Below, piece by piece: positions 1 through 64,000 of a DNA stretch of 64,000 nucleotides. This DNA is from Leucosporidium creatinivorum (lineage: Eukaryota > Basidiomycota > Microbotryomycetes > Leucosporidiales > Leucosporidiaceae): contig BCKL01000039.1 of the NCBI GenBank assembly GCA_001600635.1, positions 62,001 through 126,000 of the forward strand, read 5' to 3'. The position numbers and the translations under genes were made by a program. The notes beneath the pieces are model-generated. The model did no database searches and was not told where the DNA came from. It was given only the letters and a program-made list of their open reading frames with translations. How positions within the stretch are numbered: position 1 is the first letter of the stretch; every line of letters begins with the position of its first letter.

Positions 1-479
1 TACTTGATCTTGTGTGGACACCTGTTGTCTCTGGGACAGCGCTGAGCACCAGCTCGGCGCTGAGCTCGGCGCTGAGCTCGGCGAACTTCCCAGGCTTGTC
101 TTCCACACCTATGCTCGATGGCTGTGGGACGTTGAGATCGCTGAGAGGTTGCAGGGGTCGTCATGGGGCTTGGGGTCGCATGAGCTTGCGAGTTGCGCTC
201 CACCAGGCTTGCTCTCTTGCCTCACCACACTCTCGGGTTCTTTCTTTCGACCACCGACCAAACCCTCAAGCTCCCATCATCATGTTCGCTCGCACTGCTT
301 TTCGCTCGGTTACCCCGATCTCTCTTACACAGGCCTAATGAGCTGGGGCAAGCTGCAGCGATATACACAGCGAGGAGCACTTATGTCGAGGAGCTCGATG
401 GAAAGCTCTCGCTGAGAGGCTCGAGGGCTGTTCTGGTACAGCTGGGTTCAATTGGCGCGTCTCGAGCACATCTACACGC
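1..479. other. Gene-poor left edge, downstream of PDX1
   Basis: I see no convincing gene here. Open frames exist in several phases but have no family resemblance and no consistent splice pattern. Positions 51-83 hold a short tandem array, about 2.7 copies of a 12-bp unit GCTCGGCGCTGA. This is the window's recurrent CTCGGCG motif in direct repeat. The stretch contains the 3' flank of PDX1, which ends at 480 on the minus strand. Confidence 0.5.
52..83. repeat. Short tandem repeat of GCTCGGCGCTGA
   Basis: Direct reading shows the unit GCTCGGCGCTGA repeated head to tail almost three times. Its core, CTCGGCG, is the half-site of the palindrome CTCGGCGCCGAG that recurs across the window. Confidence 0.75.
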
Positions 480-2033
480 TTAGTAGCCACGGTCGGCGGT
501 CATGACCTTGCCCGCCTTGGGACCGAGGTTGCCCTCTCCCTTCATGCCAGCACCGAGTCCAGTCGAGACCTCGGCGAGCTTCATGGGGTCGTCGAAGTGG
601 GTGGTGGCGAGCACGATGGCCCTGGCAAGGGCTGCAGGGTTCTCGCTCTTGAAGATACCCGAGCCGCTGTTGAAGAGAAGGAGGAGGAGTCAGCTCGGCG
701 CCGAATGAGTCCTCCACTCGACTCAAATGCTCGACTCACACGAACACGCCATCCATGCCCAGCTGCATCATGAGCGCCGCATCCGCCGGTGTAGCAATGC
801 CTCCCGCCGAGAACATGACTACCGGCAGCCTCTTGATTTGAGCCACCTCCCTCAACAGCTCGACGGGGCAAGCCATCTCCCTCGCCATCGAGTAGAGCTC
901 AATCTCGCTGCAAGTGCTGGCGCGCTTGATGGCGTCGTTAACCTCGCGAGCATGACGGACGGCTTCGATGACGTTTCCGGTGCCGGCCTCGCCTGGTGAG
1001 AGCAGAGAGGTAAGCTAGCGCCGAGAATTCAAGGCCGAGACGACGGACCCTTGGTGCGGATCATGGCGGCTCCTTCGCTGATCCTGCGCAGAGCTTCCCC
1101 GAGGTTCTTGCATCCGCAGACGACTGTGAATGGTGTAGTGTGAGCAAAGAGTAACGAGACCGAGAAGAAAGAGCAGCGCACACGGCACCTTGAAGGCCTG
1201 CGGTGAAAGGGAGAAGGTCAGCCGCTACCCTTCGACAGTCAGGTCAGAGTGCACATACATGCTTGTCCACGTGCAGGGAAGGATCGGCGGGAGTGAGAAC
1301 CTCGGACCTGCAGCGAAAATGGTCAGCTTTATCCTTTCGGCGATCACAACGCTCGGCTCACTCGTCGATGTAGTCGACGCCGATGGCTTGCAGGATCTGA
1401 GCCTCGACGACATGTCCAATGCGCGACTTGGCCATGACCTGTTGATGAACCGAAGTCAGCAATGGCTCTAGCGAGCACAAACGACGACGTCGAAGGAAAA
1501 GCTCACGGGAATCGACACGGCCTCCATGATCTCCTTGATCATCTTGGGGTCGGACATGCGAGCTACACCTCCATCGCGCCTGATATCGGACGGCACACGC
1601 TCGAGAGCCTGTAGAACAATGCAGTGAGTCAAACGAAGACGGCGGAGGAGAGAAGCGAAAGCCGAGCTGACCATGACTGCACATGCACCAGCAGCTTCGG
1701 CNATACGAGCTTCATCGGCGTTGACGACATCCACTGTGGTNCATCAGANNAAGGTCAGCGGTCGATTCNCAGCNGCCAGNAAAGCTCCGTCGGCTTCCGA
1801 GATTATCGAAAGCGAAGGGAGAAAGCTCACTAATGACACCTCCCTTGAGCATCTGAGCGAGTCCGCTCTGTGGTACAAAGTCATATGTCAGCTCTGAACT
1901 AGCTTCGGACCTCGCTACAGCTCACCTTGAGGCCGAACGAGCCGTTGCCCATCGTTGCGTGGTAGCCCGCTCCCTGAGTCTGCTGAGAGGGCGCAGGTGT
2001 AGTGGTAGTGCTATCGAGTGATTGAGGGGACAT
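480..2033 (-). CDS. PDX1: Pyridoxal 5'-phosphate synthase, PdxS/SNZ subunit
   Basis: This is the synthase subunit of the DXP-independent vitamin B6 pathway. It builds PLP from ribose 5-phosphate, glyceraldehyde 3-phosphate and ammonia, and receives the ammonia from the PdxT glutaminase encoded next door. The protein opens [18 protein letters not shown] and runs into [20 protein letters not shown]. The next exons give [20 protein letters not shown], then [20 protein letters not shown] with the catalytic lysine region, then [20 protein letters not shown]. The C-terminal part contains [20 protein letters not shown] and ends [21 protein letters not shown]. About seven short introns interrupt it. 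The start at 2033 fits the usual family length. An N at 1702 makes one alanine-region residue ambiguous; further Ns at 1741-1780 lie in an intron. It is divergent from PDX2 across about 190 bp. Family assignment is near certain. Confidence 0.96.
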
Positions 2034-2220
2034 GTTCGAAGCTGTAGGATGATCTACGAAGAAGGAATGGTAGGAGGACTAAGAGCGGCTGCTCGAACTT
2101 GGAACTTGGCCAGCTGAGCCTCAGAGCGGACTTCGAGCGACGGCGTTTGCCGTTGAGCCATTTCCTTGTTGCTGCTCAGTCGCTGTTGGTAAACGTACCC
2201 TTCAGATCGCACCGCACAGC
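2034..2220. promoter_or_regulatory. Shared divergent promoter of PDX1 and PDX2
   Basis: Only 187 bp separate the start codons of PDX1 (minus) and PDX2 (plus). The two proteins form one PLP synthase complex, and fungal SNZ/SNO genes are commonly arranged this way. Joint control from this spacer is therefore an inference from layout. I recognise no specific operator in it. Confidence 0.7.
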
Positions 2221-3098
2221 ATGGTACAAGACACTCAACACCCCACCATCGGAGTTCTGTAGGTCTGCAGCTCTCGCTCCCTCACACCCAGGCCGGCTGA
2301 CTCGCTTTCCTCCCGCTTTCCGCCGTACTAGCGCGCTGCAGGGCGGCTTCTCCGAGCACCTGGAGATCCTCAAAGCACTACAGCTCCCCATCGACACTCT
2401 GCTCGTTCGCACTCCCTCTCAGCTCGCCCTCTGCACCGCTCTCATCCTCCCCGGCGGCGAAAGCACCACCATCTCGCTCCTCGCCCAGAAGAGCGGTCTA
2501 CTGCAACCGCTGAGGGATCTGGTCAAGAGGGCACGGAACGGCGAGAAGGGAGTCAGCGTTTGGGGTACTTGCGCGGGAATGATCCTGCTCGGCGATGAGG
2601 TAGTGGGCAAGAAGGACGGCTACGAAGGGCTGGGAGGGGTCGAAATCAAGGTCGTGAGGAATCAGTGGGGTCGTCAGGTAAGTAGCGCTCCCCTCGAAGG
2701 TGTCTAAGCGACCGCAGGCTCACCTATTCTACTCGCAGACCGAATCCTTCTCCCACTCGCTCTCGATCCCCGTCCTCTCCTCCCCCGAAACTCCCTTTCC
2801 CGCCGTCTTCATTCGTGCACCAGTCGTTCATACCTTTCTGGTACCCAACAAAGCGTCCTTGACGTCCACGCCACCCCTGGAAGTCCTCGCCCGAGTCCCT
2901 CGGTCGATTCTCCCAACGCCGAGCCACGCCGCTCTCGCCACTGGAGGCTCCGAGCTGGGCCCGGACGCAGATGCCGTGATGCTGCGACAAGGCGGAGTGG
3001 TGGTGAGCAGCTTCCATCCGGAGCTGACGGGCGATTGGAGGGTGCACGAGTGGTGGGTCAAGGAGATGGTGCTCGGCGGAGAGCTAGGGCGACAGTAG
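2221..3098 (+). CDS. PDX2: Pyridoxal 5'-phosphate synthase glutaminase, PdxT/SNO subunit
   Basis: This class-I glutamine amidotransferase hydrolyses glutamine and feeds ammonia to PDX1. Exon 1 encodes MVQDTQHPTIGVL. After an intron at 2259-2331 the frame continues ALQGGFSEHLEILKALQLP, the family N-terminus. LILPGGESTTISLL is the oxyanion segment. VWGTCAGMILLGDEV holds the nucleophilic cysteine in GTCAGM. RNQWGRQ is followed by an intron and then TESFSHSL. The catalytic His-Glu pair is in SSFHPELTGDWRVHEW near the C-terminus. The length of about 240 residues is slightly long for the family because of a loop rich in Thr/Pro before the last strand. All catalytic residues are visible, so it should be active. 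Confidence 0.95.
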
Positions 3099-3437
3099 AG
3101 TGGTTGAGGGGGCGACGAGGGTCGAGTGGGCGAGCTATAGATTCGTGCAGGCTAAACCAGAGTTTCGTGTACCCGACCCGACACAGCGGCGCGCGTGCGC
3201 CGAGCGGTTCGGCGTAGCCTGAAAGGCGCAACCTGCTCAGCCCCGAACTCGCAAACACGGCACCATGCGAGACTTAGATCAAGCTACCAATCTGCTTTTG
3301 CGCTGACGCGCTCTAGGGTAGTGTTTCTGCCCCCCTCGCGAAGAGCGACGGTTCAGCTTGGCCGGCGCGCTGCTCTTCCTTCTCCAAATCGCTCGCCTAC
3401 TCTTCGTCGCCTCGCCGTCACTTTATTGAGCTACAGT
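3099..3437. other. Intergenic spacer PDX2 to DUF1992 gene
   Basis: This stretch is non-coding as far as I can see. It contains the PDX2 3' flank and the promoter of the next plus-strand gene, ending in a pyrimidine-rich stretch just before the ATG at 3438. Confidence 0.5.
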
Positions 3438-5380
3438 ATGATCGTTCGGACGGCTTCTCGTGCATACTCAAGTGCTGGATCGGCGACTCGAGGTGAGCGC
3501 GATTGCAAGAGCAGTGGCGGATCGTGAGCGAGCTGACGCCTCGCGCTTCTCGCTCTGCAGCTTTATCGACCTTCCCAGCTCTCAGCTTACTGTCCGAACT
3601 ACCCTCAGTCCCTTCTGCCACCTCCCGAGCTGAGAAGCGGCCCACAAACCGCACTTTCGTCAGCTCAGCTCTCGCTCGCGATGCTTCGTCTCGCAACTCT
3701 CAGCTCGAGGGCAGCACACCAGCAAGCTCTTCCGCCAGCAATTCAGCTTCGACTGCTGCCTACCTACATGAGCAAGCGCGGAGATTCGACGAGGAGGAGG
3801 AGCGATTACTGGAAGCTCAGCGGCGAGCTAGAAAGTCGAAAGAGCTACAGGAGGACGCTTGGGACGGAGATGAGCCTCAACATCGTGCTATTCGTCGCAT
3901 ATTGGAAGATCAGTACAAGCCGCTTCGAGTAAAGGTGAGTCGGTTCGCTCGTTTACCTTCGCCCGAGCTATTCGGCTGACCTCGATCCTCGTCCCTGCTC
4001 GTTCCCAGGGTCATGTCAAGAAGATCCCACAGCCTGCACCTCTTCCCAACTCCCTCTTTGCCGACCGGGCTCCTTCGACTCCTCCCACCTCCGAAGCCTC
4101 AACGCCGAAGGAGCCTTGGCAGGTCAAATTTAAGGCTCCTGACTCCTACCAAGCCGACATCCGTACCTCCAACTCTGCATCTCTCCCTCCTCCCATCTCA
4201 GGTCGCCCATCCTCCTCGCTGAGGTCCCGAGGCGTAGCTCAGCCTCAACGCCTCGCTCAAGCCTGGGAACGATCGCTCGACTACGGCGCTGGCTTCCGAC
4301 CAGGAGGGATTGGCGAGAGGGTGATGGTGCCGGATGAGAATGCTGAGGAGGGTGGAGAGCAGAAGCAGGAGGGAAGGAGAGCGATGGGAGGCATGAGGGC
4401 GTGGGATGGGATTGTTGAGGATAAGATCCAGCAGGCGCAGAGGGAGGGGTTGTTCAAGTATGTCAAGGGACGAGGGAAGCCCATCTTACGAGACGTTGCA
4501 GCTGAGAGCAACCCCTACATCAAGCGGTGAGTTCTTGATCTCGGTCGAATCAGTTGCTTTCCCGCCGACCCTTCTCCTTTCGCAGAGACGACTTTCTGAT
4601 CAACCGTGTGATCAAGCAGCAGAGCGTCGCTCCTCCTTGGATCGAGCTGCAACAAGGTGAGTCTGTCCGTGTCTTGCTCGGGTTCGCACTCGACTCTCGG
4701 CACTCTCTGACCTCTCCGCTCAACCTCATTCGTCTCGCAGAACTCGAGGTCGCCATCAACGCCTTTCGCCAGGCCATTCGCGAGAACTGGATTCGGCGAG
4801 CAACGAGGATCCAATCGCTCGGCGGCGTGACGCCTCGGTCTATTGGCGAAATCGAGGAGGGCTGGCGGGACAAGGAGTGGGAAAAGGAGCAGCTGTGAGT
4901 CGAAGTCCAGGTCTCCGTGCTATCCGAGACAATCCCCAGCTTGCTGACTTGACTCGCTTCTTTCCTTCCACCCCCACTCTATGTCCCCTCGCCCCCTTCG
5001 TCCTTCGTCGTCGATTCAAACGCCCATCGCCGCCTTTCTCACCGCTCAGATCCTACCACACCTTCTCTATCGACTCCATCAACTCCACCGTCCGCCGCTA
5101 CAACGTCGTCGCGCCCTACTCTGCCCGTCGAGGCCTCCACTCTGTAAACGCCGAGGTCTCAGCTTGCATCAAGTCGAGCATCCCTGCCATCACGTGGGAG
5201 CTGCAGCGACGGTTAGACGGAGGGACAGTGTTGGAGCTGCCGTCGAGGAAGTCGGGAGAGAAGGGAGACGCGGTGGACGAGCCGATTGTCGAGCAGAAGG
5301 CGGTCGACGATCGGTTCTGGCCAGCGCTAAGGCGGGGCGTGTTTGAGCTGCTGGGTGTCGGCGCGGAGCGGAAGACATAG
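3438..5380 (+). CDS. DUF1992 / DnaJ-homologue C28-like protein, probably mitochondrial
   Basis: The protein starts MIVRTASRAYSSAGSATR, an Arg/Ser/Ala-rich leader that looks like a mitochondrial presequence. The middle carries a charged segment (EEEERLLEAQRRARKSKELQ). The conserved DUF1992 domain follows: MRAWDGIVEDKIQQAQREG, then LFKYVKGRGKPILRDVAAES, then NPYIKRDDFLINRVIKQQS and APPWIELQQ. After an intron comes ELEVAINAFRQAIRENWIRR. A C-terminal exon (YHTFSIDSINSTVRRYNVVA) has the family's typical ending region before the stop at 5380. The J domain that gives human DNAJC28 its name is not visible here, as in most fungal members. DNAJC28/DUF1992 function is poorly defined, with organellar and Golgi-linked roles suggested, so I give only the family. 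Confidence 0.85.
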
Positions 5381-5570
5381 ATTGCAAAATGATATTGTTC
5401 GGTGTGCTTTTGAAGACCGGCTGGTCACAGTGCGAGTAGCGTTCGCGAGTTCGGCGCGGAGCTGCTCGTCTCGGGCTAAAGGAGCACACCCTTCTCGGGA
5501 CGGTGTGAGCCGCGGCTGAAGCGATACGGATCATTACACAAACAGCTATGCTAGACGAGGACGGCGCCGC

Positions 5571-6941
5571 TCAGAGCTTCTTGTTTTTAGCCAACGACTC
5601 TGTCTCCTCCCAGGCGCGTGAGGCTCGCGACCCAGGCTTGCGAGGCGAGCTGACTAGTAAAGGATCCGGGCTGGACGGAGATGCACCGCGCTTCTTCTGG
5701 AGAGGCTCACTGATTTCGAACGCCTTTATATCAAGCTCTCGGTCAGTGGAGGCCAGCGGTCGAAATGGCGGTAACTCACAAAGGAAGCCTGGCTCGCGCG
5801 AGGCAGGGAGAGGCTCTTGAACTTCCTAGGCATGCGAGCCACGAGCACGGCGCCCTCCCTGGTAGCAGCGTCTTTCCCCTCCAATTCCTTGACGCGGGCG
5901 CGAAGGGTTTCGACCTCTGCTTCAGCTTCGTCGCGAGCCTTCTCAGCCGCGGCGCGGCCCTGCTCGGCGTTGGCGCGACCCGTCTCAGCCTCCTTGCGAG
6001 CGCGATCCATCTCACGACATCCAGGCTTGTGAGTAGCGATGATGTCGGCGGAACCGATGGTGGTGCAGCCTTGGATGCGGCAGCTTAGGAGCTCGAGGAC
6101 AGCTCGGCGCCCCTGCCGCGATCAAGAAATTGAGCTCACGAGTGCTGCTGGCAGGCGTGGTAGTGGTCGCTCCAGTCTTTCGAGAGGTAAACGCCGAGAC
6201 CTTCTCCACCGCAGTCCCTGCCGCCGCGAGGGCACTCCTTCTCGTTGTAGAGGCAGTCGTCGTCGAGGTGCGCTTGGAGGTCGGCGATGGACACGAGCGA
6301 GGTGCAGCCGGCTTCGAGCTTGGGGCAGGCGCGAGGAAAGTGGTTGCACTGTGGAGGGCGATGGATGAGTGACCGAGCCTTTGAGGGAGAAGCGAGACGA
6401 CTCACGGCCGAGTCGAGATGAGAAGCCAGTTCCGAGTACTCGCCCGTCCAGTCGCAGCCTTCCTGCGAGCACTTGCACCTACAGCAGAGCCCCCGGGTTA
6501 GCTCTACTTCCCTTCCACTACCCCCACCGAGCTCTCCCACTCACTTCAGCGACTTGACCATGCGGCTCAACATCGGCGACTCGATGACCTCCTTGCACTC
6601 GACGCGGCAAGTGGGGCAGCTCGGGTCTTTGGCACACCATGCTTTGAGGCATACAGAGCAGGCGGAATGCTGTTCGATGCACGAGAAAGCTCCGGCGTTG
6701 AGGACGTCGTGGCAGACTGACGGCGATGAGATCAGCTATCGCCGGCTGCATCGTCCAAAGAGGAGCACCGGTCGCTCACTGGAGCATATGAGGTGTTCAC
6801 TGACGCCCTGAGGGAACAGGTCGGTCCAGATACCCGGCACTGCGAGAGACCAAGCGCTCAGCATCGGCTCGTCTTGATCTCCAAAGCGCGCTCTCGCTGC
6901 AGCAGAGAGGTGCAGAGCAGCGGGTGGGCTTGGAGCTCACT
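5571..6941 (-). CDS. RING + TRAF-type zinc-finger protein, paralog A
   Basis: This is a probable E3 ubiquitin ligase of the local nine-member family. The start codon is split. The A is at 6941, an intron covers 6840-6940, and TG is at 6839-6838. Exon 2 reads MPGIWTDLFPQGVSEHLICS. The RING follows with VCHDVLNAGAFSCIEQHSAC, then SVCLKAWC and CPTCRVECKEV (C3HC4). Next come a zinc-finger exon, CKCSQEGCDWTGEYSELASH, and CNHFPRACPKLEAGCTSLVS. The family signature CPRGGRDCGGEGLGVYLSKD and HYHACQQHS lead to a C-terminal coiled coil rich in A/E/R (TGRANAEQGRAAAEKARDEA). The last exon is basic and ends ESLAKNKKL at 5571. No MATH/TRAF-C domain is present. Ubiquitin-ligase activity is inferred from the RING only. 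Substrates are unknown. Confidence 0.8.
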
Positions 6942-7517
6942 CTTGAACGCCTGTTGCTACTGTTTGAGTCGCTGACGAAGCGTTCAGCCGAGTCGAAGCA
7001 ACGACAGGTGAGCGACAGAAGGAGAGAGGCAAGTCGGCTTTCGAGCAGCTCGACCACTTGAGCGAGTGGAAGGCTCGAGCGTGATGTGGAACTGCGCTCG
7101 AGCTGGCTCGTGTACAGGGAGCGTGAGAGGCTCTGAGATGTATCATGTTGTCGGAAGCAAGCTCGTCCCACTCTGAACTGCTGAACCCCTCGACCGAAGC
7201 TCGGCGCACCGTTTGCTCAGCCGCCTGCTCGTGGCTGCACCATCTTAGAGGTCTCTGGCTTTGGTTGTAAGACTAATAAGGTACTTCAAGTACCCGGCTA
7301 TTGTCGTGAAACGCCAATCAAACTTCTTCAGAGGGCGCAGACGGCACCGAAAGGATCGCCCCGCAGGGCCAGGTGGACGCCTTCGCCGCCTATTTCCAGG
7401 GCTCGAGCTGAGGCAATCATGTCGACAGTCACATTACGCACATAGATGCTCAAGCGGTACAGGTAGACCTCGCTCTTCTCCTCCTCGACCGGCTCTCCCT
7501 CCCCACCGAGCACTCCT
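6942..7517. other. Leader and promoter of paralog A; 3' flank of paralog B
   Basis: On the minus strand this stretch holds the 5' leader of paralog A, including a motif close to TCGTTGCTTCGACTCG that recurs in front of the other paralogs. It also holds a 30-bp promoter element at 7181-7210. From about 7000 onward the sequence is repeated at 31.1 kb with few changes. I see no separate gene. Confidence 0.6.
7181..7210 (-). promoter_or_regulatory. 30-bp conserved upstream element of paralog A
   Basis: Read on the minus strand it begins GGTGCGCCGAGCTTCGGT and matches 19775-19804, upstream of paralog D, at about 27 of 30 positions. Both copies end about 240 bp before the A of the split start codon. 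A third copy, at 31295-31324, has no gene A downstream. Confidence 0.6.
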
Positions 7518-8663
7518 TCAACCTCCCCTCCTGCGCTTCATCGCCCTCGTAGCGACGCCTTCCTGTTCAGTCTCGCGAAGAGCAGCAACGCTGGCCGTCA
7601 ACTGAGCGTCGAGCGCCTCGACGCGCTCACGAATCCTGAGGACCACCTCCTCGGCGGCGTCCCTCGCCTTCTCGGCCTTGACGAGCTTCGAGTGCTGCTC
7701 CTCGCAGCCTTCTCGGTGAAGGCTGAGGACGTGGGTGGAGGCGACAGTGGTACAGCCTGGCGTAGCGCAACTGTGGGTCGAGAAGGCCGGCTGTCAGCCG
7801 CAGCGACAGCTCGGCGTCGGCGAGGAGAGCAGATAGAGCCAAAGAAGACTCACACGTGCTTCTCGCAAACAGCGGCGTGCGCTTGACGATCCTTGACGAA
7901 GTAGGTACCACAGCCTCCGCAATCGTCTCCGCCGCGAGGGCAGCTCTCAGTGACCCAGCCGCACTCGGCAAGATGGGCGTCGAGCTCGGCGTCGCGAAGG
8001 GAGGCGTTGCAGCCGTGCTGAGTGTTGGGCCAGGGCTTGAGGCGGTAGGTGCACTTTCAGAGGGGGAGTGGGTGAGCATCTGTAGACCGAGAGACAAGAC
8101 AGACGAGCGAGAGCCGCTGACCGAGTTGGTGTGCGCTCGGCGCTCGGCGTACTCTCCCTCCCAGTCGCACTCCTTGTACGTGCAGATGACTCTGCCGAAA
8201 GGTGATGAAAGCGTCAGCTTCTATGCCTCCTCTCTCAGCCTCTCCGTTCCCTCCTTCTTCCCCTCCAAGCTCCATCCAACTCACTGAAGCTCGCGCACCA
8301 TCCTGTTGAGCAGCTTGACCTCCTTCAGGTTGACTCCTGGAACCTTCTCACGACAGGTGGGGCAGCTTTTCTTGTTGGCGAACCACTTCTTGAGGCACCT
8401 CGAGCAGCAGGCGTGGTCCTCCGAGCATCCGCTAAGTGTTGCCGAGCTGAGGGCGTCTTGACATACTGTAGAAGAGCAGGTGAGCATCCCGAACAGCTAC
8501 AGAGAGTCGTGCAGTGCTACGTACTAGCACAGATGAGGCTCTTGGGTACAGCAAACACGAAGAGATCGGCTGAGATGCCCACTGCGCGAGAGGGAGAGCG
8601 TGTGAGGGTCAGCTGCTGTAGTAGAACGGGGTTGGAGGTGCAGGGCAGCCAGTGTAGCTCACT
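7518..8663 (-). CDS. RING + TRAF-type zinc-finger protein, paralog B
   Basis: This gene is the near twin of paralog B' at 31632-32771. The start codon is split: A at 8663, intron 8582-8662, TG at 8581-8580. The protein opens MGISADLFVFAVPKSLICA and the RING continues ICQDALSSATLSGCSEDHAC, CSRCLKKWFANKKSCPTCRE. Then come VICTYKECDWEGEYAERRAH, CTYRLKPWPNTQHGCNASLR, LDAHLAECGWVTES and the signature CPRGGDDCGGCGTYFVKDRQ with HAAVCEKHS. A last zinc knuckle, CATPGCTTVASTHVLSLHRE, leads into a coiled coil (VKAEKARDAAEEVVLRIRER) and a basic tail MKRRRGG. Every intron position that I could place matches the other paralogs; one falls inside the first RING Cys pair (CA^IC). Role as an E3 ligase is inferred. 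Confidence 0.85.
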
Positions 8664-11335
8664 GGTAATGTCTAGTGAGCTTTTGGGGTAGCTGCCGAGC
8701 CGAACGAGCGAGTCGACGCGAAGACGAGTGAGCGGGAGGAACGAAAGCGGGGAGCGACTCAAGCGGGTCATCTTCGAGTGAGAGGAAGCTGCGCCGAGCG
8801 ACTCCTCGGGTCGAGTTAGACGTTTTGAGCTCAAAACGAGACATCTGATGTAATATCTGACCTAGTCCGAACCTCGCTCGCTGCTTTCAGTCCTCGCCCT
8901 CGCCGGCTGTGAAGTTTGGCTCGACTTCGCACGGTCGCTCTCCTCTGAGACGGGGTGTAGCCAGATGCACTCTTTTCGAGAAGACAGCTCTATACTACTG
9001 AGATCCAGCTGAACATCGTGCACCGTCTTGATGACCTTGCTCGGCGCGAGATGCGCTCCGAAACCTATCGCCGAAGGAGCGGGAGAGGGTCAGCAGTCGC
9101 TTGTGAAGAGCAAGGCTACGAGGGGAAGGGAGAGGGACCTGCTGGAGTTAGATAGATCTGTCTGGTTCAGCCGCCTTCACCTGCTACATCGAGCCAGCAA
9201 GAGCAGCTCAGCTACCCTCACTCGGCGCGAGTAGGCTTTGTCGGCGCTGCCTCAAGACGCCTCTGCACCACAGCACCTGCCGATTCGTGCACATGGCACT
9301 TTGAGCTACACGAGTTCGATATGCGCGCTGTTCAGAAAACGTCGAGCTTTCTGGGCTGACCGCCGAGCTCGACCTCTTACTTTTAGCCAGCAGCTCGAGT
9401 CGGGGCCTCTCCAACTCGACCTTCTAGCCCTCCCAGTGTAGTAGACAGGACAGGACGAACCTGGGTAGTTCAAGACCGGCCGATATGGTTCAAGGTGTAG
9501 AAAGTTGACTAGCAGCACCTCAGCACCACCAGCCTTTGCTCTCATCAGAACTGCTCGGCGCTCATCTTTCCCGATCTCGCGCGCCTAACGCAAGGTCACT
9601 GCTGAGATGTTGGGCCTATCCGACACACTCTCGATCAGGAAAGACTGCCAGCGCAGGTGGAAGCCAGCTCATGCGCGCACCAGGCTCCGGCTCCATTCGG
9701 CGCCGAGCACTGCCGACGAGACTAAGAGGGAGAGGGAGAGACGCCGAGGCCCAGCGGAAGCAGAGAGCGGAGCAGCGCTCTTGCGCCGCTTTGACTTGTG
9801 CTTGCGGGATCTGTCGTCCTCTTGCTGCTGACCTGACGACCCTCACGGCGCTCGGGGATCAGTCGGGCTGACCTTCTGCAGGCTCAGCACGAGCATGTCC
9901 GTCGCGCTCAACATATCAAACACTGTGGGATATTTTTCAGACTCTCGATGAGCCTTGGAGTCACGACGGAAGCCATCGATCGAGCGAAAGAGCCAGCGCC
10001 GAGCTGACCCTACACGCCGAACAGCCGTCGGGTTGACTTCCACATCCGTGAACGCTCGTAGAGATGAGTGGCGTCAGGACCCTAGCACACTGTAAACCAG
10101 AAGAGGGGCGCAAGATCTACAGCAGCGACAAGGCGAACCTCTCCGCCAAGAAGGGAGAGCTTCATCGCAGGCCACGCGCTCTGCTCCTCGTTTTCGAGGC
10201 TAGGCGACTTCAAGAGAGGGCCGAGGTAACTTGAATGAGGCGTGACTTGGACGCGAGTAGCTACTGTGCTTTGCGTCGAGCCCGCAAACCCCTTCACCGC
10301 TCGAGGAGCGAGACCTCGACAGGCAGGTGGAGTCGGCGCCGCTCCTTCCTGCAGATCCACAGCGGGGACATCAGCTCAGCTCTAGTCCTCGCCCTCTGTT
10401 TAAAAGAATGCAGCGAGGAGTTGGCTGGGCAACAGCGAGAAGTCTAGCCAGCGCCGAGCGCCAGCCCGCGTTGCTCGCTTAGCGACTCAGTCCCATCCCC
10501 AGAATCTCTGAAGCGGACTGAGATCTGGTCTCTGCTGTTTTCCAAGAACCGCTCTCGACAGCGACACCACACCAGAGCAAGCAACCCACCGAGCCACCCA
10601 CCCTCGGCGCCGAGTTGAGCGAGAGCGGCTCCCCCACAGCCCAGACATTGCGGAGCCGAGCGCGGCTTTGCATACAATCCTATCTGGTTCTAAGCGATGC
10701 TCACGAGCTCACCAGCAGCCTCAGCGAGACCACCGACCAACTCACTCGAAGCCGCTCCGCCGCCGAGCTCGGTGTCGTGCGCTTTCGGTCGCCGACGTGT
10801 GCTTAGTCAAAAAGCTGGATTTACGGAGATAGAGAGACATCTTCGTCCCGAACAACACGTAGACTAGCAGCCCTCGCCGAGCTGCCAATCTCACGCGCTC
10901 CTCGCTGAAGCCTGATGCTGCAGCACGCGCGGTATCGACAGCCAGGATCACTGACAGCCCATCAAATCGCTCAAGCAGATCGCCCAGCCACGCCCTCCTT
11001 ACGAGAGCAAAAAGCTGCAGCGACGAGAGCGAGGCGACGGCCGACTTGAGATGAAGCGTTCGAAGCGAGCAGGTAAGAGGGCAGGAGGTGCAGGACCGTA
11101 GACCGGGCTGTAGGGCAGTAAGGAAGCAGTCTGTTAGTGGTGTACGAGTCGCGACGAGGAGCCAAGGCGAAACGAGTGAAAGGCAAGAGATCGAAAGCGG
11201 TCCGAGCTCGCTCGCCTGTCTTTGTCCCCGACGGCTCACTTCGGGCCCAGCTCAGGCAGTCGTCGCTTGCCCGGAAGACCCATGAAGCCGAACTCAAGGT
11301 TTTTGGTCCTCCAACTACGCTCAGTGCCCTCTGCT
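8664..11335. other. 2.7-kb gene-poor stretch upstream of paralog B
   Basis: The first 250 bp hold the 5' leader and promoter of paralog B (minus strand), including an 18-bp palindrome at 8821-8838. The rest has no open frame with family resemblance or consistent splice signals. Most of it recurs, diverged and with indels, at 32.8-35.2 kb. It holds several CGCCGAG motifs, including one perfect CTCGGCGCCGAG at 10603-10614. It may contain a decayed gene, but I cannot name one. Confidence 0.6.
8821..8838. promoter_or_regulatory. 18-bp perfect palindrome upstream of paralog B
   Basis: CGTTTTGAGCTCAAAACG is its own reverse complement. It lies about 160 bp before the A of the split start codon. It is preserved exactly at 32932-32949 in the duplicate. 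A dimeric regulator site is one possibility; this is inference only. Confidence 0.45.
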
Positions 11336-12635
11336 TCACTTCTCCTGCTTGATCTTCTTCACCGAATCGGGCGCCGAGGCAGCTCGGGAGGTAGCCGGAC
11401 GCTGAAGGTGCAAGGTCTCAGCTTGAAAAAGCGCTCGAAGCCTGTTGTGTACCAAGCGCGAATGCCACGGCCGCTGACGACTCACCTTGAGACTAAACTC
11501 TTCCGCCGACGTTGCGAAAGGGTTGCCGCTCTGCCCCTTCGGAGCAAGGGAGACATTGTCCTTCTCTACAGCTGTAGGAGCCTTCCCAGCAGCCACTGAA
11601 CGGGTCTTGAGCCGCTGCATCTCAGCTTTCACCACGGAGAGAGCAGTCTCGGAGCTGATGAGCGCAGCATGAAGGAGGTCGCAGCCCACCTTGTGGGCGA
11701 CGAGGAGGGCGGGGCTGCCGGATGTGGTACAGCGTGAGTTCTGACATCTGCGAGGCCGAGCCATGTGAGCTTCAGAAGCTGAAAATTTGAGAGGTCCGAG
11801 AAATCTCGGCGCTCGGCGATAGCTCACTTATGCTTGAGGCAGACCTCGGCGTGCGTCCCCCCGTCCTTCCGGTAGTATACTCCTTCATCCCTCCTCTCAC
11901 AGTGCTTCCCGCCACGAGGGCAGATCTCCTTCTCGTAAGGGCAGACCTGAGCGTGGCGCTTGTGCTCGAGCACTTTCCGAGCCACTCCAGTCGTGCAGCC
12001 CAGCGTGTGGTTCCAGCAAGGCATAAGCACTTCGGGACACTGGAAGCAATTAAGATCGATAAGCTGAAAAAGGCGAGTGTCGCGCAAAAGAGAGAGGCTC
12101 ACCGACTTGTCGTGCGCTCTCAACTCCGAGACCTCACCTTGCCATTCACAGCCCCGCTCAGCCCGTGAGCATCTGCACCTGCTCGAGGAGAGTCAATGAG
12201 GCTCATAGTCACCCCAGGATGGTCTCAGACATACTTGAGCGACCCCACCAGCCTTCCCAGCATAGCCGACTCCCTCACGCCCGGGCCCTTCGAGCCGATC
12301 CTCTCTCGACAAGTAGGGCAGTTTCTGCCTTGCGGCATGCTTAACCAGTCGCTCAAACAGGGACGACAGAATGCGTGCTCGCTGGAACAGCAGACGACGG
12401 GGGAGGAGAGCACTTCGGTGCAGACTGGGGTGCAGAAGAAGCGAAGGGTTAGTGAGCGCCGAGAGGAGAGGGGAAGGGAACGTACTGCTACACATAAGGT
12501 GCTCGGAGATGGGAGAAGTGATCATATCGGACGTGTATCTTCGAGAGCGAGCCACTGCGAATCGAGAGGATCAGTTGTCGCTCACGGCTCGCGCGGGAGG
12601 GAAGAGCAACGAGCTCCGAAGAAGAGTCACTCACT
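11336..12635 (-). CDS. RING + TRAF-type zinc-finger protein, paralog H
   Basis: This is a third minus-strand member. The start codon is split: A at 12635, intron 12555-12634, TG at 12554-12553. The protein opens MARSRRYTSDMITSPISEHL, a longer N-terminus than its relatives. The RING reads VCTEVLSSPVVCCSSEHAFC, RPCLSDWL, CPTCRERIGSKGPGV. The finger region has CEWQGEVSELRAHDKS, CPEVLMPCWNHTLGCTTGVA and CPYEKEICPRGGKHCERRDE, then GVYYRKDGGTHAEVCLKHK. Here the second half of the signature is HCERR instead of DCGG. Next are CQNSRCTTSGSPALLVAHKV and a helical segment (LISSETALSVVKAEMQRLKT). The last exon is basic and ends APDSVKKIKQEK. Family membership is clear, biochemical role inferred. Confidence 0.82.
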
Positions 12636-12754
12636 GCCGTTTCGTGAATTAGACAGCAAGAGGCAACGAGAGAGAGGAAGAAGCAAGAAGCATCCGCCTC
12701 TTATACCACCCGGGTCGCTCACTCAGTCATCAGCTCACCTACCGCACGGACCTG

Positions 12755-12766
12755 CTCGGCGCCGAG
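12755..12766. repeat. Palindrome CTCGGCGCCGAG, intergenic copy
   Basis: An exact 12-bp palindrome between the 5' side of paralog H and the deubiquitinase gene. Other exact copies lie at 10603, 16674, 34718 and 44902. Confidence 0.7.
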
Positions 12767-12884
12767 GCAGCTCAGCTCGGCTCTCGAAGGCGCAGCACTG
12801 GCCCTCCTTCCTCCCTCAACAAGTGAGGCCCGACGAGTTGTGTACAACATAGCTTCTAACTCTATACATCATCAATTCCCTCCC

Positions 12885-15321
12885 TCATGTGCTCTCCCCT
12901 GCCTCCTCCTTCCCCTCCCGCCCTCCATCCTTCGCCCGCTCCTCCTTCTCCCTCCCCTTTCCTGCGCCGCCAACTTCCCACCGCCTCACCACCCTCGGCA
13001 CCACCCCCCTACTGCCCCTCTTCACCATCCCCGCTCCATCCTCGCCCTCCCACCGCTCGTAGAAAAGCAGGACCGGGTTGGCGCGAAGCACTTCGGAGAG
13101 TGACGAGGGCGAGACCGTCTCGTCCGAAATGCGGTACCATTCTGGTTGTCGTTGCAGTTGATGTTGGTCGGGTGGTGAAGGAGAGGGAGCGGGAGAGGGT
13201 GGTGGTGGAGACGGAAATGAGGAGCAAGGGCGAGATGATGGTAGCCGGCGGAAAGCGACGTAATGCCCAAAATGATGGCTCCCATAATGGACGACGAGGG
13301 AAGCCAACCGGTAGACATCGTTGCCCGCTGCTGTCTCCTCCCCCTCAGCGGCTCCGGCGGAGGAAGGAGAAGGAGGAGGTGGATGATCGCCGAATGCACC
13401 TAGGTCGAGGAACTCGGGAAAAGTGACCTGACAAGTATTCTTGTAGGCGCCCGAGGTGGAGTAGTATGTCGAGCGGGAGAGGTGGATCGGGAGGATGGAG
13501 GGGGTCTGTTGAATGTCACGATGTCGGCGAGCGAGGCGAGCGGCGAAGGGGAGGGGGAGGGGGAGGGGGGAGGGGGGGATGGGGGGTCAGTTCGGCTCTG
13601 CGCGCGCAGCGAGAGCAAAGCGTAGCGAGGAGAAGAGAGGAAGACCCACCCTCGCAAACCTAACCACCTTGCCCGCCGCTCCCTCGACCCGTTCCACCTT
13701 GCCAGCGCCGTCGAACTCCTTGCCCAACTCCTTCTCCCAATCCCCCGCTTGGACGACCGCCTCCAACCGATCGACCAGCTTTTGCGTCTTGCGAAGGCGG
13801 TCCTTGCGGGAGGGGGTCATGCTGGGCGAGGAAGAGGCGGGAGAAGGAGGGGTGAAGTGGTTGGAGCTGGAGATGGAAGGGAGGGAGGAGCGGGTGGGGG
13901 TGGAGGAGCGGGAGGCGGAAGCGCGCGCGGTGGGTGGTGCTGCTGGTGACGTCGATGGTCCTGCGGGTTCGAAGCAGGAGGAGGACGAGGAAGAAGAAGG
14001 ACCCAAAGCCAGTCGGTCCCTCTGCCCGACAAGCTTGTCCAGCGTGGCGAGGACGGAGCATTTCCTGCATGCGTAGTCGGAGAGGAGGTCCATTTTGGTA
14101 TGCTCGGCGAGGAGGGCGGAGAGGGAGATTTGGGCCTGCGTTCGAGGGGAGGGGAAGGGGGGTGAGCGACGCCGAGCGAGATGGAGGTAAGAGAGAAGGG
14201 AAACGTACGGCGTGCGGAACGTCCAGCATGACTTGTTGATCTGACGTGTGTCGCACGTCGCGTGTGTAGTTGCAAGTCATGCACCTCACTCGTTGGGACG
14301 TAAGAAGGAGGTACGGGTCCCTGAGTTCCGCCCCTCCGTCGTCCATCTGCCTCTCCACTTCGGGTTTGCTCTCCTCCACATCGCTCGCAACCCCACCCTC
14401 ACCACCCACCAGCCGCAGCACCTCAGCCAATCCCCTCTTCCTCTCCTCCTCCCTCGCCAACTTGCCCAACACCCTCCCCTCCTCCTCCTCCACCGCCTCG
14501 CGGATCATCCCCCACAACTCATGCGCATCCTGCTGCTCGCTGCTGCTCATGAGTCGTCGTCTTTGGTCTGAGGAGTGGGCGAGGGCGGTTGCCAGAGCTA
14601 TGGGCCGTAAGGGGGAGGGACGAGGGGAGGGGGTGTTGAGAGCACCGAGAACGAGAAGGAGGGAGGTGGTCACGGGTGTGGGGAGGGCGGGGGTGGAGAG
14701 GGAAGAGAGTTGGGTGAGGTAGGTGAGCAGAGGAGGGAGGGAGGCCATGGACTATGGTGCAGCAGGGGGGGGGAGTCAGTTCGGCGTTGGTGCTAGGCCA
14801 CAAAGGGACGCCGAGTGAAAGGAGGAGCGTACTTGGAGAGTAGCGTTGAGGTAGCAGAGGTTGCCGGAGACGTTGAGGAGACCGGGGTAGAGCTCTAGTC
14901 CTATGGTACAGAAGAGCGAGCCGAGAACGAATGGACGACGAGGTGGGGGTGTCAGTGAAGCGCGATGGTCAGGTCGGAGCTCGGGGCAAAGCACAGAGGA
15001 AGACTCACCAGAGCTAGTAGCGCTCGACTGGTTGGTACTAGCTGGCTGCTGGCCCTTACCTTGCAGTGCCTCCCCATGCACTTTAGTCCAGTCGACCTTT
15101 GCCAATCCTTGCAGCCCGACGGATTCTGCCAAGGAGGACAACTTGAAAGCAGCCATTTCCTGTATCCCTACAAGGGATTGTAGTGGTGCGAAGGGAGTCC
15201 AGCCGAGGGAGTAGAGCGAGAGAGCGACGAGAGCGACGAGGACGAGTGCGGTGGCTGTTGGTGAGATTGAAGGAGGAGGAGGAGGTGTAGGATGATAGTA
15301 AGCGGTAGAGGAGTAGGGCAT
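12885..15321 (-). CDS. Ubiquitin carboxyl-terminal hydrolase (USP family), membrane-anchored
   Basis: This is a cysteine deubiquitinase of the USP/UBP class. Near the N-terminus a hydrophobic helix, ATALVLVALVALSLYSLGW, suggests a membrane anchor, as in fungal Ubp16 and animal USP30. The Cys box reads GLLNVSGNLCYLNATLQ. It has one extra residue before GN and a leucine where most USPs have threonine. SSEQQDAHELWGMI is the QQDAHE motif. RVRCMTCNYTRDVRHTSDQQ and YACRKCSVLATLD supply CxxC zinc-binding pairs. After a C-rich intron come ILPIHLSRSTYYSTSGAYKN and the His box LVVHYGSHHFGHYVAF. LFYERWEG is the usual last motif. Several Ser/Pro/Arg-rich linkers enlarge it. The two catalytic boxes are present, so activity is plausible. 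It is divergent from Ran, with 293 bp between the starts. Confidence 0.88.
13547..13587 (+). other. G-run tract inside a deubiquitinase intron
   Basis: The plus strand carries seven or more runs of four to seven G separated by single A or AT. The tract lies in an intron of the minus-strand USP gene, where it reads as the C-rich polypyrimidine part between a CTGAC branch site and the acceptor. The plus strand could fold as a G-quadruplex. Confidence 0.6.
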
Positions 15322-15614
15322 TTAGTCGTAGAGCATCCTCTGCTGTTGTATGCGAGCTGAAACGGCAGAAGAGTAACCCGGCGAGGGTGAGCTGCTCGGC
15401 GAGGATGATTCGGTCAAGCTGAGCTCCTGCAGCTCTCTCCCTTTTACCGCTTAGCAGCGTTATTTATCTCGAATTGAATCTGCTGTATTCCCGCATTAGC
15501 CTGCTCTGGTACAGCTTGCTGACAGACTGCCCCCCCTCTCTTTTTTGGCCAACAACAGCTTGCTCCCTCTCTCTCGCTCTCTCTTCTACACCCCTACATC
15601 TCACTACTACAAAA
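15322..15614. promoter_or_regulatory. Divergent promoter of the deubiquitinase gene and Ran
   Basis: A 293-bp spacer separates the two start codons. Just before the Ran ATG there is a long pyrimidine-rich tract and an A-rich Kozak context (CTACAAAAATGGCT), as expected of a highly expressed gene. No known operator was recognised. Confidence 0.5.
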
Positions 15615-17502
<1,888 letters not shown>

Positions 17503-18357
17503 GCGACTCGCCCTACCACCACCACCACGCCCGCACTCTCTCAGTAGTTCATACTTCCCCCCCTCTTTCCCGCCCGCTTCTCCTTTCGGCCTCAATCTTT
17601 AAAAAGCCTCGTTTACAACTGCCACATCTTCCTCCTCTTTACGACCCGCTCCCCGTTTTCTCATACGAACCCGATGGAATGAACCCGGATAGTGCTCCGA
17701 TTGGGGAGGATTAGATTTCCACGCTGCTCGTTGCGGTGAGAGACGACGGAGAGAGGAGAGAGGCAGACCAGACCGGCGGCTCGTCGACAGGCGTTCTAGC
17801 TCTGCTCGACGACGAGACGGGATGGGTGGCTCAAGCACCGGTGCGAAACCTCCTTGACGCTGTGCGAACGGCTCGAGTGAAGCCGGGAGGAAAGCTGAAG
17901 TGGGAGACGGGAGCGACCCGGAGCTCGGCGAGGGTGTTTCTGCTCTGCGTCTTCTTTGCTACGTTTTGAGGGAGCAGATGACGAGGTCAGCGGCTCGAGA
18001 AGCAGTGCCGAGCCTTCACGCTGCTACAAAGCAGCTTTGAAGCCGCTCAGCGAGCTAGAGATCAAGTCGCCCAAACCGGCTCTCTCTGCTCTTCCTACTC
18101 CAACTTTGCCTCGTCTTCTCTCGTCGACTCGCTTCTGTTCGAAGCCCCCGTCAGAGGCTCTCTTCCATCACACAGGAGCTCCAAGAAGAACAGACAGCGC
18201 AGTCTGTAGCTGCTTCCCCTTTGTCGTCGCCTCGCCCTTCTTCCCGAGCGAGAGGGATTCGCTTTTCTCCTTCCTGTTTTTGCCTCGTCTGTCTAGGGTC
18301 GTTCTCGAATCGTTTCCTGAAGTACCTGGCGCTCTGTAGAGTCCGCTACAGCTCATC
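17503..18357. other. Ran 3' flank and leader of paralog C
   Basis: No gene seen. The first part is the Ran 3' untranslated region. From about 17950 the sequence becomes the promoter and 5' leader of paralog C. At about 18112-18140 lies TCGTCTTCTCTCGTCGACTC, a variant of the leader motif shared by the paralogs. An in-frame stop at 18335 rules out coding upstream of the split start. Confidence 0.55.
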
Positions 18358-19476
18358 AGTAAGTCATCTCGGCGTTCCCCCTTTCTCCTCCGTCGAGGCA
18401 GGACTTGACGGACTTGCTCCCTCTGCAGTGGGTATCTCGACCGACCGATTTGTTCAGGACATCCCCGAGCATTTGATCTGCGCCAGTGCGTGTGCCAGTG
18501 ACCTTCCAGCAGCCCCAAGCTGACCCCGAGACTCGTTTTCGCAGTCTGCCAAGACGTTCTTGAGCGCGCCACCCTCTCTGGTTGTGCTGAGGCTCACTGT
18601 TTCTGCTCCGCGTGTATTGGGAAATGGTTGGAGGAGAACGAGACGTGCCCTACCTGTAGGCAGGTTACCGATGAGGATATTGCGACGCCCATTCGCCTGC
18701 TCGACCGAATGATCGCCGAGTTGAGGTAAGCCGCGTTGAATCCAAGGGTGTACTTTATTCGGGCGGTAGAGAATCAAGAGCTCAGATTATACCATTCTCC
18801 TACCTAGCGTCGAGTGCCCATATGTGGCGGAATGTGGGTGGGAGGGACAGAACTCGGACTTCGACGATCACGTCGCTTCGGTGAGCTCCTTGAACCCCTT
18901 CTTCAGCTCTCTAGGACCCCTTGGAGCTCACACTCGCTTTGTTCACAGTGCGACGAACGTTCCATCCCCTGCCCCAACACCAACAAGGGCTGCGACCACA
19001 CGGACACGGTCGCTTGGATGGGGCATCATGAGTTCAGCTGTCTTTGGGGAACGGACTGTTGTCCTCGTGGCGGAGCGGATTGTGGAGGAGAAGGAGAAGG
19101 TATATACCTCAGGAAGGACCAAGAAGTGCACTGGGATGACTGCGAGGAGCACCAGTACGTTTACGAGTCCGACTCTCTTCCGTGACCTAGCTTCGCACTC
19201 TAACCTTGGCGCTCTCGTTGCAGGTGCCCGAACCGCGGATGCACAACTGTCGGATTTGACTGGCTCATCAAGGACCACAGGAAAGGCTGTGATAATATGT
19301 GGTGGGAGCTTAAGCTCGCCCGAGCCGAGATCCAGAAGCTCAAACGGGAGAGGGCTGCGATGAGAAAGGGAGAAGTGGTAGAGGTGGAGAAGGAGAGTAA
19401 AAACTTGAAGAGTAAGAAGAGGTGGACGAAGAGGAACAAGGAGAAGAGGAAGCAGGAGAAGGCGGCTCAGGCTTGA
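18358..19476 (+). CDS. RING + TRAF-type zinc-finger protein, paralog C
   Basis: The first member of the plus-strand trio. The start codon is split: A at 18358, intron 18359-18428, TG at 18429. The protein begins MGISTDRFVQDIPEHLICA. The RING is ICQDVLERATLSGCAEAHCF, CSACIGKWLEENETCPTCRQ. Then come VECPYVAECGWEGQNSDFDD, CDERSIPCPNTNKGCDHTDT, and DCCPRGGADCGGEGEGIYLR with KDQEVHWDDCEEHQ. CPNRGCTTVGFDWLIKDHRK precedes a helical, very basic tail of alternating K/E/R (LKSKKRWTKRNKEKRKQEKA) that could act as a nuclear localisation signal. A stop just upstream of the leader A supports the split start. E3 ligase role inferred. Confidence 0.85.
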
Positions 19477-20044
19477 ACGCCGAGGGAGGGTTCAGCGACG
19501 TTATTGAGCTGTATCTCTGTCGTATGCTAAAGCATGGAGCTACATCATGCGAAATCTAATTCAGGAAAAAGTCAAAGAAAGCGCGGGTCGAATACACCTT
19601 GGCGGAGCGGTCCCTTTCCTGCTCGGCGATGGCTTCGGCGCTATCTACGCCTTCTGCAGAAGCTCGGTCGGCGTCTACGACAGCAGCTGGGTAGATCTGA
19701 GTACTCTCTTCATCCTGCAAAAAAGGTCAGCAGCCTCCAAGGTGATGCAGCGAAGAAATGGCGGCTAGGCTAAAGGTGCGCCGAGCTTCGGTCGAGAGGC
19801 TCAGCCGCTCAAAGCCAGGCGAGCGTCTTTGAGGCTGAAGGAGGACACCATTATCCTGCAGCTACTAATTTGCAGCCAGATGTAGCAGGGGCAAATCTCC
19901 CTTCAAGCTCGAGCCCTCCCCTCGCTCCAGCGAACGAGCCGCTCGAAAGCCGACCTGCCTCTTTCCCTCCGCCGCTCTCCTCGTCTTTGCTTCGACTCGA
20001 CTGGAACATCCTACAGCTGCTCTTCCGTCTCACTAGACATCACC
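19477..20044. other. Spacer with promoter and leader of paralog D
   Basis: No gene recognised. It contains the 3' flank of paralog C, the 30-bp element at 19775-19804 shared with paralog A, and the leader motif CTCGTCTTTGCTTCGACTCG at 19979-19998 directly before paralog D. Confidence 0.6.
19775..19804 (+). promoter_or_regulatory. 30-bp conserved upstream element of paralog D
   Basis: Starts GGTGCGCCGAGCTTCGGT. It matches the minus-strand sequence at 7181-7210 with about three differences. It ends 241 bp before the A of the paralog D start codon, against 240 bp for paralog A. Equal spacing in two otherwise diverged promoters favours function or recent shared origin. Confidence 0.6.
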
Positions 20045-21318
20045 AGTAAGCCGGCTCGCCGCCCCTACCTACCCCGCCAGCTCGAGACGCGTCGCTAACA
20101 GCCAACTCTCGCTCTTCTCGTCGCCGCTCTACAGTGGGAATTCCAGTCGAGCTGTTCGTTGATTCTGTGCCCCAACACTTGATCTGTAGCAGTACGCAGC
20201 GCGCTTACTTTCGTTCAACTCATGACGCGCGCTGACCTCTCTCTTTCAGTCTGCCAGCTCATCCTTGAGCGAGGGACGCTCTCGGGATGCTCAGAGGACC
20301 ATCCTTTTTGCTTGCAGTGTGTCAGGACGTCGGTCCGTCAACGAGCGACCTGTCCGACGTGCCTTCAGCCTACAAGCAGGACGCGACTGAGGGAGAGCCA
20401 GCTCTTGCGCCGCGAGGTCGGTTCTTTGAGGTGAGCAGGAGTCGGTGGGTCCAGGACGAAGACAGACAGAGCTAACGCTCCGCTGTTGTAGGGCGAGGTG
20501 CTCGGAGGACCAGTGTGATTGGCAGGGCGACTACTCGGAGCTTCAAGCTCATCTCGACTCGACCGTGAGCCCTCTCGCTCCACTCAAAGGCTACTCAATC
20601 GCTCACCTGTAACCTCGGATCTACAGTGCAGCTTTCACCCTCGCCCTTGCCGGAAATCGACCCTGTCAAGTCCTTGTCTCGGCGCTGCAGCTGTTCGAGC
20701 ATCTCGACATCACCTGCGCCTACACCATCTACGGCTGCTCACGAGGTGGCGAACATTGCGGAGGGTTCGAGAAAGGTCGTTTCACTCGAGGAGCAGGCGA
20801 GGCTGCTCATGATGTTGTCTGCGAGGCGTATCGGTGAGTTCATCGGTCGAGGCGATCGCCGAGCTTTGCTAACTAAGGTCGTTGCGCCACAGCTGCCCCA
20901 ACATGAACTGCACTACCGTCGGCAGCCTTCGCGTCCAGCAAGCGCACGCTCCCGGATGCGCAAGGACGGTCCAATACGCCCTCGACTTGCATCACTCGGT
21001 CCAAGCGCTCAAGAACGAGCTGGCTCAAGCTCGACAGCACATTGCCGCTTTGGAAGCTTCCAACCGTCGGGACTCTTCTCCTTGTCCGACTGGTGGGCTT
21101 GGGATGGACTGGGCGAGCAAGGGCGTGAGGGTGGGTCGTCCTTGGGCTCTCTCGGCTCGGCGAGCTTCGCTGACCTCCTCCATTGGCAGGCTAGGCTTCC
21201 TTCAACCAGCGCCGTCGCCAGAGCCCCGATGGATGATCGCAGTAACGACCATGTAGGCGCTGGGACATATGGAGCAGGTCCGCCGGTCGATGATTCGGCG
21301 CAAGTGCTTCCTCGGTGA
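20045..21318 (+). CDS. RING + TRAF-type zinc-finger protein, paralog D
   Basis: The start codon is split: A at 20045, intron 20046-20134, TG at 20135. The protein begins MGIPVELFVDSVPQHLICS. The RING is ICQLILERGTLSGCSEDHPF, CLQCVRTSVRQRATCPTCLQ. The next exons give CSEDQCDWQGDYSELQAHLD and CSFHPRPC. In place of CPRGG this member has GCSRGGEHCGGFEKGRFTRG, so the first cysteine context has changed. CPNMNCTTVGSLRVQQAHAP follows, then a coiled coil (LHHSVQALKNELAQARQHIA). A last intron with donor GTGAGG after ASKG and a CTGACC branch joins to ARLPSTSAVARAPMDDRSND, ending at 21318. Reading through that intron would instead end at 21256. The finger region is the most diverged of the trio. Confidence 0.78.
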
Positions 21319-21732
21319 AGGAGAGAGCGGGCGGTTGGCTTTTGAGGCGGAAGGCTCTAGGATGCGAGCGAAGGCTCTGCACTTACATATATCACTGTCT
21401 GTGGCCGTGCGTCGGTGTAAACTTTCATTCGACGTTTGGCGCTGAGCCGAGCCGAGCTGAACGCCGAGCCGAGCTGGGACCGGAGCGAGATGGACCTAAC
21501 CTGCTTGTCTGGAGCTGCAGTGTCGCCTGCAGCCTTGTATGCTTGCTCGCCCAAAAAATAGCTTGATGCCTTGCTAAGCCCGTTCCCTTCGCTCGAGCCG
21601 AGAGGTCGAGGTCGCACGCCCAAGCGCCTCTCTCCCTTCGACCATTCATCTCGTTCACGCTTCGACTCGCTTCAGCTCGTCGGATCATCTCTACACCTCA
21701 AACAGCCGCTCTACCTCTCGATACAAGTCATC
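21319..21732. other. Spacer with leader of paralog E
   Basis: No gene seen. Around 21443-21482 the sequence is dense in CCGAGCCGAGCTG and CGCCGAG motifs. The leader motif TCTCGTTCACGCTTCGACTC lies at about 21647 before paralog E. Confidence 0.5.
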
Positions 21733-22865
21733 AGTGAGTCCTGCACCCTCTCAGAGCCCCTGCTCGACTTGAGCTGACACTCGCACGACCTCTTTTCTCG
21801 CAGTGGGCATCGACCTCGAAAGCTTCGTCGGCTCGGTTCCCGACCACCTTGTCTGCGCCAGTGAGCCGGCCCCTACTCCCGCTCTCTGAAAGATCGACCG
21901 AGCTGAGCAGGCTCTTTCGACAGTCTGCCGAGACGTTCTCGAGCAAGCGACGCTGTCGGGATGCCCAATGGACCACGCCTTCTGCTCGCCATGCCTACAG
22001 AACGCCATCGCTACCGACCAGAGGTGTCCTACGTGTCGTGCACCTGTCACCCAAGCCAGCCAGAGGAAAGTCAAGCTGCTCGACCGAGCGATTGAAGCGT
22101 TGAGGTGAGTTGATGAGTTGAAGCCATCGTCTGAGATGGAGTGAGGAGCTTCAGTCGAGTGCTGGCGGCTCTGACACCCCTTCTCGACCTCGTATAGCGC
22201 CAAGTGCACCAACGAAGGCTGCTCGTGGAGTGGAGAGCATTCATCGCTCGGTGTTCATCGCGCCTCCGTCAGTCGTCGATGTGCTCCTCAGCCGGCTCTG
22301 TGCGTCGCTAACGTAGAAAACTTCTACAGTGCAGATACCGCAAGGTACCTTGCTCCAACGCTCTGCACGGCTGCGTCGCCTCGCCCACCTACGCCAAGCT
22401 CGGCAAGCACCTCAAGTCGTGTCCTCGTGCGCGCCAGACTTGTCCTCGCGGTGGAGCTGATTGCGGCGGAGTTGGAAAAGGGGGTTACTTCCTGGGCGGC
22501 GAGAAGCAGCATGCGCAAGTCTGCACCAAACACGCGCAAGTCTCCCTTTCTCCTTCTCCCTTCTTGCGCTCGGCGCATCGTCGCTGACCCGCAGCCCCCT
22601 CCGCAGCTGTACGGCGACTCTTTGCACCACCAATGGGACTCTCGCAACTCTCACCATCCACCGACCCGGATGCCAAGAGCAGGAGAAGGCGAGGACGACC
22701 GCCGAGGCCGAGGTCAAGAGGCTCAAGGAGAAGATGGCGAGGGGCAAGAGGGAGCTCGAGGATGAGGTCCAGGTGGACGGGCCGGTGTTGGGCAGCTCGA
22801 GTCAGAACAAGAGGGTTAGGCACACGCTGGCTGTGTTGGGCTATGGAGGCTCCTGCTTCAGGTAG
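21733..22865 (+). CDS. RING + TRAF-type zinc-finger protein, paralog E
   Basis: The start codon is split: A at 21733, intron 21734-21803, TG at 21804. The protein begins MGIDLESFVGSVPDHLVCA. The RING is ICRDVLEQATLSGCPMDHAF, CSPCLQNAIATDQRCPTCRA, an intact C3HC4. The fingers are CTNEGCSWSGEHSSLGVHRA, CRYRKVPCSNALHGCVASPT, then RQTCPRGGADCGGVGKGGYF, EKQHAQVCTKHA and CTTNGTLATLTIHRPGCQEQ. A coiled coil (EKARTTAEAEVKRLKEKMAR) precedes a short tail ending GYGGSCFR. The intron between LVCA and ICRD lies at the same point as in the other members. Function inferred from the RING. Confidence 0.85.
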
Positions 22866-23118
22866 TCAGCCGAGGGGGCGCTGGGCTGGGGAGGCAGGGG
22901 AACGACGCAGATGCTTGATGATGCTTTGAAGTCGGAAGTCACCAGATAATGGCTCGTAATAGACATCGTAAAGCGTGATCCGCTGGAAGCCGTTGTTAGG
23001 CAAACGAATTGGCGCCGAAATTTCCCCTCGCTTCAGCCTCTCTGCTCGCAAGCTCTCTCTCTCGCTCGGGGTGAGTAGATGAAATGTGAGTTACCGCCCT
23101 CACCACGCTACAAACCGC

Positions 23119-25784
23119 CTATCGCACCACCTTCCCCCCCTCAGACCACTCGACCGCCCTCCTGCCCGCCTCTCCCACCGCCCTCCTCAAGACATCCCTC
23201 TTCCTCGTCCTCCCCACCGCACCACCTCCCACTCTCCTCACCCTCGCCAACATCGTCGCCAAACCATCAACAAACAGACTCAGCACCCTCATCGGCAGTC
23301 GGAGGCAGAGGGAGCGGACGAGCAGCCGCAGTTTGGAGGTAAGGTCGGGCGTGCGGAGGAGGAGGAAGAGGAGGAAGAGGGGGAGGAGTTGGTCGATTGT
23401 TAGGCGGGTGGATTTGGCGGAGGAGGAGATGGCGGCGCGCTGTTTCCCTTCGACCCGATCCCCACTCTCATCCCAATGGACCTTCCTCTTCTCCTCCCCT
23501 GCTCTTACCCTCGCCAATCCCAAAAGCTGCAGCACACCCTGCAGCGCTCCTCCGAGCTTAGCTCTCGCCGTTCGATGCAGAGCGAGAAAGCGGAGGACGG
23601 CGAGGTAGGTGAGCGTGCGCGCAAGGTCGCGTTTGCGGCGGCGGTGGTAGTGCGGTCGGGGGATGCCTGAGGGGTCGAGGGAGGTGGAGGGGAGGAAGGC
23701 GGGGTAGCCGTAGTAGGGGTTTGAGTGGTTGTAGGGTGACTTTAGGGTCGACGGGCGGGGGAGGAGAGAACGTCAGCTCGGCAGAGTCGAGCGCGAAGGC
23801 GGCAAAGAGACAACCCACCAGATGCTGAGTGCCCGAGAACCTCTGCGCCCTGCTACTCGAGAAGCCAAGATCCCCACCCGCTCTCCTTCTCAGCGAATTG
23901 GGACTGCCCTCCCTGCTCGTCGCCCTACTAACATTCCTACTGGTCGCCCTCGAGCTCCTCGCCGAAGTAGCTGCCGTCGAAGGCGCTCTGGAACTGGCCG
24001 TTGTCCCTCCGCCTCCTCCTTCGCCCTCCTCGTCCGAAGCGGCGTATCGTTCTGGCTCGGCTTGGAGCTCGTCCCCCTCTGCCTCCATCTCCTCCCCTTC
24101 TGGCGCCGGTGAGGCCAACTCCGACTCATCCACCTCCAAATCCGAATCGTCGCTCATGATCGCCTTCTGCGTCTCGGCCAACCTCTCCTGCAGCTCGGCA
24201 AAGCTAGTGACCCTCCTCAACGCGCTGCCACTCTCCTGCTCGGCTGATGGTGTAGCGCGACGACGACCCCAATTTGACAGGGAGAAGCCAAGCCCTGTAG
24301 CTGGTGAAGTGGGAGTAGTGGAGGATGGGTTGGAGGAGGAGGGCGATTTGAGAGAAGTCATGCTCAGGCCGGAGGGGCGGCGGGTGAGGATCCCTGGTCG
24401 AGCGCCGAAGGAGGAGGAGGAGGAAGGGTCGTGGTGAGGATTCGGAGTGGGTGGGCGAGTAGACGGGGCAGAGTGGAAGACTTCGGTGGTGAGAGAGGTG
24501 GAGGAGGGCGAGGGCGAGGGGAGGGGCGAAGGGTAGGGGTGGGCTTGGTCGCCGTCGCCGGCGGTGGTGGTGGAGCTGGGGAGGGGTGAGCCGTACCTGG
24601 TGAGGATTGGGTTGGTGGGAGTATAGGAGTAGGAGAGGTGACCGCCGTGCGCTGTGATGATGAGAGCAGGGTCAGCTCGGCGCTCGGTCAAGAGCTGTCT
24701 CCGTGCTCGCATCGCGTCGGCGAAGAGCAGACGACAGCGACGAGTAGGAGAAGAAAGCGAGCGTGAAAAGGGTGCAAGCTCACCAGTAAGCAGATGATCC
24801 TTCTCGAAGAACTCTAGCAGCTCCTCGGTGCTCGGGAAGAGGATTCGCTCGAGCGCCGTGTTGGGCAGTACGCGCTTGGCCAGTTGCCACATGCCAGCGT
24901 ACATCCAGCCGTAGTTGAGAACAAAGACTGTTGGTGAGTCGCGGTGCTCAGCGTGGAAACGCGGAGAGAGCGAGACGGCGGAGAACTCACTCGCGCCGAC
25001 CATGCCGGGGAAGTGGGACTTGAGGAGGTCCATGAAGAAGGGGAGGAGTTCGACTTCCTGTATGATGTGAAGTAGAGTCAGCTCGTTCGACATACGGGAC
25101 TAGCGAAGCGCCGAACTGACCAGATTGCTCATGCCCGCTCCCTCCAAATCGACAATCACGACCATCTGCAGCTTGACGCCATCGACCTCACTCAAATCAC
25201 TCAACCACCTCCTGCCCATCTCCCATCCCAAGCGCACAAAATCCTTCAAAGCGCTCAACTGACCATCCTCGGTCCTCCTCACTTGGCTCAGATTGAGCAC
25301 GGCGCAGGGTCGACCGAACTTGTCGTGCAAGGAGGGGTGGAAGAAGAAGAGTGGCGAGTTGAGGTAGAGGGGTGAGACGGTTGCGGTGGATAAGGTGGAG
25401 AGGGAGGGAGAGGGAGAAGTGGATGTAGGAGAAGGGAAGCGGAAGGTGAGAGTCGCGTGCAAGAGCTTGAGAGCGGCCGAAGGGGAGAAGCGAGCTCGGC
25501 GAGAGAACCGGAAGATGGTGACTGTTTGGTTCATTAGCGCCCGGCTGTCAGTTCTTCTGTAGTTCGATAGCCCTGTAGCCCGCCTCTATAAGCTCACCCG
25601 AATCCTCGACAAACGCGCGTGCCCGGCCTTTGATCTCGTCGTTCCAATCCAGCTCTTGCTCGAGTACAGGCAGCAGATCGGTGATAGCCTGCTGTTGAAT
25701 GTCCTGTACCGTGGTAGCGTGCTCGTGGTACTGTGCTGTGATGGCTTCATGTCGAGCCAGCAGCGAGGCAGGGGTCGCGGGCAT
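23119..25784 (-). CDS. Sec14-like CRAL-TRIO lipid-binding protein
   Basis: This is a Sec14-superfamily protein that likely binds or transfers phosphatidylinositol or another hydrophobic ligand. The protein starts MPATPASLLARHEAITAQYH. An intron with branch CTAAT joins to VTIFRFSRRARFSPSAALKL, the CRAL-TRIO N-terminal helix pair. The lipid pocket follows: RPCAVLNLSQVRRTEDGQLS, then LQMVVIVDLEGAGMSNLEVE and FMDLLKSHFPGMVGAIFVLN. Then come YGWMYAGMWQLAKRVLPNTA and FPSTEELLEFFEKDHLL. The closing strand is AHGGHLSYSYTPTNPILTRY. The C-terminal half is unusual: a long Ser/Pro/acidic linker, then YNHSNPYYGYPAFLPSTSLD and a basic helical region with TIDQLLPLFLLFLLL, possibly membrane-touching. About 200 bp of this C-terminal part recurs as a fragment at 41.26 kb. 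Ligand identity is not readable from sequence. Confidence 0.82.
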
Positions 25785-26054
25785 CTCGAGCGCCCGAGAG
25801 CGGCGAGGAGCTGCAGCTTTGTAGGTCTGAGCTGGAGCTGTAGGGCCGGCGTGTAGATGGTCTGATCAGGTGCAGAAACAAGAAGCTGTAGTAGTGTCAA
25901 ATTGAGGTACAAGGCCAACCCACTAACCGCGCCTCTCGCTCTCAGACGCCTCTCTCCCTCCCGCTTCTAACTCGTCTCTCACTCGTCTCGACATCGTGTA
26001 CCGTCCTGCAGCCTACTATCGACCTACAGTCTTCACTCTGCGCCCTGTACCAAG

Positions 26055-26099
26055 ATGGCCAACCACCCCGGGTCTTCCGGCCAACTCCAACAGCACCAA

Positions 26100-26134
<35 letters not shown>

Positions 26135-28672
26135 GCAGCGAGGGGCGCTCGAAGCCTCTCGGATCCGCGAGGTGTGGGCAGAGAACATGGAGGAAGAGTT
26201 TGCCTACATCCGCGCTGCTATCGACCAAGAACCAGGCTACCGCTTCGTCGCCATGGTTCGTCGTCTCCTCCCTTGTCTCGCGCCCGCCGTCTCGCGCTCG
26301 CTAACCAGCTCTCTGCTGTATTTAAACAGGACACCGAGTTCCCCGGCGTAGTAGCAAGGCCTATAGGATCCTTCCGCGGCTCCAGCGACTACCACTACCA
26401 AACACTGCGGTGTAACGTCGACTTGCTCAGGATCATTCAGTTGGGCCTCACCCTCGCCGATGAGAATGGTCAACTCGCCCCCGGAGTTTGTACTTGGCAG
26501 TTCAACTTCAAGTTCAATATCAAGTGAGTGCTAGTGCTGCTGCTCTGTGCCGGGAGGCCGAGGAGTTTGGAGTAAGGAGATGAGATGGCGAGGAGGGGGG
26601 CGTGTTTGGGTTGGAGGCGCTGGTGTAGGAGAGGAAGGCGGGTGCTGAGCTCGCCCCTGCGCTTCGCTAGCAGCAGGATCTGCTGGTGGAGTGCAGTTTA
26701 ATTGCCTCGGTTCCAGCACTCGCTCGAGGCGACTCGACGGCGCTCGTCGCGCAAGGTCACCGTCGCTCTGAGCAAGCTCGTCACATTCATCGGGTGCAGG
26801 GCGGCTCATTGTATCGGAAATGCTCGTGCGCTGCTGCTTCGTCAGCCTCGATCGATGAGCCGAAGCCAGTTGCGTCGGTGGGGCTAACGCTCGCAGGTCA
26901 GCGGCCGCACCTCGCCAGCTCGTTCTTCGCTCTTGCAGTAGAAGGGATGACTGTGGCGTTGATGTAGTGCCACGCTACCCGCGTCACTGCTCCCCTGCTC
27001 CTCTCAGAGCGCCGAGCGTCGCCCCGAGCTTCGTTGCCCTCCGGACAGCCTCAGCCGTGAGCAGGGGCTGTCGCAGAGCTGAGTTCTGACTTCTTGAGCG
27101 CTCAGAGCGTCACCTGTCTAGGGACTGTCGACCGCATGCAGGTCCGGGCGCGTAGTTGCTCTGTCTCGGCGACGACTGGCGGCTTCGCATGGCGCTGCTG
27201 GTCCGGCGATGGCCGGTAGTGATACTTGCCTAATCATGGACAATGTTGGTCCGCTGATGTCTATATTGTCGGGCTCCCACACTCATCGCTTCCCGCCGCC
27301 GGCTCCTCGAGCTCGGCGGCGGGTCAGCGTCACCGCCTCCGGTCCATTGCCACATCCTTCAAAGTCTCGCTAACTCTTCCCTCACCTCCCACAGCGACGA
27401 CATGTACGCCCCCGAATCGATCGAACTGCTCGTCAAGTCGGGCATCAACTTCAAACGACACGACGAGTACGGCATCTCGGTCGAGGCGTTCGGAGAGCTG
27501 TTGATCTCGAGTGGGTTGGTCCTGTTGGAGGAGGTGCAGTGGGTTAGCTTTCACTCGTGAGTCGCCTTTCCTCCGTCTTTACCTCCTCCTCTGCCGCCGA
27601 GGCGTTGTGAGGTGGTCGCCGAGCTCGGTCGAGCACGACCAAGCGCTAGCAGGGCGCCGAGGGCAGCTTCGCGAGCTCAGAGCTGACGCATCGATACTCG
27701 AGCAGCGGATACGACTTTGGCTATCTCCTCAAGATTGTCTCGTGCGCCGCGCTGCCACCAACAGAAGCAGAGTTCTTTGAGCTGCTGAGGATTTGGTTCC
27801 CTTGCATTTGGGACATCAAGGTGCGTCGTCTCGGCTCTCTCACGCACTCTGCTCGCTCGTCGCAGTCCTCGTCTCGTCTCGGCTTTGATGAGCTGGGGCG
27901 AGCGAGGTGGAGTAGTCGAGCTTAGGAAGTTAGAAACGCAAGCTGACCGATGCACACACAGTACCTCATGAAGTCGTGCAAGAGTCTGAAGGGAGGACTG
28001 CAGGAGGTTGCCGACGATCTTCAGGTGCGTTACTCTGCATTGTCGAGGCCCGGCGGAGGGCTGACCCCCTCGTTCTGCTCGTCGTCTCCTCCTCACCCTT
28101 CCTTCGCTCCTCTTCTCAACGACCACCTCCGTCACCATACGCCCTGTGTCCTTGACGTTTCGCACCTCATCAACAGGTCCCACGGATAGGACCTCAACAC
28201 CAGGCCGGCTCGGATTCGCTTCTCACTGCTACCACCTTCTTCAAGATGCGGGGGAAGTTCTTTGAGGATGCCATTGATCCCAAGTACATGGTGAGTGCTC
28301 GTTCTCCTCCCTGTGCACGAGGAGATGAGACGGACGACCAGCTCGGCGCAACGCATCGGCTCGGCGCTCCCCTCGCACCCTTCCCCTCTCTTCCTCCTCC
28401 TCGCCCTTTCCTCATTCGCTCTCCATTCTCCTCCCTTCTGAGTGCCCGGGCTAATCTTCTCCTCGTCATCATAGGGCGTCCTCTACGGCCTCAACTCGTC
28501 CACCTCCCCCGTCGCTCTCACCCACCCACGAGAGCACAATGGCGCGATCCACTACCCCACCACCGGCGTCACCCTTCCTTCCAATCCTACCCCCCTTGCT
28601 GCTGCTAGCTCAGCGGCCATTGCCATCCTTAGCCCGAGTCCGAGGAATAGTCCGGCGGGGGGAGGGAAGTGA
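26055..28672 (+). CDS. POP2: CCR4-NOT deadenylase CAF1/POP2
   Basis: This is the DEDD-type 3'-5' exonuclease of the CCR4-NOT complex, which shortens mRNA poly(A) tails. The protein starts MANHPGSSGQLQQH and continues into a glutamine run at about residues 12-28. The catalytic core opens IREVWAENMEEEFAYIRAAI. The first catalytic D/E pair is in FVAMDTEFPGVVARPIGSFR. LGLTLADENG and WQFNFKFNINDDMYAPESIE follow. The second motif is HSGYDFGYLLKIVSCAALPP. The last aspartate and histidine are in RIGPQHQAGSDSLLTATTFF and KMRGKFFEDAIDPKYM. A C-terminal extension rich in Ser/Pro/Ala ends SPSPRNSPAGGGK. Intron 2 (26524-27394) is 871 nt, about ten times the usual size here, and splits NIN. Identification is certain, and all catalytic residues are present. 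Confidence 0.96.
26524..27394 (+). other. Oversized 871-nt intron of CAF1
   Basis: Donor AA^GTGAGT and acceptor CCCACAG with a CTAAC branch site bound it, and the protein joins perfectly across it. No family-like open frame, terminal repeat or target-site duplication was recognised inside. The other introns of this gene are about 70-190 nt. Confidence 0.75.
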
Positions 28673-28889
28673 GGAGTAGTGGGAGCGGTAGGAGACGTGT
28701 AGTCTTGTAGTATTAGATTCCTGGGTTTTCTACTTCGCGTCGAGCTGCTGGAGAGCAGCGAAGTGAACCGCGGCTCTGTTGAGCGAAGGACTCGGAGCTT
28801 CGCAGCCTCTCGCGTCCCTTCTTGACCTCCGCCATCTTCGCCTCGTGAGTCTGAGCTTTTTTTTGCTCTACTCGATTGAAAGCTCAACG

Positions 28890-30863
28890 ATGCTCACCTA
28901 CACCCGCTTCCCTCGCCCTGTCACTCGCCTACAGCTCATCGGCCCCACCTCCCCTCGAATGCACTCCCTGCGCCCGCGTTCAGCTCCTTCGAAACGCCCT
29001 CGAGCTTCACTACAGAGGAAGACGCCGTACCCGCCGCTCGGGACGGTGGTAGATGCAGATATGAGTGCTCCGGTGCAAAAGCAGAGGAAGAGGACCAGGA
29101 GGAGAGCTTGTGAGTCTGCTCTTGAGAGGGTGCGTCGTCAAGCGAGGGGAGCTGACCTTGCTTGCGAGCTGCAGGCGATCATTGCAAGGCTGCTCGGTGA
29201 GCAGCAGTCTTCTTCCAATAGTTGCTGTAGACTGACCTCCCTCCGAACAGTCGTCGTTGTACCCTTCCCACTCGCTTAACCTCTTCCACCGCCGACATCG
29301 CCGCCGAGGACATCGCTCCCTCCTCAGAGTCTTCACCGTCCTGCGAGCAGTGTACAGCAGCTCAGCGGGAGTGCAGCTACGATGGGAAGACACTGCCTGG
29401 CGGGGAGATCGGTAGCGCTGAGGGGTGGAGCGAATGGAAGTGAGTTTCTGCGCCGAGCTTCGCAGATCTTCGCGTTGAGCTGATGCACTCGTTCGAGCAG
29501 ATCTGTGGGGAGAGTGGTGGAGCTGGACGACCGTCTCGCTCGCCTTGAACGAGCAGTCGCAGCCAAGATCCAGGAAATCGACCGCTCGGCCGAGCTCGAC
29601 GACGACGGCGCTCCCTCTTCGCCTCTACTCGACTCGCAAACCTTATCCGACGTCTCTCCGACGAGCGATATGGCCCAAGACGGCGTCCGACGAATTGAAG
29701 ATGGCGTTCGACGACTCTCGTTCGAGCAGGGCGATCGCTCGCCCTCGTTCAATCCGACCGAATCTCTCGTCGCTGGGACGAACGAGCGGCGGCTCACTCA
29801 AGCTCTCAGCTCCTTCGAGCTCGCTTGGCTGCACGCGGCGGTAGCTCCGGCGCCAGGACCCTGGAGCGCAGTGAGCGCGGTGGAGGATGAGAGGACGGAG
29901 AGGATGGCGTTGGAGCTGAGGGATGTCGTCGAAGAGCTGAGCGGATCGCCCATCAACGACATCGCCTCGCCGGTCGGCCGTCCTATACCTCCTACATCGC
30001 ACGCCACCACCTCTAGCGCCCGCTCCGATCTCTTCCACTGGCGCGACCCCGCCGATTCTCACCCATCCCGCTCGCTCGAGGCTCACTCTTCCTTCCCCTC
30101 CTCTCCTCAATCGTCCACCTTCTGGACCGAGTCGTCTTCGCCAAGCATTCCACACTCGCCATACACGCCCTCTCAAATAGACTACTCTCAACCTCAAGTC
30201 GCTCCCTTCTTCGGCGCTGGAGGAGAGGATGGTTCGCCAATCGCGTTCGGCAAGCTGAGGTTGAACGACGAGAAGATGGCGGGTGTAGATAGTGACGGGA
30301 GGATGGCGGAGAGTTGGCGAGGGAGTGAGCTCCTCGGCACGCAGAGGGTGCCGGTCTCTGCGCCGAGAGGCAGGGCGAGGACACTCGATGAGGCTTTCCA
30401 GCCGAGGCCGCCTCTGTCTTATCATCTTGACTACGCCCCTCCTAGGCTCAACACCTTCCAACGTCCTCTCCATCATCCCTATCACCCCTCTCTCGGTCTC
30501 TGGGACGCCTCTCCCTCACCTCCTCATCCTTCTCACTCCTCCCTCGGCCTACTATTCGACGCCGTCCCTCATTCTCCCGCCTCCTCAAATTCCGCCCATC
30601 ACCTACCTCTCACTCGCACTCACTCACTCGACTCCACCCCCTCCACTCCTCCGCCGTTCAACTTTTCACCTCTCGCCGCCGAGTCCGACCAAGCTCCAGC
30701 TCCTTCGGCTAGGATCAGGATCAAGCATGGTCATCGAGAGCTTCACCCGTGGGATGGGAGGTATGATGAGAGGCTCTGGGAGGGCATAGATGGTTGGTCG
30801 AGCTTGGCGGGCTTTGCTGGGGAAGTTGGAGCGAGCGCCGAGGGTCAGAGGTTGAGGTTCTGA
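28890..30863 (+). CDS. Zn(II)2Cys6 binuclear-cluster transcription factor
   Basis: A fungal-type zinc-cluster regulator. The basic stretch KQRKRTRRRA is followed by an intron. Exons 2 and 3 then give CDHCKAARRRC (C-x2-C-x6-C), a long loop of about 27 residues, and CEQCTAAQREC (C-x2-C-x6-C). The six cysteines are thus complete, but the central loop is much longer than the usual 5-12 residues. After another intron a short coiled coil (VGRVVELDDRLARLERAVAA) would serve dimerisation, the standard position. The remaining 400 residues are low-complexity Ser/Pro/His and end HGHRELHPWDGRYDERLWEG and GQRLRF. No fungal-specific middle homology domain is obvious. The start at 28890 is the first ATG in frame; a second candidate begins MSAPVQKQRKR. 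The target pathway is unknown. Confidence 0.8.
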
Positions 30864-31631
30864 GGCGGTGTAGTCGGAGGGAGGAGTGACGACGGTTGCA
30901 GCGTCTGATCAGAGTTTATGGTGATAGCCCGACGTAGTGCAGACGCTCGTAGCATGAACGAAATTCAGTGTTCCTCGAGCCTCGTTTCAATCTCACGCTT
31001 CGCAAGTCTCTCGATGTCCACTATGTGAGCGGTGCAGGGGAGTCGACACTCTTACTGTCGCTGTGTAGGGAGCTGTTCGAGCAGGTAGCAAGTCGAACGG
31101 ATGAGTTGAAGCAAAGACGAGGTGAGCGGCGAAGGGAGAGAGGCAAGTCGGCTTTCGAGCGTCTGGTCCACTTGAGCGAGTGGAAGGCTCGAGCGTGATG
31201 TGGCTCTGCGCTCGAGCTGGCTCGTGTACAGGGAGCGTGAGAGGCTCTGAGATGTACCATGTCGTCGGAAGCAAGCTCGTCCCACTCTGAACTGCTGAAC
31301 CCCTCGACCGAAGCTCGGCGCACCGTTCGCTCAGCCGCCTGCTCGTGGCTGCACCATCTTAGAGGTCTCTGACTTTGGTTGTTAGACTAATAAGGTACTT
31401 CGACTACCCGGCTGCTGTCGTGAAACGCCAATCAAACTTCTTCAGAGGGCGCAGACGGCACCGAGAGGATCGCCGAGCAGGGCCAGGTGGATGCCTTCGC
31501 CGCCTTTTCCCAGGGCTCGAGCTGAAGCGATCGTGTCGAGAGTCACATTACGTACAACGATGCTCATGCGGTACAGGTAGACCTCGCTCTTCTCCTCCTC
31601 GACCGGCTCTCCCTCCCCACCGAGCACTCCT
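30864..31631. other. Left breakpoint of duplication copy 2; orphan promoter of paralog A
   Basis: The first part is the 3' flank of the zinc-cluster gene. From about 31113 the sequence follows 7000-7517, including the 30-bp element and leader-like DNA of paralog A, yet no RING exon lies downstream on the minus strand. The copy of gene A was therefore not included or has been lost. Confidence 0.7.
31295..31324 (-). promoter_or_regulatory. Orphan copy of the 30-bp upstream element
   Basis: Identical in the core to 7181-7210. It sits in the duplicated promoter of paralog A, but no paralog A follows. Confidence 0.5.
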
Positions 31632-32771
31632 TCAACCTCCCCTCCTGCGCTTCATCGCCCTCGTAGCGACCCCATCCTGCTCAGTCTCGCGAAGAGCAGC
31701 AACGCTGGCCGTCAACTGAGCGTCGAGCGCCTCGACGCGCTCACGAAGCTTGAGGACCACCTCCTCGGCGGCGTCCCTCGCCTTCTCGGCCTTGACGAGC
31801 TTCGAGTGCTGCTCCTCGCAGCCTTCTCGGTGAAGGCTGAGGACGTGGGTGGAGGCGACAGTGGTACAGCCTGGCGTAGCGCAACTGTGGGTCGAGAAGG
31901 CCAGCTGTTAGCGACAGCTCGGCGTCGGCGAGGGGAGCAGGTGGAGCCAGATACGACTCACACGTGCTTCTCGCAAACAGCGGCGTGCGCTTGACGATCC
32001 TTGACGAAGTACGTACCACAGCCTCCGCAATCGTCTCCGCCGCGAGGGCAGCTCTCGATGACCCAGCCGCACTCGGCAAGATGGGCGTCGAGCTCGGCGT
32101 TGCGAAGGGAGGCGTTGCAGCCGTGCTGAGTGTTGGGGCAGGGCTTGGGGCGGTAGGTGCACTTTCAGAGGGGGAGTGGGTGAGCATCTGTAGACCGAGA
32201 GACAAGACAGACGAGCGAGAGCCGCTGACCGAGTTGGTGTGCGCTCGGCGCTCGGCGTACTCTCCCTCCCAGTCGCACTCCTTGTACGTGCACATGACTC
32301 TGCCGAAAGGTGATGAAAGCGTCAGCTTCTATGCCTCCTCTCTCAGCCTCTCCGTCCCCTCCTTCTTCCCCTCCAAGCTCCGTCCAACTCACTGAAGCTC
32401 GCGCACCATCCTGTTGAGCAGCTTGACCTCCTTCAGGTTGACTCCTGGAACCTTCTCACGACAGGTGGGACAGCTTTTCTTGTTGGCGAACCACTTCTTG
32501 AGGCACCTAGAGCAGCAGGCGTGGTCCTCCGAGCATCCGCTAAGTGTTGCCGAGCTGAGAGCATCGTGGCATACTGTAATAGAGCAGGTGAGCGTCCTGA
32601 TTGACTACAGAGAGTCGTGCAGTGTTATGTACTAGCACAGATGAGGCTCTTGGGTACAGCGAACACGAAGAGATCGGTCGAGATGCCCACTGCGCGAGAG
32701 GGAGAGCGTGTGAGGGTCAGCTGCTGTAGTAGAACGGGCTCGGAGGTGCAGGGCAGCCAGTGTAGCTCACT
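31632..32771 (-). CDS. RING + TRAF-type zinc-finger protein, paralog B'
   Basis: The duplicate of paralog B. The start codon is split: A at 32771, intron 32690-32770, TG at 32689-32688. The first exon reads MGISTDLFVFAVPKSLICA. The RING, finger exon CTYKECDWEGEYAERRAHTN, signature CPRGGDDCGGCGTYFVKDRQ, last finger CATPGCTTVASTHVLSLHRE and tail MKRRRGG are all preserved. Coding differences from B are few. The introns differ more, for example a short deletion and several substitutions in the intron after CEKH. No break in the reading frame was seen, so both copies look usable. This excess of intron over exon change suggests selection on the protein. Confidence 0.85.
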
Positions 32772-35558
32772 GGTGATGTCTAGTGACCTTTTGGTGTAGC
32801 TGCCGAGCCGAACGAGCGAGTCGAAGCGAAGACGAGTGAGCGGGAGGAACGAAAGAGGCGGGGAGCGACTCAAGCGGGTCGTCTTCGAGTGAGAGGAAGC
32901 TGCGCCGAGCGACTCCTCGGGTCGAGTTAGACGTTTTGAGCTCAAAACGAGACATCTGATGTAATATCTGACCTAGTCCGAACCTCGCTCGCTGCTTTCA
33001 GTCCTCGCCCTCGCCGGCTGTGAAGTTTGGCTCGGCTTCGCAAGGTCGCTCTCCTCTGAGACGGGGTCCAGTGAGATGCACTCTTTTCAAGAGGACAGCT
33101 CTATACTACTGAGATCCAGCTGAACATCATGCACCGTCTTGATGACCTTGCTCGGAGCGAAATGCGCTCGGACCTATCGCCGAAGGAGCGGGAGAGGGTC
33201 AGCAGTCGCTTGTGAAGAGCAAGGCTACGAGGGGCAGGGAGAGGGATCTGCTGGAGTTAGATAGATCTGTTTGATTCAACCGCAATCACCTGCTACATCG
33301 AGCCAGCAAGAGCAGGTCAGCTACCCTCACTCGGCGCGAGTAGGCTCGGGCGGCGCTCCCACTGCTTCTCCCTCGCACTCTCAGACAGCGGCATCGTGGT
33401 GAGAAAACGATATGAGGACCTCTACAAGCACACCGCCAGGAGAGCAGCAGTCTCCCCTGGTCAGCCGCTAAGCTGATCTTCTCGGTCTCCGCCTCTCTGG
33501 CCTGCAAGGCCCGCGCTGCGCTGACAGAACGTGCCAGCATCTAAGCTTCCGAGCACTCAAGTGTGATAAGCCTATTAGCTCAGCGAGTGAGTGATCTTGA
33601 GGAAGAGAGAGGGTAAGCAGTGCCTCAGCACCACCAGCCTTCGCTCTCGTCAGACCTGCTCGGCGCTCGTCTGCTCGCTCTTGAACCCAAGCTGGCGGAG
33701 CAGGTAAGGAAAGACGCGATGTTGACCGACGTACCGTACACACCAGCAATCGTTTGCGACCGCCAGTGCAGGCGGAAGCCAGCACATCCGCACCGGACTC
33801 ATGGCAGTGCTGAGTTCGGCGGCGAGCGCTACCGACGAGAGGGAGCAGAGACGACGACATACAGCGACAGCAGAAAGTAACGCCGCGCTGCCGAGCCGCT
33901 CGGACCTGTGCCCGCGGGATCTGTAGTCCTCTTCCTCGTGAGCTTTGACTCTCAGCCTGCTCGGCCATCAGTCTCGCGGCGAGCTTCTGTACACAGCGCA
34001 AGGCGTGTCGCTTTAGCCAAACAGGACGCACCGTATCGAGCCACCATATCAGATGACGAGGTAACTACCCTTCGAATGGCCAATGATTGAGCTCAATCGA
34101 GCGGAAGAGCCAGCGCCGAGCTGAGCCTCATCGCCGAGCAGCCGTCGGGTTCACTTCCACATCCGTGAACGCTCGTAGAGATACGTGGAGCTAGGGCTCT
34201 AGTAGACTGTAGATGAGAAGAGCGGGGGCAAGATCTACAGCAGCGACAAGGCGAACTCTTCCGCCGAGGACGGCCAGCTTCATCGCCCGCCGAGCGCTCT
34301 GCTCCTCGTTTTCGAAGCTAGACGACTCCGAGAGAACACCGAAGGATTATCAATGAGGCGTGACTCGGACGCGAGTAGCCACTGTGCTTTGCCCGGAGCT
34401 CGCAAGCCCCCCTCGCCGCTTCGCGAGCGAGACCTCGACGAGCCAGGCGGAGGCATTGCCGCTCCTGCATTTACATCCGGGGAAAGGGCGGGATCTTAAG
34501 AGCTGTAGTAGAATGTACTGGCAGAGGGTACGGATACCTGGCTCCATGGCAGCGAGAAACCAGCCCAGCGCCGAGCACCAGCTTGCTTTGCTCGCGCATG
34601 GGTCGACCCGGTCCCCACAAGGTCTGCTGCGGACCCGACTGAGGCTTTCCAATATCTCAGGAACCTCTTCCGAATCAACAACACCACGCCAGAGCGAGCA
34701 GCCCGCCGAGCCCCACCCTCGGCGCCGAGTCTAACGGTAACGGTTCCCACGCCACATCAGCGCCTAGTCAGCAGTGTGAGATGTTCATGAGTGCGAAGCT
34801 AGATTAGGGAACCCTAGCTCAAGCAGGGAGCCTACCGGCAGCCTCAGCGAAGCCACCGATTGAGGCAGCATCCTCGCTGAGCTCGGCGCAGGCCTCTACT
34901 CATCTTGCAGTACTGCCCAGAGATCCAGCGATGGTCTAGAGAGCATCCAGCGGTCAACAAAAGGTAGCACGCAGACCAGCAGCTTTCGCCGAGCTACCAA
35001 TCTGACACGCTCGTCGCCGAGATACTGCTCCCTCCTCGCTTGAGCCTTGCGCTCAAGCAGAGCGCTTCACGCTGGTTGCGCATGCTCTCAAGCATGCCAC
35101 CACCACGTCTGCACATTGCTCAGCCTTTCCCTCTCTGAGAGGAGAGTAGCAGCGACGTGAGCGAGGCGAGCGGCTGACATGAGATGAAGCGTTGAAAGCG
35201 AGCAGAAGAGCGAGCAGGAGGTGCAGGACAATAGACCAGGCTGTACAACAGCATTCGACCTCTCTGGTAGTGCTGTGGCAGCCGATGTAGTGAGACGAGC
35301 GAATAATGGCGGAAGGCAACCCCTGGCTCGTCCTCTCCTCGCTAAGGGCTCGAATTGAAAGCGAATTGCCCTTGCCCTTCAACACTTACCTCGCATTTCT
35401 CTCTCGACCGTCCTTGAGCAGGTGTACCGCCCTACAGAGTATCACCTTTCTACTGGCCTACAGCTCCCCTCAGCCAGCAGAGACGCATCACTCAACCTCA
35501 CTCAGCTCTCTCCTCTCGTCTGGCGCGCGACTCGCCCTCCGCCGTCCCCTACAGAGCA
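32772..35558. other. 2.8-kb gene-poor stretch between B' and the RhoGEF
   Basis: Holds the B' leader, the 18-bp palindrome at 32932-32949, one perfect CTCGGCGCCGAG at 34718-34729, and the diverged half of the segmental duplication. From about 35300 it becomes the promoter and pyrimidine-rich leader of the RhoGEF gene. I recognise no additional gene. Confidence 0.6.
32932..32949. promoter_or_regulatory. 18-bp perfect palindrome upstream of B'
   Basis: CGTTTTGAGCTCAAAACG, identical to 8821-8838 and at the same distance from the split start codon. Confidence 0.45.
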
Positions 35559-38500
35559 ATGAATCTACCACCACCAGTGCCACCCAAATCACCTGTACCT
35601 CATCATCAGCGCACATCCTCCGTCTCCCGCCAACCCGCCCTCTCACCAACAGCCTCAATCTCTCGTCAACAAGGCTATCACCAACCTCTAGGGACAGACA
35701 AGCAGCAGCGGTCAGAACGGAGGGATACAGGGACGGTTACTAGTCCGTTACTGAGCAGGAGTAATAGTAGGAGTAGGAGTAGGACCAGGAGTGGGGAGGA
35801 GGAGACGGCCGTGAGGATTGGAGAGGGAAAGGGGAGGAGGAGAGCTGTGTTTTGTGATGTGGTGGTGCAGGGGTTGGGGACGGATGAGGTGGATGGTGAG
35901 TGCTCTCTCGCCTAAGATCGCTGGAGCTGTACGACGGTAGGAGGAGCAGCAGAGAGCTGCCGACGAGCGGCGCGCTCGGACTGTTGTTTGAGCTCGAGAG
36001 GCCGTCGAGCACGGCGCTGGGGACTGTGTAGCGCAGCAGAAGCATTCAGAGCAGCTATACAGCTTTGCCTTGACAACCGACCAGCACTCTCAGTCCCTCA
36101 CTAACAACTCGCTGACCTCCGCTCACCCTTCGCAGTGTTCTCCCCCTTCTTCTCCCAACTCGGCACTCCAATCCTCCCTCTCTCAAACGCCGAAAGCGAC
36201 ACTCAAATCCGACCTCGACCTGCTACCCCAGGCAAACCCCCTCGAGTAGACTACGGCGCCGTACGGAGGAATCTCACCGAGTTGTGGTTGACGGAGCAGA
36301 GCTACCTCAGGAAGATTGAGGCGCTGAATACGGTGAGTTGGGGATCCTTCATCCTTGAACCCCCGACCGAGATCCCTACGCACTTCGAGCGAGCAAACTG
36401 ACCCTCTTCCCCTGCTCTCGGCGTCTCGTGTCTGCTACCTTTGACTACAACAGCACTTCGCCATTCCCCTCCGACAATATTCCAAATCCCCTTCCACCGC
36501 CGTCATCTCCGCCTTCCAAGCCACTCATCTCTTCATCAACCTCGAGGAGCTCGTTCCCCTCTCGGTCGACTTTGAGCAAGACTTGAGGACCATGGCCCAC
36601 TTTATCGAGCAGACGAAAGACATCCTACCGAGAGGGTTCGGGGAGATGATCTTGAACCATGTAGGTCTTGCTTGCTCCTTGCCCCTCTCCGCCCGGAGCC
36701 CAGCTCGGCGCTCCTTCTCTCGCTAAGCTCCCCCTCGCTTCTCAGGTCGACCGCCTCCACCCCTACCGCAAATGGCTCTCCTCCCACTCCCAATCCGACA
36801 CCATCCGCCGCGACCTCGAACGCTCTTCCAAATCCTTCCTCCAGTACATCGAGCGCACCCAGCTTCGAGCGCGAGATGCCACGCAGCAGACGGGGGGTTT
36901 TACGGAGTTCTTGGCGGAGCCATTTCAGAGGATTAGCAGGTATCGGTTGATGTTGGACCGTGAGTTGTCTTGAGCTGAGATCGGAGTGTCGCCGAGAGTG
37001 AAGGAGCTGACCCTAGCCTCGCTTCGCAACAGCCATCATCGCGCATCTTCCGCCCGACTCGCCCGACATCGAACCGCTCCAAATCGCCGTCGGCATCTTG
37101 AGCGACATCTGTTCGATGAGGGTGGACGAAGCAACGAGGAAAGCGGCGAGCCTGTGGGGTCTGATGGAAGCGGTCGAAGGCTTCCCCGTACGTCCCTTCG
37201 TCCCGTCCCTTCTCCTACGAGGCTGACCTCCCCTCTCTACAGGCCACAATGGTCACCTACGACCGCCAACTCCTGACCTCCCTCGACGTCGACGAGATCA
37301 TCCCTCCCTCCCCCTCCGACTCGAAGCCTACAACCCTCCGCTGCACTCTAATCCTCTTCAACGACACTCTTCTCATCGTCAAACGCCCCTCCGGCTCCAA
37401 GACGGGTCAACAGCTTATCGGCATGGACGACCAAGACGGCTTGGTACGGATGTATCAATCCTCCCACCTCACTGCTTCGCAGGCTTCACTGCTGGGCAGC
37501 CCGAAGAAGATCAAGAAGGGTAGTATGGGCTACCGCGGAATGGTCGACCTCCTCTCCCTCACGGCCATCGACCAAGCGCCTCATGAATTCCTCCTCTCCC
37601 TCGGCGACAACCCCCCTTCCTCCCTCCCCTCCGAACGATGGTGCGGCCGCCCTGTTCGGCGCTACGTCGTCGCCTCGACCTACGCGGAGGATGTAAGGAG
37701 GGCAGAGAAGGAGGTGTTCTTGAATCGGTTGAATGAGAGTGTGGTCAGGAGGTGGGGGGAGCAAGGCGCGAGAGGAGCGTTCAGGAGTAGGAGGGTTTGG
37801 GAGGAGGAGGACGGGGGGACGGAAAATAGCTTGGAGGTGTATTGGTGTGTTTGGGACAGGGCGGAGTGGGAGGAGAAGAGGGGTGGGAGGAGGGTGAGTG
37901 CTTTCTTGCTTCGAGCGAGATGAGAAGGGAAGCTGACGTTTGATGAGAGTGGACAGACCAAACTCGCGTTTCAGCTCGAGCAGCATGATGGAGCGCCGTA
38001 TCTCGACGCCGGCGTTGATGGTAACCCTTCGGTCGTAGCCAAGGCCGTCTTCCTCGAGGACGATCAAGTTCGGTCAGTCGACTCGACTCGCTCAACATTC
38101 GAGAGCTACGTCGCTGACGTTTTCGCCCGCGCCTTACAGCTTCTCCGTCAAGCCCTCTTCCTGCTCCTCGCGCACTGGCTCCGCCGAAACCATCTCCATC
38201 GAGCGCATCACTCCCGCCATCGCCGAACTCGGTTCGCGTTCTCGACTCTCGCCCTTTCCCGTGTCTCCCTCGCTGACATCTTCTTCGCTCTTGTAGGCTT
38301 GACCCCCTCCCTCTACGCCATCCCCGTCTCGCGCCCTACCACCCCCGGCGGCTCCCGCTCTCGCCCCCTCTCCGGCCTCTTTAGCTCCGCTCTCGAAGTG
38401 TTCAGCTCCTCCACCTCTTCCTCCAGTCTCAAACGCGGTCATTCAACAACAAGCAAAACCTCCGCAGCTACAACTTCTTCCTGGCTTTCGGGTTCTGGGT

Positions 38501-40895
38501 CGAGAGGGACGGCGCCCAGCCCTTACCTCGCTTCGGCTTCGATGTCGGGGATGGGCTCGATGGGTGGGAGTAGTGTGGGTAGTAGGAGATTGGGCGAGAA
38601 GAAGAGTGCGCCGGAGCTCGCTGGCAGTTGGGGAGTCAGTGGGAAGGGAGCAAGCAGAAACGAGGCGATGGGCAGCGTCTCGTCGAGGATGGAGCAGGAG
38701 GAGCCGCGCAGGAGTGGGCATGCAAGGAGTCAGACGGCGTTGGGTGTTACCTGTACGTCTTATTGTCGCTCTCTGGGCTGGGCGAGCACGCTAACGCTCG
38801 CTTCCACAGCCACCACCTCCATCCACTCGCGCCCGAGCGACGCCTCCTACTCTTCGTCTCGCCATCGCCGGTCATCGTCCCTCCCACCTCCAGCCGGTCA
38901 CTTCAACTCGTACACCTCGGAAGCAGAAGACGACGGCGAGGAGGAGCTCTCGGCCGCTCGCTACGCTCCTCAGGCCAGCAAGCAACCTCATCGCTATCGG
39001 CCAGCGCTCTCTACGTCGACCTTCGACGACCCCAGCTTCGACTCGACGGACAAGCTAGAAGAGTCGGCGCTCCCCTACGCCGACCCACACGCCATGGACG
39101 ACGCTCCCGAGGACCTCGACCTCGAGCCCACCATCTTCCCCTCTTCGTCCGCACCTCTCGCTCTCATCACACACGCTTTGTCCGCTCCTCCACGACGACG
39201 GATGATGGGCCCTCGCGAGCCTGGCTCAGCTCCTCCCGCCGCTCGTCGAGCTCCTTCGCCGCCTCCCGCTAGCCTTCACCAGAGGTCGAAGACTGGTCCG
39301 GAGCCCACGTCTCCCGGCAAGCCATTCGAGAGGGATACTTCGCCGCAGCCACTGCCGCTAGGCTTTGCGCCCACCCAGCCTCTCAGGACTCAGAGCCAGT
39401 CCCGAGCGACGCCTCTCGCGACCCAGCCTTCCCGCTCCCAGCTCACTCCCTCCCCCAGTCCAGCAAGGACTTCGACTCTTCCTTCTCCCGCCTCGCTCTC
39501 CGAGCACAACGCATCAGTCTCGTCCTCCAACGCCACCAAACGCCCTCTCATCGCCTCCCCTCGCGCTACGCCCAGCAAGAAGGTCGCCTCGCTCGCCAGC
39601 GCCTGGGAGCAACGCGATGGCGGCTCACCTACCTCCTCTCCTCATCCTCGTCGACCGTCACCTTCTCAACCTCTGAGGAGCATGAACCGCATCGCTTCCA
39701 ACTCGTCCGCTGCTGGTGCGCCGAGGAGTGGAAGGAGGGTCGTCAGTAACGCTTCGACGATTCGCGGGAACTCGCCACCGCCGAAGCCGAGGACGGCGGA
39801 GGAGATGGACGTGTTCGACGATATGAGTGGCGTGGTGGAGCCGGTGAGGAAGGAGGAGCTTCGCGAGATCGTGATGGACGACGACGAGGTGCGCCGAGCT
39901 GTTCGCCCTTGAAGTTGAGCTGAGCTGACCTTGACTCATCGCAGACTTCGCTCGAGCCCATGGAGAAGCTTCGCAAGCATGTCCAGACCCTTCGTGCGCA
40001 ACTCGCTCTCGACATCTCGGGCAAGGAGAACGACCGAATCGTTTCGGCGAGTCCCCTGTCAAGGTCGCCTCACACGAGGAACGTTTCGGTGAGTCACATC
40101 TTCTCCTCGGCTCCCTTCGACGCCCTTGCTGACCTCGCTCCTCGGCACGACAGCTCAAAGCCCTCACCAACCCTTCCTCCTCGTTCGCCTCGACCTTCTC
40201 CGAGGCTCGCAAGTCCAGCACCACCGTCGACCTCCCCGCTCTCGTCCGATGGGTCGATACGACCAACGAGCTCCTCGCCTCGCTCGACGCTTCCCACTCG
40301 GCGCCACCACCTTCGCCGAGCAAGGGACCTTCGGATGTCGAGTTTGATGTCCTGGAGCAGGAGAGGGATCTGTTGGCTGCTGAGCTGGGAGCGCTTAAGG
40401 AGGAGCTGCGTCTAGTGAGCTCTCACTTGACCCGTTTCGCTGAGCTGCTCGCTGACCTGCCCTGCGCGCGTCAACAGCTCGTCGACTCGGAGGCTACGCT
40501 TCGCCAAGACCTCGCTGGATCGAGGGAGGAGAACGCCAAATGTCGCGCAGCGTACAGCGAGATTTGCGAGGAGGCGGGTGGATTGAGCGACGTGAGTCTC
40601 GCCAAAGCGGTTGCTCATCTCGTCGATGGAAGCTGATCTCGCACTTGTCAAACTACTGCAGGAGTTCAACACGCAACTCGAAGCCATCCTCACCGCTTTC
40701 CACCACGAGATCACCTCCCTCTCGACCTCGCGCCCCGTCCCTTCGCTCGAGATGAGCTCAGCGCTCAAGACGGCTGTCGAAGGCCAAGCGCACGCTCAAC
40801 AGGAGCTCTTCATGCTGAAGGCGCAGATGAGGGAAGAGATGCGGGAGAAGGAGCAGTGGGGTCGGATCCTGAGGGCGCGGGGTCTGATTCAGTGA
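35559..40895 (+). CDS. Dbl-homology RhoGEF with PH-like region and coiled-coil tail
   Basis: A large guanine-nucleotide exchange factor for a Rho-family GTPase, about 1,400 residues in about 15 exons. The N-terminus is Pro/Ser/Arg-rich (MNLPPPVPPKSPVPHHQRTS). The DH domain runs from RRNLTELWLTEQSYLRKIEA through HFAIPLRQYSKSPSTAVISA, RKWLSSHSQSDTIRRDLERS and FLAEPFQRISRYRLML, the conserved last helix. A PH-like part follows: TLRCTLILFNDTLLIVKRP, MGYRGMVDLLSLTAIDQAPH, AEDVRRAEKEVFLNRLNESV. Then comes a long disordered stretch rich in Ser/Pro/Arg, with an acidic patch DDAPEDLDLEPTIF. The C-terminus is coiled coil (LEQERDLLAAELGALKEELR; LEAILTAFHHEITSLS; ELFMLKAQMREEMREKEQWG), ending RARGLIQ. The target GTPase cannot be read from sequence; a role in polarity or cytokinesis is usual for such proteins. 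Confidence 0.87.
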
Positions 40896-41257
40896 GGGAG
40901 GAGCATCGCAGGGCCGGTTTCACATCGTTATAGCATCTCTCATGTTGATTTACACACACGATACATTTGTGGTACACAGCAACTTGCATCTGTCGGACTA
41001 GACCGAGGGTATCTGAGGAGATTGGCCTTCTCTCTTGATTCGGCGCCGAGAACGGATCGCTCATCGGTGACTCCCTGAGGTGCTATAGAGTGATAGAGTG
41101 ATCAGAGGGCATCTTTTTCTTTATGCAGGGTCTATTAGCACATTTCTCCTCCACTTGGGGCATCTTGTGCTACTGCAATGCGGTAGGCTGCGAGATCTCG
41201 AGCAAGCTGTCCCCGGACTTGCCTTCAAGCGGCGGAGCGCGCCACCGAGATGCCGCA

Positions 41258-41480
41258 CATTGTCGCCAACCCGTCGACAAACAGACTCAACACTCTCATT
41301 GGCAGTCGGAGGAAGAGGGAGCGAACGAGCAGCCGAGCTTTGGTGGGAAGATTGGGCGTGCGGAGGAGGAGGAAGAGGAGGAGGAGGGGGAGGAGTTGGT
41401 CAAGGGTCAGGCGGGTGGATTTGCTGCTGCTGGACGACGTGGCGGCGCGCTGCTTCCCTTCGACCCGATCCCCACTCTTA
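41258..41480. pseudogene. Fragment of the Sec14-like gene C-terminus
   Basis: The plus strand here follows 23264-23470 closely, from AACAGACTCA-C-ACTCTCAT through GGCGCGCTG-TTCCCTTCGAC to CCGATCCCCACTCT. On the minus strand that part of the Sec14-like gene encodes LRLPMRVLSLFVDGLATML. Substitutions and small indels are scattered through it. No upstream or downstream exon of the gene is present, so this is a dispersed fragment and not a working gene. Confidence 0.8.
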
Positions 41481-41559
41481 GCGCCTCACCTTTCTTTGAC
41501 CACGAAGGGAGAGCTCGGCCCGGCGACGATCGGTTCGACTCCGGCTGGCGCTTGCTGAG

Positions 41560-43480
41560 AATGAGCTGAGGCTACTCGACCCGCACGCAGATGAGAGTGG
41601 ACAGCCACCCTCTCACAGCTGAGCGCTTCTGTGACTTAGCCACAAGCTTGCTCTGTGCTGAAGCGGGAGGCTGACCTCGCTCGGCGAAGGAACGAAGTCA
41701 AAGCAGGTATCCGGTCGACTCCATCGAGGGCTGAAGCCTCATAGCGTCCCCATCTTTGTAATAGCTTCGATTACGGCTGTTCCGACTTTGCTGCGACGCC
41801 CGCTCCACCCTTCTCGGCGAGAAGAACAGAAGCGAGGGAAGTGCCAGGTCGCGCCGCCTGCTGAGGTCGGCGCTCCGGTGAGTCGCAAGAATGTCAACAA
41901 GGCATGGAGGAGGTGATCCGTCGCGAGGCGCACGGGTGAGCAGCCTCAGCCATCGCCACGACCGACGAGAGCCGAGCACTGCGTCGCGATGCTCCGAGAC
42001 GACGAACAGCTTCCCTCTTGCAGCAGCCAGCTGAGCGGCGCAGGAGAGGGCAAAAAGAGAGGCGGACCCTCCATACTGGTCGCAGCGCCTGCTCCCGTCT
42101 CGCTTGTCGAGGACGGAAGCCCAGCGCAAAGAACGGCCCGCGCGAGTCCAGCTCCGAACAGCCAGCAATGACCTGAAACCAAGCACGACCTGCGCGGCAG
42201 TCTAGAAGCGCTGCGATCTCAAGACTACCAAGACAGTGCACTCGCTCACAGCATGGCTGAGAGTGACGCGACTGAGAGGCTGAGACGAGAGCTGCTTGGA
42301 CTGTGAGGCAAGGGCACTACGAAACGGCGGTAAGCGTATACCTCCGCCAGTTCTCGGCAGTAGCACAGCGTTTTAAGGGGCAACGTCGTTCCGCTCGCTC
42401 AATCGCCGGCTCCCTCTCGCCGAGACGAGGGAGAAGCAAGCGAAATACGAGACGACCAAGCCGCCAACGACCCCGTCCTGGGTCTCTGCTTCAGTATCTG
42501 CTTCAGTGAAGCATGCGGCAGAGGTACAGACAGACGAGGAGTGTTCCCCAACATGAAGCAAGCGCTCCCCACCTAGCGAAAGCTGAGCAAGGCGGCGCCA
42601 GCTGGTCGAAGCGAGGTCGCCCGTCCAATCCTGCAACAGCTGCTCCTCAACATGAAGCAGCATGTGCGAGGCTCACGATCATAGCCATAGCTCCCATATC
42701 GTATCAGCCATCCCGCGCGTCCCTTTGACGAGGATACATTCGAGGACGGCCAAGAAGCGACCAAGAGCCAGCGCCGATTTCTATTCAGCTTGAGCGCTGA
42801 GAAAAGGACGCCAAGTGCGGGCTACACCATAGCAAGCTACTACTCAAGAAGGAGAACGTCAGCCTCACCCACCACTGGCAGAAGAAGCTCGGCGCTCAAG
42901 AGGGAGCTCAGCTGCAATCGGCCGCAGCGCTGGTTCGGCAATCCCATACAAACAAGCAGTATCTTCGAAGGCGTATTTACGGTGTGTTCCCTCACAGCTT
43001 GGCTGCGAAAGAGCAACAACGACAAGCGAGTCCGAGAGCTGCTCGGCGCTGGGAAAGCCGAGTGGGAAGGCGATCCGCCGACGGAGGGACAGCTTTGCAG
43101 GCTCACACTACTGGGGCGTGTAATCTGCCAGTGGACCAAGCGCATCGCCACATTCATCTCTCACTCGGAAAGATGAAGGACGGCGAAGTAGTCGGAGCCG
43201 AGGCAGGCGCACGCTCGGCTGAGGGCAGGGAGCGGCAACAGAGCTCCACCTTCTCTGTGAGGACATCGAGCAGTAGAGTAGGTTCTAAACCTCATGGGAC
43301 ACTGCAGCGAGCCCTCCCCGCCCAGCTGCTGCTGCACGAGAGAAGCGCCTGCTCTGCCTCTTCAGCTCGGCTCGACGAAGAGCTCGATCCAGCCCGGCTG
43401 AGAGCATTGCAAAGCTCTGTGTCATCAACACTCGTCACGAACACCACCCACGCCCGCCACAGCTTCACTGCAGCGAGCGC
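41560..43480 (+). repeat. Unclassified 1.9-kb repeat, copy 1 (inverted partner 56.6-58.4 kb)
   Basis: Block-by-block similarity to the reverse complement of 56600-58400 was read by eye. Markers are GCGGGAGGCTGACCTCGCTC, CTCCGAGACGACGAACAG, CTCCGAACAGCCAGCAA, GCTCACAGCATGGCTGAGAG, CAAGAGGGAGCTCAGCTGCA, GCGAGTCCGAGAGC and CCCTCCCCGCCCAGCTGCTG. One shared ATG opens MAESDAT-RLRRELL in both. Neither copy keeps a long frame. I see no transposase, reverse transcriptase or clear terminal repeats. It is either a decayed gene family or a non-autonomous element. Confidence 0.7.
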
Positions 43481-44397
43481 GAACGGATCGAGCGGCGCGA
43501 GAGACGCCCTGCCGCTGCTCTGTGGCCCTTCAGGCGTTCTGCACCAGCACACCTAGCGACCAAGGGACCACAGCACACGCATTATACACTCACCTGCTCC
43601 CTGCTACTCTTATACTGCACTCTCGACTTCCCAGCTCCCCCAACGAGTCTCCACCTCACCTCGCCACACTCTGCGCTCTGAGTCGTGGGGAGGGGTCCTG
43701 CGGTCTAGTCGAACGATTGGCGGTATGCTTGGCTGACTATGAGGTGGGGGGTGCTGCAAAGAGAGGCGAGGAGGGGCGGGGAATGAGGCCAAGAGCGAGG
43801 GGAGGGGGAAGGCGGTGAGGCTGAGAGAGCGAGAAGAAGTCGATGCGGTGGTGTCGGGGGAAGGGCATCGAGGGGTCGTCGACGATCTCGTCGAGCTGAG
43901 GCGAAGCGACGAGACGAAAAACGACGACGAAGAAGGAGGAGCGAGAGAGCGAGAAGCGAAAGCTGGCGAGCTGCGAGGGGGTCGAGTGTGAGGTGCAGCA
44001 TCTCCGGTCAAGGCTAGAGTCGAATGTCACCGCTACTATTACCCAGCTTGCTGCTGACCCTCGAGCCCCTCCTCAATCGAGCTTCGCCACGCCCCTTGAC
44101 CTTCGCCGAGCGGCGCTCGAGGGGGAGCTGTAGCGTATGAGGTCAATTCCCAGCACCTCTGACTAGTTCAGCCGACTTGCTTCTGTAATCCTCAGCCCTA
44201 CGCAGTTTGATTGATCTTTCTAGCGCCTTCTCGAACTCACGACACGCTGCGCCGAATCCGAGCCATCGCCGAGTCGCTCTCTCCCTTCGATGAGCGCAGG
44301 TCAACAAGTCACAGCCCACTCGAGGACACCAAAGGTCCTATCCACCAGCTATCTACACCCCCCTCACCCTCTTCCCCTCCCTCCTCGATATTCAAGC

Positions 44398-45338
44398 TCA
44401 AGGCTCATACCCCGGTGGCCCATCCCCCACTGCTCCTCCTCCAGGCGCAGGGCTCGGCACAGGCGGAGGTGGCCTAACGCTCCTCTCCTCCTGCTGTACG
44501 GCGGCCTCTTCGGCTTCTTCGGCGGAACGGGCGATGGACGCAGCGAGGAGGTCGTCCTCGGCTGGAGAAGTTGGAGCGGGGGAGGAAGGTTCGGCGCTTG
44601 AGGCGGGGTGGTTGGTGGAGGAGGTGGTAGCGGGCTGGGAGGTGGCGGTGGGGGGAGTGTAGAGCGCTGTGCGATCCGCACACGAGGTCAGCATGAGCGG
44701 ACAGCAGAAAAGGAAAAGCGACGAACGCAGCGCCTCCATCGGCGTTCCCCTCCCACTCGCCGACCCTCCCGCCACTCCCAACCTATTCTTCATCTCCTCG
44801 ACAACCTCATAGAACTGTCCTCCTCCCGCTTCCTTGAATGTAAGCTTGAGGAGATGGGGCATCTGTATATCATTTTGAAAGCCGAAGTGGGTCAGCTGCT
44901 GCTCGGCGCCGAGCAGTTCGAAGGGGGAGAAAGACGACGCACAGACAATCCCCCACCGTCGGAAGGCAAGCACAACGCCTCGTAATAATTGGCCCCGAAC
45001 CACGGTTGGACGAACCTCCCATCCAAGAAATGCGAGTACGGGACCGAGAAGGTCTGGAGGTTCTGCTTCCCTCCCTCCTCCCCTCCTGCAGCCAAAGCAG
45101 CCTCATGCGCATCCCCAGCAACAAACACCAACCGCTTGTTACTGAGGTGTACCGCTCCTTTTGCCGAGTAGACGGTGCTTGAAGAGGGTGGGGCTGGGGC
45201 GTTGATGGGTGCGCCTGGGGGGGAGGGGGAGAGTTGTAGGTCGATGGAAGGGGTCGTGAGAAGGAACTTCTCGTGTGGGAGTGGTAAGGGGGTGAGAGAG
45301 GGTGCGGGGGAGAGGAGAGCCCAGTTGAGAGAGGCCAT
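44398..45338 (-). CDS. WBP2-like GRAM-domain protein with PPxY motif
   Basis: The protein resembles WW-domain-binding protein 2 and its fungal relatives. It starts MASLNWALLSPAPSLTPLPL. GRAM/PH-like strands follow: SAKGAVHLSNKRLVFVAGD, FSVPYSHFLDGRFVQPWFGA and NYYEALCLPSDGGG. An intron, probably GTGCGT to ATACAG, leads to MPHLLKLTFKEAGGGQFYEV. The C-terminal half is low-complexity (ATSQPATTSSTNHP; EERSVRPPPPVPSPAPGGGA) with a helical EEAEEAAVQQEE, and it ends GDGPPGYEP. PPGY is a classic WW-domain ligand, as in WBP2, where partners include NEDD4-type ubiquitin ligases. A second short intron near ALR is likely but its donor is weak. The intron contains a perfect CTCGGCGCCGAG. It is divergent from Cdc7. 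Confidence 0.78.
44902..44913. repeat. Palindrome CTCGGCGCCGAG inside the WBP2-like intron
   Basis: Exact copy; on the gene's strand it lies just before the branch-like GCTGACCC of the same intron. Confidence 0.7.
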
Positions 45339-45547
45339 CGAGTGGGGAGCGGCGGAGCAGAAGGAGAAGGGTGATCAGGTGCAGAAGGCTTGTAGGGCTG
45401 TGGGCCGGCGTAATTGAAGGCTATTGGTGAATTCGAGTTCAAGTCGAGAATAGAGCAGGAGTACAACCCTCTGAATCGCTCGCCTCCGCTCCTTGTCTTC
45501 CAACCACTCGTACCGCTGTCAGCCAACTCTCGTCCAACTTCTGCACC

Positions 45548-48322
45548 ATGTTAACCCGCTCGGCCGGCGGTCCAGCAGCAGCTCCCATAATCGACATGAC
45601 CCTCTCCCCTTCCTCCACTACATCCACCTCCCAACTCGCCCTTCCACAAGCACGCGACTCTCTCTCTTTCGACGCGCCTCAAGAACAGCCACTTCATCGA
45701 ATGCAGCAGATTGAGATTGATTCCATGGAGGAGGAGGACGAGGAGGAGGAGGAAGAGGAGGATGAGATCCTGCTCGCTACGTTGCCTACGCTCAGCAAGC
45801 AGGAAGTTGAGCGCGAGGTCTTGACGATTGACGACGACGAGGAGGAGGAGCGAGCTGTCGAGGTGGGAGATGCGAGGTTTGGGGAGGTGTTACTGCCCAA
45901 GGGAGCGGATGTAGGAGATGATGGACAAGGGAGAGCTACTACGGAGCAGGAGATGCAGAGGAGGGAGGAATGGAAGCAACAGTGGGAGGTTGAAGCAGCT
46001 GGACGCGACGAGCTGGGAGGAGGAGGGGATAGTATGGACGAGGATGAAGAGGAGGAAGAAGAGGAGGAAGAGGATGACGATGATGACGAGATGAGCGATT
46101 CCAAGTCGGAGGGAGAGCAGGAGGCCATTCAATACGAGATGGCCAAGCTCACCGAGACGGTCCCGGCCTTGCTCGGCTCTTACAAGCTCGTCGACCGTTT
46201 GGGCGAGGGTGCGCTGTCCTCTCTCGTCTACTCTTCTACCTGCGTTGACCACCCCACGCTCCATAGGCACCTTCTCCTCCGTCTACAAGGCCATCGACCT
46301 CAAGCACTCGCAATACGACAACGAAGTCTGGGCGCCGACCTCCATCGACCCCGTCACTGGTCTCGCCGTACCCAAGCCAGGCAAGGTCTACGTCGCGCTC
46401 AAGAGGATCTACGTCACGAGCTCGCCCATCAGGATCCAGAACGAGCTCGACATCTTGAATGATTTGAGGTGGGTCTCTCGGCGTTCCTTTCTCAGTGCTG
46501 GAGGGTGCTGATGAGGGCTGTGGATCGACAGGGGGACCAATAATGTCGCCTACCTCATCGCTGCTCTTCGTCACGAGGACCAAGTCATCGCCGTCATGCC
46601 CTTCAACCGCCATCAAGACTTCCGAGTCGGTCCTTCTCCTCTCCTCCCGCTCGCTCTCGCTAACCTCACCCCCTCCACCAACAGACCTACTACCGCACGA
46701 CCTCCCTCCCCCTCCTCCGCTCCTACTTTGCCTCCCTCTTCCGCGCCCTCTCCTCGACCCACACGCAACAAATCATCCACCGCGACGTCAAGCCGGCCAA
46801 CTTTCTCTACGACATCACGACCGGCATGGGCACGCTATGCGACTACGGCCTCGCGCAGAAGATTGGTGGGGACGAGTGGTACGAGTGGAAGAGTGATTGT
46901 TGCCATTCCCTTCCTGGGCCGAGTTGGGGAGGGTTGGAGGGGAGGGTCAAGAGTCAGAGGAAGCAGGAGCGGTTGCAGCCTGGTACCCCACCCGGCCTCG
47001 CTTCCGGTCTGCACGGCGTCCGACTGGGCCGCCCTTTATCGCTCTACGAACAATCCTCGAAACAAGAGCACGAATACCGGTCCCTCTCTCGCCGGCTCGA
47101 AGCCCAACTCGCATCCTCTCGTACGGACCCATCCATCGAACCGCCAACAGCGGAGGAAGTGGAAGAGGTCAGGAGGATGAAGCCGTGGATTATGCCTGAG
47201 GGGTGGAGGGATGATTTGAAGGGGAGGTGGAGGGAACGGCAGGGGTTCTTAAAAGGCTGGAGACCGGCTACGATGGTGCAGAGTCAGGGGTTGGCGGGGC
47301 AGCAGGGGGGGAGAGTGGGGTACTTGAAGGAGGATAGGAGGTGAGCTCGCTTGCCGTTTGAGGAGGAGAGGAAGGGGGGGGAGCGAGGAGAGCGCCGAGC
47401 TGACCTCGGTTCTCGCCGATTTCGACAGGCCATCCGTGCGCGCTAACCGAGCCGGCACGAGGGGATTCCGTGCACCTGAAGTGCTGCTCAAGTGTCCCGA
47501 TCAGACCGTCTGTAAGTCCTCCCCCCTCCCGCTCGTTCTCGGCGCTGGCTGACCCCTTCTTCTTCCTCCTCCTCCTCCCCTCCTCTCCTCGCGTGCTCAC
47601 CCACTCGCCTACTATGCCATCTTCGACGCGCACGCACTCCACAGCCCTCGACATTTGGTCCGCGGGCATCATCCTCCTCTGCTTCCTCACGCGCCGGTTC
47701 CCCTTTTTCAACTCGAACGACGACACCGAGGCGCTGGCGGAAATTGCGGCCATCTTTGGCAAGCGCAAGATGGAGAGATGCGCGGCGCTGCATAGTGAGT
47801 TGCTGTAGCTCTGTCTCTCTCTCGTCTCTTTTGGCTCGGAGCATCGAGGCAGGCGCCCCGGAGGGGAAGGAGAACAAGAGCTAACGACCCACGATGACAA
47901 CGAACAGACCGCACCTTCATCACCAACATCCCCACCTTCGACTCGCCCCCTCATCCCTCCCTCCACGCATTGGTCAAAGCGCTCAACCCGCCCATCTTCA
48001 CTGAATCCTCGCCCGACCCGTACGGACCGATCCCGAGTAGTGAGGAGAGCGATAGGGAGTGGTACGAGGGGAGTGAGTTGAGTCAGGCGGTCGATTTGAT
48101 GAGGAGGTGTTTGGAGTGAGTTGGACCTCCGTTTCCCTTTTCCTCTTTCATCGGCGCGCGCTGGCGGAGGTACGGGATACTGACCTCGCCCGCGCCCTCG
48201 CCTACAGGCTCGACTGCACCAAACGCTGGACTGCCGAGGAGTGCCTTGAACACCCGTTCTTCAATGGCATGTACGACGTTGGCATGGGCCAGTTGGCACC
48301 GAGGGGGGAGCAGTATATGTGA
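45548..48322 (+). CDS. CDC7: Cdc7/Hsk1-type protein kinase (DDK catalytic subunit)
   Basis: The Dbf4-dependent kinase phosphorylates MCM helicase subunits to fire replication origins. A long N-terminal extension holds acidic runs (SMEEEDEEEEEEEDEI; SMDEDEEEEEEEEEDDDDDE). The kinase domain begins YKLVDRLGEGTFSSVYKAID with an intron inside the glycine-rich loop. VYVALKRIYVTSSPIRIQNE holds the catalytic lysine and C-helix glutamate. The catalytic loop is QQIIHRDVKPANFLYD. TLCDYGLAQK replaces DFG with DYG. A large insert (kinase insert II) of about 180 residues separates it from GTRGFRAPEVLLKCPDQT. ALDIWSAGIILLCFLTRRFP and LDCTKRWTAEECLEHPFF close the fold. Split kinase domains with large inserts are the mark of Cdc7 kinases. 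Its regulatory subunit Dbf4 is not in the window. Confidence 0.93.
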
Positions 48323-48538
48323 GGGGAGACGACGAGGGCTTGCACAGAGGGATGCGATGGAGGAGGTAAGAGGTGTATTGCATTGTTTGCGCTTGAGCTT
48401 GAGCTGTGGTACAGAGAGAGCGAGAGTGAGCGCCGAGGGAGGGAAGAGAGCGGCTCGGCGCAGTTTTCGGCGCTGCTGCGAAGTCGATTGCTCGCAGCTC
48501 AAGGCCGGCTCGCTGCAGAAGATCAGACTCGGAGTACG

Positions 48539-51203
48539 ATGGTCGCCTGCTGTAGCATATTAAGAGCTGAACTCGAAACAGCTGTGCTGCATCGGATCCG
48601 GCTGCGGATTGCCAAGCCCAAGGCTCCCCTCGCGTTTCGAAGTCGAAGCTCTGTGGGCGACGACTCTGTTGCTCTCCCTCGCTACTCGTCTCTACTCGTC
48701 TCTCGTTTTCTCGCGCGCTTTAAGACCTACACCAATACAGCTACACCCGGACACGCCAGCTGTAGGACGACACGCCCACCTGCAACTCTAATCGACGCGC
48801 TCATCATTCACGCCTACCCACCTTCCACTCCCTCTTCTTCGTCCTCCGCTCCTCTGCTACCAACGAGCACCTCCCCCTCTTCCTCTCCGCGACTATCACA
48901 CGTTTCCACTTTCAGCTCATCCTCAGCAGGCGGAGGAGGAGGAGGAGGGTCGCCCTCACGAGCGCGCTCCTCCTCCCCTCCCCCTCCTCCCCCTTCCAGC
49001 GGACGGCCGAGGTCTTCCTCCTTCCATGAACCACCAGTAGCAGCCACTCCCCTGATCTTCATCCAGCAACTCACTGCCCGATTCAAGCGGCGTCCTGTAC
49101 CCTTCGTCCTCGGCAGCCTAGCGCTCGTGTGCGCGACTCTGTTGCTCGTTCGGAGCGTTTCCTCTGGGGCTCGAGCAGCAGGGGGAGGGGGAGGGGTGAC
49201 GAAGCATGCGCGGAGAGGTGGGAATGCAGGGAAGAAGGTTAGTGAGGTGAGGCAGCGGAGAGCGCCAAAGACGCCGTGGGGGATGGGCGAGGGGTTCGTG
49301 TTGGATAAGCGAGAGGATGGCGAGTATGAGCAGCCTACCAAGGAGGATTTGAGGACCTTCGTAGGACCCAATCCCAAGTTCTTGGTCAAGGATAATTGGG
49401 CGGCTTATGGGTGAGTTCTTGAGCGTGAGGTCTCGTGAGCGGGAAGGGACGCGTCGGGCGGAGCTGATCTCTTGCTGCTTTGAACAGATACAACAACGTC
49501 CGCTACATGTTTGAAGCAACGCTCAATATGGCGCAGATTGTAGGGCGGATACCAGTCATTCCCGACTCGGCTTGGGCGAGGACTTGTGCGGTGGAGAGGT
49601 GAATCATCTTCGCCGAGCTGGTGCATACGCTTCAGAGCGCAGAGCTGACCTTTCGCCTCTTTCCCACGGACAGCGAGATCTGTACAAAGCATGCGCTCGA
49701 GTACTTTGAGCATCGGAGGGAGCATACGGAGATGGGTCCTAAGATTTGGAACGAGGAGGGCGAGGCTTGGAAGCTGGGTATTGAGGTGAGTCCTCGCTCT
49801 CTTCTCTCGCACGACCCCGCTGACCTCCCTTCCGCCTCATAGCACTTCCTCGACATCCCCCACCTCCGGCGAACCTACGGCCCCTTCCTCACCCTCTCCG
49901 AATTCTTCACCCTCTACTCGCTCTCCCCCTCCCTCATCGACTACTCGGGCACCTGGAACTCTTCCGCCTACACCCCCGAAGGGCTCAGCACAGAAACCTT
50001 CATCCGTGACGAGTTTGAATTCGACATTGACTTTGTTCGAGTGGACCGGCCGCTCAAGGATAGTAACTACTACCCTCTACCGGATGTCGAGGGGTTGAAT
50101 CATAATGTGGTGATGGAGACGAGAGGGTGGAAGCATGTGTGGAGTATGGAAGCGGCGAGGACGGCGTTGGGCAAGTTGGGCATCAAGCTGCCGGGGGACG
50201 AGACGATGTTTATTGCCGCGATGGATAAGATGGGGCAGGCGCCATTATTCACCTTCCACGACGAGTGAGTTCTCCTTCCCTTCCTCCTCTCTCTGCGTTG
50301 ACCGAGCTAACCCCGAGCTCTCGGACCGAACAGCCTGCTCATGTCCAAAGCCCTCGCCCTCCCCGTCGTCGACCTAGTCCAACGAAACCGCATCCGCACG
50401 CTCACCGGCCAACTCGGCGGCGAGCCCTTCGGCTCCGCATCAATCATCTACCTCCCGGGCGACCTACACGACCAACGCAAGCCCGGTGGGCTGAGGTTCA
50501 CCTCGGTCGAAGGGAGGAAGGGGTTTGTGGATATGGTGTTACATGGGATTAGGCCGCCGCGGAGGTATACGAGGTTGGGGGAGGAGTTGGCGAGGAGGAT
50601 GAGTGAGAAGGTTGAGGGGAGGAGATGGGTTGGAGCGCATATGAGGAGGGGCGACTTTTTGGGGATTGATTGGTCGCCGTGAGTCGTGCTTCTTCTTACT
50701 GAGGTTGAAAGAGTGGAAGCTGACCTTGGAGGTGGATCATACAGGGACACGAGCGCCCGAGGACACCTCAACAAGACTCGGATAGCCTTGGCAGCGGGCG
50801 TTCAAGTGATGGCGTCCCGCGAAGCCGACCGACTGCCTCTTCCTTCCGACCCGTCCGTTCTCTTCTCTCTTCTCTTTCGCACTCACTCGCTGATTCTCGC
50901 CCATGCAACAGCTTCTACCTCGCCACCGACGAAGAAGACCCTCGAGCCCTGGCACACTACCGCTCACACGGCGCCATCCTCCTCTCCGACCTCCTCCTTC
51001 CCTCCGACCGCCAATCCCTCGGGTGGCAAGCCGCCTTCGTGGATCTCCTCGCGTTGGTGGAGCAGGAGGTACTGGCGAATGCGGACTTCTTCGTAGGGAG
51101 CAAGATGAGTTCGACGACGGGTGGAATTGTCAATATGAGGGAGGCGAGGAGGCAGCCGGGGTGGAGTTGGAGTTTGTTGGGCAAGGAGGTGGAGGCGGAT
51201 TGA
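48539..51203 (+). CDS. O-fucosyltransferase-like type II membrane protein
   Basis: A fungal protein of the GDP-fucose O-fucosyltransferase-like superfamily. After a Ser/Pro-rich cytosolic head comes a single hydrophobic helix, VPFVLGSLALVCATLLLVRS, a type II signal anchor. The lumenal part begins FVLDKREDGEYEQPTKEDLR. YNNVRYMFEATLNMAQIVGR and IPVIPDSAWARTCAVE match the family's first nucleotide-sugar region. Later come SLIDYSGTWNSSAYTPEGLS and ASIIYLPGDLHDQRKPGG. RRWVGAHMRRGDFLGIDW is the conserved HxRRGD motif. FYLATDEEDPRALAHYRSHG and VEQEVLANADFFVGSKMSST end the catalytic fold. The ATG at 48539 is the only in-frame one upstream of the anchor, but an intron in the leader cannot be excluded, so the start is uncertain. 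Donor and acceptor sugars are inferred only. Confidence 0.8.
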
Positions 51204-51490
51204 TTAGATGGGGAGGGTGTAGAATGTATCGAGCGCTGTCACGGCATCAGCAGAGGAGCAGGGAGAGAGTAGAGAGCGACCTTCGAAGCTCGCGCCGGCT
51301 CGCCGTCGCCGAGCTTCGATTTCGTGGTGGGGTAAATCTGCGTTACATCACTCGGCAAAGCAAAGCGCAAGTACAACACGCCTCCATCTTCATCTTCTCC
51401 GCTCGTCACTCAACAGCAGGCAGCTCGTCTTGTCGTTCGGCGCAACAAGATCGTCCTCCTCGGCTCGGCTCAGCTTCAGGACGTCTCGAT

Positions 51491-52466
51491 CTATTCGAGT
51501 TTGGCTCCCATTTCCGAGCTCGTATCGCCGCTTCGTTCGAGCTGCTCGAAAAGTCGTTCCAGCTTCGACAATTGCTCGTCCGTCTTGAGTTGCTCGGCTT
51601 CGAGGTTGGCGACTCGGCGATAGACGTGCAAGCAGGTGGGTTGATGAGCTTGAATCAGGGCATTGGTACCGATGACCTTGCAGAGCTGGTAGTTGGCGCA
51701 TCTGCGGGCATGCAAGCATCAGCAAGGACGAGCAAAGCCGAGCTCGGCGATGGGCGGCGCACTTGTAGAACTGGCAGACTGCTTCATGGGCTGGCCAGGC
51801 TGCTCTAAGAATCGTGCCGCAGTTCTCGCGGCCTCTTCGGCAGATGACAGGTGCGCCTGGACAGTCGTTCTGTAAGTGAGCTCGCCAATCGCCGACATGA
51901 ACGAGGATTTGGCGGCCGACTTTGGCGCAATTGCTGCAGGGTCGAGGTGTGTACTCGCACTGTAGAGTCTGACATATGTAAGCGCTTGGCACTACCAGCT
52001 CTTATACTGGCTCTTTACCTCAAGCTGAACGTGGACGGCTCGGTTCTTGCAAGGGCCGACCGATTTGCAGTGGCCTTGGGCGCAGCGCACTCTGCGAGAG
52101 AGTACGGAGCAGTACACTCAGCTTCCCATACCTCGTACTGTCTATTAGTAGCGATCACGCACCTCAGCTCGCCCACACGCGCCCAAGTCGCCAAATTCCG
52201 CCTCACCAGCAGCCAGTCGACCTTGCTCAGACACAGCGGGCACTCCTGCAGCCTTTCCCGGGTCGCCTTGTCGACTATTGTGCACTTGTTGCAGAAGATG
52301 TGCCCTGGGCATAGCTCGAGGGGGTCGTCGAAAACTTCGAGGCAGACTGGAGGCGGGAACAGCGAACGATCAGCGGAAGCTCGAGCGCGAGGGCTACTGG
52401 ACGCTGGAGCTCACTGCTACACGTCAGCTCCACTGGTATTGGGTCAACGAAGATCGGACGAGCCAT
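51491..52466 (-). CDS. RING + zinc-finger protein, paralog F (diverged)
   Basis: A diverged family member. The start codon is whole (ATG at 52466): MARPIFVDPIPVELTCS. After the usual intron the RING reads ICLEVFDDPLELCPGHIFCN, KCTIVDKATRERLQECPLCL. Next are CAQGHCKSVGPCKNRAVHVQ and QCEYTPRPCSNCAKVGRQIL, then HVGDWRAHLQNDCPGAP. The CPRGG-CGG signature has become VICRRGRENCGTILRAAW. CANYQLCKVIGTNALIQAHQ and HQPTCLHVYRRVANLEAEQL follow, then a coiled coil (LKTDEQLSKLERLFEQLERS) to the stop at 51491. The intron positions I could place are as in the other members. It is divergent from paralog G with 329 bp between the starts, so the two may share a promoter. Confidence 0.8.
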
Positions 52467-52795
52467 CCTGAGTCCCTACGAGCGGTTGAAGCGAGAACGA
52501 GTGAGCGGAACGAAGGAAAGAGGCGCCCGCTTTCAAAAGCCGAGCTTGAGGTGCTCCGTCGTTTCGCTGAGCTGGACTGAAGAGGCTACAGCTCATCGTG
52601 CTGCTTGAACTGCACCGGCGAAGCCCTACTTGGCTACATAACCACTCCTTCGGCTGCTGAGGCGAAGCCCCTGACCGCTCCTCGAGGAGTTCCCACAGCG
52701 CCGTTCGTCTCTTGCTTTCCTAACACTCACTCGCCTCGCATCTCTCGACTCGCGCAGCCCACTACAGCAGCTTCAGCAAGCCGAACGACCTACAG
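52467..52795. promoter_or_regulatory. Divergent promoter of paralogs F and G
   Basis: A 329-bp spacer between two opposed ATGs. Both sides carry the family leader type: CACTCGTTCTCGCTTCAACC toward F and CACTCGCCTCGCATCTCTCG toward G. No gene lies within. Confidence 0.6.
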
Positions 52796-54189
52796 ATGCC
52801 GGAAATTGACCTCGCCCTCTTCACGAAGCCCGTCCCCGTCTCGCTTGTCTGCACAAGTCCGTCCTCCCTCGACTTTGCGTCTCGGATCAAGCTAACTCGT
52901 AGCCTACAGTCTGCACGAAGGTACTCAAAGAGCCTACCATCGTCTGCTCGGATCAACACGCTGTCTGCAAGTCCTGCGTTGAGCTCTGCGCTCCAAGCTC
53001 GGGCGGTGCTGCTGGCGATGGCTCGTTCAGGTGCCCGAGTTGTCGTGTGGAGTTCTGGGTGGGAGATGTTGAGCCTGCTATGGAGCTAGAAGTGATGATC
53101 GGAAATCTCGAGTGAGTGGTAGAAGGGAGGAAGAGGATCGCCGAGCTGAGCTAACCTTCGCCGAGCAGGGTGAGGTGCGCGGACGACGTCTGCTCGTGGA
53201 CTGGGATCTACTCCGAGTACAACACTCACTCGCGCTCTTCTGAGGTACGTCTGCTTGCTTGTGTCTTCCACCTTGTGAGACTCACCCCTCTTCTTCCCAG
53301 GGCGAATCGGCCTGCATCAACGCCGAGCACGGCTGTCTCTTTTCTACGACCTGCGCTTCGGCTCACGAGCAACACCTCGATTTCGAATGCGACTTTGTGA
53401 ACGAGCACTGCCCTCGGGGAGGGCCACATTGCGGTGGACCCGACGGAGAAGGGAGAGAGTGCTTCTGGCGAAGGGATGCGGAGGCGCACGACGAAGAGTG
53501 CTTGATGTGGCGGTGAGATTGGCTTCTGCTACGAGCGTACAGGAGTATAGCTGATCCGTGTTCGTCGCTCCACAGCTGCTCCAACCCCTCCTGCCCGACC
53601 TTCGGCTCGCTCTGGTCCCTCGACGAGCACGAGCCGTACTGCTCCTCGCTGCACTACCACCTCTCGGATCTCTCAAACTCCTTACAGCAATCGGAGGAGC
53701 AGCTGGCCCAGCAGGTCAACGAGCTCAACGCCGGGCACAAGACCTTCGAGTCGCTCACCGCGCAGCTCAACGCCGAGCGCGAGACGTCCGAATCGCTCAG
53801 CCAGCAGCTCATCGCCGAGAAGCAGACGGTCGCTAAGCTGCGCAAAGAGCTGGCGGGTCTCAACAAGGCGGTGAAGAGTTCAAAAGGCACTCAGAACAGC
53901 GCGCCCTCGCAGAAGACTCTGCGGCTCGAGCACTCCGCCGTCGAGGTTCGTACGTCTCATCTCGGCTCCGAGCCCTCGACTCACGGCCCAGTCACCATCT
54001 CGGGCAACTTCAATACCATCGTAAGCTCTTCTTCCCGATTTCGTAGCTCGCGGAAGCTGACTTCCTCACCGCTCGACGCAGAACGTCTACCTCTACCGAG
54101 ATGACTACGTCGACGAGAGCTCGGCCGAGGAGAGCGAAGGCGAGGCGCAGCCCGCGAAGCGCCGCAAGATCTCAGTCAATGTACAGTGA
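52796..54189 (+). CDS. RING + TRAF-type zinc-finger protein, paralog G
   Basis: The start codon is whole: ATG at 52796, directly after CCTACAG. The protein begins MPEIDLALFTKPVPVSLVCT. The RING is VCTKVLKEPTIVCSDQHAVC, KSCVELC, FRCPSCRVEFWVGDV. The fingers are CADDVCSWTGIYSEYNTHSR, ACINAEHGCLFSTTCASAHE, then NEHCPRGGPHCGGPDGEGRE, DAEAHDEECLMWR and CSNPSCPTFGSLWSLDEHEP. A long coiled coil follows with heptads built on repeats of QLNAERETSESLSQQ. Two extra C-terminal exons, unique in the family, give HGPVTISGNFNTI and NVYLYRDDYVDESSAEESEG. The end is basic, AKRRKISVNVQ, a likely nuclear signal. Family membership is clear; E3 role inferred. Confidence 0.85.
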
Positions 54190-54434
54190 TCGCTGAACGA
54201 CGGCGCGAGATAGTGCAGTCTTTTAGCTCAAGTCCTGTTGAAACGTAATCGGACGTTCCGCTCGCTCGTTCGGTCCGATTCTTGCGAGGTAGAGGTACAA
54301 GATTACATCAAGCGCTACCAAAGCTCGAGCTCAACTGTTGGCTCGGATGCTACCGAGCAGCCAACTCCACGGCGCTGCGAAGAAAGAGTCGGGTCAGCGA
54401 GCGCTCCTTCGGCGATGGGGCCAGGCGCAGCAAC
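54190..54434. other. Convergent 3' spacer between paralog G and RFC3
   Basis: A 245-bp spacer between two converging stop codons; no feature recognised. Confidence 0.4.
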
Positions 54435-56166
54435 TCACTTCTTCGTAGCACCCAACAGCGCCGTCAGCTGCAGCTTCTCACTCCCTCCAGTCGAAAGGCG
54501 GTGTCTATCGGTCACCCAACAGGTCAGCGAGCTTCTCAGAGGGGGAAGAGAGGAGAACAGGCGAAACTCACTCGACCTGCGCCAAATGATCCAACAAGTA
54601 AATCCTCGTCACGGGGCTAAACTCAACCGTCGCGACGTAGTCATAGATGCCCGCAATGATGTCTTGCAGGGCGAGACCTTTGTCGATTTTGAGGGAGGAG
54701 ATGCCTGCTCGGTCGTGTGCCCTCAAGTCAGCTCGGCTCGGGCGAGGGAAGAGGGAGGAAGAGACGTACGGTGGTAAGAAGTCTCGAAGGAATCGTTCAT
54801 CATCGAGGCCATAATGTCGTCGATGTCGGAGGGATGAGGGTTTCCGGTGCAGTTGTAGACGGCCGTCTCGTCGGTCAGGTCGTAAGCGGCGTGGCAGGCC
54901 TGTACACGGCCTTCGTCAGCAAGAGAGAGGAGAGGGAGTGAAAGATAGTAACACACCTGCAGCACGTTCAGCGCGCGACGCATGTCTCCGCGAGAGAGCT
55001 TGAGGAGGGCTTGACGGCCGTCTTCGGTGAGGTTCACCCTGCGAGGGAGCGAAAGCGGTCAGCGGCGGCTAGGGAGTCAGGGAAGGGGAGCACCTACTTC
55101 TCCATCTCGACAACGTGATTCAGACGCTTCTCAACCTCTGGTCGAGGCAGAGGGCCGAAGCTGCGATGGGGGGACGAAGGTCAGCAGTCGAACGATCGCC
55201 GAAGGGAGGAGGGGTGGAGCTCACCGGAAACGAGTACAACGCGACTGGACGGCAGGGATGATCTTGTTGACGTAGTTGCAGATGATGCAGAAACGCACGT
55301 TCTTGGTGAACTGCTCGATGACTGTGGGCCGAGGGGGTCAGGTCGTGCTCATCCTCATCGCCGAGCAAGGAGTGGGAGAGCTTACCTCGACGCAGAGCGG
55401 ACTGAGCAGCTTGAGTCATCATGTCCGCTTCGTCCAGGATGATGAGCTTGAAGCCGGCGCTGTTGTGGAGCAAAACAGAGGTCAGCGCCGCGAGCGAAAC
55501 GCGTCCGAGCAGGGTGGGAGGGGACTCACGCTCCCCCGTTCGACATCCTCGTACTGGCAAAGTTCTTGATCTGCTCTCTCACTACATCGATACCGCGGTC
55601 ATCCGAGGCGTTGAGCTGGGTGAGGCGCGAGCTGGTCAGCTCGTTGTCGCCTCGCGTATGCTCTTCAAGGGCAGTGGCTCTGCCAGAGCGAGCAACTCCA
55701 GCAGCGGAAAGAAGAGCTCACCTCCAAGCAGTTGTTGCTGAGCGAAGCCTTGTCGCCATAGATCTTCCTCGCGACGGCCAGGATGGTCGACGTCTTTCCC
55801 GTTCCCGGAGGGCCGTAGAAGAGCAGATGAGGAACACGAGACTTGGCAATAAATTGGTCGACTGTGTGGCAGACGCGTCAGCTAGCCTGTAAGCGAGTAG
55901 AGGGCAGGAGGGAGGCGCAACTGGTTGAGATGATGTCTCCATGCGCTACTACGTCGTCGAGGGTTGCTGGGCGGTACTTCTCGACCCAGGGCATCACCTG
56001 TTGTACATCAGAGAGGGTCAGCTTGCTCCGTAGGTCTACAGCTAAGCGAGAGAGAGCTCACATCGAGGGCGAGAGTGGAGAGAGCATCACGTCCCTTTCC
56101 CTTGTCCAACTTGGCTACAGGAGCAGCAGCGGCAGACTCTCCCATCTCGATATCATCGTTCGACAT
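54435..56166 (-). CDS. RFC3: Replication factor C subunit 3 (clamp-loader small subunit)
   Basis: An AAA+ subunit of the RFC clamp loader that opens PCNA on primed DNA. The protein starts [40 protein letters not shown] is the RFC N-terminal box. Walker A is [20 protein letters not shown] and Walker B is [20 protein letters not shown]. Between them are [20 protein letters not shown] and [11 protein letters not shown]. Sensor 1 is [20 protein letters not shown], followed by the SRC arginine finger in [40 protein letters not shown] is sensor 2. The collar domain has [20 protein letters not shown] and ends [19 protein letters not shown]. The order of motifs matches yeast Rfc3 / human RFC5. One intron uses an unusual donor, A^GTTGCG. 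Identification is secure. Confidence 0.95.
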
Positions 56167-59100
56167 GGCTGTAGAGGTGCAGAAGCGAAGTGGTGCGATT
56201 TGGCGGAGGGCAAGAAGGGTCAAAGTCGCGTCGCGTCCAACTGAGCTGGCTTGATCTCCTGCCAATTCGTCGCTTTCTGCACCTCATCACCAGCGACGGA
56301 TCGAAACGACTCTTACCTTTCTACTCGACCGCGCTATATCGACACACTTACAGCGGCTCAGTCTCGCCGAGCACGAGCAGAGGTGGAGCTCAGGACTCGC
56401 TTGAGGGAGCTGAGGGTGGAGGGAAGACAGTAGCAGGGATCTGAGAAGAGGTGAGTGCTCCATGCGTGTGCTGTGTCCTCTCTCGCTGCTGGATGTGCTG
56501 GCACACAAGGCCTGATGGGCAGCAGAGCAGCAGGGCATCTCGCGTTGCTCTCGATCCGTTCGCCGGTCGCTGCAGTGGAGCTGTGGCGGGAGGGGACGGT
56601 AGAGTTCCGAGGCGGGGATGACATCAAAGCTTACGCAGTGCTCCCAGCGAGCTGAAGCGAACCCTGCGTCGAGCCGAGCTGCAGAGGCGAAGCGGGCGAC
56701 TCGCTCGTTCAGCAGCAGCTGGGCGGGGAGGGTTCGCTGTAGATCTCGCCGCAGGTCTGTCACTGGCTGTTGACCTACGCTCTTACGTCAAGTACCTGGG
56801 CTCCTGGTGTTGCGCCTGCCATCAGCCGAGCATGCTCCTGCCCAGCTTCCACTCCTTCGCTGTTCCCTGACCTTCCGAGTGGGGGACGGGTCTGCTGATG
56901 AGAGTAGTGGAGACCCCCAGAACGCTCAGCTGTAGGATGCCGGCAGGCAACCAGGTCGACCTCTTCATCGTCTCGGCACCACCTCGCTCGGCTTTCCCAG
57001 CGCCGAGCGGCTCTCGGACTCGCCTGTCGGTGTTCCTTCATCGCAGCTGGACTGTGAGGGAGCGCGTCGTACCAGCGCAGTTTTGATCCGCGTAGCGTGG
57101 ATGACATCGACGTGCCGCCTCTGCAGCCGATTGCAGCTGAGCTCCCTCTTGAGCGCTGAGCTTCTCCCGCCAGCGGTTGGGAGAGGCGGTCGCTTTTCCT
57201 CAAAGCGAGCGTTGCTGTACTGAGCAGATCCTTCGACCGCTGGTGTGTGATCTTGAACACTAGATCGCTCGCTTGGCGCTAGCTCTCGGTCGCCTCTTCG
57301 CAGTCAGAGCCTGTCTTCTGACCGAGGAGACGGGCGTGTGTGCTGATGGAAGTGGCTTGGAGTTGGCTATATGCATGAGTCGGTGCCAATCGCTCTACGT
57401 AGCGCTCGCAGAGACCTGCAGAAGCGGACGAACAACTTCGCCTGGACCAGCTAGCGCCGCCTCGCTCAGCTTCCGCCGGGTGGGGAAGGCTTGCTTGTCA
57501 TTGGAGATTTCCAATCGTCCGTTTGCACCTCTGCCGCGTGTCTCACTGAAGCAGAGGGCCCAGGACGGGGGTCGATGGCGGCTTGGTGGCCTCGTACTTC
57601 GCTCGGTTCTCCCTCGTCGTGGCAAGAGGGAGGCTGCCGGTATATGATACAAACTGAGGTTGCTCTCTGAGCCACACTTCCTGCCGGTGCTGAGGATGGG
57701 CGGAGACAACCGCTTGCCGCCGCCTCTCGGTGCCCTTCTCTCGACGCCGGAGCAGCTCTCGTCTCAGCCTTCCAGTCGCGTCACTCTCAGCCATGCTGTG
57801 AGCGAGTGCACTGTCTTGCTAGTCTTGCGACCGCAGCCCTTCTAGATTGCCGTGCAGGCCGTGCTTGGCTTCAGGTCGTTGCTGGCTGTTCGGAGCTGTA
57901 TTCTCGCGGGCCGGTCTTTGCGCTGAGCTTCATACCTCAACAAGCGAGGTGGGAGCACCTGCTCTGACCAGTCTCGATGGTCCGTATCCCTTCTCTCCTC
58001 CCCTGCGCCGCCCAGGTGGCTGCTGCCCGCCGGGAGCGGTCTGTTCGTCGTCTCGGAGCATTGCAGTGCTCGGCTCTCACACCTTGCGGTGATGGCTGAG
58101 GCTGCTCCTTCTCGAGTTCGTCTCGCGACCGTCTTAAGGCTCTGGGCGCAAGCTGTCCTGGCTCCTCAGCTCAGATCTCAAGGCAGCTGGCGGCTCGACC
58201 TGGCATCGCTTCTGTTCTTCTCGCCGAGAAAGGATGGAGCGGTTGTCAAGCAGAGTCAAGCCTGCGATCTCATCTCTGCTATGCTTGAGCCTTCGCTGCC
58301 TGTAGGCCTCAGTGAGGGTTCAGCTCTCTGCAGGCGGAGGAGCCCCCGTCCTGACACTTCGTCCCTTCGCCGAGCGAGGTCAGCCTCCCGCTTCAGCAGA
58401 GTGCGCCTGTGGCTGAGCTACAGGGGCGATCTACTGTACCAGGGAGTCTGACCTCTGCTTAGCTATGCATGTCTCTGTAGAATACAGAAGGCCTCCGCCG
58501 GAGCTAGCCGGAGTTGCCTCGAGCTCTCTTTGCGCCGAGATCTTGCTTCGGTGTCGAAGGGGCGCATGGTGCTATTGAGGCGAGCCAGGATCCCGGCTCA
58601 TATCAGCTCTTACTTGACCCTTCTTGCGCTGGCTGAGCCCAGAGGTACCCCTTCGCTCGGCGCAGCCCGCTGACGGCGCTCGCTGGTCTCTGCTGAGACT
58701 GGGGGCTTGCGATCTCGCGTGAGGTGGATCCGCCGGTACACCATACCAGTATTGCTTCACGTCCTCCCTCTCACCTATCTTGACCACCTTCCAACCATAG
58801 ACCGCCTTCTCCAACCTGGCCGAACCTGCCCTTCCTCTTGGCCCTTTCCGCCTTCACCCTTCTTTTTTCCTTCGTCCTCGTCACTGTCATTCCGCAGCGC
58901 GTATGAATTTCATCTCTGTTGATCTCAGTACTTGCGGCCGTACGCTGCTGCAACAATTCAGCTCCACTTGGCTCGCGGGAGACTTTGTCTCGCTCGGCGA
59001 GCAGATCTCTGGGGCTGTATGAGGATCTGACCCACCAAGTGGGACTCCTCGACTTTCCTCGACTTTTAGGAGTGCTCCCCACCTCTAAAAGACGAGCTCA

Positions 59101-59674
59101 CAGCGCCACAAAGCAGCCAAATGATCTTGCAGCGCTGCTCGGCGCAGACGAGAGATGGCAAGTTCGGCCTTTGCAGAGTGACGCTCAGGGGCTCGACGAG
59201 GATCGGGAATAGACAGCAGATGCATGCTTCACTCGCATACAGCCTCATCTCCCTTCGCGGACCGTCCTGCACCTCCTTCGTCTCCCTCGAGCATTGCGGA
59301 GTCGAGCTCCTCATCCAAGCTCCCCTCCTCCTCTCGCCAAGTTCGTCTCGCGAGCAACGGCGAACGCTTTGGTAAGGCGGTGATCCTCGAACAGCACCAT
59401 CTCCTGGGTAAACGCGCACCGCCGTGACTCGACTGATCCCAGCTCTATCGCGCTCCGCTAACCTTGGGACGCGAGCGCTCCGCCGAAGTGCTGCGGAAAG
59501 GGGCGAGGAGACGGCGCCGAGGGTACAAAACGCGAGAGTCGTACAGCTTTCCCTCTTGCACTTCACTTCAACACTTCGCTCGACTCCAACTCGACTTCTG
59601 TACCTCACCTATCAGCTCGACCGACACACCTCCTCTTCCTCCCTTCGCCAACGCCGAACCCTTCTCAATCGACC
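56167..59674. other. 3.5-kb gene-poor region with repeat copy 2
   Basis: The first part is the RFC3 promoter side. Repeat copy 2 covers about 56600-58400. The part from 58450 to 59674 has open frames without family resemblance; its end is the pyrimidine-rich leader of the first RTA1 gene. Nothing else could be supported. Confidence 0.55.
56600..58400 (-). repeat. Unclassified 1.9-kb repeat, copy 2 (inverted partner 41.6-43.5 kb)
   Basis: On the minus strand it follows copy 1 in the same order. It keeps a longer open piece than copy 1 in the middle, MAESDATGRLRRELLRRREK, running about 80 codons to GPLLQ. It is otherwise broken. No transposition enzyme or boundary repeats were recognised. Confidence 0.7.
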
Positions 59675-61134
59675 ATGTCCTCCAACCCTCCCCTCGACCG
59701 TCTTGGAAGGCCTAAGCAAAACCCTTACGACCGCTATGTACCCAGTCTAGCTATGGTAAGCTCTTACAGCATTACACGCTCGAGATTCGGCCTCGCTGAC
59801 CACCTCCCTCGCCGACTGCATCGCTGCTCCCTCCTCTCCATTCATCTCCGTCGCTACTACTCAATAACAGGGCGTAATCTTCATCCTCATCTTCTCTGGA
59901 TCTACTTTGCTGCACCTGCTCCAAATCTTCGTGTTCCGCCGACCGGGCAACGTCAAGAAGTCGATGAAGTGGATGGTCGTCTTCCCCATCTGCGGTTTTG
60001 GTAAGTAGTAGCTGCAACTACACCTCCCCTTTGCAGTAGACGCTCACCGTAGACCGAAAGCTGACCTCTCTCGCCCTCACAGTCGAGATCATCGGCTGGG
60101 GTGGTCGACTGTGGTCGCATTTTAGCATCTTTTCAGACGGCTATTTGATGCAGATCTGCTGCTTGACGATTGCCCCCACCTTCATCTCGGCCGGTCTGTA
60201 AGTGATTCAGCTCGCTTGGGCTTTCTTTCCCTTCCGCCGAGCTCGGCGTTGCTGTCTTTCACCTGTCTTCGGCGCTGACCTTGCTGCACCTTCATCTTTT
60301 TCCATCACCTCCGAACATGATCTCGCACTCCTTCTATCCATAGCTACATGCTCCTGGGCGTGCTCATCCAGCGCATCTCCCCCTCGACCTCCCCCCTCTC
60401 CTCCAAAGTCTTCAAGATCATCTTCATTATCGCCGACGTGATCTCGCTTGTCATCCAGGCCGCTGGAGGAGGTATGGCAGCCACCGCTCAGACGCATTCG
60501 GGTAGCCAGACTGGTGGTCGGTGAGTTTGCTTCACGACATCCAGCGCCGAGCGCCGAGCTGACTTATATCCCACCGTCACAGCATCATGCTCGTCGGAAT
60601 CGCCTTCCAGCTCATCATCATGTGCATCTACGTCATGTACTTCATCTACTGGGCCCTTCGCTCTCGTCCTCAACTCGAGCAGGCCGCCAATTCGCTCCCG
60701 GCGGCGAAGGCATTCGCAAGACGGTCATCGGCATGGCCATCTGCAGTCTCATGATCATCATTCGAGGATTCTACCGTAGTGCGGAGCTCGGCGATGGCTT
60801 CGATGGAGCAATTGCTGTGAGTTCGAGGCTCCACTCGAGGCGGCAGCGCCGAGCTGGGCGAGCGCCGAGCTGATCTTCTCGTCTCTCAAACAGACCAACC
60901 AGATGCTCTTCCTACTCGACGCCATCCCCGTCGCCATTGCCATGTGGTCCATCAAGTGAGCATACACTCTTGAAACCAAGCAGTCTGTAGCTCGTCGATA
61001 GCTCACCTTCTCGCTTTCTCCTCTCCCTTCACAGCATCTTCCCTCCCACCAAGCACCTCGCCTGTCCCGAGGGCATGAACTCTTCTCCCAGTCAAGACTC
61101 GGTGTTGGAGATGAAGGGTGGTAGCAGGGCTTAG
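59675..61134 (+). CDS. RTA1-like seven-TM lipid exporter family protein, paralog 1 (apparent frameshift)
   Basis: Fungal RTA1/RTM1/RSB1-type membrane protein, a family tied to drug or sphingoid-base resistance. The protein starts MSSNPPLDRLGRPKQNPYDR. Membrane segments include GVIFILIFSGSTLLHLLQIF, SMKWMVVFPICGFVEIIGWG and LMQICCLTIAPTFISAGLY. The next are FKIIFIIADVISLVIQAAGG and GIAFQLIIMCIYVMYFIYWA. The expected next segment, IGMAICSLMIIIRGFYRSAE, is in another frame. Continuity is lost between about 60680 and 60710, consistent with one missing base near CTCCCGGCGGCG. The rest is normal: TNQMLFLLDAIPVAIAMWSI, then IFPPTKHLACPEG to the stop at 61134. This may be a sequencing error or a real broken gene. 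A 46-nt intron would restore frame but would delete a helix. Confidence 0.8.
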
Positions 61135-61807
61135 AGGACATGGTTCTCGGTCAACAGCTTCGGCGTGAGCGGCGCCAGTGACGGCCAACGTGGCCCCCCT
61201 TCTCACCTTTACCCCCTCTGTAGCTACACATCAGGAGACACAAATCTAGACATGCACTTGAGCTCCTTCGAACCCCCAGACCTCATTAAGTGGAGCAAGT
61301 CGCTCGGCTTCGCCTGCTCGGCTCACTTCTCGGCGGCCAAGTATCTACTGCTGATCCAAGCATGCCATGTTGGCTAGCAGCGCAGTACTTTAATGAAAAG
61401 ATGGGGATCTCTCGTAAGTGACCGCATCCCTCTCTTGGGAGCCCTTCGAGCGAGCACCCTGCGCTTTCACGAGCTGCCGACTCAGCGCCGAACAGGCGTC
61501 GTCGGCTGCAGGGGCTTCGACAGCAGGGAGTCGGGATATACGAGGAGACATAGCTCGAAAATGCACTGCAAGATACGGAGCGCAAGCTGCTGTACCGCCC
61601 CCGCTGCAGAACTCTGGTAGCGCTCCGAGCGAGTCTCAGGGCGCGTTTCCTGGGGAAGAGCGGAGCGGTGGGTTTGGCTGACGAGTCGCGAAGGCAGAGA
61701 CGTTCGAGGGTTGTTTTCCTTCAACTCACTCGTCTGCTTGCTTGCCTGCACCTCGCCCCTCTCGCCTCGCCTACAGTACACTCCTACAGCCTAGAAACTC
61801 TTGCCGG
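61135..61807. other. Spacer between the two RTA1 genes
   Basis: No gene recognised. It contains the 3' flank of paralog 1 and the promoter and pyrimidine-rich leader of paralog 2. Confidence 0.45.
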
Positions 61808-63376
61808 ATGTCTGGCGCACCTCCCATCGACCCGAGGACAGGTTTGCCCGCGTTGAACCCTTATGGAGAATACACGCCTTCGCTGCCTACCGTGAGTCGA
61901 GGTCTTCTTGTTATGAGGTTGCAGTGAACTCTGCACTGCACTCTGCTGCTCCACAGCAGGTGCAGCTCCGCCGGCTCCCCCCTGCTCGGCGATTCCGTCA
62001 AGCCTTGGCGCAGCGACGTCGCGCAGACAGGTATCGGTTACAAAAGCTCGGCAGCTCGACAATCAGCAGAAACAGTAGCACTTGTAGCGTGAATCAGAAT
62101 ATGTGCTGACCCTCTCCCTCAACTTTTGCAGGCGGCCGTCTTCATCGCCATCTTCTCCCTCTCGAGCCTGGTCTACCTGTACCAGATCCTCCGGCCGAAG
62201 CCTAAGCGGTATCTGTGGATGCTCGTGTTCCCCATTTGTGGCCTCAGTGAGTACATTGAAGCATCGCTAGATCGCCAGAACTGACCTCTCGGCGTTGCCT
62301 CGCAGTTGAGATCATTGGATGGGCCGGACGCCTTTGGTCGCACTTCAACGTATACTCACAAGGAGCGGGAGGATTTATGATGCAGATCTGCTGCTTAAGT
62401 GAGTCGGTTGTCCCTATTGAGCTGCGGACCGAACTAACTCACGCTCTCCCTCATAGCCATCGCGCCGACCTTCATCTCGGCGGGCCTGTGAGTGCCGATG
62501 CCCTGCTGTATGGTGCTCCAAGCTGACCCTGACTCTTCCCGTTTTGTAGCTACATGCTCCTCGGTGTTCTCATCCAGCGTATCGCGCCTCATCATTCCTT
62601 CCTCTCCGGCAAATGGTTCAAAATCTCCTTCCTCGTCGCCGACATCCTCTCGCTGGTGATCCAAGCCATCGGAGGAGGGACTGCTGCATCCGCTACTACC
62701 GCTCACGGAACTGAGACCGGTGGAAAGTGAGCCCTCGCTACCACTGTCGCATCTCTTGTCTTCCCCGAGCTGACCCACGACGCGCTTCGCAGGATCATGC
62801 TCGGCGGTATCGCCTTCCAACTCGCCGTGATGATCTGCTACGTCGTCTATGGAGCGATCTGGGCCTTGAAGAGCCGTACCGAGCTTCGGGGAACCATCCT
62901 CAGCGTTGACGGCGGACAGGGCATCTTGAAGGCAATGATTGGCATGGCTCTCTGCTCGCTGTTCATCATCATCCGTGGCTTCTACCGCTGTGTGGAGCTC
63001 GGTGATGGGTTCAAGGGATCGATTGCTGTGAGTTTTATCGCTTACAAGCGCTCGACTGGAACCTCGGCGCTAACCTGCCGCCTCTCCCGCAGACCAACGA
63101 GCCTCTCTTCCTCCTCGACGCCATCCCTGTCGCCCTCGCGATGATTTCGCTCAAGTGAGCATTGGCTGAGCCCAGTCTACGCCGCAATCGCTGACTCTCC
63201 TTCGCTCTCCCAGCGTTCTCCCTCCCATCCCAAACCTTCGCTGCCTCGGCAACCTCGGTCTTCCCTCTCACTGTCGTGCCAGCAAGGACAGCGCCGGTCT
63301 CAGCATGCAGAACAGCCAAGCCGAGCGTTCCGGCTCGCCCACTACGCTCGTCGGCGCTGGTCTCAGCAAGAAGTAG
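61808..63376 (+). CDS. RTA1-like seven-TM lipid exporter family protein, paralog 2
   Basis: Intact tandem relative of the upstream gene. The protein starts MSGAPPIDPRTGLPALNPYG. After an intron of about 240 nt come AAVFIAIFSLSSLVYLYQIL, RYLWMLVFPICGLIEIIGWA and GRLWSHFNVYSQGAGGFMMQ. ICCLTIAPTFISAGLYMLLG follows. Next are WFKISFLVADILSLVIQAIG, IMLGGIAFQLAVMICYVVYG and AMIGMALCSLFIIIRGFYRC. The last segment is TNEPLFLLDAIPVALAMISL, then NVLPPIPNLRCLGNLG and a Ser-rich tail ending LVGAGLSKK. All seven helices and family motifs (GWAGRLWSHF, RGFYR-ELGDGF) are present in one reading. It matches paralog 1 exon by exon, so the pair arose by tandem duplication. The transported lipid is unknown. Confidence 0.9.
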
Positions 63377-64000
63377 AACTGGAAAGTGCACGGACAATAT
63401 TATAGCATTATTATAGACCCTCTAGAATGTATCTACACCAGCAGTCTTGTCGGTTAAGGCAGCGATACGTCGCCAATGCTAAGCCAGCAAGCTCGGCGCT
63501 CGGAAAAGGGGCTCGGTGAGGTGCACGACAGCTGCAACTACGATTCACCGCTGTACTCCAGCACGCTTGGCCGTCTTGATGTGCAATCCTGCAGCTCTGC
63601 GGGACGAGAATGGCCTTCGATCTCGTCTTCGGCCATCGCTCTCAGCCTTCGCCGACGCCGAGCTCTCAGATTTAGCCTTCGTCACGTCTCCGCCGAACGG
63701 ATTACCATCGAGTAGGGCAGTCGTAGGCGGAAGCTGGGAATCGAGAGCGTGTCTCGCTCGGTGATATCGTGCTACAGCAACCTGCTCGGCGAGGGGGCGC
63801 CGACAGAAAACATGTTTTTTTTTGGTTTGCTGCTTCGCGCGGGCTAGCAACTTACGGGAAGCATGTAGGAGAGTCCTAGTGATGTAGTAGCATCGCCCTG
63901 CAGCTTCCCGATCCTCGGAGAGCTTTCGCAAAGCCAAGACGGAAAGCCCTGCCCTATCGCCGACCGGGCTCGCGCTTCGGTGAGAGCTTTGGCTCGCGGC
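63377..64000. other. Right edge, no gene recognised
   Basis: The RTA1 3' flank with an A/T-rich part near 63395-63425 that may hold the polyadenylation region. Open frames beyond it lack family resemblance. A gene continuing past the window edge cannot be excluded. Confidence 0.4.

Follow-up and report, generated by a model that had tools for sequence, protein, structure and literature searches.

A probable family of MATH-less TRAF-like RING ubiquitin ligases, amplified locally in a fungus

Ligases that combine a RING with TRAF-type zinc fingers are known mainly from animals, where TRAF6 and TRAF2/3/5 follow the plan of a RING, TRAF-type fingers, a coiled coil and a MATH domain. The SIAH/SINA and RNF125-type ligases differ from the fungal family described here in the number and spacing of their fingers. 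The vertebrate TRIM family consists of clustered RING ligases with a coiled coil that evolve by birth and death and possess B-boxes instead of TRAF-type fingers. The fungal family was identified in a window of 64,000 nucleotides (C39:62001-126000) of a 27.7-Mb genome assembled in 63 contigs. Its members resemble the N-terminal half of these proteins of animal immune signalling: like TRAF6 and TRAF2/3/5, they have C-x-C-x-H-x3-C fingers after a RING, in colinear order with TRAF6, and a heptad stretch past the last finger. They differ in their short length, in a start codon split by an intron in 14 copies, and in the MATH/TRAF-C domain, which was not found in seven proteins. Since a MATH domain was looked for and not found, we do not place them in the TRAF family proper. 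The likeness to SIAH/SINA and RNF125-type ligases consists of a RING with Cys/His fingers, whereas no SINA match over the cut-off was obtained for the fungal proteins. The fungal family would resemble the TRIM family in its clustering, its birth and death, its RING and its possible coiled coil.

Dictyostelium offers the nearest described amplification: one article (PMC11552500) gives a TRAF-like family of more than 40 predicted proteins, TrafE among them, of which 16 possess a RING, zinc fingers and a TRAF domain. Both cases are large amplifications of proteins with a RING and TRAF-type fingers in a non-animal; the 16 Dictyostelium proteins, however, carry a TRAF domain, and the likeness is one of description. 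Among the literature matches listed, from a search lying mostly outside subscription papers, there was no amplified fungal family of this kind, and the main text of PMC4469406 and PMC12093110 does not contain 'traf'. We consider it probable, from sequence comparison, that the copies, amplified locally, constitute a family of MATH-less TRAF-like RING ubiquitin ligases under birth-and-death evolution. If the copies are active, nature would have provided a case in which the multiplication of such ligases in the absence of a MATH domain can be studied.

Family copies and their genomic setting

The coding strand was read at nine loci, open reading frames were listed on both strands, and each gene was spliced by hand (Table 1). 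All nine family loci that an earlier note had counted in the window are present, but nine is an effect of the window, the joined region containing 22 copies. The frame is uninterrupted in eight of the nine window genes (238-367 amino acids). D carries a frameshift in exon 4 (824 nt, no multiple of three), and the spliced-profile scan shows one frameshift in it; D is probably a pseudogene or a sequence error.

Table 1. Family genes and shared tract in the window (window positions)
Feature	Position	Strand	Description
Gene A	5571..6941	-	323 aa; RING, 4 TRAF-type fingers, heptad stretch and basic tail; split start codon
Gene B	7518..8663	-	253 aa; split start codon; finger-2 Cys to Trp (profile column 112)
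Gene H	11336..12635	-	291 aa; split start codon
Gene C	18358..19476	+	256 aa; split start codon; long basic tail
Gene D	20045..21256	+	Same exon plan; exon 4 frameshifted
Gene E	21733..22865	+	257 aa; one GC-AG intron; split start codon
Gene B'	31632..32771	-	253 aa; recent sister of B (dN 0.017, dS 0.067)
Gene F	51491..52466	-	238 aa; ordinary ATG; finger-2 Cys to Arg; tail without basic run
Gene G	52796..54189	+	367 aa; ordinary ATG; long heptad stretch, basic tail; divergent from F
B/B' shared tract	7000..9250	.	About 2-8% divergence per 250-bp bin; partner at about 31.1-33.36 kb

At least 22 family copies are located within about 277 kb, or 1% of the genome, on contigs C39, C49 and C7. C39 contains 15 copies (contig coordinates): Z at 1.8-2.6 kb, the nine window genes, I at 153.3 kb, J and K at 172.9-175.2 kb, and K' and J' at 193.4-195.7 kb. 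C7 contains seven (L, M, N, O, P, Q and R) at 6.4-30 kb, and the family match at the end of C49 is J' again. The last 3,006 bases of C39 are 100% identical to C49:59991-56986 reversed (an overlap of about 3.0 kb), as is C49:1-6410 to C7:6410-1 reversed (about 6.4 kb), and because of these perfect overlaps the three contigs are regarded as one stretch. Copies were sought by querying the genome itself with C, B', A, G, F and two relatives, followed by a spliced-profile scan of selected pieces. The number 22 is a lower bound, since H, D and E were not among the queries and some stretches (C39:4.5-62, 126-152.3, 155.5-168 and 176.6-192 kb; C49:7.2-56.4 kb) were covered by protein searches alone. 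Seventeen of the 22 copies are open over the aligned core; those broken as assembled are D, L (two frameshifts, near N bases), N (a frameshift) and R (a stop), and Q lies inside an N gap.

Dispersed relatives are found on C2 (346, 368 and 408 kb, the last known from the search alone), with a distant one at C7:779.5 kb. A match on C22 (84.7 kb) is a doubtful relative, scoring 57 against 64 for C4, and was kept solely for its intron places and CPRGG motif; weak matches on C26, C6, C9 and C4 were left out of the copy count. Searching the genome with Pfam zf-TRAF detected C4:1037k and C7:779.7k only and none of the cluster copies.

The flanks, described as single-copy housekeeping genes, do not all occur once: the SNO gene adjoining the cluster has a second copy at 92%. 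Six of ten neighbouring single ORFs matched Pfam over the cut-off (SNO, Ras, protein kinase, UCH protease, RhoGEF and RTA1), an RFC-like AAA match was under the cut-off, and the presumed CAF1 ORF is one of three without a Pfam match. Linkage to the mating type, judged within contigs only, was rejected, the pheromone receptor STE3 (E 1e-30) being found on C25 and none on the cluster contigs. A subtelomeric position was also rejected, as TTAGGG x3 is found at the ends of C2, C6, C15, C42 and presumably C63 only; the backward control pattern gave five matches as well, so that the place and not the number is informative. Neither a gene nor an RNA could be recognised in a 2-kb inverted repeat, which lacks codon periodicity (187/167/191 mismatches in the three phases; 17 of 79 gaps divisible by three), has no Rfam match and gives no clear fold signal in four pieces (z -1.64 to 0.36). 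One open stretch of 115 amino acids on the minus strand of the repeat is 65% alike between its copies.

Introns and the split start codon

Family introns are short (53-101 nt), which, like the STE3 receptor and the TTAGGG arrays at contig ends, agrees with a fungal genome. The paralogs had been said to have introns at matching places, and both positions and phases (1,1,2,0,2) do agree, those of D being confirmed by a frame-tolerant alignment; F and G are without the first intron, and A, H and G possess an extra last intron of phase 0. The two modelled C2 copies have three introns in common with the cluster (phases 2, 0, 2, in the same columns) and a different first intron. In C22, two introns are at exact cluster positions and a third is two columns off.

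A start codon divided by an intron is not known to be common. The first intron divides it in 14 copies (A, B, B', H, C, D, E, J, K, L, M, O, P and R): the donor follows an upstream A and the acceptor precedes TG, so that the ATG comes into being when the exons are joined. J' and K' are arranged likewise. An uninterrupted ATG is found in F, G, I, Z, C2:346k and C7:779.5k; the start is not readable in N, whose 5' end is missing, or in Q, which is in the N gap. No in-frame ATG precedes the first upstream stop in 13 of the 14 copies, the exception being B, with one at codon -36 that is missing in B'. The split start follows a group of 16 rows in the tree (80/90) that includes N and, with a very long branch, C22. 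As the start codon of this main subfamily would exist only after splicing, retention of the intron would silence the protein, and the common intron makes regulation by splicing directly testable.

Divergence and duplication history

The eight intact window proteins are only 26-42% identical to C, yet 30 columns are invariant across them, which excludes chance likeness. The phylogenetic tree, from which Q, K', J' and C4 were left out, has strong support on four of 20 inner branches. One alternative is that these proteins belong to an old conserved fungal TRAF-like family that is merely co-located, with orthologues of each copy elsewhere and no recent birth. The low identities are in its favour, as are the synonymous change, saturated in most pairs, the three intron positions in common with the C2 relatives, and the nine window copies, which do not cluster on the tree (6 changes; 104 of 500 shuffles as low). 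The C7 copies, however, do cluster (2 changes; 0 of 500 shuffles as low), clades are formed by B, B', E and C (82/68) and by L, N, M, P and R with K (93/90), B/B' is a recent pair, J/J', K/K' and L/Q are identical over the codons compared, and broken copies exist. This alternative is somewhat unlikely. A single family grown by local duplication, as first proposed, agrees with the common architecture and introns and with the recent B/B' pair. On sequence grounds the family consists mostly of old paralogues, alongside some recent duplication and some broken copies.

Among the 28 pairs with the lowest dN, three are identical over the codons compared and 25 are measurable, with dN/dS of 0.17-0.5; some pairs include broken copies, and pairwise ratios are blind to selection at single sites. 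Values are 0.17 for P/R, 0.46 for M/P, 0.36 for J/O, 0.29 for the C2 pair and 0.50 for A/J; B/B' gives 0.21 over the core and 0.26 over the whole coding sequence. The finger part of B/B' has five non-synonymous and two synonymous changes (0.71), too few to interpret. Mean entropy outside the ligand columns is 2.18 in the RING and 2.17-2.28 in the fingers (18 copies). The "diversifying use" suggested in the earlier note is not supported by these ratios or by a RING as variable as the fingers.

Beyond 9250, divergence between B and B' rises from the level of their shared tract (Table 1) in a sharp step to about 18-33%. The tract is either a conversion tract or a second duplication on top of an older one. 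Between M and P, exon 1, the RING exon and an upstream stretch of 350 bp are 81-85% alike and intron 1 is 72% alike, while their exons and introns past the RING are 52-70% alike against 60-64% in shuffled backgrounds. M/R resembles M/P (RING exon 74%), and P/R is less sharp. This split between a RING half and a finger half was seen in three of the eight pairs tested and not in the other five, A/J and J/O being most alike in exon 3; because those five pairs and the 18-copy entropy show none, it is regarded as a trait of one subgroup and not of the family. Under birth and death, copies would be born by local duplication and be partly homogenised in tracts (B/B' and, in M/P/R, the half from promoter to RING); they would diverge and in some cases be lost as functional genes.

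Part of the copy count might also be an artefact of assembly, in which two haplotypes or repeats left unresolved made J'/K' and Q out of J/K and L. The J/K and J'/K' arms are 99.0% alike (39/3874 mismatches), the left arm beginning where an N gap, at least 4.7 kb long, stops, and L and Q are 99.7% alike on one side (5/1624 mismatches), with an N gap in Q. On the other side L and Q are only 92% alike (33/410 mismatches), and C49 ends inside J' and runs on perfectly into the end of C39, a real near-identical repeat being expected to stop assembly there. The nine window genes would be unaffected, B and B' differing at 20 codons. We regard such an artefact as unlikely.

Domain architecture and predicted function

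Spliced models and alignment establish the N-terminal box and the C3HC4 RING as parts of one shared architecture. The 200-column spliced-profile alignment of 18 copies, with the broken D, L, N and R in and B', K', J', Q and the dispersed relatives out, contains 24 zinc-ligand columns, those of the RING and of four C-x4-6-C-x11-15-H-x3-C fingers. The Cys/His fingers reported earlier are thus real, their number being four and not "three to four". Every ligand column is kept in 16-18 of the 18 copies, and the RING columns (19, 22, 34, 38, 41, 44, 55 and 58) in 17-18, the exceptions being N (19 and 22) and R (stop at 58, the last RING Cys). N has also lost one finger-3 ligand. B, F and G have each lost one finger ligand, the last ligand of finger 1 being missing in G and Z; the alignment does not reach the end of finger 4 in J. 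Beyond finger 4, where the first description has a coiled coil and a basic tail, a heptad stretch of modest signal is found in all eight tails tested (2-51 of 300 shuffles were as good in a test that excluded proline-containing stretches), and a basic run is found in seven of eight, F being the exception.

Seven proteins were scanned against Pfam. RING models matched C, B', E and H over the cut-off and A, F and G under it. The zf-TRAF model matched three (C, A and B'), all under the cut-off (best 23.3 against 27), related TRAF-like models matched B', H and E under the cut-off, and F and G had no TRAF-type finger match. Sina_ZnF was under the cut-off in five (best 24.2 bits against 32, in H), the SINA substrate-binding domain was not among the matches, and nothing matched MATH/TRAF-C at E up to 0.5.

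The PDB contains 168 distinct sequences that match at E 0.01, the best 60 of them mostly through the RING; the top score among the 60 belongs to a RING2-BMI1 chimera, through its two RINGs. TRAF6 (5vo0, query 14-169, E 8e-15; also entries 8hz2 and 3hcs) spans the RING and three fingers, colinear over about 155 positions; among the best 60 of 168, TRAF6 alone does so. In the same 60, the matches of TRAF5 and RAG1 extend from the RING into part of the fingers, and RNF125 is confined to about the RING and first finger.

In RINGs, the conserved Ile and Pro are E2 contacts and the Arg after the last Cys is activating. These residues are kept in 15/18 (Ile), 18/18 (Pro) and 15/18 (Arg) aligned copies, and together with the C3HC4 ligands and the TRAF6 match they uphold the earlier proposal of probable E3 ligases. 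From the TRAF6 relationship and the conserved RING residues we infer the predicted ligase chemistry, oligomerisation and substrate binding through the fingers or the tail. The RING would bind a ubiquitin-loaded E2 through these residues, the fingers might steady the RING-E2 complex, bind substrate or both, the heptad stretch could form dimers or trimers, and the basic tail may serve nuclear location or nucleic-acid contact.

The proteins could instead be zinc-finger nucleic-acid or scaffold proteins without ligase activity, with a structural RING and with tail and fingers binding DNA or RNA. The basic runs, the RING matches to the DNA-linked Rad18 and RAG1, and a Leu in F at the site of the Arg that follows the last Cys of the RING, with A, F and G under the RING cut-offs, agree with this; NCBIfam rad18 matches six of eight proteins, far under its cut-off where tabulated (32.9 against 175). 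The retained E2-facing Ile and Pro, and a match over RING and three fingers to TRAF6, itself a ligase (best 60 of 168), speak against it, and we consider it improbable.

Highly improbable is a fungal recognition repertoire, in which many ligases of one chemistry would differ in target (self/non-self, or proteins of viruses or transposons). Local duplication would renew the repertoire, as would, in M/P/R, the joining of a common promoter-and-RING half to diverging finger halves, and one splicing switch would control the main subfamily. This reading was downgraded because family-wide conservation in the RING does not exceed that in the fingers and the split pattern is found in three of eight pairs only.

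For the ligase family considered probable here, relatives were also sought among 5.8 billion predicted proteins. The full cluster profile gave two distant TRAF-like matches, judged to be eukaryotic, and the finger exon gave none; this scarcity is weak evidence, as introns are assumed to break most such predictions. The outlying C7:779.5k exon has one close match in this collection, 71% over 78% of the query.

Genes beside and within the cluster

The gene for SNO (pyridoxal-phosphate synthase glutaminase) occurs twice on the contig C39, one copy adjoining the cluster of RING/TRAF-type-finger genes and the other adjoining Z, a family copy outside the window. A ubiquitin-specific protease gene sits between the family genes H and C, and the placement of this deubiquitinase amid predicted ligase genes may be due to chance. 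Two similar stretches lie side by side near the right end of the window, the second of which codes for an RTA1-like membrane protein.

Features in and around the cluster (window positions unless marked C39 or L060, the piece with the left end of C39)
Feature	Position	Strand	Match
SNO gene	1607-3113
Second SNO copy	L060:1-1508, C39 left end		92% identity to window copy
Ubiquitin-specific protease	12888-13586 (gene about 12.9-15.3 kb)	minus	Pfam UCH, 3e-19
222-bp fragment	23250-23468; 41256-41477		86% identity
Copy of gene A upstream sequence	31000-31420
2-kb block, inverted copies	41596-43608; 56429-58456		69% identity
Pair of similar stretches (the second RTA1-like)	60340-63162		67-79% alike in parts
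Inverted arms	C39:172715-176601; C39:191986-195879		99.0% alike

Duplicated and inverted segments

The sequence that lies immediately upstream of gene A recurs downstream of B', the recent sister of gene B; gene A itself is absent there, and this marks the end of the B duplication. Elsewhere on C39, two inverted arms carry the family copies J and K and their counterparts K' and J'; the left arm starts where an N gap ends.

The 2-kb inverted block is best kept at 42.1-42.3 kb (87-91% identity), and neither coding periodicity in its two window copies nor a match in Rfam was found. Outside these copies it is seen only as traces at C39:176.4-177.1 kb. The 222-bp fragment also occurs twice in the window, its first copy inside a minus-strand open frame and its second adjoining the 2-kb block.
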